Assembly: GCA_030651305.1 (NCBI GenBank)
Contig: JAUSCI010000022.1
Location: 1 to 64,000 of the forward strand
Source: Sulfuritalea sp.
GTDB taxonomy: Bacteria; Pseudomonadota; Gammaproteobacteria; Burkholderiales; Rhodocyclaceae
Reading direction: 5' to 3'
Length of the DNA: 64,000 nt
The stretch's first letter is position 1, and every line of letters starts with the position of its first letter. Made by a program: the position numbers and the translations under genes. The notes beneath the pieces were generated by a model that saw nothing but the letters and a program-made list of their open reading frames with translations, had not been told where the DNA came from and searched no databases. Positions 1 through 64,000 of this stretch are shown piece by piece.

Positions 1-62
1 CCTTCGTACGCTTCTTCGAATCTCATCTTCCGAACCTCCTGTAGCAGTTCCGACCGTCTCAT
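1..62 (-). CDS. Partial ISNCY-like transposase (N-terminus only)
   Basis: The minus strand from 62 reads MRRSELLQEVRKMRFEEAYE and runs off the window edge. From memory, this N-terminus is typical of the ISNCY-type transposases common in betaproteobacteria, where it precedes a helix-turn-helix region that is not visible here. The ATG at 62 is preceded by a G-rich stretch (AAGGGGG) that can act as ribosome binding site. Only 20 codons are present, so whether the element is intact cannot be judged. The flanking repeats at 90-122 support an IS end lying just upstream of this gene. Confidence 0.6.
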   Translation of the reverse strand, partial: MRRSELLQEVRKMRFEEAYE

Positions 63-89
63 CTCGTACCCCCTTCGGGGCACTATGAC

Positions 90-122
90 AACCGGACAGA
101 TGTCGTGCTACAGAACCGGACA
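90..122. repeat. Two direct AACCGGACA repeats at the IS end
   Basis: The nonamer AACCGGACA occurs at 90-98 and again at 114-122, 24 bases apart, between the transposase start and the first chromosomal gene. Short repeats of this sort fit the terminal transposase-binding region of the insertion sequence whose gene begins at 62. The outer end of the element is probably near 122-125. No target duplication can be checked because the other end lies outside the window. Confidence 0.4.
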
Positions 123-263
123 ACTCATTAACTCGCAACATGTCATTCGATGGAAGTTGACAGGATAATTATTGCGGTGCAATATTTGCTGCGACGCAAC
201 AGGATGCGTGATCTAATTGCGCCGTGCTTGTCACCCCGACTCCATGCAATCAGAGGTTACTCA

Positions 264-443
264 ATGGAAACTCTATCCAGAATTCTTCTTGCTTTGGCCG
301 CTTCATGTTTTGCTGCCTGGGCGCTGCTGATCTCCCTCGACACCACGGACGACCTGAGGGTTGTTACGGGGACGCTTGCGATTGGCTTTGCGCTTGCGGC
401 GGCTTTCTTCCACAAGCGGAACGATTCCGGCGTTGTGGCTTGA
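264..443 (+). CDS. Small two-helix membrane protein, hypothetical
   Basis: A 59-residue protein begins METLSRILLALAASCF. It contains two hydrophobic stretches, about residues 4-21 and 29-46, separated by a short charged loop (DTTDD), and ends with a basic tail (HKRND). I chose the ATG at 264 because it is preceded by AGAGG and puts the first hydrophobic helix at the N-terminus. The frame is open further upstream, but that part has no such character. I do not recognise the family. It lies between the IS end and the GlcG-like gene. Confidence 0.4.
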   Translation: METLSRILLALAASCFAAWALLISLDTTDDLRVVTGTLAIGFALAAAFFHKRNDSGVVA

Positions 444-525
444 GCTGAGTGCAGCAGATTGGCTCGGGCGCGTCCTGCCGATCCACTAACTAGACAGGCC
501 ATTCCTGAAAAACCTGGAGCCACAT

Positions 526-909
526 ATGCTCACACTCGAAGACGCACTCCGCATTACCGTGGCGGCCCGCCGCGCGGCGACGGAAAACAACTGGAACGTG
601 GTCATTGCCGTCGTCGATGATGGCGGCCACCTGATTTCACTGGAGCGGATGGACGGCACACAGAAGGGCTCGGTGCGCGTCGCCGAGCAGAAGGCCAAGA
701 CCGCCATACTGTTCAAGCGGCCGACGAAAGCCTTCGAGGACATGGTATTGCAGGGGCGTCCGGTGATGATGACGATGCCTGACGCGATCTGTCTCGAAGG
801 CGGCTTGCCCCTGATCCGCGACGGCGTCTTTGTCGGTGCGATAGGTGTTTCCGGCGTCAAGTCGTCCGAGGACGGAATCGTTGCGGCGCAAGGCGCATTG
901 GCCTTGTGA
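526..909 (+). CDS. GlcG/HbpS family protein
   Basis: A 127-residue protein that matches the GlcG/HbpS (heme-degrading, DUF336) fold along its whole length. It opens with MLTLEDALRI, has the typical core VVIAVVDDGGHLISLERMDG near residues 26-45, and ends with the glycine-rich GVFVGAIGVSGVKSSEDG segment. Members bind heme, cobalamin or other small ligands or sit in glycolate and diol operons; the ligand here cannot be read from the sequence. No signal peptide is visible, so it is probably cytoplasmic. It stands alone, convergent with the glutaredoxin-like gene at 934. Confidence 0.85.
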   Translation: MLTLEDALRITVAARRAATENNWNVVIAVVDDGGHLISLERMDGTQKGSVRVAEQKAKTAILFKRPTKAFEDMVLQGRPVMMTMPDAICLEGGLPLIRDGVFVGAIGVSGVKSSEDGIVAAQGALAL

Positions 910-933
910 GCGCAGCGAGCCGCGCGTGCCTGC

Positions 934-1302
934 CTAATCGGCAATCATCCGGGCGAACTCCCCGCTGCTGATCAGGCGCTTCAGGTCGCCGGCGCCACCG
1001 ACCAGGCTGCCTTTGACAAACACCATGGGGAAGGTCGGCCAGCCGGTCCACATCTTGAGGGCATTGCGGCGCCGCCACTGGCGCAGGTAGCTTCCATACC
1101 CGAGGTACTGGTAGGGCGTGCCGAGCGCATCCAGCGCCTTGCGCGCCTGTTTCGGGAAGGGGTTTTGCGCCATGCCGACTACCACGACCTTGTTGGCGGC
1201 AATGGCAGCCTGCACTTCTTGCACGATGTCGGCATTGCTGTCCGTTATGGTCTGGCGGATGGCGGGATGAATATGGGCTTCGTCCAGCACGTTGCGGCTC
1301 AT
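934..1302 (-). CDS. Glutaredoxin-like protein without active-site cysteine
   Basis: A 122-residue protein with a thioredoxin-fold glutaredoxin domain from about residue 27. KVVVVGMAQNPFPK (38-51) corresponds to the first strand and active-site loop, and WPTFPMVFVKGSLVGG (88-103) carries the cis-proline and glycine-rich glutathione-binding segments. The loop that is CPYC or CGFS in true glutaredoxins reads AQNPFP here. The whole protein contains no cysteine, so thiol redox chemistry is excluded. A role in glutathione or Fe-S binding or a structural role is possible but unproven. It is a single gene, convergent with the GlcG-like gene. Confidence 0.75.
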   Translation of the reverse strand: MSRNVLDEAHIHPAIRQTITDSNADIVQEVQAAIAANKVVVVGMAQNPFPKQARKALDALGTPYQYLGYGSYLRQWRRRNALKMWTGWPTFPMVFVKGSLVGGAGDLKRLISSGEFARMIAD

Positions 1303-1368
1303 GTCGGGCTCCTTTGCTTTCAGGTTTATTGTTGCAATGATCGGGACGTTGCTGACCCGTGCGAGCGA

Positions 1369-2793
1369 TCAGGTAGTGTCGCCCAGATGTGAAATAGCGT
1401 TGGCATAGTAGTTGAGCGTTTCGATTTGCTCCGGCACCGGGCGGAACAGGCCGTCCTCTTCCAGCACGATGTGGCGCAGGGTGAGCATGCGCAGGCCGAC
1501 GCCGAAGGCATAGTCATGGTCGTGGCGCGGGATGTAGAGGTGCGCGCCGCGGGCCTCCAGTTCGCCCATCCAGGCATGGGCCGCGGCCTTCAGTTCGAGT
1601 TCGCTCAGGGCGCGCGACGGATCCCGCGCCAGGATGCCGGCCACCAACGAAACGGGCAGCACCGGAATGACGCTGCCGATGGCATCCATCAGTCGCGCGG
1701 CGATGATTCCCACCTGCTCACGGCGTTGCACGTCGTTCAGCGCGGGGAAATGCAGGCCGCGTTCGCGGGCATAGGCGCGCACCGAAAACGGCGTGCCGAA
1801 ATTGACGCAGGCATAGCCGAAGCGATGCCAGCCGCCCCTGAGTACTTGCCACAGGTTGTGCAGAAAGAATCCGGCAGTAATCGCCAGTCCGCGCAGGCGG
1901 CCCGGGCGCGGCGCCTGCGGGTGCAGCTTGAGCAACTGGCTGCGGTCTTCCAGCACGCGGTCGTAATTGAGACCGACCGGGATGAAGACCAGGTCGCGAC
2001 GGCCTTCCTCATCGCGTTCGTCAAAGGTCTTGAGCATGTAGTCGAGCAGGCCGAATTTCGGCGGCCGCAGGCGGCCATCGACGGTCAGCCCGCCCTCGGG
2101 AAACACCGCCTGGGTGACGCCGGCCTCGGAGGCCATCTGCACATAGCGGGAAAGCACGGTGCGGTACAGGGGATCGCCGGAATTGCGCCGCACGAAATAG
2201 GCGCCCATGGCCCGGATCAACTGTTGCAGCGGCCAGATGCGCGCCCACTCGCCGACCGCGAAGGAAAGCGTGGCGCGCTCGGCGGCGAGGAAGGCCACCA
2301 GCACGTAATCCATGTTGCTGCGATGATTGATGACGAAGACGATGGTCGATTTCGGATCGATCCGGGACAGGGCCGCCTCGTCCACGAAGCCGATGCGCAC
2401 CCGGTAGAGCGCCCGCGCCGCAGCGCGCGCCAGGGCATAGCCGATGCGGTAATAGACGTAGGCATTGAACGACGGCACGATCTCCCGCGCATAGCGGTCG
2501 ATGCGGCGCCAGACGTCGCCCAGCGCCTCGTTGCTGACCACCGCATGCGCCGCCGCCGCGGCCTGCACCTTGTGGTCATGGAACAGCCGGTCGATCAGCA
2601 CTTGGCGGCGGGTCAGCTTGAACGAAGGCAGCTCGATGTTGAGTCGCCCGCCGATCTGGCGAATGACCATCTTGATCCGGCGCCGGAAAAACCAGCGCAT
2701 GCCGGGTACCAGCAGCAGCACCAGCACTGCCCAGCCGGTAAATCCGGCCAGTATGACAAATGCCCAGAGCGGCACCGCCACGGTTGCGGTCAT
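1369..2793 (-). CDS. PlsB/PlsC-like glycerophospholipid acyltransferase
   Basis: A 474-residue protein. The N-terminus (about residues 8-32) is one hydrophobic anchor helix followed by an arginine-rich stretch. The acyltransferase motifs then appear in order: NHRSNMDYV (156-164, catalytic H157 and D162), AYFVRRNSGDPLYR (198-211, glycerol-phosphate-binding block), and FPEGGLTVDGRLRPPKFGLL starting at 231. The arrangement resembles the PlsB core rather than small PlsC proteins, but the protein is far shorter than the roughly 800-residue E. coli PlsB. It probably transfers acyl groups to glycerol-3-phosphate or a lysolipid at the inner membrane. A dedicated plsY lies at 15626, so this enzyme is an addition to that pathway. 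Confidence 0.8.
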   Translation of the reverse strand: MTATVAVPLWAFVILAGFTGWAVLVLLLVPGMRWFFRRRIKMVIRQIGGRLNIELPSFKLTRRQVLIDRLFHDHKVQAAAAAHAVVSNEALGDVWRRIDRYAREIVPSFNAYVYYRIGYALARAAARALYRVRIGFVDEAALSRIDPKSTIVFVINHRSNMDYVLVAFLAAERATLSFAVGEWARIWPLQQLIRAMGAYFVRRNSGDPLYRTVLSRYVQMASEAGVTQAVFPEGGLTVDGRLRPPKFGLLDYMLKTFDERDEEGRRDLVFIPVGLNYDRVLEDRSQLLKLHPQAPRPGRLRGLAITAGFFLHNLWQVLRGGWHRFGYACVNFGTPFSVRAYARERGLHFPALNDVQRREQVGIIAARLMDAIGSVIPVLPVSLVAGILARDPSRALSELELKAAAHAWMGELEARGAHLYIPRHDHDYAFGVGLRMLTLRHIVLEEDGLFRPVPEQIETLNYYANAISHLGDTT

Positions 2794-2918
2794 CGTGTGT
2801 CTCCTCCGCCTTGCCGGTTCGACGACCGATCCCGGGTCGAACCCGCGCCGCTTTTTCAGCGATCATAGCAGCCATGCATCGGGTGTTCCGTTCCCGATCC
2901 CGGGAGCCCGGCGGATCG

Positions 2919-3818
2919 CTACAAGCCCTGCCTCCACACCGGACGCAGCCCGGCTTCCTCCGGCATTGCGATGGCGGCCCGTATTTCGCCGAGCAGGCGC
3001 GGCTTTTCGGCGCCCAGGCTGCCTTTCAGCACCAGACGATTGGAGACGTGGTCGCTGCGGAATACCGTGCGCCGGAGTTCCAGTGCAGAGATGAAGGCCT
3101 CCATTTCGACGAACAGTTCGCGCTGATCGCAAGGCTGCCATTCGGGAAATCCGGCGCGAAAGCGCTCTTCTCCCTGCGGAAAACTCACCACCAGCGTGGC
3201 CAGGTATTCCGGCTGCGCGGTATTGGCCAGGCGCGCGGAATTCTCGGCGTGCTGCAATGAAAGTGTCTTGCCGCCGAGTCCGTTGAGGATCATCACCGAG
3301 CGCCGGATGCCTGCCTGTTGCAGCTTGTCCAGCGCTTCGCAGGTGCTGGCAAAGGTCTCGCCCTTGTTCACCTTCGCCAGCACCTCGTCGTCGCCGGATT
3401 CGGCGCCGACGTAGGCCATGGTCAGGCCTGCGGCCGCCAGCTCTTTCAATTCGTCAACGGACTTCTTGCGCAGGTTGCGCGGCAGGCAGTAGCTGGAGAT
3501 GCGGCGCACCGCCGGCAAATGCTCGCGGATTGCGCCGAGGATTTCGAGCAGGCGCCGGGTCGGCAGCACCAAGGCGTCGCCGTCGGCGAGAAACACGCGG
3601 CGGACGTCGTTGCCGAAACGCTCGCCGCAGCGGCGCAGGGTCTCCAGAGTTTCCGCCGCATCGCGGGCGCGAAATTTTTTCTGCGGGGCGGTGTACATCT
3701 CGCAGAAGCTGCATTGGTTCCACGAGCAGCCATCGGTCACGGGCAGGATCAGCGAGTCCGCCTCGCTGGGCGGGCGGAACACGGGATCGACATAGCGGAT
3801 GGGGAAGCCAGTGTTCAT
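2919..3818 (-). CDS. Radical SAM protein
   Basis: A 299-residue radical SAM enzyme. The cluster-binding motif DGCSWNQCSFCEMY (29-42) has cysteines 31, 36 and 39, spaced C-x4-C-x2-C rather than the textbook C-x3-C-x2-C; I recall the same spacing in a subset of HemN/YgiQ-like proteins. SAM-barrel features follow: VFLADGDAL, a GAESGDDEVLAKVNKGE segment, and VMILNGLGG. The ATG at 3818 was preferred to longer upstream frames because homologous sequence starts there (MNTGFPIRYVDPVF). The substrate is unknown. It is divergent from the exonuclease/GIY-YIG gene at 3928, and the 109-base gap should hold both promoters. Confidence 0.85.
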   Translation of the reverse strand: MNTGFPIRYVDPVFRPPSEADSLILPVTDGCSWNQCSFCEMYTAPQKKFRARDAAETLETLRRCGERFGNDVRRVFLADGDALVLPTRRLLEILGAIREHLPAVRRISSYCLPRNLRKKSVDELKELAAAGLTMAYVGAESGDDEVLAKVNKGETFASTCEALDKLQQAGIRRSVMILNGLGGKTLSLQHAENSARLANTAQPEYLATLVVSFPQGEERFRAGFPEWQPCDQRELFVEMEAFISALELRRTVFRSDHVSNRLVLKGSLGAEKPRLLGEIRAAIAMPEEAGLRPVWRQGL

Positions 3819-3927
3819 GTTGTCGATTATGTCACGGGCGTTTCGCCCGGGACGGTATCCCCTTGTGGGATATCGCGCCCCGCGCGCGGTATGATGCGTC
3901 GCGCTCCAAATCCCCCACGTCTGCCCC

Positions 3928-5304
3928 ATGCCCTTTCCCGCCCTGGTCTTTGTCGACCTTGAAACCACCGGTGCAACGGCTACGGCCGACCGCATCACCG
4001 AAATCGGCATCGTCGAGGTCGATGAGGAGGGCGTGCGCGAGTGGTCCTGTCTGGTCAACCCGGGCACGCCGATTTCCGGCTTCATCGAGCGCCTGACCGG
4101 GATTTCGAATGCGATGGTGGCTGACGCGCCCCCGTTCGAGGAGGTCGCCGCGGAAGTCAAGGCGCGTCTCGAAGGGCGGCTGTTCATCGCCCACAACGCG
4201 CGCTTCGACTATGGCTTCCTGAAGAACGAGTTCAAGCGCGCCGGCCATGATTTTCGCGCCACGGTGTTGTGCACCGTGAAGCTGTCGCGCAAGCTGTTTC
4301 CGCAGCATGTGCGGCACAATCTTGATAGCCTGATAGCGCGTCACGGCCTCACCGTCAGCAGTCGGCACCGGGCCCTCGGCGACGCCCGGTTGATCCACCA
4401 GTTCTGGGGTCGCTTGCAGGCCGAAGTGGAACCCGAACTGCTGGCGCAAACCGTGAAGGCGCTGACGGCGCGCCCGAGCCTGCCCACGAACCTTGATGCC
4501 GGGGTGGTCGATGATCTGCCGGAGGGCGCTGGCGTCTATCTCTTTTACGGCGAGAACGATCTGCCGCTGTATATCGGCAAGAGCAAGGAATTGAAGAAGC
4601 GCGTGCTGGCCCACTTCGCCGCAGATCACGTGGCGGCCAGGGAAATGGATCTGGCGCAGCAGGTGCGGCGCATCGAGTGCATCGAAACCGGCGGCGAGAT
4701 CGGCGCGCTGCTCAAGGAGGCGGCGCTGATCAAGCAATTGCAGCCGATCCACAACCGCCACCTGCGACGCAACGAGGAAGTCTGCTTCTGGCAACTCGTC
4801 GAAGCGCGTAGCGGCGAGTGGCGGCCCCAACTGGTGCTGGCGAGCGATCTCGATTACCGGCAGCAGGAGCACCTGTACGGTCCGTTCAAGACCGCCCGGG
4901 ACGCCAGGAAAAGCCTGACCGAACTGGCGAAGGAGCACGGGCTCTGCCATGCGCTGCTCGAACTGGAGAAAGTCAAACCGGGCAAGCCGTGCTTTGCGCA
5001 CCAGCTGCAGCAATGCCGGGGCGCCTGCGTCGGCAGGGAGCCGGTGTCCTTCCACAGTGCGCGCCTGATGGCGGCGCTGGGCCGCCAGCGACTGGAGCCC
5101 TGGCCCTTTGCGGGGCCGGCATGGATCAGGGAGGGCGACGAGGTGCACCTGATCGACCACTGGCGTCATCTCGGCACGGTGCGCAGCGAAGCGGACCTTC
5201 ATGCACTGCTGGACACGCAACCGCCCGTTTTCGACCGCGACAGCTATCGGATCCTGGTCAAGGCGCAGCAGCGGATGATGCAGCTGGCGGCGAGACGGCC
5301 TTAG
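3928..5304 (+). CDS. DnaQ-like 3'-5' exonuclease fused to GIY-YIG nuclease
   Basis: A 458-residue two-domain nuclease. Residues 1-165 form a DEDDh exonuclease: VDLETTG (9-15) supplies D10 and E12, HNARFD (89-94) the second acidic block, and HRALGDA (147-153) the catalytic His and Asp. Residues about 198-290 form a UvrC/Cho-type GIY-YIG domain with GVYLFYGE (202-209) and LYIGKSKELKKR (214-225). The C-terminal 170 residues lack obvious UvrC domains but contain a small cysteine group near QQCRGACVG. Such fusions are usually annotated as epsilon-like or excinuclease Cho-like proteins, and a repair role is inferred. The last 4 bases overlap the patatin gene on the opposite strand. Confidence 0.9.
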   Translation: MPFPALVFVDLETTGATATADRITEIGIVEVDEEGVREWSCLVNPGTPISGFIERLTGISNAMVADAPPFEEVAAEVKARLEGRLFIAHNARFDYGFLKNEFKRAGHDFRATVLCTVKLSRKLFPQHVRHNLDSLIARHGLTVSSRHRALGDARLIHQFWGRLQAEVEPELLAQTVKALTARPSLPTNLDAGVVDDLPEGAGVYLFYGENDLPLYIGKSKELKKRVLAHFAADHVAAREMDLAQQVRRIECIETGGEIGALLKEAALIKQLQPIHNRHLRRNEEVCFWQLVEARSGEWRPQLVLASDLDYRQQEHLYGPFKTARDARKSLTELAKEHGLCHALLELEKVKPGKPCFAHQLQQCRGACVGREPVSFHSARLMAALGRQRLEPWPFAGPAWIREGDEVHLIDHWRHLGTVRSEADLHALLDTQPPVFDRDSYRILVKAQQRMMQLAARRP

Positions 5305-6209
5305 CGCGCTTCGGCGACAGACTTGGCGCGCAGACGCGCCAAACGATCCTTGATGTCTGCCATGGCGGCAGCGGCGGCTTTTTCGCCTTCGAGCACGGCG
5401 CGGTGGCGACCGGCGAAATCCGTGGCGGGCAACTCGGCGGTGATCGGGCGAATCACGATGTCCGCCTCCGCTTTTTCATAGCGACCGATTGACTGACCCA
5501 TGATGGCGAAAGTTTGTAGCAGCACGTCGAGCGTGCTCGAGGTGCGGGCGTCGCGCGGATTGACCGAGATGTCCACCGCAATCACGAAGTTGGCGCCGAG
5601 GCTGCGTGCGGCGCGTACCGGTATCGGGCTGACCAGGCCGCCATCGACATATTCGTGGCCGTTGATGCTCACCGGCTGGAACACGCCGGGTACGGCGGAC
5701 GAGGCGCGTACCGCCATGCCGGTGTTGCCGGTGCGAAACAGGACGGATTCGCCGCTCTTCAAGTCCGTGGCGACGACGGCAAAAGTGCGCGGAAGTTTTT
5801 CCAGGGGCCGGTTGCCGACGGCGCGATTGACGAAGTTCTGCAGCGCTTCGCCCTTGAATACGCCGCGATCCGGCAGGGACCAGTCGCCGATCTGGCCGGC
5901 GTCCATGTCCAGTGCTATCTTCTGCAATTCGAAGCCGGAAAGCCCGGAAGCATAAAGGGCGCCGACCACGGCGCCGGCACTGGTGCCGACCACGAGGTCC
6001 GGTACGATGCCCTGCGCTTCGAGCGCCTTGATTACGCCTATGTGGGCGAAGCCGCGCGCCGCGCCGCCGCCCAGGGCAAGGCCGATCTTTATGGGCACTG
6101 GCGTCGGCGGTGGCGCCGGCTTTTCGCCCAGCAGCGTGCAACCGGGCAGGAACGCGACGACCAGGATGGCGAGCAGGAGGCGGGAATCGGCAAACATGAC
6201 GGCCCGCAA
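5301..6209 (-). CDS. Patatin-like phospholipase, RssA-type lipoprotein
   Basis: A 302-residue protein with an N-terminal lipoprotein signal (LLLAILVVAFLPGC; lipid attachment on the Cys), so it is membrane-anchored and faces the periplasm. The patatin signatures are complete: oxyanion loop GGGAARGF, nucleophile elbow GTSAG, and DGG of the Ser-Asp dyad in YVDGGLVSP. It is probably a lipid acyl hydrolase. A second ATG four codons in could also be the start. It overlaps the nuclease gene tail-to-tail by 4 bases and lies upstream of no other gene on its strand. Confidence 0.9.
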   Translation of the reverse strand: MRAVMFADSRLLLAILVVAFLPGCTLLGEKPAPPPTPVPIKIGLALGGGAARGFAHIGVIKALEAQGIVPDLVVGTSAGAVVGALYASGLSGFELQKIALDMDAGQIGDWSLPDRGVFKGEALQNFVNRAVGNRPLEKLPRTFAVVATDLKSGESVLFRTGNTGMAVRASSAVPGVFQPVSINGHEYVDGGLVSPIPVRAARSLGANFVIAVDISVNPRDARTSSTLDVLLQTFAIMGQSIGRYEKAEADIVIRPITAELPATDFAGRHRAVLEGEKAAAAAMADIKDRLARLRAKSVAEAR

Positions 6210-6236
6210 GCTATGGGCGCCCGGAGTCAGTGACGC

Positions 6237-6536
6237 CTAGCTCGACGCGCCTGGTTTCCTGCCGGGGCTCTTGGGCGGAATGAATCCGGCCACCCGGCAG
6301 AGCACGGCTTCGATTTTCTCACCGTTGTTGAATCGGGTCACGCTGCACTTGGAGATCTCACCGCGCGCCGACAGGTCGGTAATGGAGCGGCGCACTTTTG
6401 CCAGAGAAAGCCCCGTCGCGGCGGCGATTTCCGAGTCGAAACGCTGACCGTTGTCTTTCAGGTATTGCATGATCTCTTGCATATCAGATGCTCCGCTTGA
6501 AGGTGAAAACATGGAATCCACCCCTTCATTCATCAA
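6237..6536 (-). CDS. Small winged-helix DNA-binding protein
   Basis: A protein of at most 99 residues. From about residue 18, MQEIMQYLKDNGQRFDSEIA to SITDLSARGEISKC, the helix-turn-helix plus wing pattern of FaeA/MarR-like mini-regulators is visible. The tail PPKSPGRKPG is basic and probably disordered. Internal starts at residue 9 or 19 are equally plausible and would begin directly at the HTH. No effector domain is present, so it is a DNA-binding or adaptor protein whose targets cannot be read from the sequence. Confidence 0.65.
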   Translation of the reverse strand: MMNEGVDSMFSPSSGASDMQEIMQYLKDNGQRFDSEIAAATGLSLAKVRRSITDLSARGEISKCSVTRFNNGEKIEAVLCRVAGFIPPKSPGRKPGASS

Positions 6537-6551
6537 AACAGCCTACCAAGT

Positions 6552-6577
6552 GCCTGCCATCGAAAACGACGGCAGGC
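6552..6577 (-). terminator. Hairpin downstream of tRNA gene
   Basis: GCCTGCCATCG and CGACGGCAGGC pair over 10 of 11 positions around an AAAA loop. It lies 38 bases beyond the 3' end of the tRNA on the minus strand and before the winged-helix gene. There is no good U-run, so it may be a processing signal or a weak terminator of the rpoD-tRNA transcript. Confidence 0.4.
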
Positions 6578-6614
6578 GATCGGCGGTCACTTTCTTACCC
6601 CGCCATCAACGTGC

Positions 6615-6690
6615 TGGTGGGCCCAGCGAGACTCGAACTCGCAACCAAAGGATTATGAGTCCTCTGCTCTAACCATTGAGCTACAGGCCC
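6615..6690 (-). tRNA. tRNA with CAU anticodon, probably tRNA-Ile2
   Basis: The minus strand folds as a complete 76-base tRNA with encoded CCA. It has acceptor GGGCCTG, D-arm TAGCTCAATGGTTAGAGC, an anticodon stem-loop with CTCATAA (anticodon CAU), and T-arm GTTCGAGTC. CAU may mean elongator Met or Ile2, where C34 is converted to lysidine by TilS. The anticodon stem (GAGGA/TCCTT) and the acceptor resemble, from memory, the Ile2 tRNA that follows rpoD in pseudomonads. It lies 51 bases downstream of rpoD on the same strand and is probably cotranscribed. Confidence 0.92.
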
Positions 6691-6741
6691 TTTGTGAATC
6701 TGCAACGGATCCCGTTGCTCTGGGCCGTTGGTACTGCGCGA

Positions 6742-8946
<2,205 letters not shown>

Positions 8947-9059
8947 GACTATCCTCGGCTAGAACGCGATTGCGGCGCTGTCTGTCATGGGAACGCCGCG
9001 ACGCGCGCGGACAGGCCAACTCAGCGCGCCGTGAAAGCGCTGGGGAACCACTAAGTATA

Positions 9060-10814
9060 TCACACAGGGCTGCCGGTCGTCGAGGACGCACCGGGGCGCT
9101 TTCTTGCCAGCAGTTCTGCCAGTCGTCGTCGCTCTTCCGGGCTCAAGCCCTGCCTGGCGCGCGCGGTCAGTTTCTCGATCTCGGCGGTAAGGGCCGTCTG
9201 CCGCAAGCGCACCACGGAATCGTTGAACATGGCTTCGAGGGCGGCGAAATCGACTTCTTCCACCATGTTTGCCGCGATGGCGGCGATCAGTGACTCGTGC
9301 GGCGTATCGCGGAAGAACTCCAGGAGCATGCCGAAACCGCTAGTGGGAAGCTCCCCGTGTTCGATGGCGTCGGCGATGGCGCTGAGCACCTCGCCCTCCA
9401 CCCGTTCACGATCGATCAGCTCCAACGGCAGGCGTGCTGCCCACTCCGGCTTGTGCAGCACGATTTGCAGCAGCTTGTATTCGACCGAAGAGGGCACTGG
9501 GCGCTGTTTCATCTGCGCCGGCGCGTAGCGGTTGCGCGCCAGCGGCTTGAGACCGCATTCCGCCTCGACTTCCGCCTGCGAGACTTGTGCGCGATGGGCA
9601 ATTTCCTTGGTCAGCTGGACTCGCAGTATCGGCGCGGTCATTTTCTGCAACAGGGGCTTCGCCTCATGCACCAGCTTGGCGCGACCTTCGGCCGTATTGG
9701 GATTGGTCTGCTTGACCAGTTCGCGCAGCAGAAATTCGCTCAGCCGGGTTGCGCTGCGGGTCTGCAGGACAAAGGCTTCCTTGCCATGCTCGCGGATGTA
9801 CTCGTCCGGGTCCTGGTTGCCCGGCATCTGGAGGATTTCGACGGTCTTGTTGTCGGCCAGGTGGCCCAGGCTCACTTCCATCGCGCGCCACGCGGCGCGA
9901 TCGCCTGCACTGTCGCGGTCGAAGCAGAAGACCACGCGGCTGGCCTGTTTCAGGAGTTTCTGCACGTTGGCGTCGGTCGCTGCCGTGCCGAGGGTCGCCA
10001 CCACGTTTTCGACCCCGCTCTGAACGAGGCCGACGACGTCCATGTAGCCTTCGACCACCAATACCGTGTCCTCTTCCTGGATGGCCTTGCGCGCCTGCGG
10101 GAGTCCGTAGAGTTCGCGTCCCTTCTCGAACAGCGGTGTTTCCGGCGAATTCAGGTACTTGGGCTCGCCTTCGCCGATCACCCGGCCGCCGAAACCAATC
10201 ACATTGCCGCGCTGGTCGAGGATGGGGAACATCACGCGGTCGCGGAAGCGGTCGTAGCGGCGGCCCTGTTCATTGACGATGACCAGGCCGCATTCGACCA
10301 GCGCCGGGTCGTTGTAATCGGAGAAGACCTGCTGCAGACCTTGCCAGCCGTCGGGGGCGTAGCCGAGAGCGAACCTGGCGGCGATTTCACCCGTCAGGCC
10401 GCGATGCTTGAGGTAATCGACGGCCTTCGGCGAAGTCTTCAACTGCTCGCGGTAGAACATCATGGCACGCGCCATCAACTCGGTCAGCGGTGCCTTCTTT
10501 GCCCGCTCGGCGCGGTTGCGTTCCTCGTGCGGGACCTGCAGGCCGGCAGACGAGGCCAGATCCTCGACCGCCTCGATGAAGCCGATGCCGGCATGCTGCA
10601 TCAGAAAGCCGATGGCGCTGCCATGCGCGCCGCAGCCGAAGCAGTGATAGAACTGCTTCGACGGGCTGACCGTGAAGGAGGGGGTTTTCTCGGAATGGAA
10701 CGGGCAGCAGGCGCTGTAGTTGGCGCCGGACTTGCGCAGCGGGACGTAGCGCTCGACCACATCGACGATGTCGATGCGGGCAAGCAGTTCCTGGACGAAG
10801 CTCTCTGGGATCAC
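9060..10814 (-). CDS. dnaG: DNA primase DnaG
   Basis: A 584-residue primase that makes RNA primers for replication. The N-terminal zinc-binding domain has CPFH (37-40) and CFGC (58-61). The TOPRIM core shows VVEGYMDVV and FCFDRDSAGDRAAWR, and a C-terminal DnaB-interaction domain follows. I chose the GTG at 10814 (VIPESFVQELLARID), because primases usually begin MIPxxF. An ATG 16 codons upstream would add an unconserved leader. It is the third gene of the rpsU operon, with a GC-rich hairpin at 10862-10882 just upstream. Confidence 0.97.
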   Translation of the reverse strand: MIPESFVQELLARIDIVDVVERYVPLRKSGANYSACCPFHSEKTPSFTVSPSKQFYHCFGCGAHGSAIGFLMQHAGIGFIEAVEDLASSAGLQVPHEERNRAERAKKAPLTELMARAMMFYREQLKTSPKAVDYLKHRGLTGEIAARFALGYAPDGWQGLQQVFSDYNDPALVECGLVIVNEQGRRYDRFRDRVMFPILDQRGNVIGFGGRVIGEGEPKYLNSPETPLFEKGRELYGLPQARKAIQEEDTVLVVEGYMDVVGLVQSGVENVVATLGTAATDANVQKLLKQASRVVFCFDRDSAGDRAAWRAMEVSLGHLADNKTVEILQMPGNQDPDEYIREHGKEAFVLQTRSATRLSEFLLRELVKQTNPNTAEGRAKLVHEAKPLLQKMTAPILRVQLTKEIAHRAQVSQAEVEAECGLKPLARNRYAPAQMKQRPVPSSVEYKLLQIVLHKPEWAARLPLELIDRERVEGEVLSAIADAIEHGELPTSGFGMLLEFFRDTPHESLIAAIAANMVEEVDFAALEAMFNDSVVRLRQTALTAEIEKLTARARQGLSPEERRRLAELLARKRPGASSTTGSPV

Positions 10815-10861
10815 AGGGCGATTATGTGCCTGGAAGCCGCGCAGCGGCGGAACCGGAGTCA

Positions 10862-10882
10862 CCCCTTCCCTCGGGGAAGGGG
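10862..10882 (-). terminator. Intra-operon hairpin between yqeY and dnaG
   Basis: CCCCTTCCC and GGGAAGGGG pair perfectly (9 bp) around a three-base loop, in the 87-base gap between yqeY and dnaG. It lacks a U-run. A stem-loop ahead of dnaG is a known feature of this operon in other bacteria, where it reduces primase expression by attenuation or RNA processing. That role here is inferred. Confidence 0.45.
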
Positions 10883-10901
10883 TTGGGGGATGGGCTCAGT
10901 G

Positions 10902-11351
10902 TTATGCCCCTGCGAGCTTTGCCTTGACGAGCCTGGAGACTTCGCCCATGTCGGCGCGGCCGGCTACCTGGGGCTTGACCAGCGCGATCACCTTGCCCAT
11001 ATCGGACGGGACTTTGGCGCCGGATTGGGCCACGGCAGCCGTCACGATCGCCTCGATCTCGGCGGCGCTGAGGCCTTGCGGCATGTAGGTCGCCAGCACG
11101 GAAACCTCGAACTTCTCCGCATCGGCCAGATCCTGGCGTCTGGCGGCTTCGTACTGGGTGATCGAATCCTTGCGCTGTTTGAGCATTTTTTCGATCACCG
11201 CAATCACCGCCGCGTCGGTGATCTCGATCTTCTCGTCGACCCGCTTCTGCTTGATCGCGGCGCGCAGCAGGCTCAGTGCGTCTTTCTTGGGTCGCTCGCC
11301 GGCCTTCATGGCCGTTTTCCAGTCGTCGTCGATACGCGTTTCGAGGCTCAT
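10902..11351 (-). CDS. GatB/YqeY domain protein
   Basis: A 149-residue single-domain YqeY protein, with the start MSLETRIDDDWKTAMKAGER and the conserved core LSLLRAAIKQKRVDEKIE. The fold matches the C-terminal tRNA-binding tail of GatB and the aspartyl/glutamyl amidotransferase. Its exact function is unknown. Its fixed place between rpsU and dnaG in many proteobacteria suggests a translation-related role. It follows the rpsU terminator hairpin by 25 bases. Confidence 0.92.
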   Translation of the reverse strand: MSLETRIDDDWKTAMKAGERPKKDALSLLRAAIKQKRVDEKIEITDAAVIAVIEKMLKQRKDSITQYEAARRQDLADAEKFEVSVLATYMPQGLSAAEIEAIVTAAVAQSGAKVPSDMGKVIALVKPQVAGRADMGEVSRLVKAKLAGA

Positions 11352-11375
11352 GATGTCATCCTTCGGAGAAAAACA

Positions 11376-11397
11376 AAAACCGCCGGGAGGCGGTTTT
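11376..11397 (-). terminator. Attenuator-type terminator after rpsU
   Basis: AAAACCGCC and GGCGGTTTT form a perfect 9-bp stem with a GGGA loop, followed on the minus strand by a T-rich run (TTTTTGTTTTT). It lies between rpsU and yqeY, so most transcripts should stop after rpsU and a fraction should read into yqeY-dnaG-rpoD. This matches the known attenuation logic of this operon. Confidence 0.8.
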
Positions 11398-11452
11398 CTT
11401 TATCAAGCGGTACAAGCACGGTTCGCCTGAAACAGTCGAACCACGGCTTGGC

Positions 11453-11665
11453 TCAATACATCTTGGGCGGCAGAAGCTGGCTGCGAATGCGCTTGTGATG
11501 GCGCTTGACTGCCGCTGCCGCCTTGCGCTTGCGCTCGGTAGTGGGCTTTTCGTAAAACTCGCGTGCGCGCAGTTCGGTGAGCAGACCAGTCTTTTCGATA
11601 GCGCGCTTGAAGCGGCGGATCGCGACTTCAAACGGCTCGTTTTCCTTGAGGCGAATACCCGGCAT
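11453..11665 (-). CDS. rpsU: 30S ribosomal protein S21
   Basis: A 70-residue basic protein with the S21 pattern: [20 protein letters not shown], then [20 protein letters not shown]. It helps the 30S subunit select mRNAs. CCAGGA eight bases upstream of the ATG is a reasonable ribosome binding site. It is the first gene of the macromolecular-synthesis operon, directly behind the promoter at 11699-11726 and ahead of an intrinsic terminator. Confidence 0.98.
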
Positions 11666-11698
11666 TGCAATTATCCTGGAGAGGCGGGAGAGGCGCGC

Positions 11699-11726
11699 AT
11701 TCTAAACGCTTTGCCATTGATGTCAA
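11699..11726 (-). promoter_or_regulatory. Sigma70 promoter of rpsU operon
   Basis: On the minus strand a perfect -35 box TTGACA (11726-11721) is separated by 16 bases from a near-consensus -10 box TAGAAT (11704-11699). Transcription would begin near 11690, giving a leader of about 25 bases before the rpsU ATG at 11665. The promoter lies right behind the stop codon of the glycosyltransferase gene. Confidence 0.85.
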
Positions 11727-11731
11727 TTGTT

Positions 11732-12808
11732 TCAGCGCAGCCCCAACGCCTTCACCAGCCAACGTGCCGCCTGACCGGCGCCGTTGGCCGACGGAATGGC
11801 AGGCGCCGGCTTTCGCCAGAGCCTCTGCAGCGCCTCGGTGAGGTCGCCGGCCATCAGCCGCTCGCGCGTCAGCATATCGGCGCGGGCATGCGCGTCCAGC
11901 CATGCCGCGAAGTGGCGGGTCTCCGGCCAGTCGTCTCGCTGCAGGTACAGGATAGGGATGCCGCTGCAGGCGGCCTCGACGAAGGTGCCGTAACCGGGCT
12001 TGGTGATCACCGCATCGACACTGGAGAGCAGGTCGCTGAAGTCAATGGCGCTGCCATCGAAGGCGCGCACGTCGCTGCGTTTGATTTGCCAGTCGTCCGG
12101 CACCAGCCAGTTCATTCCGGGTAGCGTCGGCCAGCTTTCCACCGGCAGCCGAAACGCCATGCCGCCCATGGCGAGCAGAACCCAGCGCCCGCTTTCGTTG
12201 AGGTCGAGCAGTCGTGACAGGCGCGTGCGATCAGGGTGCCCGATCCGCGCAATCGGGGCAATGTCTTGCCGCTGCAGCAAGTCCGCCATCGGCAGTCCCG
12301 GCGTGACGCGCAGGAAGCCGGTGGCGGCGTTGTAGGCGTCAAGCATCTGGCCGTGGGTTTTCGCAGCCCACCGCTCATGGCCGAAGTAATGCGCAAACAG
12401 GTCCGCCCAGTTCAGCGAACTCAGGCCGGCGGCGGGAATGCCGGCTTTTGCGGCGGCGGCCAGCGGCAGGTAGGCGACATTGCACAGCACCGCATCGATC
12501 TCGTGCTGCCGCAGCCAGCCGGCTTCGGCAGCGACCCGTTGCGGCCAGTCGGCATGGAACTCGCGATAGCGGCGCGCGCTGGCCGCAAGATCGATATCCA
12601 CGGCGTTGTGCATGACGAAGCCGAAGTCGCGCGCTTCGGGCACATGCGCAAAATCGGCGGCGATGCGCCGCGCCAGCCGCTCGCGGGGCAAGGCGCTGCG
12701 GACCGTCAGGCGCAGCTTGGGCGCCCGCGCGGCGAGGGCCTCCACCACCGGTGCAGTCTGCGCCAGATGGCCCAGGCCGTGGGCCGAAATATCCACCAGC
12801 AGATGCAT
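11732..12808 (-). CDS. MurG-like GT-B glycosyltransferase
   Basis: A 358-residue GT-B enzyme. The N-terminal half begins MHLLVDISAHGLGHLAQTAP, with the glycine loop GLGH typical of MurG/UGT-type acceptor domains. The C-terminal nucleotide-sugar half contains WVLLAMGGMAF and the donor-binding segment ITKPGYGTFVEAACSGIP. The sugar and acceptor cannot be deduced. It is preceded by a possible 47-codon reading frame ending 6 bases upstream, with no clear ribosome binding site of its own. Translation may therefore be coupled. Confidence 0.8.
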   Translation of the reverse strand: MHLLVDISAHGLGHLAQTAPVVEALAARAPKLRLTVRSALPRERLARRIAADFAHVPEARDFGFVMHNAVDIDLAASARRYREFHADWPQRVAAEAGWLRQHEIDAVLCNVAYLPLAAAAKAGIPAAGLSSLNWADLFAHYFGHERWAAKTHGQMLDAYNAATGFLRVTPGLPMADLLQRQDIAPIARIGHPDRTRLSRLLDLNESGRWVLLAMGGMAFRLPVESWPTLPGMNWLVPDDWQIKRSDVRAFDGSAIDFSDLLSSVDAVITKPGYGTFVEAACSGIPILYLQRDDWPETRHFAAWLDAHARADMLTRERLMAGDLTEALQRLWRKPAPAIPSANGAGQAARWLVKALGLR

Positions 12809-12814
12809 GCGGTC

Positions 12815-12961
12815 TCAGCCAGTAAGCTTGAGGCGGCGCGCCACGCGCTGGTCGACGAAGCTGCGCGCCGCAAAATCGGTCGCGCCCGCTCCCCTCCAAG
12901 TCGAGTCCAGTCGCAGCAGGGTTGTCAGGTCGTGACAGAGAAGCAGTATCCTGGCGTTCAT
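12815..12961 (-). CDS. Possible 48-residue protein upstream of glycosyltransferase
   Basis: A short frame begins MNARILLLCHDLTTLLRLDS and ends VARRLKLTG. It is supported mainly by a strong ribosome binding site (AAGGA) just before the ATG at 12961 and by its spacing of 6 bases to the next gene, which suggests coupling. It is basic and not obviously membrane-bound. I do not recognise it, and it could be a leader peptide or chance. Confidence 0.3.
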   Translation of the reverse strand: MNARILLLCHDLTTLLRLDSTWRGAGATDFAARSFVDQRVARRLKLTG

Positions 12962-13062
12962 TTCTTCCTTCGCTGCGGCTTCACCGCGATGTCTTGATAC
13001 TTGCCGGCGGCATCGATTCGGCACGGAACGACCGATTATAGGCAGCCGGTAGAATGCCGCCC

Positions 13063-14079
13063 ATGAAAGTCCTCGGCATCGAATCCTCCTGCGACGAAAC
13101 CGGCGTCGCGCTCTTCGACACTGAGCGCGGCCTGCTCGGCCATGCCGTGCATACCCAGGTGGCGATGCATGAAGCCTATGGCGGCGTCGTGCCGGAGCTC
13201 GCCTCGCGCGACCACATCCGCCGCCTTATTCCGTTGCTGGAGCGCGTGCTGGCAGAGGCCGAATGTACGCGCCACGACATCGATGCCGTCGCCTATACGG
13301 CGGGGCCGGGACTGGCGGGCGCCTTGCTGGTCGGCGCCAGCTTTGCCGAATCGCTGGCGCTGGCGCTGGGGATTCCTGCGCTGCCGGTGCATCACCTCGA
13401 AGGCCACGTGCTTTCGCCGCTGCTGGCGGCTGATGCGCCGATGTACCCCTTCATCGCTCTGCTGGTATCCGGCGGGCATACGCAGTTGATGTACGTGACG
13501 CGGGTCGGCGATTACCGGCTCCTCGGCGAGTCGCTCGACGACGCGGCGGGCGAAGCTTTCGACAAGACCGCCAAGCTGCTTGGCCTGGGCTATCCCGGCG
13601 GACCGGCTCTGGCGAAGCTGGCGGAGAGCGGCAAGCCGGGCCGTTACAAGCTGCCGCGGCCAATGATCAACAGCGGCGATTTGTCGTTCAGTTTTTCCGG
13701 CCTGAAGACGGCGGTGCTGACCGCCGCCCGTGCGAAGGAACTGACGGAGGCCGACAAGGCCGACCTCGCCGCCGAGTTTCAGGAGGCGGTGACCGAAGTG
13801 CTGGCGGCCAAGGCGGTGACGGCGTGTCGCCAGCGCCGACTCTCGTCACTGGTGGTGGCGGGCGGTGTCGGTGCCAACCGGCGTCTGCGCCAGCGGCTGG
13901 ATTCGGCCATGGCGAAGATTGGCGGCCGGGTGTTCTATCCCGAACTGGAACTATGCACCGACAACGGCGCGATGATCGCCTTCGCAGGTAGCCAGCGCCT
14001 GCTGCAGGGCGAAGTGCCGCCTTCGACCCAAGGCGCTTTTGTCGTCCGTCCGCGCTGGCCGCTGGATCAGATCGTCTGA
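13063..14079 (+). CDS. tsaD: tRNA N6-adenosine threonylcarbamoyltransferase TsaD
   Basis: A 338-residue TsaD (Kae1/Gcp), which with TsaB and TsaE installs t6A37 in ANN-decoding tRNAs. It starts [18 protein letters not shown], has the metal-binding HHLEGH (110-115; H111 and H115), the SGGHTQ nucleotide loop, and ends with [13 protein letters not shown] and [11 protein letters not shown]. The ATG at 13063 was preferred to the in-frame one three codons upstream because the family starts here. It is divergent from the glycosyltransferase. One copy of the dispersed 23-base motif lies inside the gene at 13820-13844. Confidence 0.98.
13820..13844 (+). repeat. Dispersed motif copy in tsaD
   Basis: Reads GGCGTGTCGCCAGCGCCGAC followed by TCTC, encoding the QRRLS part of TsaD. 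It matches the dispersed consensus (CGCCGT, two variable bases, CGCCAGCGCCGACT) over its whole 3' half. Confidence 0.5.
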
Positions 14080-14101
14080 GCGCGTACCGCGCCAGGCATT
14101 G

Positions 14102-15022
14102 CTAGGCGCTGCTGCGCAGCAGATTGCCGATATGCTGAACGCGAGCGCCCATCGAGCGCAGGAGAGCAATGCCGAATGCCGGTTTCGACTTGATCATCGA
14201 CAGAAAGTCCTGGCGGGCGATCAGGAACCATGCGCTCTCGGTCTCCGCCGTGGCGCTGGCGGAACGACCGGAGCGATCGACCAGGGCCATTTCCCCGAAA
14301 ACTCCGCCCGGTCCGACATGCTCGATGACCAGACCATCGATGGATATTGCGATGCGACCCTGAGTCACGACAAACATGCAGGCACCGACCGCGCCCTTGG
14401 TGACAACATTTGCGCCGGCCTGGGCAACGGTCGGCGACGGATTGCCGAGTTCATGCTGCAACTCGGCCAGCATCTTCCTGTCCAGCGTATTCTTGTGATC
14501 CAGCACCGCGACCGAAGTCTTTTTTGCCGCGGCCAGCCTTGCAACGCTGCGCCGCAAGCGCTGGGCCATGACGCTCATCAGCATCAGGGCGAACTCGGGC
14601 ATTTGTTGCAGTGATTGCAGGAACTGCTTTTCATCTAGCGCCAGCACCCTGCAGTTCTTTCGCGCCGTCGCCGTCGCGCTTCTGGGAATGTCGGCGATGG
14701 CCGCCATTTCGCCGAATGTCTCGCCGGCCAGGACCAGTTCGAGCGGCTTGCCCTTGAGCGTCAGGGCGACGTCGCCTTCGAGCAATAAATAGATGCGGGC
14801 GCCCTTGGAAAAAAATCCACCGGCTTTTTCTTCTTCGACAAAAATCTGTTTGCCGGCCGGGAACTGCTCCTGCGTCCCGGCGATCCGGAAAAACTCAAGG
14901 GCCAGTTTGGGGTCGTAGAGGGACACCGGTTCGCTTTTTCGGCTCGTGTCCGCAGGTGCCGGAGCTGGCGGAGCGGCGGGGGCGGGGGCGGGGGGGGTTC
15001 CTGAAAAGTCCAAATCATCCAT
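14102..15022 (-). CDS. Protein with two cyclic-nucleotide-binding domains
   Basis: A 306-residue soluble protein. After a Pro/Ala-rich linker come two cNMP-binding folds. The first (about 50-160) contains LVLAGETFGEMAAIADIPRS; the second (about 200-300) contains VGPGGVFGEMALVDRSGRSA. Both keep the FGEMA phosphate-binding-cassette core and an Arg/Ser pair. No DNA-binding or kinase domain is attached, so it may be a cNMP-responsive adaptor. I chose the ATG at 15022, with CAGGA upstream, over longer frames. Confidence 0.8.
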   Translation of the reverse strand: MDDLDFSGTPPAPAPAAPPAPAPADTSRKSEPVSLYDPKLALEFFRIAGTQEQFPAGKQIFVEEEKAGGFFSKGARIYLLLEGDVALTLKGKPLELVLAGETFGEMAAIADIPRSATATARKNCRVLALDEKQFLQSLQQMPEFALMLMSVMAQRLRRSVARLAAAKKTSVAVLDHKNTLDRKMLAELQHELGNPSPTVAQAGANVVTKGAVGACMFVVTQGRIAISIDGLVIEHVGPGGVFGEMALVDRSGRSASATAETESAWFLIARQDFLSMIKSKPAFGIALLRSMGARVQHIGNLLRSSA

Positions 15023-15187
15023 GGCAACAATTCCTGGAGCGAGATAGGTGGTGTGCGGTTCGCCGCGAAGAGGATTATAAAAGCCCCGGGCAATCAGGTT
15101 GCTAGCCTGTGCCCCATCCATGCAGGGAGGAATCCAGACTACAATAGTTTCATTCGTTTGTGGCAAACACCTATTTTGGAGCCCTCG

Positions 15188-15595
15188 ATGGGCTGGACCG
15201 ACAATCTATTTACCGGAATTCACGAGATCGACCTGCAGCATCAGGTTCTGTTTGATATCGTGGCGCGTCTTGAGCAGGCCGTTACCCTGGATGACAAATG
15301 GTCTGCCGTGCATTTCGCGCTTGTCGAGCTGACCAATTTTGTCAACGTCCACTTCGCCGTCGAAGAGGCCCTGATGCGCCTCCATTGCTACCCCGGCCTG
15401 GAGGCCCACATCGCGGACCACAAAATGTTCTCAACCGTTCTGGCTGAAATCAAGAAGCACTCGATTCGCGAAGACGTCAGCGCCGAAATGACGAAATGGC
15501 TGAACCACTGGCTGGTCAATCATATTGGTATTGCCGATCACGCCTACGTTCCTCATCTGCGAACCGCGGCGATTGTGAGTACTCCGCTCGGTTGA
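15188..15595 (+). CDS. Bacteriohemerythrin
   Basis: A 135-residue single-domain hemerythrin. It binds O2 (or NO) reversibly at a non-heme di-iron site. The ligand set is complete: H18, H55 with E59 (HFAVE), H74 and H78 (HIADH), H112 and D117 (HIGIAD). The ATG at 15188 begins MGWTDNLFTGIHEIDLQHQ, the usual family start. It is a single gene between convergent neighbours. Stand-alone hemerythrins are frequent in microaerophilic betaproteobacteria. Confidence 0.93.
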   Translation: MGWTDNLFTGIHEIDLQHQVLFDIVARLEQAVTLDDKWSAVHFALVELTNFVNVHFAVEEALMRLHCYPGLEAHIADHKMFSTVLAEIKKHSIREDVSAEMTKWLNHWLVNHIGIADHAYVPHLRTAAIVSTPLG

Positions 15596-15625
15596 GGTGC
15601 TGCAACGCGGGTTTCGGTTGCGGCT

Positions 15626-16228
15626 TTATTTCTTGCTGCCGAGGCGGCTTTCGCGGCCGGTGAGCAGCTTGCGGATATTGTTCTTGTGGCGGTAGATCAG
15701 TACCGCGCACATGAGCGCTACCGTCACGGTGATTTCGGTGTTCCCGAGCAGCCACCAGGTCAATACGGGCGCCCCTGCCGCTGCCGTCAGGGCCGCCAGT
15801 GACGAATAGCGCGTAACGGCGACGACAGCCAGCCAAACGCCGGCCGTGATAGCGGCCAATGCGCCGGAAAAACCCAGCAGAACGCCCAGCGCCGTCGCCA
15901 CTCCCTTGCCGCCGCGAAAACCAAGGGTGAAGGGAAATACATGGCCGAGAAAAGCCCCCAGGCCGGCCGCCGCCATCGCCGTCTCGCCAGCGCCGACTCT
16001 TGCGGCGATGAACATTGCGAGCCAGCCCTTGGCCGCGTCGCCGATCAGCGTCAGCAATGCCGCTGCCTTGTGGCCGCTGCGCAACACGTTGGTCGCGCCC
16101 GGATTGCCCGAGCCGAAGCTGCGCGGATCGGCCAGGCGAAAGGCGCGCGAGACGATCACGGCGAAGGGCACGGAGCCGAGCAGATAGCCGAGGACGGCAG
16201 AAACGAGCAGGTTAGTCGCGGATTCCAT
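15626..16228 (-). CDS. plsY: Acyl-phosphate:glycerol-3-phosphate acyltransferase PlsY
   Basis: A 200-residue polytopic membrane enzyme that makes lysophosphatidic acid from acyl phosphate and G3P. All PlsY signatures are present: GSVPFAVIVSR, SGNPGATNVLR, GHVFPFTLGFRGGKGVAT, and the basic C-terminus KNNIRKLLTGRESRL. Divergent from folB, with 33 bases between start codons. A copy of the dispersed motif lies at 15977-16000. Confidence 0.97.
   Translation of the reverse strand: MESATNLLVSAVLGYLLGSVPFAVIVSRAFRLADPRSFGSGNPGATNVLRSGHKAAALLTLIGDAAKGWLAMFIAARVGAGETAMAAAGLGAFLGHVFPFTLGFRGGKGVATALGVLLGFSGALAAITAGVWLAVVAVTRYSSLAALTAAAGAPVLTWWLLGNTEITVTVALMCAVLIYRHKNNIRKLLTGRESRLGSKK
15977..16000 (+). 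repeat. Dispersed motif copy in plsY
   Basis: CGCCGTCTCGCCAGCGCCGA followed by CTCT: a full match to the consensus. On the coding strand of plsY it encodes VGAGETA. Confidence 0.55.
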
Positions 16229-16261
16229 AGAATGGGCGCGATTCTAAACCGGGGATAGCAC

Positions 16262-16621
16262 GTGGACTTCATTTTCATCGACGACATGCGGGTCGACGCG
16301 CACGTCGGCATTTTCGAGCGCGAGAAAGCGGCGCCACAGACGCTGGAGATCAGCCTGACCTTCGGCGTGCCCGACGAGGCGGCGCAGGACGACGACATCG
16401 ACAAGACCATCCGCTATGACGCGGTGATCGATCGCATTCGCGCCGAGCTGGCGATGCGTCACTTCAACTTGCTGGAGACTCTCGGCGAGTACGTGATCAG
16501 CATGTTGCTGAATGAGTTCGGCGCACCCTGGGTAAAGATCAGCATAGCCAAGATGGGAATAATGAAGGGTGTGCGGCGGGTCGGTGTGCAGATCGAGCGA
16601 TCCCGCGCCGATCGAGCCTGA
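16262..16621 (+). CDS. folB: Dihydroneopterin aldolase FolB
   Basis: A 119-residue folate-pathway enzyme that cleaves dihydroneopterin to hydroxymethyl-dihydropterin and glycolaldehyde. It begins with GTG (VDFIFIDDMRVDAHVGIFER) and contains the substrate-binding Glu of GIFERE, LLETLGEYV and the Lys-containing VKISIAKMGIM. It lies divergent from plsY. Confidence 0.95.
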   Translation: MDFIFIDDMRVDAHVGIFEREKAAPQTLEISLTFGVPDEAAQDDDIDKTIRYDAVIDRIRAELAMRHFNLLETLGEYVISMLLNEFGAPWVKISIAKMGIMKGVRRVGVQIERSRADRA

Positions 16622-16654
16622 ACTGCCGCCGGGCGAAGATCCTTTCCGCCTGCC

Positions 16655-17146
16655 TCAGTCGGCCAGGGCGCACTCGACTATCCTGGGCCGCAATACGCGC
16701 AGGATGTCGTGCGGATGGACACCGACCAGATAGCCGCGCTGACCGCCGTTGATGTAGACCAGCGGCAGGTCGAGGATGGTCTTTTCCAGATGCACCGGCA
16801 GCGGCTTTTTGGTGCCGAACGGAGAACAGCCGCCGACCATGTAGCCGGTATGGCGCAGCGCGTCCTCCGGCTTGCAGGGACTGATCTTCTTGACCCCGAT
16901 CTGGCGCGCCAGTTGTTTGGTGGATACCTTGCGGTCGCCGTGCATCAGAACGATCAGGGGCTTGGCATTCTCATCCTCCATCACCAGCGTCTTCACCACC
17001 GCGTGCTCGGCGACGTTGAGTTCGCGGGCGGACACCTGGGTGCCACCATGCTCCTCGTACTCGTAGAGATGGTTGGAATGGGCGACCCCTTGCTGGTTGA
17101 GGAACCGGGTCGCCGGAGTTTCGGGCGCGTGGGAAGCTTGTTTCAT
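16655..17146 (-). CDS. ybaK: YbaK/EbsC Cys-tRNA(Pro) deacylase
   Basis: A 163-residue YbaK-type editing protein that hydrolyses Cys-tRNAPro and protects proline codons. Core elements are VKTLVMEDENAKPLIVLMHG, the GGCSPFGTKK loop, and VYINGGQRGYLVGVHP. The ATG at 17146 (MKQASHAPETPATRFL) was chosen over an upstream in-frame start, whose extra 36 residues are arginine-rich and unlike the family. Confidence 0.95.
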   Translation of the reverse strand: MKQASHAPETPATRFLNQQGVAHSNHLYEYEEHGGTQVSARELNVAEHAVVKTLVMEDENAKPLIVLMHGDRKVSTKQLARQIGVKKISPCKPEDALRHTGYMVGGCSPFGTKKPLPVHLEKTILDLPLVYINGGQRGYLVGVHPHDILRVLRPRIVECALAD

Positions 17147-17257
17147 GAAATTTATTCTACCCTTCTCCCGTCGGGCCGCGCAGCCGCGTGTAAGGAATCC
17201 GGATTTGCCGCGTCCAATCAACAGGCGCCAGCGGGCGCCCCCTGCAGGAGCCACGCC

Positions 17258-18028
17258 ATGAACGATTGCCGGTCCGTCAGCCTGATGCTTGCCTGCCTTG
17301 TCGTTGCGGCTGCCGAGGTTTCCGCGGCGCCGGCTTGTGTGGCCGAGAGCGGAGCACAGCGCGCAGTGCTGCTGGAACTGTATACCTCGGAAGGTTGCGA
17401 CAGTTGTCCGCCCGCGGACCGCAGGCTGTCGCGGCTAAAGAGCCAGCCCGAGCATGCCGGGCGCGTCGTGCCGCTGGCTTTTCATGTCGACTACTGGGAT
17501 CGTCTGGGTTGGGTGGATCGCTACGCCAGTCCGCTGCATACCGGGCGGCAGGTTGCGATGGCCGGCCTCGCCAGGTCACGGCTGGTCTACACGCCGCAGT
17601 TTCTGCGCAACGGCCGCGACTGGCGTGGTGCGGAAAATCCGCTCGACGGTGTGGGCGACGCGCGGCCGGGTGCAAGGATAGTTCTCGAACTCGGCGCGCC
17701 GACCGGGCGCAATCTGGCAATTGGCGGGGAGGTCAGACTTCTTGCGGCGGCGGTGGCGGCCGAAGCCTGGCTCGCGCTGTACGAAAACAATCTCGAGTCG
17801 CAGGTGCGCGCCGGCGAGAATGCCGGCAAAACCTTGCGGCACGATTACGTGGTACGTCGCCTGATCGGGCCGCTGCTGCCGGACCCGACGGGTCGCCTGC
17901 CCTTGCGCCGGCAGATCGCACTCGACGCGGGCTGGAAGCGGGCCGACCTTGGCGTGGTGGTCCTTGTCCAGGACAAGGCCAGCGGCGAAATCCTGCAGGC
18001 CCTGCAGCGTCCCTTCTGTTCGTCCTAA
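17258..18028 (+). CDS. DUF1223 secreted thioredoxin-like protein
   Basis: A 256-residue exported protein with an N-terminal signal peptide (MLACLVVAAAEVSAAPA). The DUF1223 domain follows with LLELYTSEGCDSCPPADR: C47 and C50 form a CxxC redox motif as in thioredoxin-fold proteins. AFHVDYWDRLGWVDRYASP and YTPQFLRNG are further family hallmarks. TGCAGGAG is an excellent ribosome binding site for the ATG at 17258. A periplasmic redox or metal role is likely but unproven. Its stop overlaps xerD tail-to-tail by 4 bases. Confidence 0.9.
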   Translation: MNDCRSVSLMLACLVVAAAEVSAAPACVAESGAQRAVLLELYTSEGCDSCPPADRRLSRLKSQPEHAGRVVPLAFHVDYWDRLGWVDRYASPLHTGRQVAMAGLARSRLVYTPQFLRNGRDWRGAENPLDGVGDARPGARIVLELGAPTGRNLAIGGEVRLLAAAVAAEAWLALYENNLESQVRAGENAGKTLRHDYVVRRLIGPLLPDPTGRLPLRRQIALDAGWKRADLGVVVLVQDKASGEILQALQRPFCSS

Positions 18029-19005
18029 GCGCGCGGATGATGCTGGCGATGCAATTGCTTCAGTCGCTCGCGGGCGACATGGGTATATACCTGCGTCGTT
18101 GAAATGTCGGCGTGACCGAGCAGCAGTTGCACCACGCGCAAGTCGGCGCCGTGGTTCAGCAGGTGCGTGGCGAAGGCATGGCGCAGCACATGCGGCGAAA
18201 TGCGCTCGCCCGGAATGCCTGCCCTCATCGCATATTTCTTGACCAGGGTCCAGAACATTTGCCGCGTCATGCCGCTGCCGCGCGCGGTGACGAAAACCGC
18301 GTCCGATACATGCTGCTTGAGCAACTCATTGCGAGCACCGGCAATGTAGCGCTGCAGCCAGTCGGCGGCGATTTGTCCCAGCGGCACCAGGCGTTCCTTC
18401 GAGCCCTTGCCCATCACGCGTACCACGTTGTCGTTGAGGCTCACCTCGAACAGGCGCACGCCGACCAGTTCCGAGACGCGCAGTCCGGTGGCGTAGAGCA
18501 GTTCGAACATGGCGCGGTCGCGCAAGCCGAGTGGCGTGTCCACATTTGGCGCGCCAAGGAGGTCTTCCACCTGCTTTTCCGAAAGCGTCTTGGGAAAGCG
18601 CGAGATGGTCGGCGGCTTGTCGATGTTGAGCAGCGGATCGGCCTGCAGCCGGCCTTGGTCGAGCAGCCAGCGGTAGCAGCGTCGCAGCGTCGCCATCAGG
18701 CGTCGCTGGCTGGTCGACTTGATGCCGCCGGGACGGGCATTCAGATGCGCCAGATAGCCGTTGATCGCCGTCTCGTCAGCGCCGACTATTGACCTCGAAC
18801 CCGTTCGGCCTGAGCTTGTCGAAGGCCCGTCGTCGTGGAGCACGCTTGGTTCGACAAGCTCACCACGAACGGGAGCCCCGTCCAGCCACTGCGAGAACAA
18901 TGCCAGATCACTGCGGTAGCTCGCCAGCGTGTTCTTCGAGAGCCCGTCAGCGAGCCACAACGCGTCGATGAATTCGTCGATCAGCGCGGCGTCAGATGGC
19001 TGCAT
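18025..19005 (-). CDS. xerD: Tyrosine recombinase XerD with inserted repeat
   Basis: A 326-residue XerD that resolves chromosome dimers at dif with XerC. The catalytic set is complete: R176 (GLRVSEL), K200 (GKGSKER), H272 and R275 (HVLRH), H298 (LLGHAD), and nucleophile Y307. The N-terminal core-binding domain carries about 28 extra residues (about 46-73, RGELVEPSVLHDD to SGRTGSRS), encoded by a palindromic intergenic-type repeat at 18800-18873. The repeat keeps the frame, and XerD is normally near 298 residues. The start overlaps ogt by 14 bases, so the two are coupled. Confidence 0.95.
   Translation of the reverse strand: MQPSDAALIDEFIDALWLADGLSKNTLASYRSDLALFSQWLDGAPVRGELVEPSVLHDDGPSTSSGRTGSRSIVGADETAINGYLAHLNARPGGIKSTSQRRLMATLRRCYRWLLDQGRLQADPLLNIDKPPTISRFPKTLSEKQVEDLLGAPNVDTPLGLRDRAMFELLYATGLRVSELVGVRLFEVSLNDNVVRVMGKGSKERLVPLGQIAADWLQRYIAGARNELLKQHVSDAVFVTARGSGMTRQMFWTLVKKYAMRAGIPGERISPHVLRHAFATHLLNHGADLRVVQLLLGHADISTTQVYTHVARERLKQLHRQHHPRA
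18766..18788 (+). repeat. Dispersed motif copy in xerD
   Basis: CGCCGTCTCGTCAGCGCCGA followed by CTA: one change from the consensus. It encodes VGADETA on the xerD strand and lies 12 bases from the palindromic repeat. Confidence 0.5.
18800..18873. repeat. REP-like palindromic element inside xerD
   Basis: Arms CCGTTCGGCCTGAGCTTGTC and GACAAGCTCACCACGAACGG face each other; GAGCTTGTCGA (18812-18822) and TCGACAAGCTC (18851-18861) are perfect complements. From memory, this pair is a widespread intergenic repeat in beta- and gammaproteobacteria. Here it lies in frame within a coding sequence and supplies a readable peptide. Confidence 0.8.
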
Positions 19006-19471
19006 TTTCGTGCTGCAGGAGCCACTTCTTGATGTCGAGCAGAAAGCCGCCGCGCTGCCGGGCGAAACCGCCCAGTCCCCGATTCGCCGCGACCACGCGA
19101 TGACAGGGCACCACGATCGGATAGGGGTTGGCGCCGCAGGCATTGCCCACCGCGCGCGATCCGCTGTGAATGGCCGTTGCGACTTCGCCGTAGCTCCGCG
19201 TCTGGCCGGCCGGAATCGCGGCGATCTGCTGCCAGACGCGACGCTGGAAATGCGTGCCGGCGGGCGCCAGCGGCAGGCCGAACTCGAAGCGCGGATCGCG
19301 CAGCCAGGCGCGCAGTTGACGCACCGCTTCCTTGCCCAGCGGAGTCTTCGGCACGACTTCGGTCTGTGGTTCCAGATAGGCGATTGCGGTGACCTCGTCA
19401 TCGTTGCAGCAGATGCCGATGCTGAAACCTGGCGCGGACAGGACGGCGGCGTAGGGCTTCATGGCGGGCAC
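18992..19471 (-). CDS. ogt: Methylated-DNA--protein-cysteine methyltransferase
   Basis: A 159-residue suicide repair protein that removes methyl groups from O6-methylguanine. The acceptor motif IVVPCHRVVAANRGLGGF contains the receptor C123. The HTH part is TRSYGEVATAI, with AVGNACGANP before it. It has no Ada-type N-terminal domain, so the symbol ogt is used generically. It lies directly upstream of xerD with overlapping ends. Confidence 0.95.
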   Translation of the reverse strand: MPAMKPYAAVLSAPGFSIGICCNDDEVTAIAYLEPQTEVVPKTPLGKEAVRQLRAWLRDPRFEFGLPLAPAGTHFQRRVWQQIAAIPAGQTRSYGEVATAIHSGSRAVGNACGANPYPIVVPCHRVVAANRGLGGFARQRGGFLLDIKKWLLQHENAAI

Positions 19472-19538
19472 TCTCGGATATCGATCACGGTGCTATTGTC
19501 GATCCCCGTCAGGTGATCTGCAAGTACGGCGACCGGCG

Positions 19539-20558
19539 CTACCGCTTCATCGCCCGCAGCGCATTGACCCTGCCTGCGGTATCGGGATGAGAGCTGAGCA
19601 GGTCGGTGGCGCCGAAAAGCCCTCCGCGATCGGCTGCGCGGCGTTTGGCGTGCGCCTGCTCCAGGCGCAGCAACGTGTCGATCAGCGGCTCGATCGAAGC
19701 CGGCGTCGCCAGCAACAGGCGGCCGGCATAGGCGTCCGCTTCGAGTTCGAACTCGCGCGAATAGCGGGATTCGAGCAGCAGTGCGGTGAGGCCGGCGACG
19801 ACCGTGGACACGTCGCCGAGATAGACGCCGACCACGAAGGAAACCACGGCGCTCTGCAGCAACTGGCGCATGCCATGGTGGTGGCGCAGGTGGCCGAGTT
19901 CATGCGCCACCACGGCGACCACTTCTTCGTCGCGCGTGGCCAGGGCCAGCAGCTCGTCGAGCACCACCACGTCGCCGCCGGGCAGGGCAAAGGCGTTGGG
20001 GCCAAGCGTGGGACCGGCGCGGAACAACAGGCGATGCGGCGGCAACTGGCCGGGACCGGCGAGTGCCGCCACCTTGGCTGCAATCTCCTGCTGGCGTTGC
20101 GGACTGGTCTTGCTCGGCGCCAGCAACCCGCCGTCGAGCCCCTTGAGGACGGTGTCGGAAATCGATTGCGTGACCGCTTGCGGGATCGCCGGTGCCAGCA
20201 GCCCGGCAATCCAGGGCAAGGCGTAGGCATAGCTTGCGGCGATGATCAGCACGGCACCGGCCAGGGCTGCCAGCGCCCAATGCCAGCGCCGCTCGGCGTG
20301 CGCCACTGCGTCGGCGCCTATCCCCGCGCCGGCGAGTTCGGCGGCCCAGGCGGCGCTGTCGCGGATTTCGCACATGGCGCCATCGGCGAAGCGGATCGTG
20401 CTCAAGGTTTGGTCCGCGCCGGTGCAGATTTCGACGGCACCCAGCGCGGTACTGCGGCGGCCGAAGTCGCCCTCGACCACCACCGTGCCGTCGCGCAAGC
20501 CAAGGGTGGCGGGGTGACGCCGCGAGCTGCGTCCGTCGAAATAGTCCGCTGCGATCAT
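19539..20558 (-). CDS. M48 family metalloprotease
   Basis: A 339-residue membrane peptidase. Residues 1-75 form a small beta-rich N-terminal region, about 94-125 a hydrophobic segment, and the catalytic zincin domain follows. HELGH (219-223) binds zinc with a downstream Glu in FELEADAYAGR. The C-terminus SSHPDTAGRVNAL is also typical. It faces the upstream DUF898 gene with no gap (TAG directly followed by ATG), which implies translational coupling. The pair may act together in the envelope, as M48-DUF898 neighbours recur in proteobacteria. Confidence 0.92.
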   Translation of the reverse strand: MIAADYFDGRSSRRHPATLGLRDGTVVVEGDFGRRSTALGAVEICTGADQTLSTIRFADGAMCEIRDSAAWAAELAGAGIGADAVAHAERRWHWALAALAGAVLIIAASYAYALPWIAGLLAPAIPQAVTQSISDTVLKGLDGGLLAPSKTSPQRQQEIAAKVAALAGPGQLPPHRLLFRAGPTLGPNAFALPGGDVVVLDELLALATRDEEVVAVVAHELGHLRHHHGMRQLLQSAVVSFVVGVYLGDVSTVVAGLTALLLESRYSREFELEADAYAGRLLLATPASIEPLIDTLLRLEQAHAKRRAADRGGLFGATDLLSSHPDTAGRVNALRAMKR

Positions 20559-21803
20559 CTACAGGGCGATGTCGATGTCCATCAGCTCGGATACTTCGTC
20601 GCCGACCGCGGCGGCATTGGCGCTTTCCCCGGCGACAAAACTGTCGAGCGCCTCGGCGCTCAGCAGGCTCATGCAGCTTGCCCGGTAGCGCGCCAGGCGG
20701 ACTCGCGCCCAGGGCCAGTACAGCCCGAGCGTGAGCAGCAGCAGCACCATGTTGCCGGCGAGCAACCCAAAGTACGGCAGCACTGCCAGCTTGCTGGAAA
20801 AGCCCATCCGTTCCAGACTGACATGGTTCCACACCAGGTTGGTGGTCCGCACGCGAATATAGGGCAGCAGGAATAGCATCAGAGCCATCGTGCCGACACC
20901 GAAGGCCAGCGGCAGCAGCAGCTTCGGGGCGCCGCCGGCCGCCGTCAGAAAACCGATCGCAAACATTCCGGCCAGCGCCAGCCCGATCGGCTTCAGGAAA
21001 ATGCCGTAGAACTGTCCGTTGCTGGCCGTGCAGTGAAATTGCGCGCTGCCGTAACGCAAGTTGTCGAGTACAAACGTCCGCTGCTGGCGGTAGAACAGCG
21101 GAAACAGCAGGCCGAAGCTTATCGCCGCGAGCAAGCCATAGCCGACAAATGCCGTCAGCGCTTGCCGGTAGGTGCCGTGAAACGAAAAGCGCAGGCCGCG
21201 GTAGCTGGTGTTGTGGGCGCGGAAGCGAAACGCCCGCACGATCAGCCACGGCACCACGGGCAGCAGCGCCAGCACGGCGATGCCGTAGGCGAACGGGCCG
21301 GCATTCTGCGCCGCCGACAGCGCAATCAGCAGGACGACGGCGATGGCGCGGCCCTTGAGGATGGCGATCGGATTGCCGTGGTAGCTGAAGGCGGAATTGT
21401 CGAGCGTCAGGTTACGGTGAAAGAATGTCTCGCGGCGCACCTTGGCCCATGCCGAATAGATGCCGAAGGTGATCAGGGAAAGAAACAGATTGACGATCCA
21501 GATGCGGAAATATTCGCCGCCCTCGCCGGTAAAGGCGAAGGGGTAGGGCCTGCGCTCCCCTTCGTCGGCGCTGACTGCCGGGGTCGGCGGGCTCAGTGCG
21601 GCATCGTGGGCCTGCCGCGCAGCGGGATTGCCGAGTGTCTGGTAGGCGGCACGCAGCGCGTCGAGGCGCTCGGGCGGTGGCGGATTCGGGCCGTTCAGGC
21701 TCGCCCGCAGTTCGCCGAGGCAACGCTGGTAGGCGGCGGTGATGGCTTCCGGTGTGGCATCGCGGACCACGCCCAGCGTTTCGTAGCAGCTTGTCGCGTT
21801 CAT
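20559..21803 (-). CDS. DUF898 (YjgN-like) membrane protein with J-like N-terminus
   Basis: A 414-residue protein. Residues 1-75 resemble a DnaJ domain (SCYETLGVVRDATPEAITAAYQ; LDALRAAYQTLGNPAARQ), but the HPD tripeptide is absent, so it should not stimulate Hsp70 normally. The rest is DUF898: YPFAFTGEGGEYFRIWIVNL, then several transmembrane helices with repeated blocks such as RRETFFHRNLTLDNSAFSYH. The function is unknown. The stop abuts the M48 protease start. The ATG at 21803 was chosen because the J-like domain starts there. Confidence 0.85.
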   Translation of the reverse strand: MNATSCYETLGVVRDATPEAITAAYQRCLGELRASLNGPNPPPPERLDALRAAYQTLGNPAARQAHDAALSPPTPAVSADEGERRPYPFAFTGEGGEYFRIWIVNLFLSLITFGIYSAWAKVRRETFFHRNLTLDNSAFSYHGNPIAILKGRAIAVVLLIALSAAQNAGPFAYGIAVLALLPVVPWLIVRAFRFRAHNTSYRGLRFSFHGTYRQALTAFVGYGLLAAISFGLLFPLFYRQQRTFVLDNLRYGSAQFHCTASNGQFYGIFLKPIGLALAGMFAIGFLTAAGGAPKLLLPLAFGVGTMALMLFLLPYIRVRTTNLVWNHVSLERMGFSSKLAVLPYFGLLAGNMVLLLLTLGLYWPWARVRLARYRASCMSLLSAEALDSFVAGESANAAAVGDEVSELMDIDIAL

Positions 21804-21936
21804 CGTCGCCCCTGGGTTTGTTGGCGCCGCCTGCCCGCGCAACGCCCGCCGGCGCCAATGCCGGATGAAATAAGTGTCGGGCAGATTAGCCGCAACTCAT
21901 TCCAATGGCAAGCCGGTGCGAATCCGCTCGCGTCGC

Positions 21937-22302
21937 TCAGCAGGGCCTGATCTCGATCAGGGCATGATCTTCGATTCCCGGCAGGTGATCCGCAAGCGGG
22001 CGGCAAACGGTCGGAGTGCACAGCGTGTAGCCGGCGGCGTAGGGCGAATGGGTCAGGCGCAGCACGGCCTGCGGCGGCAATTGCGGGCGGTAATGCCAGA
22101 CATCGTTTTTCAACACGCTGCCAGCCGGCGGCTCCATGCCGGCACCGCTGCCGCGGATGCGGGCTTCGTCGATGACGAGTTCTTTGCCGACGATGCGCCA
22201 GTCCTCCTCCCAGCGGATTTTTTCAATGGAGTGAATCCAGCTCAGCGTAAAGCTCTCGACGGCGAGCACGGCGCTGACCGCGCCCGCGGCGAGGCAGAGC
22301 AT
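21937..22302 (-). CDS. DUF1850 protein of TAXI-TRAP operon
   Basis: A 121-residue protein with an N-terminal signal-like helix, then FTLSWIHSIEKIRWEEDW, the signature of DUF1850. These proteins are almost always encoded next to fused TRAP permeases of the TAXI type, as here (12 bases downstream of the permease). A periplasmic accessory role is likely. It ends the three-gene operon SBP-permease-DUF1850. Confidence 0.88.
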   Translation of the reverse strand: MLCLAAGAVSAVLAVESFTLSWIHSIEKIRWEEDWRIVGKELVIDEARIRGSGAGMEPPAGSVLKNDVWHYRPQLPPQAVLRLTHSPYAAGYTLCTPTVCRPLADHLPGIEDHALIEIRPC

Positions 22303-22314
22303 CCGGCTTGGGGC

Positions 22315-24420
<2,106 letters not shown>

Positions 24421-24432
24421 GTCAGGTCCCGC

Positions 24433-25380
24433 TTACTTGATCAGCCCGACTTCCTTGTAGTACTTCTCCGCACCCGCGTGCAGCGGGGCCGGCGGACTCT
24501 TTGCCGCATTTTCCCTGGTGATGGCCTTGGCCGCGGCGTGGGCGGCCTGCAGCTCGGGCAGATGCTCGAAGATCGCCTTGGTCATCTTGTAGGCGGTATC
24601 GGTCGACACGCCTTCGTGGCTGACCAGGAAGTTCTGGATCGTCACGGTGGCGACGGCCTCGGCCTGGCCGTTATAGGTATTGGCGGGGATGGTGCCGGAC
24701 AGATAGGCGGCTTCGCCGATTTTCGTCACCACATCGGCGGGGATCGGCACGATGACGATCTTGACCGCCGTGGCGAGGTCGCGGATCGCCGCGACGCCGA
24801 GGCCGGCCGAGATCAGCGTGGCATCGAGCTGGCGGTTCTTCATCAGTTCCACCGACTCGCCGAAGGGCAGGTATTCGACCTTGGCAAAATCCTTGTAGCT
24901 CATGCCGGCACCTTTGAAGATGTCGCGCGCATTGAGCTCGGTGCCGGACTTCGGCGCGCCGACGGCAACGCGCTTGCCCTTGAGATCGGCCAGGGTCTTG
25001 ATGCCGGAATCGGCGGCGGCGACGATCTGGATGTAGTTGGGATAGATCGCGGCGATGGTGCGCAGCTTGTTCAGCGGAGTCTTGAAGCCGGCTTCCGGGT
25101 TGCCTTTCCAGGCCTCGTTGAGCGCATCACCCAAGGTCAGGGCGAGCTCGCCGCGGCCCGCTTGCAGCAGATTGAGGTTTTCCGCGCTGGCCTTGGTCAC
25201 CTGGGCCGAGGTCTTGGCGCCGGGCATGGCCTTGCCGAAGATTTGCGACATGGCGACGCCCAGTGGGTAATACACGCCCGAGGTGCCGCCGGTGAGGACG
25301 GTGACGAATTCCTCAGCGTGCACAGCGCCGGCAATGGTCAGGGCGGCAGCGGCCGCCAGCAGGATACGGATCTTCTTCAT
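24433..25380 (-). CDS. TAXI family TRAP solute-binding protein
   Basis: A 315-residue periplasmic binding protein with a clear signal peptide (IRILLAAAAALTIAGAVHA). TAXI-family hallmarks are FVTVLTGGTSGVYYPLGVAM, LKGKRVAVGAPKSGTE and LISAGLGVAAIRDLA. It delivers substrate to the fused permease 12 bases downstream. The ligand is unknown; TAXI proteins are reported to bind glutamate and other dicarboxylates. It is the first gene of the operon, and GGAGG before the ATG is a strong ribosome binding site. Confidence 0.95.
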   Translation of the reverse strand: MKKIRILLAAAAALTIAGAVHAEEFVTVLTGGTSGVYYPLGVAMSQIFGKAMPGAKTSAQVTKASAENLNLLQAGRGELALTLGDALNEAWKGNPEAGFKTPLNKLRTIAAIYPNYIQIVAAADSGIKTLADLKGKRVAVGAPKSGTELNARDIFKGAGMSYKDFAKVEYLPFGESVELMKNRQLDATLISAGLGVAAIRDLATAVKIVIVPIPADVVTKIGEAAYLSGTIPANTYNGQAEAVATVTIQNFLVSHEGVSTDTAYKMTKAIFEHLPELQAAHAAAKAITRENAAKSPPAPLHAGAEKYYKEVGLIK

Positions 25381-25550
25381 GGGTAATTCCTCCGGGATAT
25401 TGGGTGCTTGAAGGATGAAGCTTACAACACTCCGGCGTAGTCAGTCAGCCTGGAATTTGCGGAAGGGCTTTGAAGCAGGGCGCGAAGAACTGACAAGAGG
25501 GGGTGCTTCGTGACAGAATCGGCACCAAGCGACCTTACACAGGATTGCTA

Positions 25551-27755
25551 ATGAGACTGCCAAAGCTGGAAAACCCTGCCGGCGATTTTTGGGGTGGGTT
25601 CGCCGCCATGCTGGTGGCGCTGCCTTCCGCAATCGCCTTCGGCGTCACGATCTATGCGTCCCTCGGCGGCTCCTATGCGGCATATGGGGCGCTGGCCGGC
25701 ATTCTCGGCGCCACGGCGATGGGGCTGGTGGCCTCCTCGATGGGCGGCACCAACCGGCTAATTTCAGCGCCCTGCGCGCCGGCGGCTGCGGTGTTGACGG
25801 CCTTCGCCATCGAACGCATTCAGCACGGCATGGATCCCGCGGCGGTGGCCGTGCTTCTTGCCGCCCTCGGGCTGGCGGCAGGCGCGCTTCAGGTGCTGTT
25901 CGGCAGCGTCGGTCTGGGACGTCTGATCAAGTACATGCCCTATCCGGTGGTCAGCGGCTATCTTTCCGGCGTCGGGCTTTACATCATTGTCGGCCAGGTG
26001 CCGAAATTTCTCGGCGCGCCCAGCGGCACCCATTTGGGCCACGCCCTGACCAGCCCGGCGCTCTGGGTCTGGCAGGGTATGGTGGTCGGTGCGGTGACCA
26101 TCTTCGCCATGGTCTTTGCACCTCGCGTTACCCAGCGCGTGCCGGCGGCGATCCTGGCGCTGCTGGCCGGCGTGGCGGCGTATTTCGGCCTGTCCCTCTT
26201 CGACGCCGCGCTGCTCGATCCGCGCAACCCGCTGGTGATCGGCCCTCTTGGCGGTTCAGGCGGCGCGGGCGGCGGCTTTGTCGATGCCATGCGCGGCCGC
26301 TGGGAAGGCGTGGGGCAGCTCGGCCTGAGCGACTTCAGCGTGCTGGTCATGCCGGCGCTGACCCTTGCCGTGCTGCTGTCGATCGACACGCTGAAGACCT
26401 GCGTCGTGCTCGACGCACTGACTCGCAGCCGTCATAACTCGAACCGCGAACTCATCGGCCAGGGTCTGGGAAACATCACTTCGGCAGTCATCGGTGGCAT
26501 GCCCGGCGCCGGCACCATGGGCGCGACGCTGGTGAATATGTCGAGCGGCGCCCAAACCCGCTATTCCGGATTCATCGAAGGCGTGCTGTCGCTGCTGGCC
26601 TTCCTGTTGCTTGGAACACTGATCTCCTGGGTGCCGGTGGCGGCGTTGGCGGGAATCCTGATCGTCGTCGGCGTGCGCATGATCGACCGTCACAGCTTTG
26701 CTTTTCTCAAGCAGCGTTCGACCATCCTTGACTTCGGCGTAATCGCGGCGGTGGTGGTTACCGCCCTGACGGTCAGCCTGATCGCCGCATCCGGCGTTGG
26801 CATCCTGCTCGCCGTGGTGCTGTTCGTGCGCGAGCAGATCGGCGGCTCCGTCGTCCGCCGCAAACTGCTCGGCAACGAGACCTTTTCCAAGCGGGTGCGT
26901 ACCCATGAGGAAATGGAAATCCTCACCGCCCACGGCGATCGCGCCGCGATCCTCGAACTACAGGGCAGCCTGTTCTTCGGCACGACGGATCAGCTTTACA
27001 CGAGCCTGGAGCCGGAACTCAAAACACGCGATTTCCTGATTCTCGACATGCGCCGCATCCAGACCGTGGACGTCACCGCCGCACACCTGCTGGAACAGGT
27101 GAAGGACATGCTGGCCGAGCGCAAGGGCTTCCTGATCTTCAGCGCCATCCCGCAGACCTTGCCGTCGGGGCGCGACATGCAGCAATACTTCGACCAGGTC
27201 GGCCTGATCCGGCCGGACAGCCCGGTGCGCGTGTTTTCGGCCCTGGACGATGCCCTGGAGTGGGTCGAGGACCGCATCATTCACGAGACCATATGTTTGC
27301 GCGACGAGGAGAGTGCGCTGGAACTGCATGAAGTCGAGCTCTTCGCCGGACGCAAGGAGCAGACCCTTGCGGCACTCGAGCAGTGCATGGAAAAGCGCAG
27401 CGTGGCGAAGGGCGAGACCATCTTCTCGCGCGGCGATACGGGGGATGAGCTGTTCCTGATCCGGCGCGGCGCGGTGCGCATCATGTTGCCGCTGTCCGAC
27501 CGCCAGTCGCACCACCTCGGCACCTTCGGCCGCGGTGCATTCTTCGGCGAAATGGCCTTCCTCGACGGTGAGGTGCGCTCGGCGAATGCACTGGCTTTCG
27601 TAGACACCGACCTCTATGTCTTGTCGCGCCACGCCTTCGACAAGTTCGCCGAAGAGCACAAGAAACTTGGGCTCAAGCTGATGGAAGGCATCGCCAGCGT
27701 GCTTGCCAGCCGCTTGCGCTACACCAACGCCGAGTTGCGTGTGCTGGAGGGCTGA
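25551..27755 (+). CDS. SulP transporter with STAS and cNMP-binding domains
   Basis: A 734-residue fusion. Residues about 5-400 are the SulP anion-transporter core (PKLENPAGDFWGGFAAMLVA; NRLISAPCAPAAAVLTAF; IGGMPGAGTMGATLVNMSSG). About 435-550 is a STAS domain (AILELQGSLFFGTTDQLYTS; ILDMRRIQTVDVTAAHLL). About 605-730 is a cyclic-nucleotide-binding domain (GRGAFFGEMAFLDGEVRSAN). The transported anion (sulfate, bicarbonate or dicarboxylate) cannot be told, and the last domain suggests cNMP control. AGGA lies just before the ATG at 25551. The next gene starts 22 bases later. Confidence 0.92.
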   Translation: MRLPKLENPAGDFWGGFAAMLVALPSAIAFGVTIYASLGGSYAAYGALAGILGATAMGLVASSMGGTNRLISAPCAPAAAVLTAFAIERIQHGMDPAAVAVLLAALGLAAGALQVLFGSVGLGRLIKYMPYPVVSGYLSGVGLYIIVGQVPKFLGAPSGTHLGHALTSPALWVWQGMVVGAVTIFAMVFAPRVTQRVPAAILALLAGVAAYFGLSLFDAALLDPRNPLVIGPLGGSGGAGGGFVDAMRGRWEGVGQLGLSDFSVLVMPALTLAVLLSIDTLKTCVVLDALTRSRHNSNRELIGQGLGNITSAVIGGMPGAGTMGATLVNMSSGAQTRYSGFIEGVLSLLAFLLLGTLISWVPVAALAGILIVVGVRMIDRHSFAFLKQRSTILDFGVIAAVVVTALTVSLIAASGVGILLAVVLFVREQIGGSVVRRKLLGNETFSKRVRTHEEMEILTAHGDRAAILELQGSLFFGTTDQLYTSLEPELKTRDFLILDMRRIQTVDVTAAHLLEQVKDMLAERKGFLIFSAIPQTLPSGRDMQQYFDQVGLIRPDSPVRVFSALDDALEWVEDRIIHETICLRDEESALELHEVELFAGRKEQTLAALEQCMEKRSVAKGETIFSRGDTGDELFLIRRGAVRIMLPLSDRQSHHLGTFGRGAFFGEMAFLDGEVRSANALAFVDTDLYVLSRHAFDKFAEEHKKLGLKLMEGIASVLASRLRYTNAELRVLEG

Positions 27756-27777
27756 GCGGCCCGGACTCGGGGAGCTC

Positions 27778-28578
27778 GTGAGCTTGCACGCAGCCTGGCG
27801 CTACCTGCTGTTCGGCTTGCTCGTCGGTGGTTCGGCATTCGCCTCGGCGGCTGACCGGGCGCACTGGCAATCAGTCGACTACCTGGTCGATGCCTTTGTC
27901 GAAATCGCGCTGAGAAGCGAGTACTCGCCAAAGCCGAGCACGGTACGCAAGTGGATCACGCCGGTGAACTACTTCATTGTTCATCAGGTGGCGGACGAGG
28001 ATTTGCATCAGCGGCTGATCCGTACGCATTTCGAACAACTGGCCGAGATTACCGGTTTGACCATTCGGCCGGCGGAAAGTCAGGCAGCGGCGAACTACCT
28101 GATCGTAATGACCAGCGAAGACCTGCTCAAGGAAGATATGCAGACCTACTTGGGCTGGCGTTCCACCGCGCGGCGCGAAAAGTTTTTCCGCGAGAGCGTT
28201 TGCCTGTCAACGTTCTCGATCAAACCGAAAGGCCCGATTTTCCGTGCGGTGGTGATCATTCCCGTCGACCGGGCACGGGCGAGGAGAAAACTGGTGGCGT
28301 GCGTGGTAGAGGAACTGACGCAGGTCATGGGTTTGGCCAACGATTCGGTCAAGGTCTTTCCGTCGGTGTTCAATGATCTATCGACTGACGTGTTCCTGTC
28401 CGGCCTGGACTCCCTGCTGCTGAAAATGCTCTACGACCCGCGCGTCAAGGCAGGCATGGATGAGGATGCCGTGCGGCCGATTCTGCAGCAGATTGCAACC
28501 GAGTTCGAGCGCGACGATCGCTTTGCCACGGCCGAGAAGGCCGCGGCAGAGGGCGGCCTTTCGGCGCTGAGCCCCTGA
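27778..28578 (+). CDS. DUF2927 exported protein
   Basis: A 266-residue protein with a signal peptide (WRYLLFGLLVGGSAFASA). It matches the DUF2927 pattern: an N-terminal VRKWITPVNYFIVHQ segment, ESVCLSTF, ACVVEELTQVMGLANDS (a zinc-protease-like EELTQ helix) and VFNDLSTDVFLSGLD. The function is unknown; the EELTQ helix suggests a degenerate metallopeptidase, which is my inference. GTG at 27778, 22 bases after the SulP gene and preceded by GGGGAG, is the likely start, so the two genes may be cotranscribed. Confidence 0.75.
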   Translation: MSLHAAWRYLLFGLLVGGSAFASAADRAHWQSVDYLVDAFVEIALRSEYSPKPSTVRKWITPVNYFIVHQVADEDLHQRLIRTHFEQLAEITGLTIRPAESQAAANYLIVMTSEDLLKEDMQTYLGWRSTARREKFFRESVCLSTFSIKPKGPIFRAVVIIPVDRARARRKLVACVVEELTQVMGLANDSVKVFPSVFNDLSTDVFLSGLDSLLLKMLYDPRVKAGMDEDAVRPILQQIATEFERDDRFATAEKAAAEGGLSALSP

Positions 28579-28616
28579 CGGTTTGCGTGCCGTTGCCGCG
28601 CAGCGCAACCCTGGAC

Positions 28617-29858
28617 TCAGATCAGGCCTGCGCTGCGAAGCGCGGCGATGTCCTCGGCGCTGCGTCCGAGTTCGCGCAACACTTCCTCGGTATCCTGGCC
28701 CAGCAGCGGCGGCGCGAGGCGATAGTCGACCGGCGTGGCGGAGAAACGCATCGGGTTGGCCACCTGCGGTGCGCTGCCACCCGCGGCATGGGGCATCTCG
28801 ACACGCAGGCCGCGATGCACCACCTGGGGATCGGCGAACACGCCGGCCAGATCGTTGATCGGGCCGCAAGGTACGGCGGCATTTTCCAGTAGGGCGATCC
28901 AGGCCGCGGTGGTCCTCATCACCGTGGTCTGGCGCAGCAGCGGTATCAGCGCGGCGCGATTCCGGACCCGTGCCGCATTGGTGGCGAAGCGCTCGTCGCC
29001 GATCCATTCGGCATGGCCGGAAATCTCGCAGAAGCGCGCGAACTGGCCGTCGTTGCCGATGGCCAGGATCATGTCGCCGTCCGCCGTGGGAAAGTCCTGG
29101 TAGGGCACGATGTTGGGATGGCCGTTGCCCATGCGCTGCGGCGCCTTGCCGGAGACGAGGTAGTTCATCGCCTGGTTGGCCAGGCTGGCCACCTGCACGT
29201 CGAGCAGGGCGAGGTCGATGTGCTGGCCCTGGCCGGTCTTCTCGCGATGCAGCAGCGCTGCCATGATGGCATTGCCGGCATACAGGCCGGTGAGGATGTC
29301 GGTCAGCGCGACGCCGACCTTCTGCGGACCGGCGCCTTCCTCGTCATCGGCGCGACCGGTGACGCTCATCAGGCCGCCCATGCCCTGGATCAGGAAATCG
29401 TAGCCGGCCCGCGCGGCGTAAGGGCCGTCCTGACCGAAGCCGGTGATCGAGCAATACACCAGCTTCGGGTTGAGCGCTGACAGGCTCGGGTAGTCGAGGC
29501 CGTAGGCCGCCAGGCCGCCGACCTTGAAGTTTTCCAGCACCACGTCGGATTGCGCGGCGAGTTCGCGGATGATCGCCTGGCCCTCCGGCCGCGTGATGTC
29601 GACGGTCAGCGAGCGCTTGTTGCGATTGGTGCACAGAAAATAGGCGGCATCGGTGGTCGCCTGGCCTTCGCCGTCGGCCAGCCACGGCGGACCCCAGCCG
29701 CGCGTGTCGTCGCCGCCGCGGCCGTTCTCGCCGGGACGCTCAACCTTGATCACATCCGCGCCAAGATCGCCCAGCAACTGCGAGGCCCACGGCCCGGCCA
29801 GTACGCGAGAAAGGTCGAGTACCTTGACGTGGTGCAATGGTCCGGTGGCTGATGTCAT
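28617..29858 (-). CDS. CaiB/BaiF family III CoA-transferase
   Basis: A 413-residue family III CoA-transferase. It begins MTSATGPLHHVKVLDLSRVL, has LAGPWASQLLGDLGADVIKVE, the catalytic Asp region VGVALTDILTGLYAGNAIMA, and the substrate loop GMGGLMSVTG. Such enzymes move CoA between carboxylic acids (formyl, succinyl, carnitine, aromatic acids); the pair here is unknown. I chose ATG 29858 over an upstream in-frame one because the family starts here. It is a lone gene, convergent with DUF2927 and divergent from DUF4139. Confidence 0.92.
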   Translation of the reverse strand: MTSATGPLHHVKVLDLSRVLAGPWASQLLGDLGADVIKVERPGENGRGGDDTRGWGPPWLADGEGQATTDAAYFLCTNRNKRSLTVDITRPEGQAIIRELAAQSDVVLENFKVGGLAAYGLDYPSLSALNPKLVYCSITGFGQDGPYAARAGYDFLIQGMGGLMSVTGRADDEEGAGPQKVGVALTDILTGLYAGNAIMAALLHREKTGQGQHIDLALLDVQVASLANQAMNYLVSGKAPQRMGNGHPNIVPYQDFPTADGDMILAIGNDGQFARFCEISGHAEWIGDERFATNAARVRNRAALIPLLRQTTVMRTTAAWIALLENAAVPCGPINDLAGVFADPQVVHRGLRVEMPHAAGGSAPQVANPMRFSATPVDYRLAPPLLGQDTEEVLRELGRSAEDIAALRSAGLI

Positions 29859-29957
29859 GTGCGGCTGTTCCGAATTGAAGAGGGCGGGATGCGGCGACAA
29901 TGATACCGCCGCCGCAAGCATGCTATCGTGGTGTCATCGATTGAACGGGAGAATGCC

Positions 29958-31370
29958 ATGCGCAAAAGTGTGTTGGGTGTTGGAGTTTTTCTTGCGGCGG
30001 GATTGGGTCAGGCGGCCGAACCGGTGCGCGACGTAACTTCCTCTGCCACCGATCGTGAAGCCGTTGCGGTCACCGTGTATAACGACGATCTGGCGCTGGT
30101 CAAGGAACGCCGCCGGGTGGACCTGCCATCCGGCCTGACACGCCTTTCGCTGCGCGACGTAACGGCGCAGATGCGACCCGAGACAGCGTTGCTGCGTGCG
30201 GTGAGCGGGCAGCCGCTGAGCCTGATCGAGCAGAACTTCGATTTCGACCTGCTGACGCCGCAGAAACTGCTGGAAAAATACGTCGGTCGCGAAGTGACGG
30301 TGATTCGGCCGCATCCCACCAACGACAGCGAGCGACGCGAGCGTGCCACGGTGCTCGCCGTCGGACAAGGCACGGTGCTGCGCTTTGCCGATCGCATCGA
30401 AACGGGGGTGCCGGGGCGGCTGGCTTTCGACAGCGTGCCGCCCAACCTGCGCGACCGGCCGACGCTGTCGGTTCTGCTCGAAGCGGCCGGCGGCAAGCAG
30501 GCGGTGGAACTCTCCTATCTCACCGGCGGCCTGTCGTGGAAGGCGGACTACGTCGCCAACCTGTCGACCGACGGCAAGAGCCTTGACCTCAATGGCTGGG
30601 TGACGCTGACCAATCGCAGTGGCGCCGGCTTCGACAACAGCACCCTGCAACTCGTTGCCGGCACGGTCAATCGCGTGCGCCAGCAGGACTCGAGAATGTA
30701 CGCCATGGCCGCACCAGCGCCGGCGCGCGCGAAAGCGATGGAGGCGACGCAGGAGGCCCTGCTGGATTACCACCTCTACAGTTTCGAGCGGCCGACCAGC
30801 ATCGCCGACAACCAGACCAAGCAACTCGCCCTGCTTTCGGCCAGCGCTGTGCCGGTGCGCCGCGAATACCTGCTGGCCGGCAACGACTGGTACTACAGGG
30901 ACCGCTACGGCCAGATCGGCCAGAAGCTGAAGCCTGCCGTGTTCCTGGAGTTTGAGAACAAAGGCGGCCAACTCGGCAAACCGCTGCCGGCCGGCATCGT
31001 GCGCGTCTACGCGAGGGACAGCAAAGGCGCGGCGCAGTTCGTCGGCGAGGATCGCATCGCCCACACGGCGAAGAACGAGAAATTGCGGCTCAGGCTGGGC
31101 GAGGCTTTCGACATTACCGCCGAGCGCAAGCAGACCAGCTACCGGAAAATCGCCGACAACGTCAGCGAGAGCGCGTGGCGCATCGAGCTGCGCAACGCCA
31201 AGGACGAGGTGGTCAGCGTGAAGGTGCAGGAACCCATGCCCGGCGACTGGGAAATGGTCCAGGAATCGCAGAAGCACACCAAGGAGTCGGCGCGCGTGGC
31301 GTCATGGAACGTGGCCGTGCCGGCAGGCGGCACGACGCTGCTGGAGTATGCTGTTCGGGTGAAATGGTGA
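29958..31370 (+). CDS. DUF4139 exported protein
   Basis: A 470-residue secreted protein (signal peptide SVLGVGVFLAAGLGQAAE). It has an early beta-rich DUF4140-like part, VTVYNDDLALVKERRRVDLP, and the DUF4139 body with ELSYLTGGLSWKADYVANLS and LQLVAGTVN. The C-terminal part forms beta strands ending TTLLEYAVRVKW. No enzymatic motif is known. The stop codon overlaps a minus-strand copy of the dispersed motif (31369-31393), after which the accessory region begins. Confidence 0.88.
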   Translation: MRKSVLGVGVFLAAGLGQAAEPVRDVTSSATDREAVAVTVYNDDLALVKERRRVDLPSGLTRLSLRDVTAQMRPETALLRAVSGQPLSLIEQNFDFDLLTPQKLLEKYVGREVTVIRPHPTNDSERRERATVLAVGQGTVLRFADRIETGVPGRLAFDSVPPNLRDRPTLSVLLEAAGGKQAVELSYLTGGLSWKADYVANLSTDGKSLDLNGWVTLTNRSGAGFDNSTLQLVAGTVNRVRQQDSRMYAMAAPAPARAKAMEATQEALLDYHLYSFERPTSIADNQTKQLALLSASAVPVRREYLLAGNDWYYRDRYGQIGQKLKPAVFLEFENKGGQLGKPLPAGIVRVYARDSKGAAQFVGEDRIAHTAKNEKLRLRLGEAFDITAERKQTSYRKIADNVSESAWRIELRNAKDEVVSVKVQEPMPGDWEMVQESQKHTKESARVASWNVAVPAGGTTLLEYAVRVKW

Positions 31371-31393
31371 AAGTCGGCGCTGGCGGTACGGCG
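31369..31393 (-). repeat. Dispersed motif copy at the end of the DUF4139 gene
   Basis: On the minus strand CGCCGTACCGCCAGCGCCGA followed by CTTTC: a full match, touching the stop codon. It marks the boundary between core genes and the accessory patch. Confidence 0.55.
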
Positions 31394-31546
31394 TCGGGTT
31401 GCGGCAGCTTAGTGCCCATTGCGGAAGTAGCATATTTGGAAAGCGGACGTTCAGCATTTGAAATCATCTGCCTGCGCTGCTATTTTCTCAGACTAGATTG
31501 AATGGAAGGTATACGTTGTTTTCGAAAAGGCTACTCGGGATACGTT

Positions 31547-32161
31547 TTAGCGTGACTCAACCAACGTCGACCGCCGCGCGCCAAGAAGTTTTATGAAATC
31601 CCTCGTTCGTTCCTTTGGATCAGGCTGCGGTGACGCTTCAAGAAAAAACCGCGCAATCGCACGTTCCATGTTGCCAGCATTTTGGTCAAGATATAGACGG
31701 AGAACCGTGCAACCAAGTCGAAGGTTGTACTTCCCCTGGTACAACGTGTTTGCCGGGTTACCAAGTTGCGCGTGCAAGCTTGGAGAAAGTTGAAGTAACC
31801 CAACGTTGCCAGAACGGGAAACCGCCATTTCATCGAAACGACTCAGCAACTCGACAAGGATGAGCAATGTATTCGCATCAAGCCCCGCGCGCCTAGATTC
31901 ATAGTAGATGTCCGATGCACTGGCCCTTAACTTGCTCGTGGCCGCTGTAGCCTTGATGATCTCGTCGGCGGATGCCTCCCATGATTTACCTGCATCGGGA
32001 ACGACAGAGGGTGTGGCAGGGATATATCGCACCGACATAACGGAACTGATGGCAGCAATACGTCCAGCGCCTGAATTGTTTTCTGGTGCCGCGAGAGTGC
32101 TGCAAGGCATGATGCTGCTTGCCACCCAGAGGACTGCTGACTTGAGGAGACGTGAGCACAT
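31547..32161 (-). CDS. Exported lytic-transglycosylase-like protein, degenerate
   Basis: A 204-residue protein with a signal peptide (MCSRLLKSAVLWVASS, cleaved near TLAAP). The C-terminal half resembles an SLT lysozyme-like domain: LILVELLSRFDEMAVSRSGN, VGLLQLSPSLHAQLGNP and YNLRLGCTVLRLYLDQNAGN. In active enzymes the segment reads ..ES.F.. with catalytic Glu; aligned on FDEMAVS, that Glu is Leu here. It is either inactive or uses another residue. The start at 32161 was chosen for its signal peptide. Base composition is lower in GC than the flanks, which suggests acquisition. Confidence 0.5.
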   Translation of the reverse strand: MCSRLLKSAVLWVASSIMPCSTLAAPENNSGAGRIAAISSVMSVRYIPATPSVVPDAGKSWEASADEIIKATAATSKLRASASDIYYESRRAGLDANTLLILVELLSRFDEMAVSRSGNVGLLQLSPSLHAQLGNPANTLYQGKYNLRLGCTVLRLYLDQNAGNMERAIARFFLEASPQPDPKERTRDFIKLLGARRSTLVESR

Positions 32162-32221
32162 AGAGTTACGACAGAAGAGCGTAACGTCTGAGGCGACTGG
32201 CCGACAGAGAGCGAAGTGCAT

Positions 32222-32483
32222 AAGTAACCTGAAAGCGTAACTTGCATGCGGTCCGATTGACCGAAAACCTAGGCCGCAATCTTTCGCGTGGAATCACGAG
32301 TGTCCTTGACTATTTTGCGCTTCGTTGACGAGGTCCTCAAGGGCTTGCCCGAAGGACGAGAAGGGGCATCCCGCAGCCGTTTGGGTGGTTCGACGCCTGC
32401 TACAAGAACGATCTAGTGGGCGCATCGTTCGGTCACTATGAGGTTTAATGTTTGAAAATTCTTGCTGAGATCTGTTGAAGTGA
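32222..32483. other. Intergenic stretch, possible gene remnant
   Basis: No convincing gene. On the minus strand, a 47-codon open stretch without a start ends at a TAG near 32274 and encodes a very basic tail (KPLRTSSTKRKIVKDTRDST). It could be the C-terminal remnant of a lost gene. No terminator or repeat was seen. Confidence 0.25.
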
Positions 32484-32843
32484 TTAGACCTTGCATATGA
32501 AGATATAGGTCTTCGTGCGTTTCATAAAGCCACCTGCGATAGATTGGTCGAAATTGGGGTCGTGGACAAATTCGAAGGCGGTCGGACACGTTTTTGCCGC
32601 AAATCGGTTTGCAAAGATATGGATTCGCTGGACGATTGAACCCTCAGTCTCCATAACTCCAGGGGCTGCTGTGACTGTGACGAGGTGCTTGTTGGCCCCT
32701 AGCTTTTCATGCGTATAGCCAACGTCGCCAGTTCCGCCAACCTCGGACCCTTGTTCAAGCGCTCCGGGCTGACGAGTGTATGAACAGCCTTGCAACAAAG
32801 CCAGTGCCGCGAAGGTTGCAATGACGTAAAAGCGATTCTGCAT
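32484..32843 (-). CDS. Small lipoprotein, hypothetical
   Basis: A 119-residue protein with a lipoprotein signal ending in ALALLQGC, so it is probably anchored to a membrane. The mature part contains TVTAAPGVMETEGSIVQRIH and AAKTCPTAFEFVHD. The layout (signal, short Gly-rich linker, domain with one conserved Cys) recalls the CC0125/CC1285 lipoprotein family, though I am not sure. The ATG at 32843 was chosen because the signal starts there. Confidence 0.6.
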   Translation of the reverse strand: MQNRFYVIATFAALALLQGCSYTRQPGALEQGSEVGGTGDVGYTHEKLGANKHLVTVTAAPGVMETEGSIVQRIHIFANRFAAKTCPTAFEFVHDPNFDQSIAGGFMKRTKTYIFICKV

Positions 32844-33035
32844 TTGGTGGGTGCCTCCATACAATGTTGCGGTTTGCCTCGGAAGTGTTTCTTAGGTCGA
32901 ACGTTTGAGTTGGGCGTCAAGTGGCTAGCGGCACAACCCGCCATGGGCACGGCTCTTGGAGTTGATCAAGGATCAGGTGATCCAAAACGGCAGAATACGC
33001 CTCTGCCCCAAGCTGCTGCTGAGAGCGTAGATCTG

Positions 33036-33106
33036 ACCGGCGCTGCGCGGTTTTATCGCGCAGCGTCCAGCGACCGAAGGGAGCGAGGTCAAGCGCCGGG
33101 TTAGGT
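33036..33106. repeat. attC-like imperfect palindrome 1
   Basis: CGCTGCGCG (33041-33049) pairs with CGCGCAGCG (33057-33065). An outer CCGGCGCT (33037-33044) pairs with AGCGCCGG (33092-33099). The site ends GTTAGGT (33100-33106), which matches the GTTRRRY integron core. The TAA stop of the minus-strand gene lies inside ACCTAAC, the complement of this box, as in many gene cassettes. Only two such sites and no integrase are seen, so the call is tentative. Confidence 0.35.
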
Positions 33107-33376
33107 TGCACGTTTCACCAGAGCGCGCGATAGCTCAAGAATTGTGTTCGATGCACTTTGATATGACATATCGAACGACTGCTGTGGCATACGGAGGCTA
33201 TAGAAGATGGCTCCGCGCGAACTTGTTAGCGTCTTAATTTCGAGAACGTGCAAGTACGTGGCAAGGTTCATCATGACTTCTTCAAGGGTTTCCCGCTGCG
33301 ACAGCGAGGTATTTTTAGTTGTGGTGTCGAAGGAATTGTTTTCGGGAGTGCCTGGAACGATCTTGGCTTGTTTCAT
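33101..33376 (-). CDS. Hypothetical protein, accessory region
   Basis: A 91-residue protein starting MKQAKIVPGTPENNSFDT, with a helical body (EEVMMNLATYLHVLEIKTLT) and no membrane or catalytic signature. Its ATG overlaps the stop of the upstream gene in ATGA, so it is translated together with the preceding gene. A start four codons upstream is possible. I do not recognise it. Confidence 0.5.
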   Translation of the reverse strand: MKQAKIVPGTPENNSFDTTTKNTSLSQRETLEEVMMNLATYLHVLEIKTLTSSRGAIFYSLRMPQQSFDMSYQSASNTILELSRALVKRAT

Positions 33377-33672
33377 TTTTTCCCCCAATCTTTCTTCTCG
33401 ATGAAAATTCTTGCTTGCTCAGCGCTGACGACCTCATAGGCCCATTGCCATGACGTGTAAAGATGTGGCGTTTGATCTGTAGACTTGATTTTCGCTTTCA
33501 CCTTTAGCTTTGTTCCAACTGGATGGCTTTCTCGCATTTCCGACGAGCACTCGACTCGCATCGAAGTGGAGAGTCCTTGCCCAGCCATTGGGCGCGCTCG
33601 AATTGAGTGTTTAGAGCTGCCGCCGCTGTGCAGATATGTCTCCACAATCACGTAACGATAGTCGTCGGCCAT
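33373..33672 (-). CDS. Hypothetical protein, accessory region
   Basis: A 99-residue protein starting MADDYRYVIVETYLHSGGSS. The body is a predicted beta-rich domain (GTKLKVKAKIKSTDQTPHLY, then WQWAYEVVSAEQARIFIEKK). It has no signal peptide and no known motif. It is coupled to the next gene by an ATGA overlap and lies 7 bases after the stop of a small membrane protein gene, so these three are probably one transcript. Confidence 0.5.
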   Translation of the reverse strand: MADDYRYVIVETYLHSGGSSKHSIRARPMAGQGLSTSMRVECSSEMRESHPVGTKLKVKAKIKSTDQTPHLYTSWQWAYEVVSAEQARIFIEKKDWGKK

Positions 33673-33679
33673 GTGCAAC

Positions 33680-33865
33680 CTAACGAAGCTTTAGAAAAAG
33701 TCTTTTCATGACCGCATCCTGCCGTGAACCAAACGGGATATAGAGTGTCATAAGGCTGTTTCCTTTGGAGAGGCCAGCAACAGAGAGCCCGGAGATAAGA
33801 GCGACCGCAACAGAAAGCTGCGCGATACCAAGGCCCTGCCACCTGTTGTATCGATCATCTACCAT
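33680..33865 (-). CDS. Small membrane protein, hypothetical
   Basis: A protein of 61 residues with one hydrophobic helix (IAQLSVAVALISGLSVAGL) and a basic C-terminus (MKRLFLKLR). It is probably a single-pass inner-membrane protein. The family is unknown. It is the first of three tightly spaced minus-strand genes. Confidence 0.4.
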   Translation of the reverse strand: MVDDRYNRWQGLGIAQLSVAVALISGLSVAGLSKGNSLMTLYIPFGSRQDAVMKRLFLKLR

Positions 33866-33925
33866 TCTGATTCCTCTCCGGCGAGTGCAAGAACGTGAGT
33901 GAGAGTCACATCGTCGCGGTTTCGA

Positions 33926-34168
33926 TTATTTTCGTACCGAAAAATACAGTGCAAGCCCGATAGACAAAATGGCACCTACTTCAAGGCCTAAGGTCGGCCA
34001 AATGATGGACGCATTAAAGTCTTCAGACCACGCCACAGGGACTTTTGACAGAAGGAACGCGAAAGTCTGAAAGTTTTGACTGGCGCCATTCCATCCCCAC
34101 GGTGGGAACATGAGTGCAAGAGCACAAGTCAAGAATGTCCCAACGATAACTACCTTTTCGATTGCCAT
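33926..34168 (-). CDS. Small two-helix membrane protein, hypothetical
   Basis: An 80-residue protein with two hydrophobic segments, KVVIVGTFLTCALALMFPPW near the N-terminus and LGLEVGAILSIGLALYFSV near the C-terminus, joined by a soluble loop. GGAGG stands upstream of the ATG. Not recognised. A terminator-like element (34205-34225) lies just upstream and separates it from the next gene. Confidence 0.45.
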   Translation of the reverse strand: MAIEKVVIVGTFLTCALALMFPPWGWNGASQNFQTFAFLLSKVPVAWSEDFNASIIWPTLGLEVGAILSIGLALYFSVRK

Positions 34169-34204
34169 GCGCTGGCCTCCATTTTTTTTGGCACTAACGA
34201 CGCT

Positions 34205-34350
34205 GTAGAAAAACCCCCTAAGGGGTCAATTGAACCTGTTTGTGGGGGTCCCTTGACCATTCCCCATCTGGAGATCGGCCCGCAGAGAGCGCTTTAAACG
34301 GTCGAATTGTGCGCAGGACATTCCGCAAATGCCCGAAGGGGTTTTTCTAC
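34205..34350. repeat. MITE-like element with 13-bp inverted ends
   Basis: GTAGAAAAACCCC (34205-34217) and GGGGTTTTTCTAC (34338-34350) are perfect inverted repeats 146 bases from end to end. Each end is part of a small hairpin (CCCCTAAGGGG; CCCGAAGGG). The interior has no convincing gene. It looks like a non-autonomous mobile element or a paired terminator; no flanking duplication was seen. Confidence 0.45.
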
Positions 34351-34353
34351 TCC

Positions 34354-34418
34354 CACAACGTGGAGTTGAGGCGCCTGCGCGGCTTTTCGCGCAGGTCGCA
34401 TCGAACGTTGTGTTAGGT
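34354..34418. repeat. attC-like imperfect palindrome 2
   Basis: The outer arms CACAACGT (34354-34361) and ACGTTGTG (34405-34412) pair perfectly, as do the inner arms CCTGCGCG (34374-34381) and CGCGCAGG (34388-34395). The site ends GTTAGGT (34412-34418), 1 base from the stop codon of the minus-strand gene. The central part (TGCGCGG, pyrimidine, TTTT, CGCGCA) is shared with palindrome 1 at 33036. Confidence 0.35.
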
Positions 34419-34886
34419 TTAGCGGCTGACATCAAGGTATTTCTTGAATTTCGACTTGGCTGGCTCAAATTGCTCAGTAAGCCATGTCAGCTCGCTATGC
34501 ATGCCATCGACGACCTTCTTGTGGTCGTACCCTTCTGGCTTTTCCTGCGCGTAGTCACGATATTCGCCACACCAATATTGAAGCTTTACACCACGCTTGT
34601 AAATTTCATCAATGTATTCTGGTACCTCCGGGCCGAACAAAAAATCCGCCTCTGAAACGGCCGTGCGAAATTTCAGTAAGTCCTCATAACTCGCCTTAGC
34701 ATCTCGAAGAATAATGCTGAGGATTTTTCGCACTTCTTCATAGACGCGAAGGCGCCGGTCATATCTATCAAGAATGAACTTCAGTCGATTTGTCTGCCAC
34801 TGCTGCCACGCAACATACGTGGCCACGATGGCGATCAGGGGAGTGAGTAGCCCTTTTGAAACTTCGATCACTTGCTCAATGCACAT
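34419..34886 (-). CDS. Membrane-anchored hypothetical protein, accessory region
   Basis: A 155-residue protein. Residues about 11-28 (GLLTPLIAIVATYVAWQQWQ) form a single N-terminal membrane helix, followed by a long charged, mostly alpha-helical soluble part (DRYDRRLRVYEEVRKILSII; QFEPAKSKFKKYLDVSR) likely to form a coiled coil. This layout is common among small cargo genes of integrons and islands. The function is unknown. It ends next to attC-like palindrome 2. Confidence 0.6.
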   Translation of the reverse strand: MCIEQVIEVSKGLLTPLIAIVATYVAWQQWQTNRLKFILDRYDRRLRVYEEVRKILSIILRDAKASYEDLLKFRTAVSEADFLFGPEVPEYIDEIYKRGVKLQYWCGEYRDYAQEKPEGYDHKKVVDGMHSELTWLTEQFEPAKSKFKKYLDVSR

Positions 34887-35125
34887 AGCGAAACCGAATT
34901 TTGATATAGGGAGACAGTTTTGCTCCCCAACTCCGGCACGTGCTGCATAACTCGGCGGAGTTCAGTCCTCCGAAAGTCCCTGCCAGTATGGCTTTCCATT
35001 AAATCGAGACTATTTTCAACCATACTAAATCTCCGTAAAAAGCGGCACAGTTCGAATATAGCTCAATGACATGCGTTTGCGGTGCCAACGTCAGCTTTTG
35101 GTGATGTTACTGTGGGGCCGCTTGT
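34887..35125. other. Intergenic region before IS1182 element
   Basis: 239 bases without a plausible gene. It contains a GC-poor patch (CTATTTTCAACCATACTAAA) and no obvious promoter or repeat that I could define. Confidence 0.3.
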
Positions 35126-35145
35126 GGCCCAGACTGTGTAAAAAC
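35126..35145 (+). repeat. Left inverted repeat of IS1182 element
   Basis: GGCCCAGACTGTGTAAAAAC, exactly complementary to the sequence at 36792-36811. It lies 60 bases upstream of the transposase start codon. Confidence 0.9.
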
Positions 35146-35205
35146 GGGAACTTATAGGTTTCCCCTCGGTCTATGCATTGGACATTATTGATCGGGGGCG
35201 GCGGA

Positions 35206-36636
35206 ATGAAGCGATTCATACAGGGAGAAGACAGGACGCAAAGCACCTTACTGCCTGAACTCCTCGACGAGTACATCGCCGAAGCCAATCCGGTGCGCGT
35301 CGTTGATGTGTATGTCGATGAACTTGATCTGGGCAAGCTGGGATTTGAAGGCGTCGATCCTGCAGCCACCGGTCGGCCGGCCTATCACCCAGCCGTGCTG
35401 CTGAAGATTTACATCTACGGCTATCTGAACCGGATTCAATCCAGCCGCCGGCTTGAGCGCGAAGCACAGCGCAACGTCGAACTCATGTGGCTAACCGGTC
35501 GCCTGACGCCTGACTTCAAGACCATCGCCAACTTCCGCAAAGACAATGGCAAGGCAATCCGGGGTGTTTGCAAACAGTTCGTTGTGCTGTGCCAACAATT
35601 GGGCCTGTTCTCGGAAGCCGTAGTTGCCATCGACGGCAGCAAGTTCAAGGCCGTCAATAACCGTGACCGCAATTTCACCAGCGCCAAGCTGCAGCGGCGG
35701 ATGGAGGAAATCGAATCGAGCATCAACCGCTACCTGGTCGAACTCGACAGCGCCGATCGGCAGGAACCGGTCGTGGCACAGCTTAAGACAGAGCGGCTAA
35801 ACGACAAGATTGCCGCATTGAAAGAACAGATGAAGTCCCTCAAGGAGATCGAAGTTCAGTTGGAGCAGACGCCGGACAAGCAGATTTCCCTGACCGATCC
35901 CGATGCCCGTTCCATGAAGACACGCGGTACTGGCGTCGTGGGCTACAACGTACAGACCGCGGTGGATACCAAAAACCATCTGATTGTGGCCCACGAGGTC
36001 ACCAACGACGGAATCGACCGGAACCAACTGTCTTCGATGGCCGTGCAGGCGCGGACCGCCATTGGTACCGAAACCCTCACGGCCATTGCTGATCGAGGGT
36101 ATTTCAAGGGGGAGGAAATACTGGCCTGCCACGAAGCCGGGATTACCGCGATTGTTCCGAAGATCATGACCTCGTCTGCAAAAGCAGACGGGCGATTCGA
36201 CAAGGCGGACTTCATCTACGATGCCGCCACCAATGAATTTCGGTGTCCGGCCGGGGAGCGATTGATCTGGCGCTATTCAAACATCGAGCGGGGCATGAAG
36301 TTGGATCGCTACTGGAGTTCGCATTGCCCTCGCTGCGCCATCAAGGAGAAATGCACGCCTGGCGACTACCGCCGTGTCAGTCGATGGGAGCACCAGGCGG
36401 TGCTCGATGACATGCAAGCGCGCCTTGATCGAGCCGCCGATAGCATGCGGATCCGACGCCAAACCGTTGAGCACCCGTTCGGCACTCTCAAGTCATGGAT
36501 GGGGAGTGCGCATTTCCTGACCAGGACCCTGAAGCGCGTCAGCACCGAAATGAGCCTGCATGTTCTGGCCTACAACCTCAAACGCGTCATGCGAATAATG
36601 GGGCCTCTCGAACTGATGCGGGTGATGAGGGCCTGA
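35206..36636 (+). CDS. IS1182 family transposase
   Basis: A 476-residue DDE transposase. It has the N-terminal DUF772 part (LLPELLDEYIAEANPVRVVD; GRPAYHPAVLLKIYIYGYLN), the catalytic core with VVAIDGSKFKAVNNRDRNF and TAIADRGYFKGEEI, and the C-terminal VEHPFGTLKSWMG that supplies the DDE Glu. A cysteine group (CPRCAIKEKC) lies before it. GGGGGCGGCGGA precedes the ATG at 35206. The reading frame is uninterrupted, so the element may still move. Confidence 0.95.
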   Translation: MKRFIQGEDRTQSTLLPELLDEYIAEANPVRVVDVYVDELDLGKLGFEGVDPAATGRPAYHPAVLLKIYIYGYLNRIQSSRRLEREAQRNVELMWLTGRLTPDFKTIANFRKDNGKAIRGVCKQFVVLCQQLGLFSEAVVAIDGSKFKAVNNRDRNFTSAKLQRRMEEIESSINRYLVELDSADRQEPVVAQLKTERLNDKIAALKEQMKSLKEIEVQLEQTPDKQISLTDPDARSMKTRGTGVVGYNVQTAVDTKNHLIVAHEVTNDGIDRNQLSSMAVQARTAIGTETLTAIADRGYFKGEEILACHEAGITAIVPKIMTSSAKADGRFDKADFIYDAATNEFRCPAGERLIWRYSNIERGMKLDRYWSSHCPRCAIKEKCTPGDYRRVSRWEHQAVLDDMQARLDRAADSMRIRRQTVEHPFGTLKSWMGSAHFLTRTLKRVSTEMSLHVLAYNLKRVMRIMGPLELMRVMRA

Positions 36637-36791
36637 GCCCTTTCTTGCCATCTCACACACTCAGCGCTGGCAACTGGGGGTAGCACCTCACTACCGTTCG
36701 GCCCTATCACCGACATTTCGCACCGCACGCTTCCAAATCGATTCGTCGACCATGCTGGCGTCGCCCACGATGAACCCGCCATCATTCGCTG

Positions 36792-36811
36792 GTTTTTACA
36801 CAGTCTGGGCC
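36792..36811 (-). repeat. Right inverted repeat of IS1182 element
   Basis: GTTTTTACACAGTCTGGGCC, the perfect complement of the left end. 155 bases lie between the transposase stop and this repeat. Confidence 0.9.
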
Positions 36812-36858
36812 GATAGCAGGCAACACGAACCCGCGCGATCTTTCGGCCCAGCCACTTA

Positions 36859-38115
36859 TTACCCGCGAACCTCTCCATTTCCCAGCACGATCCACTTCTG
36901 CGAGGTGAGGCCTTCCAGGCCGACCGGGCCGCGGGCGTGGAACTTGTCGGTGGAAATGCCGATCTCGGCGCCGAGGCCGTATTCGAAGCCATCGGCGAAG
37001 CGGGGCGAGGCGTTGACCATCACCGAGGCCGAATCCACCTCGCGCAGGAAGCGCATGGCGTTGCTGTAGTTCTCGGTGACGATGGCGTCGGTATGGGCTG
37101 ACGAATACTTGTTGATGTGGGCGATGGCTTCGCCGACATCGGCGACGATCTTCACCGAAATTATGGCGGCGAGATATTCGGCGTACCAGTCCTGTTCCGT
37201 CGCGGCAATGGCCTGCGGCACCAGCTTTCGAGTTTCCTCGCAGCCGCGGATTTCGACGCCGCGGGCGCTGAGCATGTTGCCAAGAGTCGGCGCCAGCGAT
37301 ACGGCGACGGCGCGTGCGATCAGCAGCGACTCGGCGGTGTTGCAGGTTCCCAGGCGCTGGGTCTTGGCGTTCTCGACGATGTTCAGCGCCTTTGTCGCAT
37401 CGGCGGTGTCATCGACATAGACGTGGCAGTTGCCGTCGAGATGCTTGATCACCGGCACCTTCGCCTCTTTCGAAACGCGCTCGATCAGGCCCTTGCCGCC
37501 GCGCGGCACGATCACGTCGACATACTCGGGCATGGCGACCAGATGGCCGACCGCCGCGCGATCGGTGGTCTCGATCACCTGTACCGCCTTCTCCGGCAGG
37601 CCTGCCGCCACCAGGCCGGCGCGGACGCAGGCGGCGATGGCCTGGTTGCAGCGCAGTGCTTCCCTGCCGCCGCGCAGGATGGCGGCATTGCCGGACTTGA
37701 GACACAGGGCGGCGGCGTCGGCGGTGACGTTCGGCCGCGCTTCGTAGATGATGCCGACCACGCCGAGCGGGACGCGCATCTTGCCGACCTGGATGCCGGA
37801 CGGGCGGCGCTTCATATCGCTGATCTCGCCGATCGGATCGGGCAGGGCGGCGACCTGTTCCAGGCCCAGCGCCATGGCTTCGACGCTCTTGTCGGTCAGC
37901 GTCAGGCGGTCGATCATCGCCGCGTCGAGGCCGTTCTTGCGCGCTTCGGCGACGTCTGCTGCGTTAGCCGCAAGAAGTTCGCCGCGGTGCTCGCGGATCG
38001 CGGCCGCCATGGCCAGCAGCGCCGTGTTCTTGGCCGCCGTCGAGGCCCGCGCCGTGGCGCGCGATGCCTCGCGGGCATTGCGGCCGACTTGCTGCATGTA
38101 GTTCTTTACATCCAT
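36859..38115 (-). CDS. proA: Gamma-glutamyl phosphate reductase ProA
   Basis: A 418-residue enzyme of proline synthesis that reduces glutamyl-5-phosphate to the semialdehyde with NADPH. It is full length for the family. Motifs: [29 protein letters not shown], the catalytic cysteine in [13 protein letters not shown], and HTDAIVTEN and [12 protein letters not shown] near the end. It is the last gene of holA-proA on the minus strand, preceded by a palindromic repeat. The IS1182 element lies just beyond its stop and probably does not harm it. Confidence 0.98.
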
Positions 38116-38126
38116 AAAAACCTTTC

Positions 38127-38212
38127 AGCCACAGAGATCACAGAGGACACAGAGAGACACAGAGAGAAACAGAACAAGGGCTTTTCTCTGTGCCCTCTGT
38201 GTCCTCTGTGGC
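38127..38212. repeat. CACAGAG-type palindromic repeat
   Basis: AGCCACAGAGATCACAGAGG and CCTCTGTGTCCTCTGTGGCT face each other around a short centre, with several ACAGAG units on one side and CTCTGTG units on the other. From memory, this accumulation of CACAGAG/CTCTGTG is a frequent intergenic element of betaproteobacteria. It fills most of the gap between holA and proA and would form a long hairpin in either transcript. It ends at the holA stop. Confidence 0.8.
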
Positions 38213-39117
38213 TAAATGCTTCTGCTTCTGGTCAAGCGCAGTACCAACTGAAGAAACTCATCCCAGATATCGCCGCGCGCCAGACCCTTGATGATGCGGT
38301 CAATCTTTGCCGCATGCAAGAGCGCGCGCATTTTGGTCGAGGGCGCCGAAGCGCTGCGTGCCTCCGTGGCCAGTGCCCAGAGTACCAGCGGCGGCGCCGC
38401 TTCCTCGCCCTTGAGGCCTTCCAGCGTGCGTGCGGCGCGCACGGTGTCGCGGGCCTTGAGGGCGTCGCGCAGATCCGACACGTCGTAGCGGGCGACGTTC
38501 ATCACCGCGGCTTCGATCTGCGCCAGCGAAATTTCGCCGGGCGGATGGAGCAGGCCGAGCTTCTGGATTTCCTGATGGGCCGCCAGCAGGTTGCCTTCGA
38601 CGTGCGCGGCGATGAATTCCAGCGCAGGCCTAGGCGCACTCTGCCGCTGACGCGCCAGGCGTTCGGCGATCCATTGCGGCAGGCGCGCTGGTGGCGGCGC
38701 GTTGCATTCGATGGCGATCCCGGCGTTCGACAGGGCAGTGACCCAGGCGGCCTTCTTCGCCTGCCAGTCGAGCTCGGGCAGCGTGATCAGCGTGACGATG
38801 CCGGGGCCCAGCGTGGAGATGTAGCGTTGCAGCGCTTCGCTGCCTTCGCGCCCCGGTTTGCCGGAGGGAATGCGCAGATCGACGAGCTTGCTGCCGCCGA
38901 ACAGCGACATGTTGCCGGTGGCAAGAAACAGCTCGTCCCATTTGAAACTGGTGCCGACGATGATGACTTCGCGTTCCTCGAAGCCCTGTTTGCGGGCGGC
39001 GGCGCGTATCGCGTCGCCGGCTTCGATCACCAGCAGCGGCTCGTCGCCGTGCAGCAGGTAGAGCGGTGCCAGCGGCTTGTCCAGGTGCGCCGCGAGTTGT
39101 TCGGGCCGCAACTGCAC
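38212..39117 (-). CDS. holA: DNA polymerase III delta subunit HolA, shortened
   Basis: A 301-residue clamp-loader subunit that opens the beta clamp. It has the N-terminal AAA-like fold (PLAPLYLLHGDEPLLVIEAG), the hinge ISLAQIEAAVMNVARYDVSD, and the C-terminal KIDRIIKGLARGDIWDEFLQ. Between VLWALATEARS and KMRALLHAAKIDRI about 35-40 residues that normally form helices of domain III are missing, relative to the usual 335-345. The frame is intact, so this is a deletion rather than a frameshift. It is downstream of leuS-lptE, 5 bases from lptE, in one transcription unit. Confidence 0.92.
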   Translation of the reverse strand: MQLRPEQLAAHLDKPLAPLYLLHGDEPLLVIEAGDAIRAAARKQGFEEREVIIVGTSFKWDELFLATGNMSLFGGSKLVDLRIPSGKPGREGSEALQRYISTLGPGIVTLITLPELDWQAKKAAWVTALSNAGIAIECNAPPPARLPQWIAERLARQRQSAPRPALEFIAAHVEGNLLAAHQEIQKLGLLHPPGEISLAQIEAAVMNVARYDVSDLRDALKARDTVRAARTLEGLKGEEAAPPLVLWALATEARSASAPSTKMRALLHAAKIDRIIKGLARGDIWDEFLQLVLRLTRSRSI

Positions 39118-39122
39118 GAAAC

Positions 39123-39704
39123 TTACTCCCCGTCGACTTTCGCCGGCCGCAGCTTCGCCGCCGCCAGCCGCCGCATCAACTGCTGCACCAGATCGCCCTG
39201 CATGTCGCGCCAGAGCAGTGCTTCTTCCGATTCCTTGGACAGCACCAGGTCGTCGCTGAAGGTGATCTCGCGACGCAGCGTGATGGTGCTGGGCGGTATG
39301 TACTCGGTTGGCACGGCGGCGGGTACGTCCGTGTATTTGACCGGCGGGGCGGAGATGGCTCCGGCGACATTGGCATGCACCTTGAAGGTAAAGACCCTCA
39401 CCAGCTGGAACTCACGCGCACGGCCGGCGGCGTTGAGGGAAAGGATGTTCTTCTGCGGCGTGTCGGCCAGCACCGTCAGCACGGCTTCCGCTTCCTTGAT
39501 ATCGACCACCCGCGTTCCCGGCGACGAGGCCTCGATGTTGCGCTTGAGCAGGGCGTAGAACTCGGAAGTCGGCGGCAGTGAAAGGGCGATCGTGGCGAAC
39601 GGCAATTTGTAGCCGGGCAGCTCCGCGCCGCCACGCAACTTGAAGCCGCAGGCCGTCACGAGGCTGATCAGCAACAGGATGACAAATAGTTTCGTTGCGC
39701 GCAT
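39123..39704 (-). CDS. lptE: LPS-assembly lipoprotein LptE
   Basis: A 193-residue outer-membrane lipoprotein that plugs the LptD barrel and helps insert LPS. The signal ends in LLISLVTACGFKLRGGAELP (Cys lipidation site). The beta-rich mature part is typical (TRVVDIKEAEAVLTVLADTP; AAVPTEYIPPSTITLRREIT). The ATG at 39704 gives the signal peptide. It lies between leuS (10 bases) and holA (5 bases), the standard betaproteobacterial order. Confidence 0.95.
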   Translation of the reverse strand: MRATKLFVILLLISLVTACGFKLRGGAELPGYKLPFATIALSLPPTSEFYALLKRNIEASSPGTRVVDIKEAEAVLTVLADTPQKNILSLNAAGRAREFQLVRVFTFKVHANVAGAISAPPVKYTDVPAAVPTEYIPPSTITLRREITFSDDLVLSKESEEALLWRDMQGDLVQQLMRRLAAAKLRPAKVDGE

Positions 39705-39714
39705 AGCGACCCTC

Positions 39715-42297
39715 TCAAACCACGATGTTGACCAGACGACCGGGAACGACGATGACTTTTCTTGCCGGCTTGCCTTCCATGAATTTCTGTGCGGCATCCG
39801 ACCCCACCGCAATGGCCTCGATCGCCGTCCTGTCGGCGCCGACTTTGACCCGGATGCTGCCGCGATGCTTGCCATTGACCTGCAGCACCAGCTCCTCCTC
39901 GTCCTGCACCAGGGCGGCAGGCAGCGGCTCGGGCCACGGTGCGTGGAGGATGTCCTCGCCAAAACCCAGTTCCCGCCAGAGTTGGTGGCAGATGTGAGGT
40001 GCGATCGGGGAGAGCAGGCGAAGCAGGATTGAAAGGCCTTCCTCGGTAACCTCGTTCCTGCCGCCCGCGAACCTGTCCAGTGCGTTCAGGATCTTCATCG
40101 TCGCAGAAGCGACGGTGTTGAACTGCAGCTTGCCCATGTCGTAATTGGCTTGCTTGAGCACGGTATGGATTTCAAACCGCGTCGCCTTGGCCAGCGTATC
40201 GCCCATTGCCGGGCCCGGATTGTCGAACCTCGCGCAATAGTTCCAGACCCGGCGCAAAAACCGGTAGGCGCCCTCGACGCCCGAGTCCGACCATTCCAGC
40301 GTCTGTTCCGGCGGCGAGGCGAACATCATGAAGAAGCGCGCGGTGTCGGCGCCGAACTCATCGATGATCGCTTGCGGATCGACGCCGTTGCGCTTGGACT
40401 TGGACATGGTGCCGACGCCGCCGTAATCGACCGTCTGGCCGTCGGCCTTCGATGTGGCGCCGACGACGTGGCCGCCCTCGTCGCGCTTGAGATCGACCTC
40501 TTCCGGGGCGAAATACTCGATGCCGCCCTTGTCGGTGCGGCGCGAGAAAATGTGGTTGAGCACCATGCCTTGCGTCAGCTGGTTGGCGAAGGGCTCGTCG
40601 TACTTGACGAGTCCCAGATCGCGCCTCACCTTGGTCCAGAAACGCGAATAGAGCAGGTGCAGGATGGCATGCTCGATGCCGCCGATGTTCTGGTCCACCG
40701 GCATCCAGTAGTTGGTGCCGGTATCGACCATTGCCGAATTCGTCGCGCGCGTGGCGGCATCGACGCCGTAGCGCGCGTAGTACCAGGACGAATCGACGAA
40801 GGTGTCCATGGTGTCGGTTTCGCGCCTGGCCGGCTTGCCGCATTGCGGGCAGGCGCAGTCGACGAAATCGGCGCGCTTGGCCAGCGGATTGCCGGAGCCG
40901 TCGGGCACGCAATCCTCGGGCAATTTCACCGGCAACTCGGCTTCGGGCACCGGCACCGTGCCGCAAGCGTCGCAATGGATCAGCGGAATCGGACAGCCCC
41001 AGTAGCGCTGGCGCGACACGCCCCAGTCGCGCAGGCGGTACTGCACCTGGGTGGCGCCGAGATCCTTGGCGCTGAGGTCGGCGGCGATGGCGGTGGTGGC
41101 GGCTTCGAGGCCGAGGCCGTCGTACTTGCCGGAATTCACGCAACGGCCGCGCTGCTTGTCGGCATACCATTCCTGCCAGCCGGCCAGCGAGAATGTCTCG
41201 CCTTCGACGGCGATCACCTGTTTGATTTCCAGGCCGTATTTCTTGGCGAACTCGAAGTCGCGTTCGTCATGGGCCGGCACGGCCATCACGGCGCCTTCAC
41301 CGTAGCTCATCAGCACGTAGTTGCCGACCCAGACTTCGACTTTGTCGCCGGTCAGCGGATGCTCGACGAAAATACCGGTCGGCATACCCTTCTTTTCCAT
41401 GGTCGCCATGTCGGCTTCCATGACCGAGCCGTGCTTGCACTCATCGATGAAGGTGGCGAGTGCGGGATTGTTTTTTGCGGCATGGCTCGCCAGCGGATGC
41501 TCGGCGGCGACGGCGCAGAAGGTCACGCCCATGATGGTGTCGGCGCGGGTGGTGAACACCCACAGCTTTTCCTGCTTGCCGTCCAGCTCGTAGGGAAAGG
41601 CGAAGCGCACGCCGATGCTCTTGCCGATCCAGTTGGCCTGCATGGTCTTGACCCGCTCCGGCCAGCCCGGCAGCGTGTCGAGCGCCGACAGCAGCTCGTC
41701 GGCATATTTCGTGATGGCCAGGTAGTAGCCGGGAATCTCGCGCTTCTCGACTACCGCGCCGGTGCGCCAGCCGCGGCCTGCGATCACCTGTTCGGAGGCG
41801 AGCACGGTCTGGTCCACCGGATCCCAGTTCACGACCTGGGTCTTCTTGTAGGCAATGCCTTTCTCCAGCATGCGCAGGAACAGCCACTGGTTCCACTTGT
41901 AATACTCGGGTGCGCAGGTCGCCAGTTCGCGCTCCCAGTCGAGGGCAAAGCCCAGCGACTGGAGCTGCTTCTTCATGGCGGCGATGTTGTCCCAGGTCCA
42001 CTTCGCCGGCGGCACCTTGTTCTGCATCGCGGCGTTCTCGGCGGGCAGGCCGAAGGCGTCCCAACCCATCGGTTGCAGGACATTGCAGCCCTTCATGCGG
42101 TGGGTGCGGGCGAGCACATCGCCGATGGTATAGTTCCGCACATGTCCCATGTGCAGTTTGCCCGACGGATAGGGGAACATCGACAGGCAGTAGTATTTCG
42201 GCCGGTTCTTGTCCCCAACGGCACGGAAAGTCTGCTGGGTATTCCAGTGGGTCTGTGCGGCCCGCTCGATTTCGTTCGGTAGGTATTTTTCCTGCAT
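39715..42297 (-). CDS. leuS: Leucyl-tRNA synthetase LeuS
   Basis: An 860-residue class I synthetase charging tRNALeu. It begins [20 protein letters not shown], has the HIGH-type [15 protein letters not shown], the CP1 editing domain, a zinc-like [15 protein letters not shown], the Rossmann catalytic part with [11 protein letters not shown] (KMSKS signature), and the C-terminal [15 protein letters not shown]. The ATG at 42297 is the family start. A dispersed-motif copy falls at 39823-39846 in the last domain. It begins the leuS-lptE-holA-proA unit. Confidence 0.99.
39823..39846 (+). repeat. Dispersed motif copy in leuS
   Basis: CGCCGTCCTGTCGGCGCCGA followed by CTTT. It deviates in the middle (GTCGG for GCCAG) but keeps CGCCGT and GCGCCGACT; the leuS strand reads VGADRTA. 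Confidence 0.4.
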
Positions 42298-42368
42298 GGC
42301 CGGGCGCGTGTTTTGAGTACTGACAAAGGCGGGAATTATACCTGCCGACACTGATCGAAAGGATTCGC

Positions 42369-43241
42369 ATGCGGCCGTTTAACCTGATTCTCGCAGTAGT
42401 TGCCGCCGTCGTACTGTTGCCGTCGGCGGCGGCGTTTGCCGCCGCGCCGGCAACCGTGGAAGCCGTGCAAGCGCCGGCCTGGCGTGATCGAGACGGCGTC
42501 ACGGCGCCCCTGGCGGCGGGCATGGAGTTGAAGAGCGGCGATGTGCTGCGCACCGGTCAGGGCGCGCGCGCGTACGTGCTGCTGGCCGAGGGCAGCCGGG
42601 TCAAGCTGGGCGAGGCGGCGCAATTCACTTTTCATACACGCAGCCTGCAGCCGCAAAGAAGCTTTAGCGGTGCGCTCGATGTCCTGGCGGGAGCCTTCCG
42701 CTTTACCACCGGCAAGTTGTGGAAAACCCGTGCGCGTGAGGTAGCCATTCGTGTCGGCACAGCCACCATCGGCATTCGCGGCACCGACCTGTGGGGACGG
42801 ACCAACAGCGACGGCGATCTGGTCGCCTTGCTCGAGGGCCGCATCGAAATCATCCGCGCCGGCCAGGCCACCGTACTGGCGCAGCCGATGACCTATTTCG
42901 ACGCGCCGCGCGGCCAGGCTGCCGCCGTCAAAGCACTCGATCCGGGAGTATTCAGTTCGCTGGCGCGCCAGACCGAAATCCTGCCGGGCGATGGCGCGGT
43001 GCGCGCCAAGGGCAAGTGGCGAGTCCTGGCTGGCGATGCGGCCAGCGAAGAAGCCGCGCTGGAACTATATGACCAGATACGCGAAGCAGGATTTGCCGCG
43101 CGCATCCGGCCACGTGCGACAGCACCCGACGGCTGGCGTTACGAAGTGCTGCTCGGAGGCTTTTCGAGCGTCGCCGAAGCCGAAATTGCGGCGGCTCGGC
43201 TGAAAGCCGCCACAGGCCTCAAGGCAAGCGTCGGCCGCTAA
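42369..43241 (+). CDS. FecR-domain protein with C-terminal SPOR domain
   Basis: A 290-residue exported protein. After a signal peptide ([19 protein letters not shown]), residues about 35-180 form a FecR-like beta domain ([39 protein letters not shown]). Residues about 215-290 form a SPOR domain ([40 protein letters not shown]) that binds denuded septal peptidoglycan. A cell-wall-bound sensing or structural role is inferred. It is divergent from leuS. Confidence 0.85.
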
Positions 43242-43585
43242 CCTGGCTGGTGCTGCCCTGCGGCTGATCCGATCAGCCGCCAGCCGCGAGCCGTCAGGGC
43301 CGCCCCTTGTTGGGCCACTTGCATCGAGACAGCCCACAAGCGAGCCTGGGCGCGCGCCCAAGGGCGCCAGCCGAAGGATGCCGCGTCTTCACGCAGGGAT
43401 TCGGCCGCCACCAGTTCCAGCAGGCGATCCACGGCCAGCTTGTAATAGGCCGACGATCCGGATGCAGCGCGGCGTGCGGCCCAGCGTTCCGACTCGTGCC
43501 AGAGGGTCTCGGCTCGACGCTCGCTGATGCCGGCTTTTTTTGCCAGCCACGGCAGCAGTTTGGGTGTCCTGAGCTTGGTTCTCAT
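43238..43585 (-). CDS. Hypothetical basic helical protein
   Basis: A 115-residue soluble protein beginning MRTKLRTPKLLPWLAKKAGI, rich in Arg, Ala and Trp (ETLWHESERWAARRA; RPWARAQARLWA). It contains an HTH-like start (KKAGISERRAETLW) but no other recognisable domain. GGAGAAACTC precedes the ATG. It overlaps the FecR-SPOR gene tail-to-tail by 4 bases. Similar small proteins are found in betaproteobacteria, but I know no function. Confidence 0.65.
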   Translation of the reverse strand: MRTKLRTPKLLPWLAKKAGISERRAETLWHESERWAARRAASGSSAYYKLAVDRLLELVAAESLREDAASFGWRPWARAQARLWAVSMQVAQQGAALTARGWRLIGSAAGQHQPG

Positions 43586-43848
43586 GAGTTTCTCCTGTTC
43601 GGTCGGGCTTTTCCGGCCTTGTGGGCCGGGGCCGCCCGTCTTGCACGCAATGTGTTGCATTGCAGCAATCAAGATTGTATAGAGTTTATATGGGTGAAAC
43701 ACTCTAAATGGAAGTAAGTTGTTGCAATGCGACACACGCCTGTCTGACGAGCAATTGCCACGGAGATCGTCCTTTGTTAGCGCTTACTGTCGCCTGTTTG
43801 CTTCCGCTCAGGTCGATATAATCGCCATCTCACCTGCACATCGCTGTC
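43586..43848. other. Intergenic region upstream of uvrD
   Basis: 263 bases. It contains an imperfect inverted repeat (TGTTGCATTGC at 43652, TTGCAATGCGACA near 43722) around an AT-rich core (ATTGTATAGAGTTTATATGG) that could hold the promoter of the minus-strand gene. No further gene was seen. Confidence 0.3.
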
Positions 43849-46023
43849 ATGAATCCCCTGCTCGCCCCCCTCAACGCGCCGCAACTGGCGGCGGTCACGC
43901 TGCCGCCGGCGCATGCCCTGATCCTCGCCGGCGCCGGTTCGGGCAAGACTCGGGTGCTGACGACGCGCATCGCCTGGCTGATTTCCACCGGACAGGTGTC
44001 GCCGCCGGGAGTGCTCGCCGTGACCTTCACCAACAAGGCGGCCAAGGAAATGCAGACGCGGCTGGCCGGCATGCTGCCGATCAACGTCAGGGGCATGTGG
44101 ATCGGCACCTTTCACGGTTTGTGCAACCGCCTGCTGCGCGCCCACTATCGCGATGCCGGCCTGCCGCAACTGTTCCAGATTCTCGACTCGGCCGATCAGC
44201 AGGCCTCGGTCAAGCGCCTGCTGAAATCGCTGAATGTCGATGACGAGAAGTTCCCGCCGCGCGAGCTGTGCCATTTCATCAACGCGCAGAAGGAACAGGG
44301 ATTGCGCGCCGCAGCGGTGGAAGCCTGGGACGACTGGGCACGCAAACGCATCGGGCTCTACGAAGCCTACGAAGCCCAGTGCCAGCGCGAAGGCGTGGTC
44401 GATTTCGCCGAACTCCTGTTGCGCTCGTATGAACTGCTGGAACGCAACGAACCGCTGCGCCGGCATTATCAGGAGCGTTTCCGCCACATCCTCGTCGATG
44501 AATTCCAGGACACGAACAAACTTCAATATCGCTGGTTGAAGCTCTTGGCCGGCGGCGGTGCCCATCTGTTCTGCGTCGGCGATGATGACCAGAGCATCTA
44601 CGCCTTTCGCGGCGCGGACGTTGGCAACATGAGCGACTTCGAGCGCGAGTTCAAAGTCGAAAACCTGATCCGCCTCGAACAGAACTACCGTTCCCACGGC
44701 AACATCCTCGATGCGGCCAACGCCATCATCAAGAACAACCCGACGCGCCTCGGCAAGAACCTGTGGACCGAGGCCGGCAGCGGTGAGCCGATCCGTATCT
44801 ACGAGTCCTATTCCGACGGCGACGAAGCGCGCTGGATCGTCGAGGAGGTCCGGGCATTGACGCGCGAGGGCCATGTGCGCGCCGAGATCGCCTTGCTGTA
44901 TCGCAGCAACGCCCAGTCGCGCGCGCTGGAGCATGCGCTGTTCAACGCCGGCCTGCCCTACCGTGTGTATGGCGGCCTGCGCTTCTTCGAGCGCGCCGAG
45001 ATCAAGCATGCGCTGGCCTATCTGCGCCTGATCGCCAACGCTGATGACGACACCGCCTTCGCCCGCGTGGTGAATTTCCCGACGCGCGGTATCGGCGCGC
45101 GCAGCCTCGAAAGCTTGCAGGATGCGGCGAAGGCGGCCAACAGCAGCCTCCATGCGGCGATCCCGCAAGTGGCCGGTGCCGGCGGCGCCAAGCTGGCCGC
45201 TTTCGCCCAACTGATCGTCATGCTGCGCGAGGCCGTACAGCTGCCGCTGCCGGAACTGGTCGAACACGTCGTCGAACTGTCCGGCCTGCGCGCTCATTAC
45301 CTGAACGAGAAGGAAGGCCAGGACCGGCTCGCCAACCTCGACGAGCTGATCAATGCCGCCGCCAGCTTTGTCGCCGAGGAAGGCGAGCCGAATCAGGATG
45401 GCGAAATCACCGGCGAATTCGGCAACGATTTGTCATCGTTCCTTGCCCACGCTTCGCTGGAGGCCGGCGAACATCAGGCCGGCGAAGGCGACGACGCGCT
45501 GCAACTGATGACCGTGCATTCGGCCAAGGGCCTGGAGTTCAACGTGGTTTTCATCAGCGGTCTGGAGGACGGCCTGTTTCCCCACGAGAACTCGCTGACC
45601 GAGGACAAAGGTCTCGAAGAAGAGCGGCGCCTGATGTATGTCGCCGTCACCCGCGCCCGGCAGCGGCTTTACCTGAGCTTCGCGCAGACCCGCATGCTGC
45701 ACGGGCAGACGCGCTACAACCTGCCTTCGCGATTTGTCGACGAGGTTCCTGATGAACTGGTGAAGTGGCTGACGCCGCGTGCCGGCACGGGTGGCTTCGC
45801 CGTCCCGTCGGCACCGACTTTCAGCTGCGTATCACGTCGCAGCGAGTCATCCCGCAGCGACAGCGGCTTTCACATCGGCCAGACGGTGTTGCATCCCAAG
45901 TTCGGCCTCGGCGTTATCGTCAATGCCGAAGGTCGCGGTACCGATGCCCGCGTGCAGGTCAATTTCGGCGCCGCCGGCATGAAATGGCTGGCGCTGGCCG
46001 TTGCCAAACTGGAGGCTGCATGA
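43849..46023 (+). CDS. uvrD: UvrD/Rep family DNA helicase
   Basis: A 724-residue SF1A 3'-5' helicase. Motifs in order: Q-like LNAPQLAAV, Walker A AGAGSGKT (27-34), AVTFTNKAAKEM, Walker B VDEFQDTN, GDDDQSIYAFRGAD, LEQNYRSHGNIL, VHSAKGLEF and VAVTRARQRLYLS. The C-terminus contains the UvrD Tudor-like part HPKFGLGVIVNAEGRG. Its role is mismatch and excision repair and replication restart. Its stop overlaps the next start (ATGA), so the hydrolase is coupled. A dispersed-motif copy lies at 45798-45822 in the linker. Confidence 0.97.
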   Translation: MNPLLAPLNAPQLAAVTLPPAHALILAGAGSGKTRVLTTRIAWLISTGQVSPPGVLAVTFTNKAAKEMQTRLAGMLPINVRGMWIGTFHGLCNRLLRAHYRDAGLPQLFQILDSADQQASVKRLLKSLNVDDEKFPPRELCHFINAQKEQGLRAAAVEAWDDWARKRIGLYEAYEAQCQREGVVDFAELLLRSYELLERNEPLRRHYQERFRHILVDEFQDTNKLQYRWLKLLAGGGAHLFCVGDDDQSIYAFRGADVGNMSDFEREFKVENLIRLEQNYRSHGNILDAANAIIKNNPTRLGKNLWTEAGSGEPIRIYESYSDGDEARWIVEEVRALTREGHVRAEIALLYRSNAQSRALEHALFNAGLPYRVYGGLRFFERAEIKHALAYLRLIANADDDTAFARVVNFPTRGIGARSLESLQDAAKAANSSLHAAIPQVAGAGGAKLAAFAQLIVMLREAVQLPLPELVEHVVELSGLRAHYLNEKEGQDRLANLDELINAAASFVAEEGEPNQDGEITGEFGNDLSSFLAHASLEAGEHQAGEGDDALQLMTVHSAKGLEFNVVFISGLEDGLFPHENSLTEDKGLEEERRLMYVAVTRARQRLYLSFAQTRMLHGQTRYNLPSRFVDEVPDELVKWLTPRAGTGGFAVPSAPTFSCVSRRSESSRSDSGFHIGQTVLHPKFGLGVIVNAEGRGTDARVQVNFGAAGMKWLALAVAKLEAA
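45798..45822 (+). repeat. Dispersed motif copy in uvrD
   Basis: CGCCGTCCCGTCGGCACCGA followed by CTTTC. A diverged copy: the two outer blocks are kept, the centre differs. It lies in the poorly conserved linker near the C-terminus. Confidence 0.35.
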
Positions 46024-46814
46024 ACACCGTTCGCGTCAATGACATCGACGTTCGCTACCAGGTTGAAGGCCGCGGTCCCTGGATAGCGCTTTCGCATTCG
46101 CTGAGTTGCGACCTGACGATGTGGGATGAACTCGCCGTGGCGCTGGCGCCGACTTTCACGGTGCTGCGCTATGACACGCGCGGCCACGGCGGCACGGGTT
46201 TGGCAAGCTCGGCACCCGACGGCGCCTACAGTTTCGCGCAACTCACCGCCGACATCACCGGCCTGCTCGATGCGCTGAACATCGAGCGCACGCACTTCGT
46301 CGGCCTGTCGCTGGGCGGCATGATCGGCCAGCATCTGGCGCTGAGCGCACCGCAGCGCTTGAACAAGCTGGTGATCGCCAGTTCCACCAGCCGGATTCCG
46401 CCGCAGGCGTCGCCCCTGTGGGACGAGCGCATCCGCCTGGTGCGCGCGCAGGGGTGTGCGGCGATGGTCGAGGGCACTCTGGGACGCTGGTTTACGCCGG
46501 GCTTCCGCGCCGCGCGACCGGAGCTGATGCAGCGCATCGGCAGCCTGATCGCGGCCACGCCGGTGGCCGGCTACGTCGGTTGCGCCGAGGCGATCCGCCA
46601 TCTCGACATCACGCCGCAACTTGCCGCCATCCGCACGCCGACCCTGGTCGTCGCCGGAGAGGATGATCCCGGTACGCCGCCGGCAATGTCGGCCGTCATC
46701 GCGGCGGCAATTCCCGGTGCGCGACTGGAAACCATAGCGTCAGCGTCGCATCTTTCCTGTCTCGAGCAGCCGGAAGCATTCCGGCGGCTGCTGGCCGGCT
46801 TTCTCAGCGGCTAG
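46020..46814 (+). CDS. Alpha/beta hydrolase, 3-oxoadipate enol-lactonase-like
   Basis: A 264-residue alpha/beta hydrolase. The oxyanion region is IALSHSLSCDLTMWDELAVA, the nucleophile elbow GLSLGGMIGQ, the Asp in VVAGEDDPGTPP and the His in ASASHLSCLEQPEAF. The pattern is closest to PcaD (enol-lactonase), but other pcaD-pathway genes are absent, so the substrate is open. It starts in the ATGA overlap with uvrD. Its last 11 bases overlap the HD-GYP-like gene on the other strand. Confidence 0.82.
   Translation: MNTVRVNDIDVRYQVEGRGPWIALSHSLSCDLTMWDELAVALAPTFTVLRYDTRGHGGTGLASSAPDGAYSFAQLTADITGLLDALNIERTHFVGLSLGGMIGQHLALSAPQRLNKLVIASSTSRIPPQASPLWDERIRLVRAQGCAAMVEGTLGRWFTPGFRAARPELMQRIGSLIAATPVAGYVGCAEAIRHLDITPQLAAIRTPTLVVAGEDDPGTPPAMSAVIAAAIPGARLETIASASHLSCLEQPEAFRRLLAGFLSG
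46133..46157 (+). repeat. Dispersed motif copy in the hydrolase gene
   Basis: CGCCGTGGCGCTGGCGCCGA followed by CTTTC, only 311 bases after the uvrD copy. It encodes AVALAPTF of the hydrolase. Confidence 0.4.
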
Positions 46815-48063
46815 GAAAGAAATACTTGGCGATCAGCACCTGCAGCCTGGACTCGACAACACCCTCCGGAGTGTTGCTGACCTCGCGGTAAAGCGCTTCG
46901 GCGATGCCGGCAAAGGCTGTCGTCAGGCGCGGGTCGAAATGGCTGCCGCTGCCTTGTTGCAGAATCGTCATGGCTTCGGCAAATGGAAAAGCTTCCTTGT
47001 AGGCACGCTTCGATGTCAGGGCGTCGAACACGTCGACGATGGCGAAAATGCGCGCGGTAACCGGAATCGCCTCGCCGCCGAGGCCCTTGAGGTAGCCGCT
47101 GCCATCGAACTTCTCGTGGTGGTACTCGACCACGTCGCGCGCCCTTTGCAGCCAGTCCGACTTCCTCAGAATCTCGACGCCCATCGTGACGTGGGTTCTC
47201 ATGATCTCGAATTCGCGCTCGTCAAGAGCGGCGGGTTTGAGCAGAATGTTGTCGCTGATGCCGATCTTGCCAACGTCATGAAGAAAGGCGCCGGCGATCA
47301 GGTCGCGAATTTCGCCGTGCCTGAGGCCGACCGTTTCGGCCAGCCTGACGGCGTAACTGACGACGCGGTAGTTGTGGATGTTGGTGGCGGCATCCCGCTT
47401 GGCGATGGCCGAGCCCAGCACTTCCATGAGTTCGACGTTGCCCTTGAGCAAGTCGTTCGAGTAGCGCATCACGTCCCGGTTCAAGGACAGGATGACCGGA
47501 TAGAGGCAGACGGTCGTCAGGGTGACGGCAACCAGGACCACCAGCAGGGTGACGATCATTTCGTGGCGCAGCCGCCCGAGCGTTTCCCGATCGATCAGGA
47601 AGGCGCCCTCGACATAGCCGGCGATGCCGCCCGTCGTCTCCCTGAGCGGCACAAGAACGCGCAGGACGGCTTGGCCGTCGGCGCTGAGCTTGCCGACGTG
47701 ATTTTCGTCGTCGGCCGGAAAGGCGGAGGTCTGGCGCCGGAGTTCCTGTTCGAGCGCAACGTGAAGGGGATTGACCGCCGCCGCCACTGTGGCCCGATTC
47801 CTGTCGCGGAACTCGACGGCAATGGCATGTTGCCGGACGAAGTCGGCAGCCAGCCGGTTCAGGTCTCTGCGTTGCGATTCCTCGCGGTTGAGCAGCGGCA
47901 GGCTTGCGGCCGAGACCTTGCGCAACTCTCCGGTTGCCAGCTCGACCAACTGGTTGTCGATTCTGCTGAAGCCCAGCAAGGACACTGCCGCGCCCGTCAG
48001 CAGGGAGACCACCACCCAGGCCGCGAGCAGTCGATTGAAAATGGTGCGATGAATTCTGGACAT
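46804..48063 (-). CDS. Membrane HD-GYP-like phosphodiesterase, variant motif
   Basis: A 419-residue protein. An N-terminal helix (LLAAWVVVSLLTGAAVSLLG), a periplasmic sensor part (about 40-165) and a second helix (MIVTLLVVLVAVTLTTVCLY) lead to a cytoplasmic HD domain with AGAFLHDVGKIGISDNILLK, HVTMGVEIL and VVEYHHEKFDGSGYLKGLGG. True HD-GYP proteins have GYP; here it is GYL. It may still hydrolyse c-di-GMP. The ATG at 48063 (MSRIHRTIFNR) was preferred to a TTG five codons earlier. Confidence 0.85.
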   Translation of the reverse strand: MSRIHRTIFNRLLAAWVVVSLLTGAAVSLLGFSRIDNQLVELATGELRKVSAASLPLLNREESQRRDLNRLAADFVRQHAIAVEFRDRNRATVAAAVNPLHVALEQELRRQTSAFPADDENHVGKLSADGQAVLRVLVPLRETTGGIAGYVEGAFLIDRETLGRLRHEMIVTLLVVLVAVTLTTVCLYPVILSLNRDVMRYSNDLLKGNVELMEVLGSAIAKRDAATNIHNYRVVSYAVRLAETVGLRHGEIRDLIAGAFLHDVGKIGISDNILLKPAALDEREFEIMRTHVTMGVEILRKSDWLQRARDVVEYHHEKFDGSGYLKGLGGEAIPVTARIFAIVDVFDALTSKRAYKEAFPFAEAMTILQQGSGSHFDPRLTTAFAGIAEALYREVSNTPEGVVESRLQVLIAKYFFPSR

Positions 48064-48122
48064 GCTCTTGGTCGGCAAATTAAGCCGCTATGATACGCGT
48101 TCAATTCAGGGGAGAAAGAGTC

Positions 48123-48902
48123 ATGGATCTGGGCATTCGCGGACGCAGCGCGCTGGTGTGCGCGTCGAGCAAGGGGCTGGGCCGCGGCTGCGCATTTGCG
48201 CTGGCACGCGAGGGGGTGAGCGTGACGCTGGTGGCGCGCGGCGCCGAGACGCTGGAAAAGACTGCGACGGAAATTCGCGCGGCAACCGGCGTCGTGGTGC
48301 AAACCGTGGCCGCCGACATCGTGACGCCGGGCGGCCGCGCCGCGGCGCTGGCGGCGTGTCCCGCGCCGGACATCCTGGTCAACAATGCCGGCGGCCCGCC
48401 GCCCGGCGATTTCCGCAACTGGTCGCGCGAGGACTGGCTGGCGGCGCTCGATGCCAACATGCTGACGCCGATCGAACTGGTCAAGGCCACCGTGGATGGC
48501 ATGATCGCGCGCAAGTTCGGTCGCATCGTGAACATCACCTCGGGGGCGGTCAAGGCGCCGATCGACATGCTCGGCTTGTCCAACGGCGCTCGCTCGGGCC
48601 TCACCGGTTTTGTTGCCGGGCTGGCGCGCAAGACCGTGGCGCACAACGTCACGATCAACAACCTGCTGCCCGGCTTCTTCGACACCGACCGCATCGCCAC
48701 CGTGATCGGCGGCCAGGCCAGGACGCGCGGCGTGCCTTACGAGCAGGTGCTGGCCGAACGCGTGGCGACGATTCCGGCGGGCCGCATCGGCAATCCCGAA
48801 GAGTTCGGCGCGGCTTGTGCCTGGCTGTGCTCGGCGCAGGCCGGCTTCATTACCGGGCAGAACTGGCTGCTCGATGGCGGCGCCTATCCCGGAACTTTTT
48901 AA
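48123..48902 (+). CDS. SDR-fold protein lacking the catalytic Tyr-Lys pair
   Basis: A 259-residue Rossmann-fold short-chain dehydrogenase/reductase. The cofactor site is SSKGLGRGCAFAL (15-27), with NNAGG (87-91), S140 of NITSG, and a C-terminal WLCSAQAGFITGQNWLLDGG. The YxxxK that should follow S140 by 13 residues reads SNGAR (S153, R157), so normal hydride transfer is doubtful. GGAGAAAG precedes the ATG. It begins a group with an aminotransferase (41 bases later) and a flippase-like gene. Confidence 0.85.
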   Translation: MDLGIRGRSALVCASSKGLGRGCAFALAREGVSVTLVARGAETLEKTATEIRAATGVVVQTVAADIVTPGGRAAALAACPAPDILVNNAGGPPPGDFRNWSREDWLAALDANMLTPIELVKATVDGMIARKFGRIVNITSGAVKAPIDMLGLSNGARSGLTGFVAGLARKTVAHNVTINNLLPGFFDTDRIATVIGGQARTRGVPYEQVLAERVATIPAGRIGNPEEFGAACAWLCSAQAGFITGQNWLLDGGAYPGTF

Positions 48903-48943
48903 GCGCTTCTTACCTTGATCAAATTCATTAAACGGAGTTAGCC

Positions 48944-50083
48944 ATGCCTGCCTTGCTCAACACGGTAGATCCCGACGGACTGCTGGAATATTCGGTGGTC
49001 TATACCGACCGTGCACTCAATCACATGTCGCAGGCCTTTCAGGGCGTGATGCGCGACATTTCGCAAAGCCTCAGGCAGGCCTACGGCGCCAGCGCAGTGG
49101 CCGTGGTGCCGGGCGGCGGCACCTTTGCCATGGAAGCCGTGGCGCGTCAGTTCGCCGGTGGCCGGCGCTGCCTGGTATTGCGCAATGGCTGGTTCAGCTT
49201 CCGTTGGTCGCAGATTCTCGACATGGGCGGGATTGCGGCAGGCACCGATGTGCTCAAGGCGCGTCGCAGCGAAGCGGGCGTGGGGGAAGGCAAAGCGGCC
49301 CCGTTTGCGCCGGCGCCGATCGACGAGGTGGTCGCCGCGATCCTCGCCCAGCGTCCCGAGGTGGTATTCGCACCGCATGTCGAGACCGCTTCGGGCATCT
49401 GGCTGCCCGACGACTACCTGCGGGCGGTCGCGGCTGCGGTGCGCCAGGTGGATGGGCTTTTCGTCCTCGACTGCATCGCCTCCGGCGCACTCTGGGTCGA
49501 CATGCGCACGATGGGCATCGACGTCCTGATCAGTGCGCCGCAGAAAGGCTGGAGCGGCCCCTCCTGCGCCGGCCTGGTGATGCTCGGCGAGCGGGCGCTG
49601 GCGCGCATTGCCGACACCGCCAGCAGCAGCTTTGCCTGCGACCTGAAGAAGTGGCTGCAAATCATGGAAGCCTACGAAAAAGGCGGCCACGCCTATCACG
49701 CCACCTTGCCCACCGATGCCCTGCGGCAGGTGCGCAACGCGATGCGCGAGACCGAATCTCACGGCCTCGAACTCGCCCGCACTCAGCAATGGGAGCTCGG
49801 TCGGCGGGTGCGCGCGCTGCTGGTCGAACGCGGCTTTGCCAGCGTTGCGGCGGCGGGCTTCGAGGCGCCCGGCGTGGTGGTCAGCCATACGACGGATCCC
49901 GAAATCCAGTCGGCGAAAAAATTCCTCGGCCTGGGCCTGCAGACGGCGGCCGGCGTTCCCCTGCAATGCGACGAGCCGGCCGATTTCCGCACTTTCCGCA
50001 TCGGCCTCTTCGGCCTCGACAAGCTGGCCAATGTCGAGCGCACGGTAGCGACGTTGAGGCACGCGCTGGACAGACTGGTCTGA
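48944..50083 (+). CDS. Class V aminotransferase
   Basis: A 379-residue PLP enzyme of the alanine-glyoxylate/serine-pyruvate type. Key features: VVPGGGTFAMEAVAR near residue 55, FVLDCIASGALWVDM with the PLP-ring Asp, and SAPQKGWSGP with PLP-Lys K201. It probably moves amino groups between a small amino acid and glyoxylate or pyruvate. GGAGTTAGCC precedes the ATG. It overlaps the next reading frame's first codons. Confidence 0.9.
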   Translation: MPALLNTVDPDGLLEYSVVYTDRALNHMSQAFQGVMRDISQSLRQAYGASAVAVVPGGGTFAMEAVARQFAGGRRCLVLRNGWFSFRWSQILDMGGIAAGTDVLKARRSEAGVGEGKAAPFAPAPIDEVVAAILAQRPEVVFAPHVETASGIWLPDDYLRAVAAAVRQVDGLFVLDCIASGALWVDMRTMGIDVLISAPQKGWSGPSCAGLVMLGERALARIADTASSSFACDLKKWLQIMEAYEKGGHAYHATLPTDALRQVRNAMRETESHGLELARTQQWELGRRVRALLVERGFASVAAAGFEAPGVVVSHTTDPEIQSAKKFLGLGLQTAAGVPLQCDEPADFRTFRIGLFGLDKLANVERTVATLRHALDRLV

Positions 50084-51339
50084 GAACTTCTGAGGCTTGG
50101 CGCGCAGCGCGACTGCTGCCCGCGCTCGGCTTCGTCTTCACCGGGCTGGCCGGCCGCGCGCTGATCGACAAGCTGCTGGCGCTGCGCGGCGGTGCCGAAC
50201 TCGTCGCCCACTGGGCGCAACTGAACAGCCTGGCCGAGATGGTCGCCGGCGTCACGCTGCTGGGCGTCGGCATCGGGCTCACCGGCCGCGTTGCCGGCGT
50301 CGCGCCGTACCACCAGCGCCGACTTCTGGGTGACGCCCTGCGTCTCGGCCTGATGCTCTCTGCCGCGTGCCTCGCCGTACTCGCGCTGCTGGCCGCGTCC
50401 GGCCTGCTCCCGCTGCTGTTGCCGCCGCACCTGGCGTCGCTGGTGCTGCCGGCGCTCGCCGTCGGCTGGATCGGCGTCGCACCCGGACTGCTCGTCGCCT
50501 GGCTGCTCGGCTGCGCACGGCCCGGCGGCGCCATCGCGGTCGTCGCCGTGCAGTTGAGCGTGCCGCTGCTGGCCTTGTGGCTGGCGCCACCGGGCGCAGA
50601 ACTGTCGGCCCTGCTCGGCGGCCAGGCGCTGTTCGGCACCGTGGCGACGTTGTTGCTGGTGATCGACGCAGCAGCGGCGAAGGCGCCGCTTCCGGCGGGG
50701 CACGGCCTGCGGCCTTTCGTCGCCGCAGGCATCGCCATCGGCATCCTGAGTCCGGCCGCGCTGGCCATTGCGCGGCTGGAGATCGCGGCCTCGGCATCGT
50801 GGGAAACGGTGGGTGCGGTGCAGGCGCTGTGGCGCACCAGCGAATGGATCACGGCCGTCGCCGCCGGCCTGCTCAATGCCTATTTCCTGCCCCGGCTGGC
50901 GGCGGCGAAGGCGGCGCCTGCCTTTGCGGCGGAACTGCGAGCCGCAGCCAGACACGTGGCGGGGCCGGCGCTGCTGGCGCTTTGCCTGCTGTGGCTGCTG
51001 TTGCCGCAGGCGCTGGCACTGCTCTACCGCGAGGGCCTGCCGGTGGCGCGGCTCGATGCCTTGCCCTTCTTCGCCGGCGATGCCTTGCGCATGCTGTCGT
51101 GGATATTCCTGTTCGGCCTGTTCGCCCGTGGCGCGGGATGGGCGGTGACCGCCGGCGAATTTCTGTCCCTGCCGCTGTTTGCCGCGCTGCTGTTGCTGCT
51201 GCCGACGCCGCTCTCGCTGCCGGCAATCGGGGTGGCGTGGGCGCTGGCCTATGCGGCGTATGCAGCGTTCAATTATTGGGCGCTGCGGCGGAGTGGGTTG
51301 TCACCATCAGTCCGGATTCTCCGCCAGCGCTCGCCATGA
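50080..51339 (+). CDS. Multi-spanning membrane protein, flippase-like
   Basis: About 419 residues, dominated by hydrophobic helices (about 12). Segments such as LLPALGFVFTGLAGRALIDK, EWITAVAAGLLNAYFLPRLA and FFAGDALRMLSWIFLFGLFA recall Wzx/MOP-type oligosaccharide flippases, but the similarity is general. No ATG, GTG or TTG lies at the apparent beginning; a CTG at 50080, overlapping the stop of the aminotransferase, is the best in-frame candidate, and the true start is uncertain. Its 3' end overlaps the DUF4143 gene by 33 bases. A dispersed-motif copy lies at 50303. Confidence 0.65.
   Translation: MRTSEAWRAARLLPALGFVFTGLAGRALIDKLLALRGGAELVAHWAQLNSLAEMVAGVTLLGVGIGLTGRVAGVAPYHQRRLLGDALRLGLMLSAACLAVLALLAASGLLPLLLPPHLASLVLPALAVGWIGVAPGLLVAWLLGCARPGGAIAVVAVQLSVPLLALWLAPPGAELSALLGGQALFGTVATLLLVIDAAAAKAPLPAGHGLRPFVAAGIAIGILSPAALAIARLEIAASASWETVGAVQALWRTSEWITAVAAGLLNAYFLPRLAAAKAAPAFAAELRAAARHVAGPALLALCLLWLLLPQALALLYREGLPVARLDALPFFAGDALRMLSWIFLFGLFARGAGWAVTAGEFLSLPLFAALLLLLPTPLSLPAIGVAWALAYAAYAAFNYWALRRSGLSPSVRILRQRSP
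50303..50326 (+). repeat. Dispersed motif copy in the flippase-like gene
   Basis: CGCCGTACCACCAGCGCCGA followed by CTTC: one change from the consensus. It encodes HQRRL in the same frame as the tsaD copy. Confidence 0.5.
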
Positions 51340-52470
51340 AAACCCGCGACCACCGTCGCACTTGAAGGATTGGTCGCCACCGTGGATTATCCAGGGATCG
51401 AGTGCCGCGTCGCCGGCAAATGCCTTCCAGCGTTTCGCCGCATCCAGCCAGCCGTAGGAGAAAGTCATCCCGGACTTGATTTCGACGGGCTGCAGCCTGC
51501 CATCCGTCTCGAACAGCAGATCGACCTCGTGGCCGATGTTATCGCGCCAGAAATACAGCTCGGCGGCCTGGCCGGCGTTGTGGCGCTGCTTGATGAACTC
51601 GCCGATGACGAAAGTCTCGAACAGCGCGCCGCGCATGGCGTGCGTGGCAATGCTGCGGGCATCCCGAATCCCCAGCAGCCAGGCCGCCAGACCGACATCG
51701 AGGAAATACAGCTTGGGCGTCTTGACCAGGCGCTTGCCGAAATTGCGGTGATACGGCTGCAGCAGGCGCACGATGTAGCTCGCTTCCAGCACCGTCAGCC
51801 ACTGCCGCGCGGTGACGTGGCTGATGCCGCAGTCCGCCGCGAGCGACGACAGGTTGAGCAGTTGCCCGCAACGCGCCGCGCACATTTTCAGGAAGCGCTG
51901 AAACAGTCCCAGTTCGCGCACGGCAAGCAGTTGGCGGACATCGCGCTCGACATACGTGGCGACATAGTTGGGAAACCAGTCTTCCGGCGAAAGACTGCGG
52001 TCGTAGAGCGCGGGGTAGGCGCCCTGCCATAGCGCGATATCGACACTGGCGGCCGCCAGTGCGGCGTCAGCCAGCTCCGATTGGGAAAAGGGCAGCAGAT
52101 GTACGAGGCCGACACGGCCGGCGAGCGACTGCGTTATCTTCGACAACAGTCCGAACTGTTGCGAGCCCGTGAGCACAAAATCGCCCATGCGGCGGCGCTC
52201 ATCGACCAAGCCCTGCAAATATGAAAACAGCTCAGGGCAGCGCTGGACCTCGTCGATGATGGCGCCGTCGGGATAGTTGGCCAGAAAGCGGCGCGCATCC
52301 GTCGCTGCGTAGGCAAGCTGATCCGGGTTCTCCAGGCTGACATAGGGCTTGTCCGGAAAGGCGGCGCGCGCCAGCGTGGTCTTTCCCGACTGGCGCGGCC
52401 CGGTCAGCGCAACAATGGGAAAGCCACGCGCCAGGCGCAGGACGGTAGCGAGAGCGGTGCGGGGAACCAT
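51307..52470 (-). CDS. DUF4143-type AAA ATPase
   Basis: A 387-residue ATP-binding protein of the AAA_14/DUF4143 type. Residues about 20-32 hold Walker A (LTGPRQSGKTTLAR) and about 70-80 Walker B (GAIIDEVQRCPELF), with sensor VLTGSQQFGLLSK. The C-terminal DUF4143 part is nuclease-like (FETFVIGEFIKQRHN; ELYFWRDNIGHEVDLLFET and VEIKSG, a PD-(D/E)xK-style core). The function of the family is not settled. It is often found as an isolated accessory gene. Confidence 0.9.
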   Translation of the reverse strand: MVPRTALATVLRLARGFPIVALTGPRQSGKTTLARAAFPDKPYVSLENPDQLAYAATDARRFLANYPDGAIIDEVQRCPELFSYLQGLVDERRRMGDFVLTGSQQFGLLSKITQSLAGRVGLVHLLPFSQSELADAALAAASVDIALWQGAYPALYDRSLSPEDWFPNYVATYVERDVRQLLAVRELGLFQRFLKMCAARCGQLLNLSSLAADCGISHVTARQWLTVLEASYIVRLLQPYHRNFGKRLVKTPKLYFLDVGLAAWLLGIRDARSIATHAMRGALFETFVIGEFIKQRHNAGQAAELYFWRDNIGHEVDLLFETDGRLQPVEIKSGMTFSYGWLDAAKRWKAFAGDAALDPWIIHGGDQSFKCDGGRGFSWRALAENPD

Positions 52471-52658
52471 GGCCGTATCTTACAGATTGAAGGTTGGAAC
52501 TTCAACCTGTAATAATGAAGCGGACACGTCGGTCGGGGAAAAATTGGCGACGGTCTGGCGAGGGCGTGGTGCCGACGCTGCCTTGCCGGGCCGTTGTCGG
52601 TACTCGCTCCGGCGGGCGAAGTGTCTTCCTGTCGTGTCTTTCTCGGCGCACGGCAAGC

Positions 52659-52979
52659 CTATTGAATCTTCGCACCCCTCTCGGCCAGCAGCGCCCGCAG
52701 CACCGAGCGGTGGCAATGCGCCTCGTCCTCGCAGTAGCAGCCGACCGAGAAGTTGCTGTGCCGCGACAGCACGGCAAGCAATTCGATGCTGCGACTGGCG
52801 TCGGGCGCAGTCATTTCGCTGCGGTACTTCTTGATGAACGTGGCCCACTGGGCCGGCGTTTCGGCTTCCTGCCCGAGCTTCATGGTTTCGGCGCTCGGCG
52901 CCAGGTTGGGAAACCAGACGTCGTACCAGTTTCCCGAGGCGAACTCCGTCTTCGGTACGCCGCGCGGCGGGCGCCGCAC
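52659..52979 (-). CDS. DUF488 family protein
   Basis: At least 106 residues from the GTG at 52979 (VRRPPRGVPKTEFASGNWYD). It contains the DUF488 core DVWFPNLAPSAETMKLGQ and CYCEDEAHCHRSVLRALLAE, with His/Cys residues that may bind metal. Homologs usually start about 20 residues earlier (RIVRLGTARSADEGTRIG is encoded just upstream in frame), yet no ATG, GTG or TTG lies there. The true start may be an unusual codon near 53040. The function is unknown. Confidence 0.75.
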   Translation of the reverse strand: MRRPPRGVPKTEFASGNWYDVWFPNLAPSAETMKLGQEAETPAQWATFIKKYRSEMTAPDASRSIELLAVLSRHSNFSVGCYCEDEAHCHRSVLRALLAERGAKIQ

Positions 52980-53161
52980 CGTGCCGATGCGGGTGCCTTC
53001 GTCTGCGCTGCGGGCAGTTCCGAGCCTGACAATCCGAACGACAATGGCTATCTCCTCGTCATGACGGCCAGTATTGAAAATGACTGACCTGAGCGGGATT
53101 TTACGCAGGTCTGCTTGAGCGGATATTGGGCTGGGTTAAAGGCGCTTTGGCAGCTTGTATT

Positions 53162-53279
53162 CGCCGTGTCGCCAGCGCCGACTCCTGGGTTTATGACTTT
53201 GTGCCCAGGGTCGCGCCGGGGCGAGTCCCGGCGCGGTCATCGAGAAGCCGGACCAAGAGTCGGCGCTGGCGATACGGCG
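53162..53279. repeat. 118-bp palindromic element made of two motif copies
   Basis: CGCCGTGTCGCCAGCGCCGA followed by CTC at 53162-53184 is repeated in inverted orientation at 53257-53279 (22 of 23 bases pair). The centre contains two further hairpins: CTGGG/CCCAG and GCGCCGGG (53213-53220)/CCCGGCGC (53227-53234). It fills the gap before parA and is the only place where two dispersed-motif copies face each other. It could act as terminator or as a mobile palindromic unit. Confidence 0.75.
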
Positions 53280-53281
53280 CT

Positions 53282-54088
53282 TTAAGCGCGCTTCTTCGCC
53301 GCCGCCTTGGCGCGAAGCTTTCGCGCCTTTTCCAGTTCATCGAACAGCGCGCCGAATTCCAGTGTCACCTTGTGGCTGCGGTCGAGATGGATCATCGGCT
53401 TCGCCTGCTGATGCGATTCCTTGATGCGCACCGAGGACGACAGGAAGGACGCCAGTACTGGCAGGCCTTCCTCGCGCAACTCGCTGATGATCTGCTGTGG
53501 CAGGCTGGCGCGGGCCTGGAACTGGTTGATGACGATGCCCTCGACTTCGAGGCCGGCATTGTGGTCGGCGCGGATTTCATTGACGTTGTCCATCAGCGTG
53601 TAGAGCGCGCGGCGGGCGAATTCGTCGCAGTCGAAAGGGATCAGGCAGGCATCGGCGGCGATCAGCGCGGAGCGGGTGTAGAAGTGCAGCGCCGGCGGCG
53701 TGTCGATCCAGATTTCGTCGTAGCCTTCGAGGGCGTCGAGGGCTTCGCGCAGCTTGTAGATCTTGTAGCGCGATTCGAGCTTGGCCTGCAGTTCTTCGAG
53801 TGCCGGGCCGGCGGGCAGGATGGACAGGTTTTCAAACGGGGTGGCGGTGATGAATTCCTCGGTCGGTAGCGGACGTAGCTTGAAGCTCAGCATCTGGTCG
53901 AAGAACTCGTTGGCCGTGAGTTCGAGGTCGCGCGCCGCGGCGCCGAGCAGGTACTGCGTTGAATTGGCCTGCGGATCGAGATCGATCACCAGCGTGCGGG
54001 CGCCGCGCGCGGCGGCAATGGCGGCGAGATTGCAGGTGATGGTGCTCTTGCCGACACCGCCCTTCTGGTTGAAAACGACGCGTTTCAT
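53282..54088 (-). CDS. parA: ParA-family partition ATPase
   Basis: A 268-residue deviant-Walker ATPase. FNQKGGVGKSTITCNLAAI (6-24) is the ParA P-loop with the signature lysine, followed by LVIDLDPQANST and WIDTPPALHFYT. The C-terminus is basic and helical (KARKLRAKAAAKKRA). It usually positions DNA or protein cargo along the nucleoid. No parB or parS-like site is visible next to it, so it is an orphan. Divergent from the two-component genes at 54163. Confidence 0.9.
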   Translation of the reverse strand: MKRVVFNQKGGVGKSTITCNLAAIAAARGARTLVIDLDPQANSTQYLLGAAARDLELTANEFFDQMLSFKLRPLPTEEFITATPFENLSILPAGPALEELQAKLESRYKIYKLREALDALEGYDEIWIDTPPALHFYTRSALIAADACLIPFDCDEFARRALYTLMDNVNEIRADHNAGLEVEGIVINQFQARASLPQQIISELREEGLPVLASFLSSSVRIKESHQQAKPMIHLDRSHKVTLEFGALFDELEKARKLRAKAAAKKRA

Positions 54089-54162
54089 GGTGGGATTCCT
54101 GTCCTGGGTGAGGGCGCCGATTGTGCCATACTCGCCGCGAAAACTTCCGTCGGGAACCGTCC

Positions 54163-54834
54163 ATGCGCTTGCTGCTCGTCGAAGATCATCCTGAAATCGC
54201 CGAATGGGTCAGCAAGGCCCTGGTACAGGCCGGCTACGTCGTCGACCACCTGATCCGCGGCGACCACGCCGATCAGGCGCTGACTACCGAGCCCTACGAT
54301 CTGGTCATTCTTGATCTGTCCTTGCCGAAGATGGATGGCCTTGAGGTGTTGCGCCGCCTGCGCGTCCGCGGCGCCATGGTGCCGGTGCTGATCCTGACCG
54401 CCCGCGGCGCCACCGAGGACCGGGTGCGCGGACTCAATCTGGGGGCCGACGATTACCTGTCCAAGCCCTTCGAACTGGAGGAACTGGAAGCTCGCATCAA
54501 GGCCTTGCTGCGCCGAAGCAGCGGGCACACGCCGCTGTTGCGGATCGGGCGCCTGGACTACGACACCACCACGCGCCAGGTCGGCGTCGAAGGCCGGCCA
54601 CTGGCCCTGACGCCGCGCGAACTGGCAGTTTTCGAGGTGCTGGCGGCACGCTTGGGCAAGCCGGTGTCGCGCGAGACCCTGTTCGAAAAGATCTTCGCCT
54701 TCGACGCCGAGGCGCGCACCGAGGCCATCGAAATCTACGTCCACCGCCTGCGCAAGAAACTCGAAGGCACGGGTGCCGCGATCAGCACCTTGCGCGGCCT
54801 CGGCTACGTACTCGGCGAGTCGGCGGATGGGTAG
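54163..54834 (+). CDS. OmpR-family response regulator, TctD-like
   Basis: A 223-residue regulator. The receiver domain has acidic E7/D8, phosphoacceptor D51 (LVILDLSLPKMDG) and K101 (YLSKPFE). The winged-helix DNA-binding part (about 130-220) has LTPRELAVFEVLAARLGKPV and IEIYVHRLRKKLEGTG. It is most like TctD and QseB-type regulators; TctD controls tricarboxylate transport in Salmonella. The ATG at 54163 was chosen. It overlaps the kinase gene by 8 bases and lies directly upstream of the lyase, porin and ABC genes, which it may control. Confidence 0.93.
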   Translation: MRLLLVEDHPEIAEWVSKALVQAGYVVDHLIRGDHADQALTTEPYDLVILDLSLPKMDGLEVLRRLRVRGAMVPVLILTARGATEDRVRGLNLGADDYLSKPFELEELEARIKALLRRSSGHTPLLRIGRLDYDTTTRQVGVEGRPLALTPRELAVFEVLAARLGKPVSRETLFEKIFAFDAEARTEAIEIYVHRLRKKLEGTGAAISTLRGLGYVLGESADG

Positions 54835-56212
54835 TTTGCGCCGGCGTGTCACGGTATGGCTGCTGCCGCCGCTGGTATTGCTGCTGGCGGTCAATGCGGT
54901 GCTCTCCTACCGCAGCGCGCTGGAGGCGGCGAACCTGGCCTACGACCGCTCGCTGTGGGCGGCGATTAAGTCGATCGGCGAGCGCAGTTTCGTCAGGAAC
55001 GGCGAGGTCGTGGTCGATGTGCCTTCGTCGGCCCTGGAGATTTTTGCCGAGGGTGCCCAGGAGCGGGTGTTCTATGCCGTGATCGGTCCGGACGGCGCAT
55101 TGCTGACCGGCTATCCGGATATTCCGGTGCCGCAGCCGCTGGCCGCGGACGGCCTGGTCAAGACCGCCGACGCAATTTACAAGGGCGATGCGGTGCGCAC
55201 CGGGGCGATGCGCAAGCGGCTCTATGATCCGGCGGTGAAGGGCGACGACAGCATCCTCGTGCTGGTCGCCGAAACCACCGAGACGCGTACCGAACTCGCG
55301 CGCCACCTGTTCTTCGACAGCCTGCGCCGGCAACTGGCCCTGATCGGTCTCGGCGTGGTGCTGGTGCTGGTGGCGCTGGGCACCGCTTTCCGGCCGCTGC
55401 TGCGCTTGCGCGACACCATTCGCAATCGGTCGGAGGAAGACCTGACACCGGTTGCGCCGCAGGATGTGCCGAGCGAGATTCGGCCCCTGATCGACGCCGT
55501 CAACCACCACATGGGTCGCATCTCGGCCATGCTCGAGGCGCGCAAACGCTTCCTCGCCGATGCCGCGCACCAGTTGCGCACGCCGCTCACCGTGCTCGGT
55601 ACCCAGGCCGAATATGGCCTGCGCCAGGACGATCCGGCGGAAATGCGCCGCACCCTGAAAGGCATCGTCCGCAGCATCAGCAGCGCGCGGCGGCTGACCA
55701 ACCAGATGCTGGCGCTGTCGCGCGCCGAGGCGGTCAACGGCTTGATTCGCGAGCGCAGTCGCCTGGATTTCGCCGACCTGGTGCGCGAGGTGGCGCTCGA
55801 ACTCGGCCCGCTGGCTCTGCGCCGGCAGGTTGATCTCGCGTACGAAGGCCTGCGCGGCGGTCTGATGGTCGAGGGCAATGACGCAATGCTGCGCGAGATG
55901 GTGGCCAACCTGATCGACAACGCGATTCGCTACACGCCTGCCGGGGGGCAGGTGACCGTGATCGTGGCGCGCGAGTCGGCGCAGGCGGTTATGGTGATCC
56001 GCGACAGCGGCCCCGGCATTCCGCCCGACGAGCACGACAAGGTCTTCCAGCGTTTCTATCGCAGCCTGGATCAGAGCGAAACCGAAGGCAGCGGCTTGGG
56101 TCTCGCCATCGTGCGCGAAATCTGCCTGGCTCACGCAGGTCGCGTGAGCCTCGACGCCGGCCTCGATGGGCAGGGTCTGGCGGTCACCGTGCGCCTGCCG
56201 GCGGCGCACTAG
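54827..56212 (+). CDS. Sensor histidine kinase, TctE-like
   Basis: A 461-residue kinase. An N-terminal membrane helix (TVWLLPPLVLLLAVNAVLSY), a periplasmic sensor of the 2CSK_N type (about 35-160) and a second helix (LALIGLGVVLVLVALGTAF) precede the HisKA domain with H248 (ADAAHQLRTPLTVL). ATP-binding boxes follow: N (NLIDNAIRYTP, 361-371), G1 (DSGPGIPP) and G2 (GSGLGLAIV, 421-429). It is cotranslated with the response regulator. The ligand is unknown; a carboxylate is the guess from the TctE resemblance and from the genes downstream. Confidence 0.93.
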   Translation: MGSLRRRVTVWLLPPLVLLLAVNAVLSYRSALEAANLAYDRSLWAAIKSIGERSFVRNGEVVVDVPSSALEIFAEGAQERVFYAVIGPDGALLTGYPDIPVPQPLAADGLVKTADAIYKGDAVRTGAMRKRLYDPAVKGDDSILVLVAETTETRTELARHLFFDSLRRQLALIGLGVVLVLVALGTAFRPLLRLRDTIRNRSEEDLTPVAPQDVPSEIRPLIDAVNHHMGRISAMLEARKRFLADAAHQLRTPLTVLGTQAEYGLRQDDPAEMRRTLKGIVRSISSARRLTNQMLALSRAEAVNGLIRERSRLDFADLVREVALELGPLALRRQVDLAYEGLRGGLMVEGNDAMLREMVANLIDNAIRYTPAGGQVTVIVARESAQAVMVIRDSGPGIPPDEHDKVFQRFYRSLDQSETEGSGLGLAIVREICLAHAGRVSLDAGLDGQGLAVTVRLPAAH

Positions 56213-56244
56213 CCTATCGCCTCCTGCGGGTGTGCGCCCGCCGC

Positions 56245-56262
56245 CGAAAGCGAATCGAAAGG
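56245..56262 (+). promoter_or_regulatory. Shared 18-base upstream box, copy 1
   Basis: CGAAAGCGAATCGAAAGG, identical to the sequence at 60357. It holds CGAA units at 6-base steps, as in repeats bound by OmpR-type regulators, and lies 89 bases ahead of the lyase small-subunit ATG. After ten bases both copies continue with a similar T-rich sequence (TCTTAAAT here). Confidence 0.65.
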
Positions 56263-56350
56263 CGCTTGCTCTTAAATCTCCTTGGCCCGACCGGCCGCCC
56301 TGGACTGCGACCCGGTGCGGCGCGAGCTTCGCCAACCAAGGAGATGGGAA

Positions 56351-57637
56351 ATGCAAATTACCGGCATGTTGTACGGCGCTCGCCTGCTGCAATTCGTCGG
56401 CTTCCCCGCCAGCGAGGTGCTCGGTCCCGCGGCCAGCGAAGACGAGATCAAGGCCCTGATCGACCGCCACGGCCAGATTTTCATCAAGCCGGTGTTCAAG
56501 GGCGGCGTCGGCAAGAAGGGCAAGGCCGGCCTGCTCGGGCGCGCCAGGGATCTGAAGACGGCGCTTGCCGAAAAGGAACGCCTGTACTTCGTCGAGCACC
56601 GCGTCGGCCACACCGTGGCCAAGGCCAACGGCGTCAGCTTCGAAGGCGGCGTGCCGGCGGGGCACGAGGTGTATTTCTCGATCACCGATTCGACCCGCTT
56701 CCGCGCGCCGACCATGACGCTCACGCATCACGGCGGCATGGACATTGAAGAACTGGACAAGACCCAGATTGCGCAGGTGCCCTTCGATCCGCTGACCGGC
56801 CTCAAGGCCTTCGTCGTCGCCAATGCGCTGACCGCGCTGGGCGCGCCGCGGCAGATCATCTCGCCCCTGGTGCAGCACCTGCCCAAGTTGTGGGAGCTGT
56901 ACCACGACTACGGCATGACCACCCTGGAACTCAACCCGATCCGCATGCGCGAGGACAAGAATGGTCGCATGACGCCGGTGGCCTGCGACTTCAAGTGCGG
57001 CTTCGACCGCGATGATCCGCGCTGGCGGCGCCTGAACCTGCCGGCTAGCCTGTTCGCCGTCGACTACTCCGACTTCGAGCAGGAGATCAACCAGTTGCGC
57101 ACCTACCAGGGCCAGAGCGACGTCTACGTGATCAACGCCGGCGGCACCATCCTGGCGCCGACTTTCGGCGGCGGCGCCAACTCGCTGGTCACCGAGATGC
57201 TCGGCGATGACGCGATCATCTCGTCGGACTTCGGCGGCAATCCGCCCTACGAGAAGATGAAGGAAGTGGCGCGAATCTGCTTCAAGCACTGGATCAAGCA
57301 AAGCAACGTGCTGTTCATCATCGGCGGCAAGTCGAACAACACCGACATCTTCGAGACCTTCCGCGCCATGGCCGATGCGCTGCGCGAGCATTTCAGCCGC
57401 CACGGACCGACGCCGCTCTACGTGGTGATCGGTCGCGGCGGGCCGAACCTGGTGCGCGGCTTCGGTGCAATCCGCGACACGCTCGATGCGTTGGGCCTGC
57501 CCTACCGCTTCTTCGGCTTCGACTCGGACATGAGCGAGGTCGTGCTGCATGCCAAACAGGTCGATACCTGGATGAAGAGCGGCGGCCGCGAGCAGGTCGC
57601 GGCCCGGCTCGGTATTGCTGCTCGTCAGGAGGCATGA
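56351..57637 (+). CDS. ATP-citrate lyase-like small subunit (ATP-grasp)
   Basis: A 428-residue ATP-grasp protein related to the AclB/SucC type subunit of ATP-citrate lyase and acyl-CoA synthetases. It begins MQITGMLYGARLLQFVGFPA, has the nucleotide-binding loop QIFIKPVFKGGVGKKGKAG (42-60), ELNPIRMREDKNGR (metal-ligand Glu and Asn), and a second Rossmann-like half with VINAGGTILAPTFGGGANSL and FIIGGKSNNTDIFET that matches the citrate-binding half. It lies one base before the large-subunit ATG and both are surely one operon. GATGGGAA precedes the ATG. The substrate may be citrate or a related acid; only the fold is certain. Confidence 0.8.
   Translation: MQITGMLYGARLLQFVGFPASEVLGPAASEDEIKALIDRHGQIFIKPVFKGGVGKKGKAGLLGRARDLKTALAEKERLYFVEHRVGHTVAKANGVSFEGGVPAGHEVYFSITDSTRFRAPTMTLTHHGGMDIEELDKTQIAQVPFDPLTGLKAFVVANALTALGAPRQIISPLVQHLPKLWELYHDYGMTTLELNPIRMREDKNGRMTPVACDFKCGFDRDDPRWRRLNLPASLFAVDYSDFEQEINQLRTYQGQSDVYVINAGGTILAPTFGGGANSLVTEMLGDDAIISSDFGGNPPYEKMKEVARICFKHWIKQSNVLFIIGGKSNNTDIFETFRAMADALREHFSRHGPTPLYVVIGRGGPNLVRGFGAIRDTLDALGLPYRFFGFDSDMSEVVLHAKQVDTWMKSGGREQVAARLGIAARQEA
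57145..57165 (+). repeat. Possible weak dispersed motif copy in the small-subunit gene
   Basis: ACCATCCTGGCGCCGACTTT followed by C. Only the 3' half (GCGCCGACTTTC) matches, so this may be chance. Confidence 0.2.
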
Positions 57638-57638
57638 C

Positions 57639-60338
57639 ATGTACAAGCAAGGCGTAGGCGATTTCAAATATTTCGTCGGCATCAGCTCGCTGGCCCAGGT
57701 GGCGACGCTCGAGGACCGGGTCTGCGTGCTCAACATCCTCGGCGGCGAGTCGAGCGACGTGACGCCGGTGGGCCACGTCTATTCCGGCGGCAACGTGGTG
57801 TTCGGCACCGCGCCGGGCAAACGCGGCCAGGTGCTGGAAACGGCGCTGGGCAATGTTCCCGTCTACAACAACGTGCTGGAAGGTATCAACGACGGCCATC
57901 GCTTCAACTGCGGCGTGATCTACCTGCCGCCGGCGGCGGCGCGCGATGGCGTGGTCGAGCTGATCCGCGTCAATCCCGAGCTGAAGAAGATCTTCATCGT
58001 TACCGAAAAGCTCGCCGTGCATGACTCGCGCGAGATCCGCGCCATGGGCCAGGCCAACGGCGTCGACATCTTCGGCGGCAACAGCCTGGGTGTGGCCGAT
58101 GCCTGGAACCAGGTGCGCATCGGCGGCGCGCTGGGCGGTGACCATCCCGAGGAAGCCTTGCGCCGCGGCTCGATCGCGATCTTCTCCAACTCGGGCAACT
58201 TCACCACGACCATTGCCACCTACCTGCGCATGGCCGGCTGGGGTACGACCAGTTCGATCTCCTGCGGCAAGGATGTCTACATCCACTTCGCCGCCCCCGA
58301 GTTCGCCTTCGCGCTGTCCAACGATGCGCGCAGCAAGGCGGCGGTGCTCTATGTCGAGCCGGGTGGTTACTACGAACTCGACGCCGAGTTCACCAAGCCG
58401 GTGGTGGCCTGCGTGGTCGGCCGCTGGAAGTCCAAACTGACCCGCTCGGTCGGGCATGCCGGCGCCATGGCCGGTGGCGCCGACGACGCTGCCAGCAAGG
58501 AGCGCTGGTTCATGGAGAAGTTCGGCGTCGATGGCATCTTCACGCCGGAGCACCCGGTGTATTCGGCCAAGGGCGCGCTGGTGACCAACATCGCCCACAT
58601 CCCGGCCGCGCTGACCGCGGTGATGCGCGAGAATGCCTGCCGCCCCGACTTCGCCGTCGAGGGCAACCTTGCGCTCAAACCCTGGTTCGGCGCCAGTCAC
58701 GGGCTGAGCTTGCCGCCGGCGCTCGACCTGCCCGTGGTCGAAGCCACCGCGCCCTACAACGCACAGATTGCGGCGCTGAATCGGCAAATCGGCGCGGTGT
58801 TGCCGCGGCAGTCGATGAAGGATGCTTCGGGCGCCTCGCAGATGGACGCCAGGACCCAGGTGACGAGTCTGTACGGGGTCTCGATGCTCGATGCCGCGCA
58901 GTACCCGCTGGAAGCCAATGTCAGTCTGGCGCTGCTGCACGAGCCCGGCGGCGAGAACGACCGGCGTCTGATCAATGTCGCCATCGGCGCCGGCCTCAAC
59001 CTGCACGGCCATCCGGCGCTGGCGGCGGCGCAGGCCACGCGCGAGGCCGGCAACGCGCCCAACAGCGTGCTGGCTGCCGCGGCCAGCATCCTCGGGCCGC
59101 GCTGTCAGGGTCAGGCACGCCAAGCGGCACGTGCGCTGATCGACGGCTTCGCGGCGGCGGGCGTGACCGACGCGCTGGATGAAGATTTCGACCTGAGCCG
59201 GATCATGATCGACCAGCCCGACCTGTTCGTCAGCGACGCAGCCGACACTCGCGCCGAGGCGATGCTTGCCGGCCTGACGGCGCGCGGCGCCAAGTCGGTC
59301 TTCGTGCGCTACCTGCTATCCCTGCCCGGCCATCCGACCGAGGATGCCGTACTCGCCGCGATCACCACCACGCTGGCCTGGGGACCACTGATGCGCAAGC
59401 GCGTCTCGCGCCTGACGGCCGAGAGCCTGCCCTGGTGGATGCGTTTGTTCGGCGCGCTGATCGGCGCTTCGGTGACAGCCGATCAGCACCAGCCCGAGAG
59501 TTTTTGCCGTATCACCACAGCCGACATTCTGCAGCAGCGGCCGCTCAGCGAAGTGGCTTTTGTCGCGCTGCTCGGCCTGGCGCCGCAGCCGGCCGACCTG
59601 TTCTCCTTCCAGATGCTGATGGGATTGCTGCTGAGCAACGGCCCGGGCACGATCTCGGCGCAGGGAGCGAAGGGCGCGGTAGCCGCCGACGGTCCGGAAG
59701 ACCCGGAGCGGGTGCAACTCAACAAAGGCCTCACCGGCTTTCTGACGCACTCCGGCTACGCCCATGGTGGCAATGGCTACGAGGGCATCGCCTTCCTGAT
59801 CGAGCAGTTCAAGGACACGGGCCTGGTCGATCCGGGCGATCCGCATCACGGCATCGATCTGAAGGCGCTGGCATCGAAGTATGTCGAGGCCTATGCCCGC
59901 TACAAGTCGGGCAAGAAGAGCAGCGGCAGCCTCGACATCCAGAAGATTCCCGGCGTCAACCATCCGGTATTCAAGGACATGCCGGTCAATCACGATCCGC
60001 GCGAAGTCTTCATCCGCAAGCTGCTGGCCGGGCGCCAGGAATACAACGTCTTCCACGAGTTCTACGGGGTGCTGGTGCAGACCCTGTTCGAGGCCGGCGT
60101 ATCGCGCAATGTGTACTGCGTCAACATCGACGCGGTGATTGCCGCGCTGTTGTTGAAGATGCTGTGGCAGCCCTATCGCAGCGGCGAATACTCGGGCAGC
60201 GCGCTGGAGACCGCGGCATTCACGGTCTTCCTCTATCCCCGCATGCTGGGCTGCGCCGCGGAGATCGACGATCACATGAATCGGGGCCGCAACATGGACA
60301 CGCGCACTCCGGCATCGCAGTGCCGCTTTGTCGCCTGA
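57639..60338 (+). CDS. Oversized ATP-citrate lyase-like large subunit
   Basis: An 899-residue protein. Residues about 1-345 are a SucD-like CoA-binding and ligase part, with SNSGNFTTTIATYL and phosphohistidine H273 (SVGHAGAMAGG). Residues about 530-899 resemble the citrate synthase/citryl-CoA lyase domain and keep its three catalytic positions: H709 (SGYAHGGNGYEG), H775 (PGVNHPVFKD) and D831 (VNIDAVIAALL). Classical AclA is near 600 residues. The additional part, about 400-525, looks like a second, degenerate citrate-synthase-type module (NVSLALLHEPGGENDRRLIN; ASILGPRCQGQARQAARALI). AGGAGG precedes the ATG. Expected reaction: acid + ATP + CoA to acyl-CoA, then cleavage to acetyl-CoA and oxaloacetate or analogues. 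Confidence 0.8.
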   Translation: MYKQGVGDFKYFVGISSLAQVATLEDRVCVLNILGGESSDVTPVGHVYSGGNVVFGTAPGKRGQVLETALGNVPVYNNVLEGINDGHRFNCGVIYLPPAAARDGVVELIRVNPELKKIFIVTEKLAVHDSREIRAMGQANGVDIFGGNSLGVADAWNQVRIGGALGGDHPEEALRRGSIAIFSNSGNFTTTIATYLRMAGWGTTSSISCGKDVYIHFAAPEFAFALSNDARSKAAVLYVEPGGYYELDAEFTKPVVACVVGRWKSKLTRSVGHAGAMAGGADDAASKERWFMEKFGVDGIFTPEHPVYSAKGALVTNIAHIPAALTAVMRENACRPDFAVEGNLALKPWFGASHGLSLPPALDLPVVEATAPYNAQIAALNRQIGAVLPRQSMKDASGASQMDARTQVTSLYGVSMLDAAQYPLEANVSLALLHEPGGENDRRLINVAIGAGLNLHGHPALAAAQATREAGNAPNSVLAAAASILGPRCQGQARQAARALIDGFAAAGVTDALDEDFDLSRIMIDQPDLFVSDAADTRAEAMLAGLTARGAKSVFVRYLLSLPGHPTEDAVLAAITTTLAWGPLMRKRVSRLTAESLPWWMRLFGALIGASVTADQHQPESFCRITTADILQQRPLSEVAFVALLGLAPQPADLFSFQMLMGLLLSNGPGTISAQGAKGAVAADGPEDPERVQLNKGLTGFLTHSGYAHGGNGYEGIAFLIEQFKDTGLVDPGDPHHGIDLKALASKYVEAYARYKSGKKSSGSLDIQKIPGVNHPVFKDMPVNHDPREVFIRKLLAGRQEYNVFHEFYGVLVQTLFEAGVSRNVYCVNIDAVIAALLLKMLWQPYRSGEYSGSALETAAFTVFLYPRMLGCAAEIDDHMNRGRNMDTRTPASQCRFVA

Positions 60339-60356
60339 CGCTTCACGCTCAGGCAT

Positions 60357-60374
60357 CGAAAGCGAATCGAAAGG
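60357..60374 (+). promoter_or_regulatory. Shared 18-base upstream box, copy 2
   Basis: CGAAAGCGAATCGAAAGG, identical to the box at 56245-56262. It lies 108 bases ahead of the porin ATG and is followed after ten bases by TCTTTAATT. It suggests that lyase and porin-ABC genes have separate promoters under one regulator. Confidence 0.65.
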
Positions 60375-60481
60375 ACCATCGTCTTTAATTCACGCTGTCA
60401 TGGCGACGAAGCGGGACTGCCGCCATGCATACCAAATCCAGGCCCGCGCGAATCGGGCGCCACCGCATGAAAGGAAGAGAC

Positions 60482-61840
60482 ATGAAAAGAACCAAGCTGC
60501 ACTTTGCCCTGGCTGGCTGCTTTGCCGCCGCGGCATTCGCCACGACGCCGGCTTTTGCCGACGCCACCGACGACTTGCGCGCCGAGTTGAAGGCCCAGCG
60601 AGCGCGCCTGGAAGCCCTGGAGAAAAAGCTGGATGCGGCAACCCGGGAAGTCGCCACCGTCAAGGAAACGGCGGTCAAGGCGGCCGCGTCACCATCCGGC
60701 GGCGGTTTGCCCAAGGGCTTCAGCATCTACGGCATTGCCGATGCCGGCGTTGAATTCGGCGATTACGGCCAGGGCAGCAAGACCCGCGTCCAGAGCGGCC
60801 TCGGTTCCGCCAGTCGCATCGGCTTCAAGGGCGAGCGCAAGTTCGGCGACGACCTCGCGGCCTACTTTCAACTCGAAGCCGGCGTGTCCTTCGACAACGG
60901 CCAGAACACCGGGCATTCGAGCAACATCAGCAATCCCGGCCCGGCCACGGATTCCGCCGCGGCGCCGAACACCACCGGGGTGGCGATCTTTTCGCGCAAC
61001 ACCTTTGTCGGCTTGAAAGGCAAGTTCGGCGACATGCGTTTCGGCCGCGATTACGCGCCGATCTACTCGATCACCAGCCCCACCGATCCCTTCACCATCG
61101 GCGGCGCGACGGCCTTTCGTCTCTGGTCAAGTGCCGGGGTCAGCCGCTTCGATAACGGCGTCTTCTATTCCTCGCCGCTGCTGGGCGGCGTTCAAGCCAA
61201 GCTGGCTTACTCGGCGGGCATGGAAAACAACAGCACCGCAAATGTCGGCGTCACCGGCGGCGGCGCCACCAATGCCAATGCCGGGCTCGGTCCCAAGGAC
61301 GAAGGCAAGGGCTGGAGCGGCAGCCTCAGCTACAAGCAGGGCGGTCTGTTCGTCGCCGGCGGCTATCTGGCCTTCCAGCGCCAGGGCACGGTTACCGCCC
61401 CGGCCACCGAAAACATCCGCCGCACTTCACGCAACCTGGGCGCCAGCTACGACTTCAAGGTGGCCAAGGTTTACGGCCACTACCTGCATGGCGAGGACAC
61501 CCAGTCCGGCGCCGCCACCACCAAGTCGCTCGACCGCAACATCTGGTGGCTGGGCGTGGCGGTTCCCTTCCAGAACAAGCACACCGTGCGCGCCGTCTAT
61601 GCCCACCTCGACGACCGTCTGGCCACCAACCGCGATTCGACCCATCTCGGCGCCGGTTACGAATACGCGCTGGACAAGGAGACCGATCTCTACGCCTACT
61701 ATGCACGGGTGAGCAACCAGAACGGCGGCACCAACTCGCTGTGCGCCGGCGGCACCTGTCAGGGCTTCGACTCCGGTTCCGGCTTGCCCGCCAACTTCTC
61801 GCCCAAATCGCTGATGCTGGGCGCGCGCTACCGCTTCTGA
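60482..61840 (+). CDS. Gram-negative trimeric porin
   Basis: A 452-residue outer-membrane porin of the Gram_neg/Burkholderia type. The signal peptide is cut after ATTPAFA. A coiled-coil stretch (LRAELKAQRARLEALEKKLD) precedes the barrel (FSIYGIADAGVEFGDYGQGS; FVGLKGKFGDMRFGRDYAPI), which ends with the phenylalanine LGARYRF needed for insertion. The N-terminal coiled coil is unusual for such porins. GGAAGAG precedes the ATG. It probably lets the substrate of the neighbouring ABC importer cross the outer membrane. Confidence 0.93.
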   Translation: MKRTKLHFALAGCFAAAAFATTPAFADATDDLRAELKAQRARLEALEKKLDAATREVATVKETAVKAAASPSGGGLPKGFSIYGIADAGVEFGDYGQGSKTRVQSGLGSASRIGFKGERKFGDDLAAYFQLEAGVSFDNGQNTGHSSNISNPGPATDSAAAPNTTGVAIFSRNTFVGLKGKFGDMRFGRDYAPIYSITSPTDPFTIGGATAFRLWSSAGVSRFDNGVFYSSPLLGGVQAKLAYSAGMENNSTANVGVTGGGATNANAGLGPKDEGKGWSGSLSYKQGGLFVAGGYLAFQRQGTVTAPATENIRRTSRNLGASYDFKVAKVYGHYLHGEDTQSGAATTKSLDRNIWWLGVAVPFQNKHTVRAVYAHLDDRLATNRDSTHLGAGYEYALDKETDLYAYYARVSNQNGGTNSLCAGGTCQGFDSGSGLPANFSPKSLMLGARYRF

Positions 61841-61919
61841 TTCGTTTCACAATAGATCCCGGGAGCGCCGGCAAGCGTCGGCTCGCTCGCGGGAGTCCAC
61901 CAGTCATCGAGGAGAAATC

Positions 61920-63017
61920 ATGAAATCCGTTCGTCATCTTGCCCTGGCGCTGTGCGCCTGGGCTGCCCTGCCGCTGGCACACGCCCAGGCGCCTGCCGGC
62001 TATCCCTCCGACTACGCGGCGCTTGTTGCTGCCGCCAAACAGGAGGGCAAGGTGCGCATCTACGCCGCCACCGACACCGCTGCCGCAAACCCGCTGATCA
62101 AGGACTTCGAGGCGCTTTATCCGGGCGTCAAGGTCGAGTACAGCGACATGAATACCACCGAACTGTACAACCGGGTGATCAGCGAAAAGGCTGCCGGCGG
62201 CACCTCCGGCGACGTTTTCTGGAGCTCGTCGATGGACCTCCAGATCAAGCTGGTGAACGATGGTTTCGCCTTGACCTACAAGTCACCCGAGGCGAGCAAG
62301 CTGCCTGACTGGGCGGTCTGGCGCAACGAGGGCTACGGCACCACCTACGAGCCCATCGTTTTCATCTACAACAAGCGCCTGCTGAAGCCCGAGGAAGTCC
62401 CGCAAAGCCACGGCGACCTGGCGAAAGTTCTGGCCGCCAATCCGGAACGCTTCAAGGGCAAGCTCACCTCCTACGACATCGAGAAATCCGGTGTCGGCTT
62501 TCTCCTGATTACCCAGGACGCCAGCCTCAATCCGGCCTTCTGGGACATGGCCAAGGCCATCGGCGCCGCCAGTCCGCGTTTCCAGTCGAGCAGCGGCACC
62601 ATGATGGAGCGGGTCGGTTCCGGCGAGAACTTGCTGGGCTTCAACCTGATCGGCTCCTACGCCTTGCAACGGGCGAAGAAGGACCCCGGCATCGGCGTCG
62701 TCATGCCAAAGGACTACACGCTGGTGATGTCGCGCATCATGTTCATCACCAAGACCGCGCAGAATCCCAACGCGGCCAAGCTGTGGCTCGACTACATCCT
62801 GTCCAGGCGCGGCCAGACGGTCATTGCCAACCAGTCCGGGCTGGGCTCGATTCGTGCCGACGTCGAAGGCGAGCTGACGGCCCACGGCCTGGCCAGGACC
62901 CTGGGCAATGCCTTGAAGCCGATCCAGGTCGGACCGGGCCTGCTGACCTATCTCGACCAGGCCAAGCGCCTGGAATTCATCAAGCAGTGGCAGCAAACCG
63001 CCGCGGCCCGCAAGTAG
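61920..63017 (+). CDS. ABC transporter substrate-binding protein, ferric-iron type
   Basis: A 365-residue periplasmic binding protein with signal peptide (LALALCAWAALPLAHAQA). It is an AfuA/FbpA-type fold: EGKVRIYAATDTAAANPLIK, TTELYNRVISEKAAGGTSGD and VVMPKDYTLVMSRIMFI. Related proteins bind ferric iron, phosphonates, thiamine or carboxylates; the ligand is unknown. GAGGAGAAATC precedes the ATG. It follows the porin by 79 bases and precedes the permease by 12. Confidence 0.92.
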   Translation: MKSVRHLALALCAWAALPLAHAQAPAGYPSDYAALVAAAKQEGKVRIYAATDTAAANPLIKDFEALYPGVKVEYSDMNTTELYNRVISEKAAGGTSGDVFWSSSMDLQIKLVNDGFALTYKSPEASKLPDWAVWRNEGYGTTYEPIVFIYNKRLLKPEEVPQSHGDLAKVLAANPERFKGKLTSYDIEKSGVGFLLITQDASLNPAFWDMAKAIGAASPRFQSSSGTMMERVGSGENLLGFNLIGSYALQRAKKDPGIGVVMPKDYTLVMSRIMFITKTAQNPNAAKLWLDYILSRRGQTVIANQSGLGSIRADVEGELTAHGLARTLGNALKPIQVGPGLLTYLDQAKRLEFIKQWQQTAAARK

Positions 63018-63029
63018 GATTCGAGGATC

Positions 63030-64000
63030 ATGAGCAGCGTCGCTGCAACGGTGCCGGCCGCGGCAGGGGGTTTCCCCGGCCGGCAGTGGTCGCGGGGCAT
63101 GGTGATCAGCCTTACGGCGCTGGCGGTGCTGGCGCCGATCCTGCTGATTCTCTACCAGAGCCTGCTCGACGCGCCCTTTTTCGACCAGGCGGCGAAGCCC
63201 GGATTCGGTGCCTACCGTTTCATTTTCGACGACCCCGACTTCTGGTCGGCGGCGAAGAACTCCTGCTTCATCGCGGTTGGCATGGCGCTGATCGCCGTGC
63301 CGCTGGGCGCCGCCCTGGCCTTCCTCATGGTGCGTACTGATTTGCCGGGGCAGCGCTGGCTGGAGCCGCTGCTGCTGATCCCGGTCTTTGTCTCGCCGAT
63401 GGTGCTGTCCTTCGGCTACGTGGTTGCCGCCGGGCCGGTGGGCTTCTATTCCGTATGGTTTTCAGACCTGTTTGGCGGGGTGCCCTGGAACGTCTATTCG
63501 CTGACCAGCATCGCCGTGATCGCCGGCCTGACCCACGTACCCCACGTCTATCTCTACGCTTCGGCGGCGTTGAAGAATCTCGGCTCCGACGTCGAGGAAG
63601 CGGCGCGCATGAGCGGCGCCAGTCCCCTGCGCGTGGCGCTCGACGTCAGCCTGCCGATGGTGATGCCGGCCCTGCTGTACTCCGCCGTGCTGGTCTTTTT
63701 CCTCGGCTTCGAAATCTTCGGCCTGGCCCTGGTGCTGGGCGATCCGGAAGGCCACTTGGTACTCGCCACCTATCTCTACAAACTGACCAACAAGCTCGGC
63801 ACGCCCTCCTATCACCTGATGGCGGCGGTGGCCGTGTGCATCATCGCCGTTACGGTGCCGCTGGTGATGCTGCAGCGCCACCTGATGAAGAACGCCGCCA
63901 AGTACGTTTCGGTGAAAGGCAAGGCCGGCCGCCAGCGACCCCTGCCGCTCGGGGCCTGGCGCTGGCTGGCGGCGGCGCTGATCGCCGGCTGGCTCGTCGT
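63030..64000 (+). CDS. Iron-type ABC transporter permease, partial
   Basis: The first 323 residues of a permease that runs out of the window. Hydrophobic helices start at VISLTALAVLAPILLILYQS. The EAA loop DVEEAARMSGASPLRVALDV contacts the ATPase. A second half starts near GAWRWLAAALIAGWL, so it is probably a fused two-module permease of the FbpB/AfuB class. The ATPase gene should follow outside the window. GAGGATC precedes the ATG at 63030. Confidence 0.92.
   Translation, partial: MSSVAATVPAAAGGFPGRQWSRGMVISLTALAVLAPILLILYQSLLDAPFFDQAAKPGFGAYRFIFDDPDFWSAAKNSCFIAVGMALIAVPLGAALAFLMVRTDLPGQRWLEPLLLIPVFVSPMVLSFGYVVAAGPVGFYSVWFSDLFGGVPWNVYSLTSIAVIAGLTHVPHVYLYASAALKNLGSDVEEAARMSGASPLRVALDVSLPMVMPALLYSAVLVFFLGFEIFGLALVLGDPEGHLVLATYLYKLTNKLGTPSYHLMAAVAVCIIAVTVPLVMLQRHLMKNAAKYVSVKGKAGRQRPLPLGAWRWLAAALIAGWLV

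What the first reader, a model, noticed from the sequence alone, without database searches (positions are those of the whole stretch)
13820..57165. A dispersed motif of about 23 bases recurs across 44 kb regardless of reading frame
I read closely related copies of CGCCGT, two variable bases, CGCCAGCGCCGACT at 13820, 15977, 18766, 24148, 39823, 45798, 46133, 50303 and 53162 (plus) and at 22319, 31369 and 53257 (minus), with a weak one at 57145. Most match 19 or more consensus positions. Copies inside genes use several reading frames (VGAGETA in plsY, leuS, xerD and TRAP; QRRL in tsaD and the flippase-like gene; ALAPTF in the hydrolase), so DNA and not protein sequence is being kept. Two copies touch stop codons and two form an inverted pair, as DNA uptake sequences do in Neisseria. 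None was seen in the first 13 kb. Uptake signal, chromosome-organising site (such as KOPS or Chi) or a spreading small repeat are all possible.
Basis: seen in the sequence. Interest (0 to 1): 0.72.

Follow-up and report, generated by a model that had tools for sequence, protein, structure and literature searches.

The report
Uptake-sequence-like repeat in Sulfuritalea relatives
A 22-25 letter DNA word is kept hundreds of times in the chromosomes of one group of environmental bacteria, arises in place inside ordinary genes and has genus-specific spellings; it behaves like the self-recognition tags that two other bacterial families use when they take up DNA, but uptake has not been tested.

Summary
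The repeat is real: 13 copies with at most 3 mismatches in the window, 0.02 expected, and 574 with at most 2 mismatches in the window's 3.9 Mb genome, against 0 for the reversed pattern. All 31 sampled genomes of the genus carry it (46-732 copies). So do five other genera: 37 of 297 family genomes hold 100 copies or more. Outside the family none of 291 genomes has more than 5. Carriers group together in a tree, with decay in some lineages and at least three spelling dialects. Sites lie on both strands without replichore bias, are densest between convergent genes, where two tight inverted pairs make near-perfect hairpins, and are rare in low-GC DNA. In tsaD and proA the site arose by substitution, without indels, changing amino acids. 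These are genomic hallmarks of Neisseria DUS and Haemophilus USS. Best explanation: an independent uptake-sequence lineage, kept by biased uptake plus recombination. Not shown: competence, a receptor, or a canonical ComEA in most genomes tested.

The parts
13820..13841 (+). motif copy, 1 mismatch, inside tsaD (13054-14079 +)
   Evidence: Pfam TsaD; orthologue alignment
15977..15998 (+). motif copy, exact, antisense inside plsY (15626-16228 -)
   Evidence: Pfam
18766..18787 (+). motif copy, 1 mismatch, antisense inside a tyrosine-recombinase (XerD-like) ORF 18025-19401 -
   Evidence: Pfam (my gene caller missed this gene)
22320..22341 (-). motif copy, exact, at the 3' end of a TRAP DctM gene (22315-24420 -)
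   Evidence: Pfam
24148..24169 (+). motif copy, 1 mismatch, antisense inside the same DctM ORF
31372..31393 (-). motif copy, exact, just after the stop of the DUF4139 ORF 29928-31370 +
   Evidence: Pfam Aldedh; orthologue alignment
39823..39844 (+). motif copy, 3 mismatches, antisense inside leuS (39715-42351 -)
45798..45819 (+). motif copy, 3 mismatches, in the 3' part of a UvrD-like helicase gene (43849-46023 +)
46133..46154 (+). motif copy, 2 mismatches (CTGG form), in an alpha/beta hydrolase gene (46020-46814 +)
50303..50324 (+). motif copy, 1 mismatch, in a predicted gene 50239-51339 + without a Pfam match
53162..53183 (+). motif copy, exact, intergenic, first arm of an inverted pair
53258..53279 (-). 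motif copy, exact, intergenic, second arm of the inverted pair, two bases away from the stop end of a ParA-like gene (53282-54088 -)
53150..53291 (.). stretch holding the inverted pair; predicted RNA hairpin, -93.7 kcal/mol for the folded 142 bases
   Evidence: fold not compared with shuffles

Best explanation
The repeat is the genomic footprint of a DNA uptake sequence, in a lineage for which I found no report of one. Proposed mechanism: a surface DNA receptor, most likely a pilin of a type IV-type pilus, binds R-T-CGCCGT-VY-CGCCAGCGCCGACT-YTY. DNA that carries it, normally from kin, is taken up preferentially and recombined into the chromosome. Each time a chance allele resembles the motif better, the biased import spreads it. 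The motif therefore arises in place by substitution, settles where proteins and regulation tolerate it, resists decay while uptake works, and drifts into dialects as the receptor changes. Shown here: abundance, in-place origin in two genes, clade restriction, dialects, low-copy lineages with worn remnants, placement, lack of replichore polarity. Inferred: binding, uptake, recombination and the receptor.
For: 574 copies in G000; mismatch counts are bimodal in 800 kb of G002 (0:66, 1:50, 2:28, 3:9, 4:15, 5:84). The top-scoring 12-mer there is CCAGCGCCGACT, 89 against 1.7 expected. In 31 of 31 genomes of the genus, restricted to a few genera of one family. Dialects: C or T at position 1 in g43, A at position 10 in g88, T at position 17 in g69. 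In-place origin with amino-acid change: tsaD readable in 28 of 30 genomes and proA in 29 of 30, none gapped at the site; the non-carriers read have 9 to 14 (tsaD) or 9 to 18 (proA) mismatches of 20. Motif positions are more conserved than flanks: 16 of 38 orthologous places identical at all 20 positions, 1.24 expected. No replichore bias. Sites per 10 kb: coding 1.45, convergent spacers 12.7; two tight inverted pairs between convergent genes. Scarce in low-GC DNA. Worn remnants and no replacement motif in samples of G016 and G076. Pilin signatures in 16 of 16 genomes scanned and ComEC in 30 of 30. The same signatures are reported for DUS and USS.
Against: No uptake or transformation data. ComEA (TIGR00426), the usual periplasmic DNA binder, was above its cut-off in only 5 of 30 genomes, two of them carriers. 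HHH_3 gave no match at E <= 0.001 in G000 or the complete chromosome G002; matches in frames under 320 aa came only from G034, G117, G016 and G036 of 21 genomes. ComEC and pilins also occur in the non-carriers tested, and ComEC rings in controls such as E. coli, so they do not discriminate. G098, with a sharp dialect, shows only 2 pilin-signature matches. One conserved pilin tested as receptor does not track the motif (28 of 30 genomes). Density, about 1 per 5-7 kb, is several-fold lower than in Neisseria. In 11 of 38 orthologous places the site alignment had a gap. Some phage genes carry the motif, which self-recognition would not predict for fresh invaders. The gene-end bias reported for Pasteurellaceae is absent.
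Confidence: 0.72

Rival explanations
1. A chromosome-organising or DNA-processing site (KOPS-, Chi-, matS- or nucleoid-protein-like) selected at hundreds of places for a local function.
For: Genome-wide, on both strands, conserved at orthologous places; dense between convergent genes.
Against: No replichore strand bias (43/39 against 40/31), unlike KOPS or Chi; 22-25 bp is far longer than those sites (recalled). It is absent from most sampled genomes of the family and worn in G016 and G076, odd for a housekeeping function; counts vary 16-fold within the genus.
Confidence: 0.12
2. A small mobile or copying repeat (REP- or MITE-like) that inserts copies of itself.
For: Hundreds of near-identical copies; denser between genes; a different, REP-like repeat exists in the related genus g5 (G034). 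In 11 of 38 orthologous places the alignment is gapped within the site.
Against: No indel at tsaD or proA sites against outgroups. A single copy is not palindromic as a whole (by inspection); neighbours within 400 bp are no commoner than Poisson (8 against 9.4 expected). In low-copy genera the few copies partly cluster, e.g. five within 41 kb of G135, as in imported DNA.
Confidence: 0.06
3. A self mark read by a nuclease or defence machine rather than by an uptake receptor: DNA lacking the motif is degraded, so both host and resident phages gain copies.
For: Occurs in phage portal and terminase genes, and at the same place at the end of the portal gene in the query phage and two close relatives (L567, L568, L569).
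Against: Only 4 of 47 and 7 of 80 related phage loci, the query phages included, carry any copy; many DNA pieces of 5 kb lack the mark, so protection would be poor. No candidate system was sought.
Confidence: 0.07
4. By-product of codon use or protein sequence.
For: In-gene copies favour two of six frames (44 and 26 of 99).
Against: Synonymous-codon shuffles give 4.25 on average against 99; a third of sites are intergenic (52 of 153); amino acids change to fit the motif.
Confidence: 0.01

Closest known systems
DNA uptake sequence (DUS) of Neisseriaceae, read by the minor pilin ComP
   Same: Very many in-genome copies, dialects following phylogeny, placed in permissive DNA, inverted pairs linked to terminators, absent from recently acquired genes (PMC3630211 sections 6 and 11, PMC2397512 passages).
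   Different: Motif 22-25 bp with a variable gap instead of 10-12 bp, without the CTG and A that the paper finds in every dialect at +6 to +8 and +10; in most carriers about 200-730 copies, against 943-5918 in the paper's genomes; no ComP-like receptor identified. The 5' TGCCGT of some dialects resembles the start of the meningococcal DUS (sequence recalled), probably by chance.
Uptake signal sequence (USS) of Pasteurellaceae
   Same: Strong core with weaker flanking repeats, arises by mutation rather than copying, two clade-specific forms (PMC1626085, abstract).
   Different: Unrelated GC-rich sequence, different host group. The predicted USS receptor ComN (PMC12616744; abstract start and two reference-list passages) was not sought here.
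REP and similar extragenic repeats
   Same: Short, dispersed, denser between genes.
   Different: Mostly inside genes (99 of 153), single copies not palindromic, no insertion signature at the two genes tested.
Chi and KOPS
   Same: Over-represented oriented oligomers.
   Different: No replichore strand bias; much longer (recalled).

Membership tests
DUS/USS uptake sequences | Strong over-representation of one motif in the genome | tested here: met
DUS/USS uptake sequences | Arises by mutation in place, not by insertion | tested here: met
   tsaD 28 and proA 29 readable sequences, none gapped at the site; two genes only. Of 38 other places 11 were gapped within the site
DUS/USS uptake sequences | More conserved than its surroundings at orthologous places | tested here: met
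   motif identity 0.87-0.96 against flanks 0.73-0.83 (38 of 351 query sites found a place, no place dropped)
DUS/USS uptake sequences | Clade-specific dialects | tested here: met
   tree of two proteins
DUS/USS uptake sequences | Scarce in recently acquired DNA | tested here: inconclusive
   0.33 per 10 kb at GC <0.56 against 2.55 at GC >=0.64; GC is only a proxy, and a GC-rich motif is favoured by high GC anyway
DUS/USS uptake sequences | Enriched in permissive spacers, inverted pairs as terminator-like hairpins | tested here: met
   only 2 tight pairs among 153 sites
DUS/USS uptake sequences | Intragenic bias towards gene termini (reported for Pasteurellaceae, abstract) | tested here: not met
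   13 of 99 sites within 150 bp of the 3' end, 15.8% expected; not a defining feature of DUS
DUS/USS uptake sequences | Complete competence machinery, ComEA and ComEC included | tested here: inconclusive
   ComEC 30 of 30; ComEA over cut-off 5 of 30; HHH_3 none in G000, G002
DUS/USS uptake sequences | Sequence-specific receptor | not testable with these tools
   one candidate pilin rejected as not discriminating
DUS/USS uptake sequences | DNA with the motif is taken up better | not testable with these tools
   needs an experiment
KOPS/Chi polar sites | Strand bias relative to replication | tested here: not met
Mobile small repeats | Insertion with an empty site in relatives | tested here: not met
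   tsaD and proA only

The most novel reading that the evidence does not exclude
A third, independently evolved self-DNA uptake system, working without a canonical ComEA and through an unrecognised receptor (perhaps of an MSHA-type pilus, to which one of the two pilin hits in dialect carrier G098 seems to belong; that label is recalled, not from a call), with genus-level dialects and repeated losses caught in the act.
Probability: 0.25. Interest if true: 0.9.

Novelty: new variant of a known kind. Interest (0 to 1): 0.78.

Why it matters
The papers seen name two families with uptake sequences, Neisseriaceae and Pasteurellaceae (abstract starts). A further lineage with its own motif, dialects, partial losses and non-carrier sister genera would let the old question, selfish molecular drive or selected sexual isolation, be tested on an independent origin. 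It would also predict kin-biased gene exchange in environmental bacteria and offer a tag for transforming them.

Tried and rejected
Strand bias against replichore: none. Insertion reading: no indel in tsaD or proA. Codon by-product: rejected by synonymous shuffles. Gene-end bias as in Pasteurellaceae: not seen. A hidden replacement dialect in low-copy G016 and G076: none found in 184 and 200 kb; the 12-mer CAGCCTTCTTCG in G016 and its like in G153 may come from lysine/alanine-rich coding repeats, not examined. A conserved pilin (L349 type) as receptor: present in 28 of 30 genomes, non-carriers included, so rejected. PilE-like minor pilins of G002, G025, G117 and G153 share a four-cysteine pattern (the G000 member aligned with them lacks it) and the profile matches PilE 4noa among other pilins, not informative about DNA binding. 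No structure was predicted.

Literature: no paper in the library holds 'DNA uptake sequence' with Rhodocyclaceae, 'uptake sequence' with Sulfuritalea (16) or Rhodocyclaceae (58), 'natural transformation' with Sulfuritalea (39), or prints the 12-base core on either strand (62). Four hold both Sulfuritalea and comEA as words (63); they were not opened. The library has no preprints and lacks most subscription papers.
Full report
THE OBSERVATION. A scan with CGCCGTNNCGCCAGCGCCGACT finds 13 places with at most 3 mismatches in the window; 100 dinucleotide shuffles give 0.02. The window lies in a 3,896,442-base assembly of 82 contigs. That assembly holds 574 copies at <=2 mismatches (320 and 254 by strand); the pattern read backwards gives 0. 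In 800 kb sampled evenly from the complete chromosome G002 the mismatch counts are 66, 50, 28, 9, 15, 84 for 0 to 5: a discrete class, then background. Copies taken at <=3 mismatches give the consensus R-T-CGCCGT-VY-CGCCAGCGCCGACT-YTY, about 34 bits by my sum over the listed positions, partly so by the choice of hits.

WHOSE IT IS. An exact scan of named genome contigs stopped at its limit with 117 stretches; the 80 listed are mostly titled Rhodocyclaceae, Rhodocyclales or Sulfuritalea, a few Rugosibacter, Sulfurisoma and others. I therefore infer a Sulfuritalea-like genus; the fetched loci nearest to the window's genome are only up to 83% identical. NCBI puts Sulfuritalea in Sterolibacteriaceae. 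All 31 genomes of the genus examined carry the motif: 46 (G016), 143 (G021), 205 (G025) and otherwise 340 to 732 copies. Of 297 genomes of the family, 37 in six genera have 100 or more, four have 18 to 46, and 256 have 14 or fewer (my count of its table). Of 291 genomes of the order outside the family none exceeds 5. A FastTree of joined TsaD and ProA from 29 genomes separates the carriers, together with low-copy G076 and G136, from G293 and the non-carriers. That split has local support 0.767, several deep nodes have 0.48 to 0.84, and the root is by midpoint.

DIALECTS AND DECAY. De novo 12-mer counts find AGCGTCGACTTT in G098 (21 against 0.1 expected; stretches chosen because they held hits) and CCAGCGCCGACT in G002 (89 against 1.7). 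With a relaxed pattern, G177 (g43) has C or T at position 1, G117 (g88) has A at position 10 in 76%, G098 (g69) T at position 17 in 91%. G091, G177, G153 and G098 have a TTT tail (G117 a weaker one), where G002 has YTY. In 184 kb of G016 and 200 kb of G076 there are few, worn copies and no substitute. G034, a non-carrier, has a different repeat, TGTGGGAGCGGCGGCC, which looks REP-like (the likeness is recalled).

HOW IT ARISES. In tsaD, 28 of 30 genomes could be read across the site (G094 cut by a stop, G301 by a contig end) and none has an indel. Nine genomes are within 2 mismatches of the motif; G098 is at 3, or 2 from its own dialect; carriers G021, G025, G061, G177, G132 and G072 have 4 to 11; the non-carriers read have 9 to 14. 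In proA, 29 of 30 could be read, none with an indel: six within 2 mismatches, G025 at 4, the other 22, carriers among them, at 8 or more. Where the motif is present it turns AALLPQL-like protein sequence into VSLAPTL. G016 lacks both (6 and 9 mismatches). Across species, 38 of 351 query sites found an orthologous place (4, 15 and 19 in three comparisons that may overlap; none dropped): 16 are identical at all 20 fixed positions against 1.24 expected from flank identity, while 11 have a gap within the site. So substitution in place is shown for two genes and likely, not proven, in general.

WHERE IT SITS. With a home-made gene caller (85% coding, it missed at least one gene of the window), 99 of 153 sites in the G002 sample are in genes, 52 between genes and 2 at gene ends; frames used in genes are 44, 26, 13, 12, 3 and 1 of 99. 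Density per 10 kb is 1.45 in genes, 3.4, 4.2 and 12.7 in divergent, tandem and convergent spacers (8, 27 and 14 sites). Two inverted pairs 27 and 28 bp apart lie between convergent genes and fold into long hairpins (-58.9 and -55.3 kcal/mol, no shuffled control) followed by the pyrimidine tail; in the window, 53162/53258 is a looser pair beside a parA-like gene. Neighbours within 400 bp number 8 against 9.4 expected. GC skew turns negative near 1.9 Mb; taking the coordinate halves as approximate replichores, sites are 43 plus and 39 minus in the first, 40 and 31 in the second (my sums). Density falls from 2.55 per 10 kb at GC >=0.64 to 0.33 at GC <0.56 (1 site in 15 bins). In genes (735,711 bases, G002 sample and window) there are 99 sites at <=2 mismatches, against mean 4.25, maximum 8, in 20 synonymous-codon shuffles.

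MECHANISM. A motif that rises by substitution in the middle of core genes, at the cost of amino acids, is symmetric in strand, is limited to a few related genera and fades in some of them is what uptake-biased recombination produces in Neisseria and Haemophilus. The papers seen describe the same set: dialects that follow phylogeny and inverted pairs linked to terminators (PMC3630211, outline and sections 6 and 11), exact conservation in permissive core DNA and absence from recent acquisitions (PMC2397512, passages), origin by mutation rather than copying and clade-specific forms (PMC1626085, abstract). PMC2397512 itself argues that many DUS appear by recombination rather than by point mutation, which agrees with a drive by import. 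I have no uptake data. Pilin signatures are present in 16 of 16 genomes scanned, carriers and non-carriers: 11 to 26 in the eight (G098) to 21 in the eight. ComEC is in 30 of 30, non-carriers included. ComEA above its cut-off is in 5 of 30 (G117 and G301 carriers; G034, G071, G087 not), and HHH_3 finds none in G000 or G002. Either ComEA is too divergent for the models, or another protein does its work, or the uptake reading is wrong; this is the main weakness. The receptor is not identified: the L349-type pilin occurs in 28 of 30 genomes.

PHAGES. The scan of viral contigs stopped at 120 stretches. They hold 131 sites in frames of 300 bases or more; of nine such frames that I picked among the longer ones, three are portal proteins and one a terminase large subunit. 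Among loci fetched by one portal and one terminase, the query phages included, 4 of 47 and 7 of 80 hold a copy at <=2 mismatches of a relaxed pattern, 17 sites in 1.54 Mb. So some phages, presumably of carriers, bear it and most related phages do not. Resident prophages may acquire it like any chromosomal DNA; a self-mark read by a defence system is not excluded.

VERDICT. The best explanation is an uptake-sequence lineage for which my searches found no report. The sequence evidence for a driven, uptake-sequence-like motif is strong; that for uptake itself is by analogy.

Noticed in passing
L263, L266, L271 (portal), L230 (terminase); L567, L568, L569: The motif sits inside phage structural genes and, in three related phage contigs, at the same place at the end of the portal gene.
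   Followed up: partly
G034 stretches L376-L385: A non-carrier genus has its own abundant repeat, TGTGGGAGCGGCGGCC, resembling REP elements (likeness recalled).
   Followed up: no
window 32000-36000; ORF 35173-36636 +: Low-GC stretch (0.52) holding most of a DDE transposase ORF's upstream region and the start of that ORF, with no motif copy: perhaps a recent insertion.
   Followed up: partly
L348, L352, L360, L488, L493: Very short (59-61 aa) PilA-like pilins in five carrier genomes; likeness to the short Geobacter pilin is recalled.
   Followed up: no
G135:C1:1461265-1502264; G108:C50; G109:C104: In genomes of low-copy genera the few copies partly cluster in one stretch, suggesting DNA imported from carriers.
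   Followed up: no
L063 230-5586: Six exact copies, all on the plus strand, within 5.4 kb of a contig titled Sulfuritalea sp. bin.273, far denser than average.
   Followed up: no
window 37285, 46133; proA of several genomes: Some copies carry CTGG in place of CCAG in the middle of the motif, a possible tolerated variant.
   Followed up: no
G153 and G016 samples: A second over-represented 12-mer, CAGGCTTCTTCG or CAGCCTTCTTCG, perhaps from lysine- and alanine-rich proteins.
   Followed up: no
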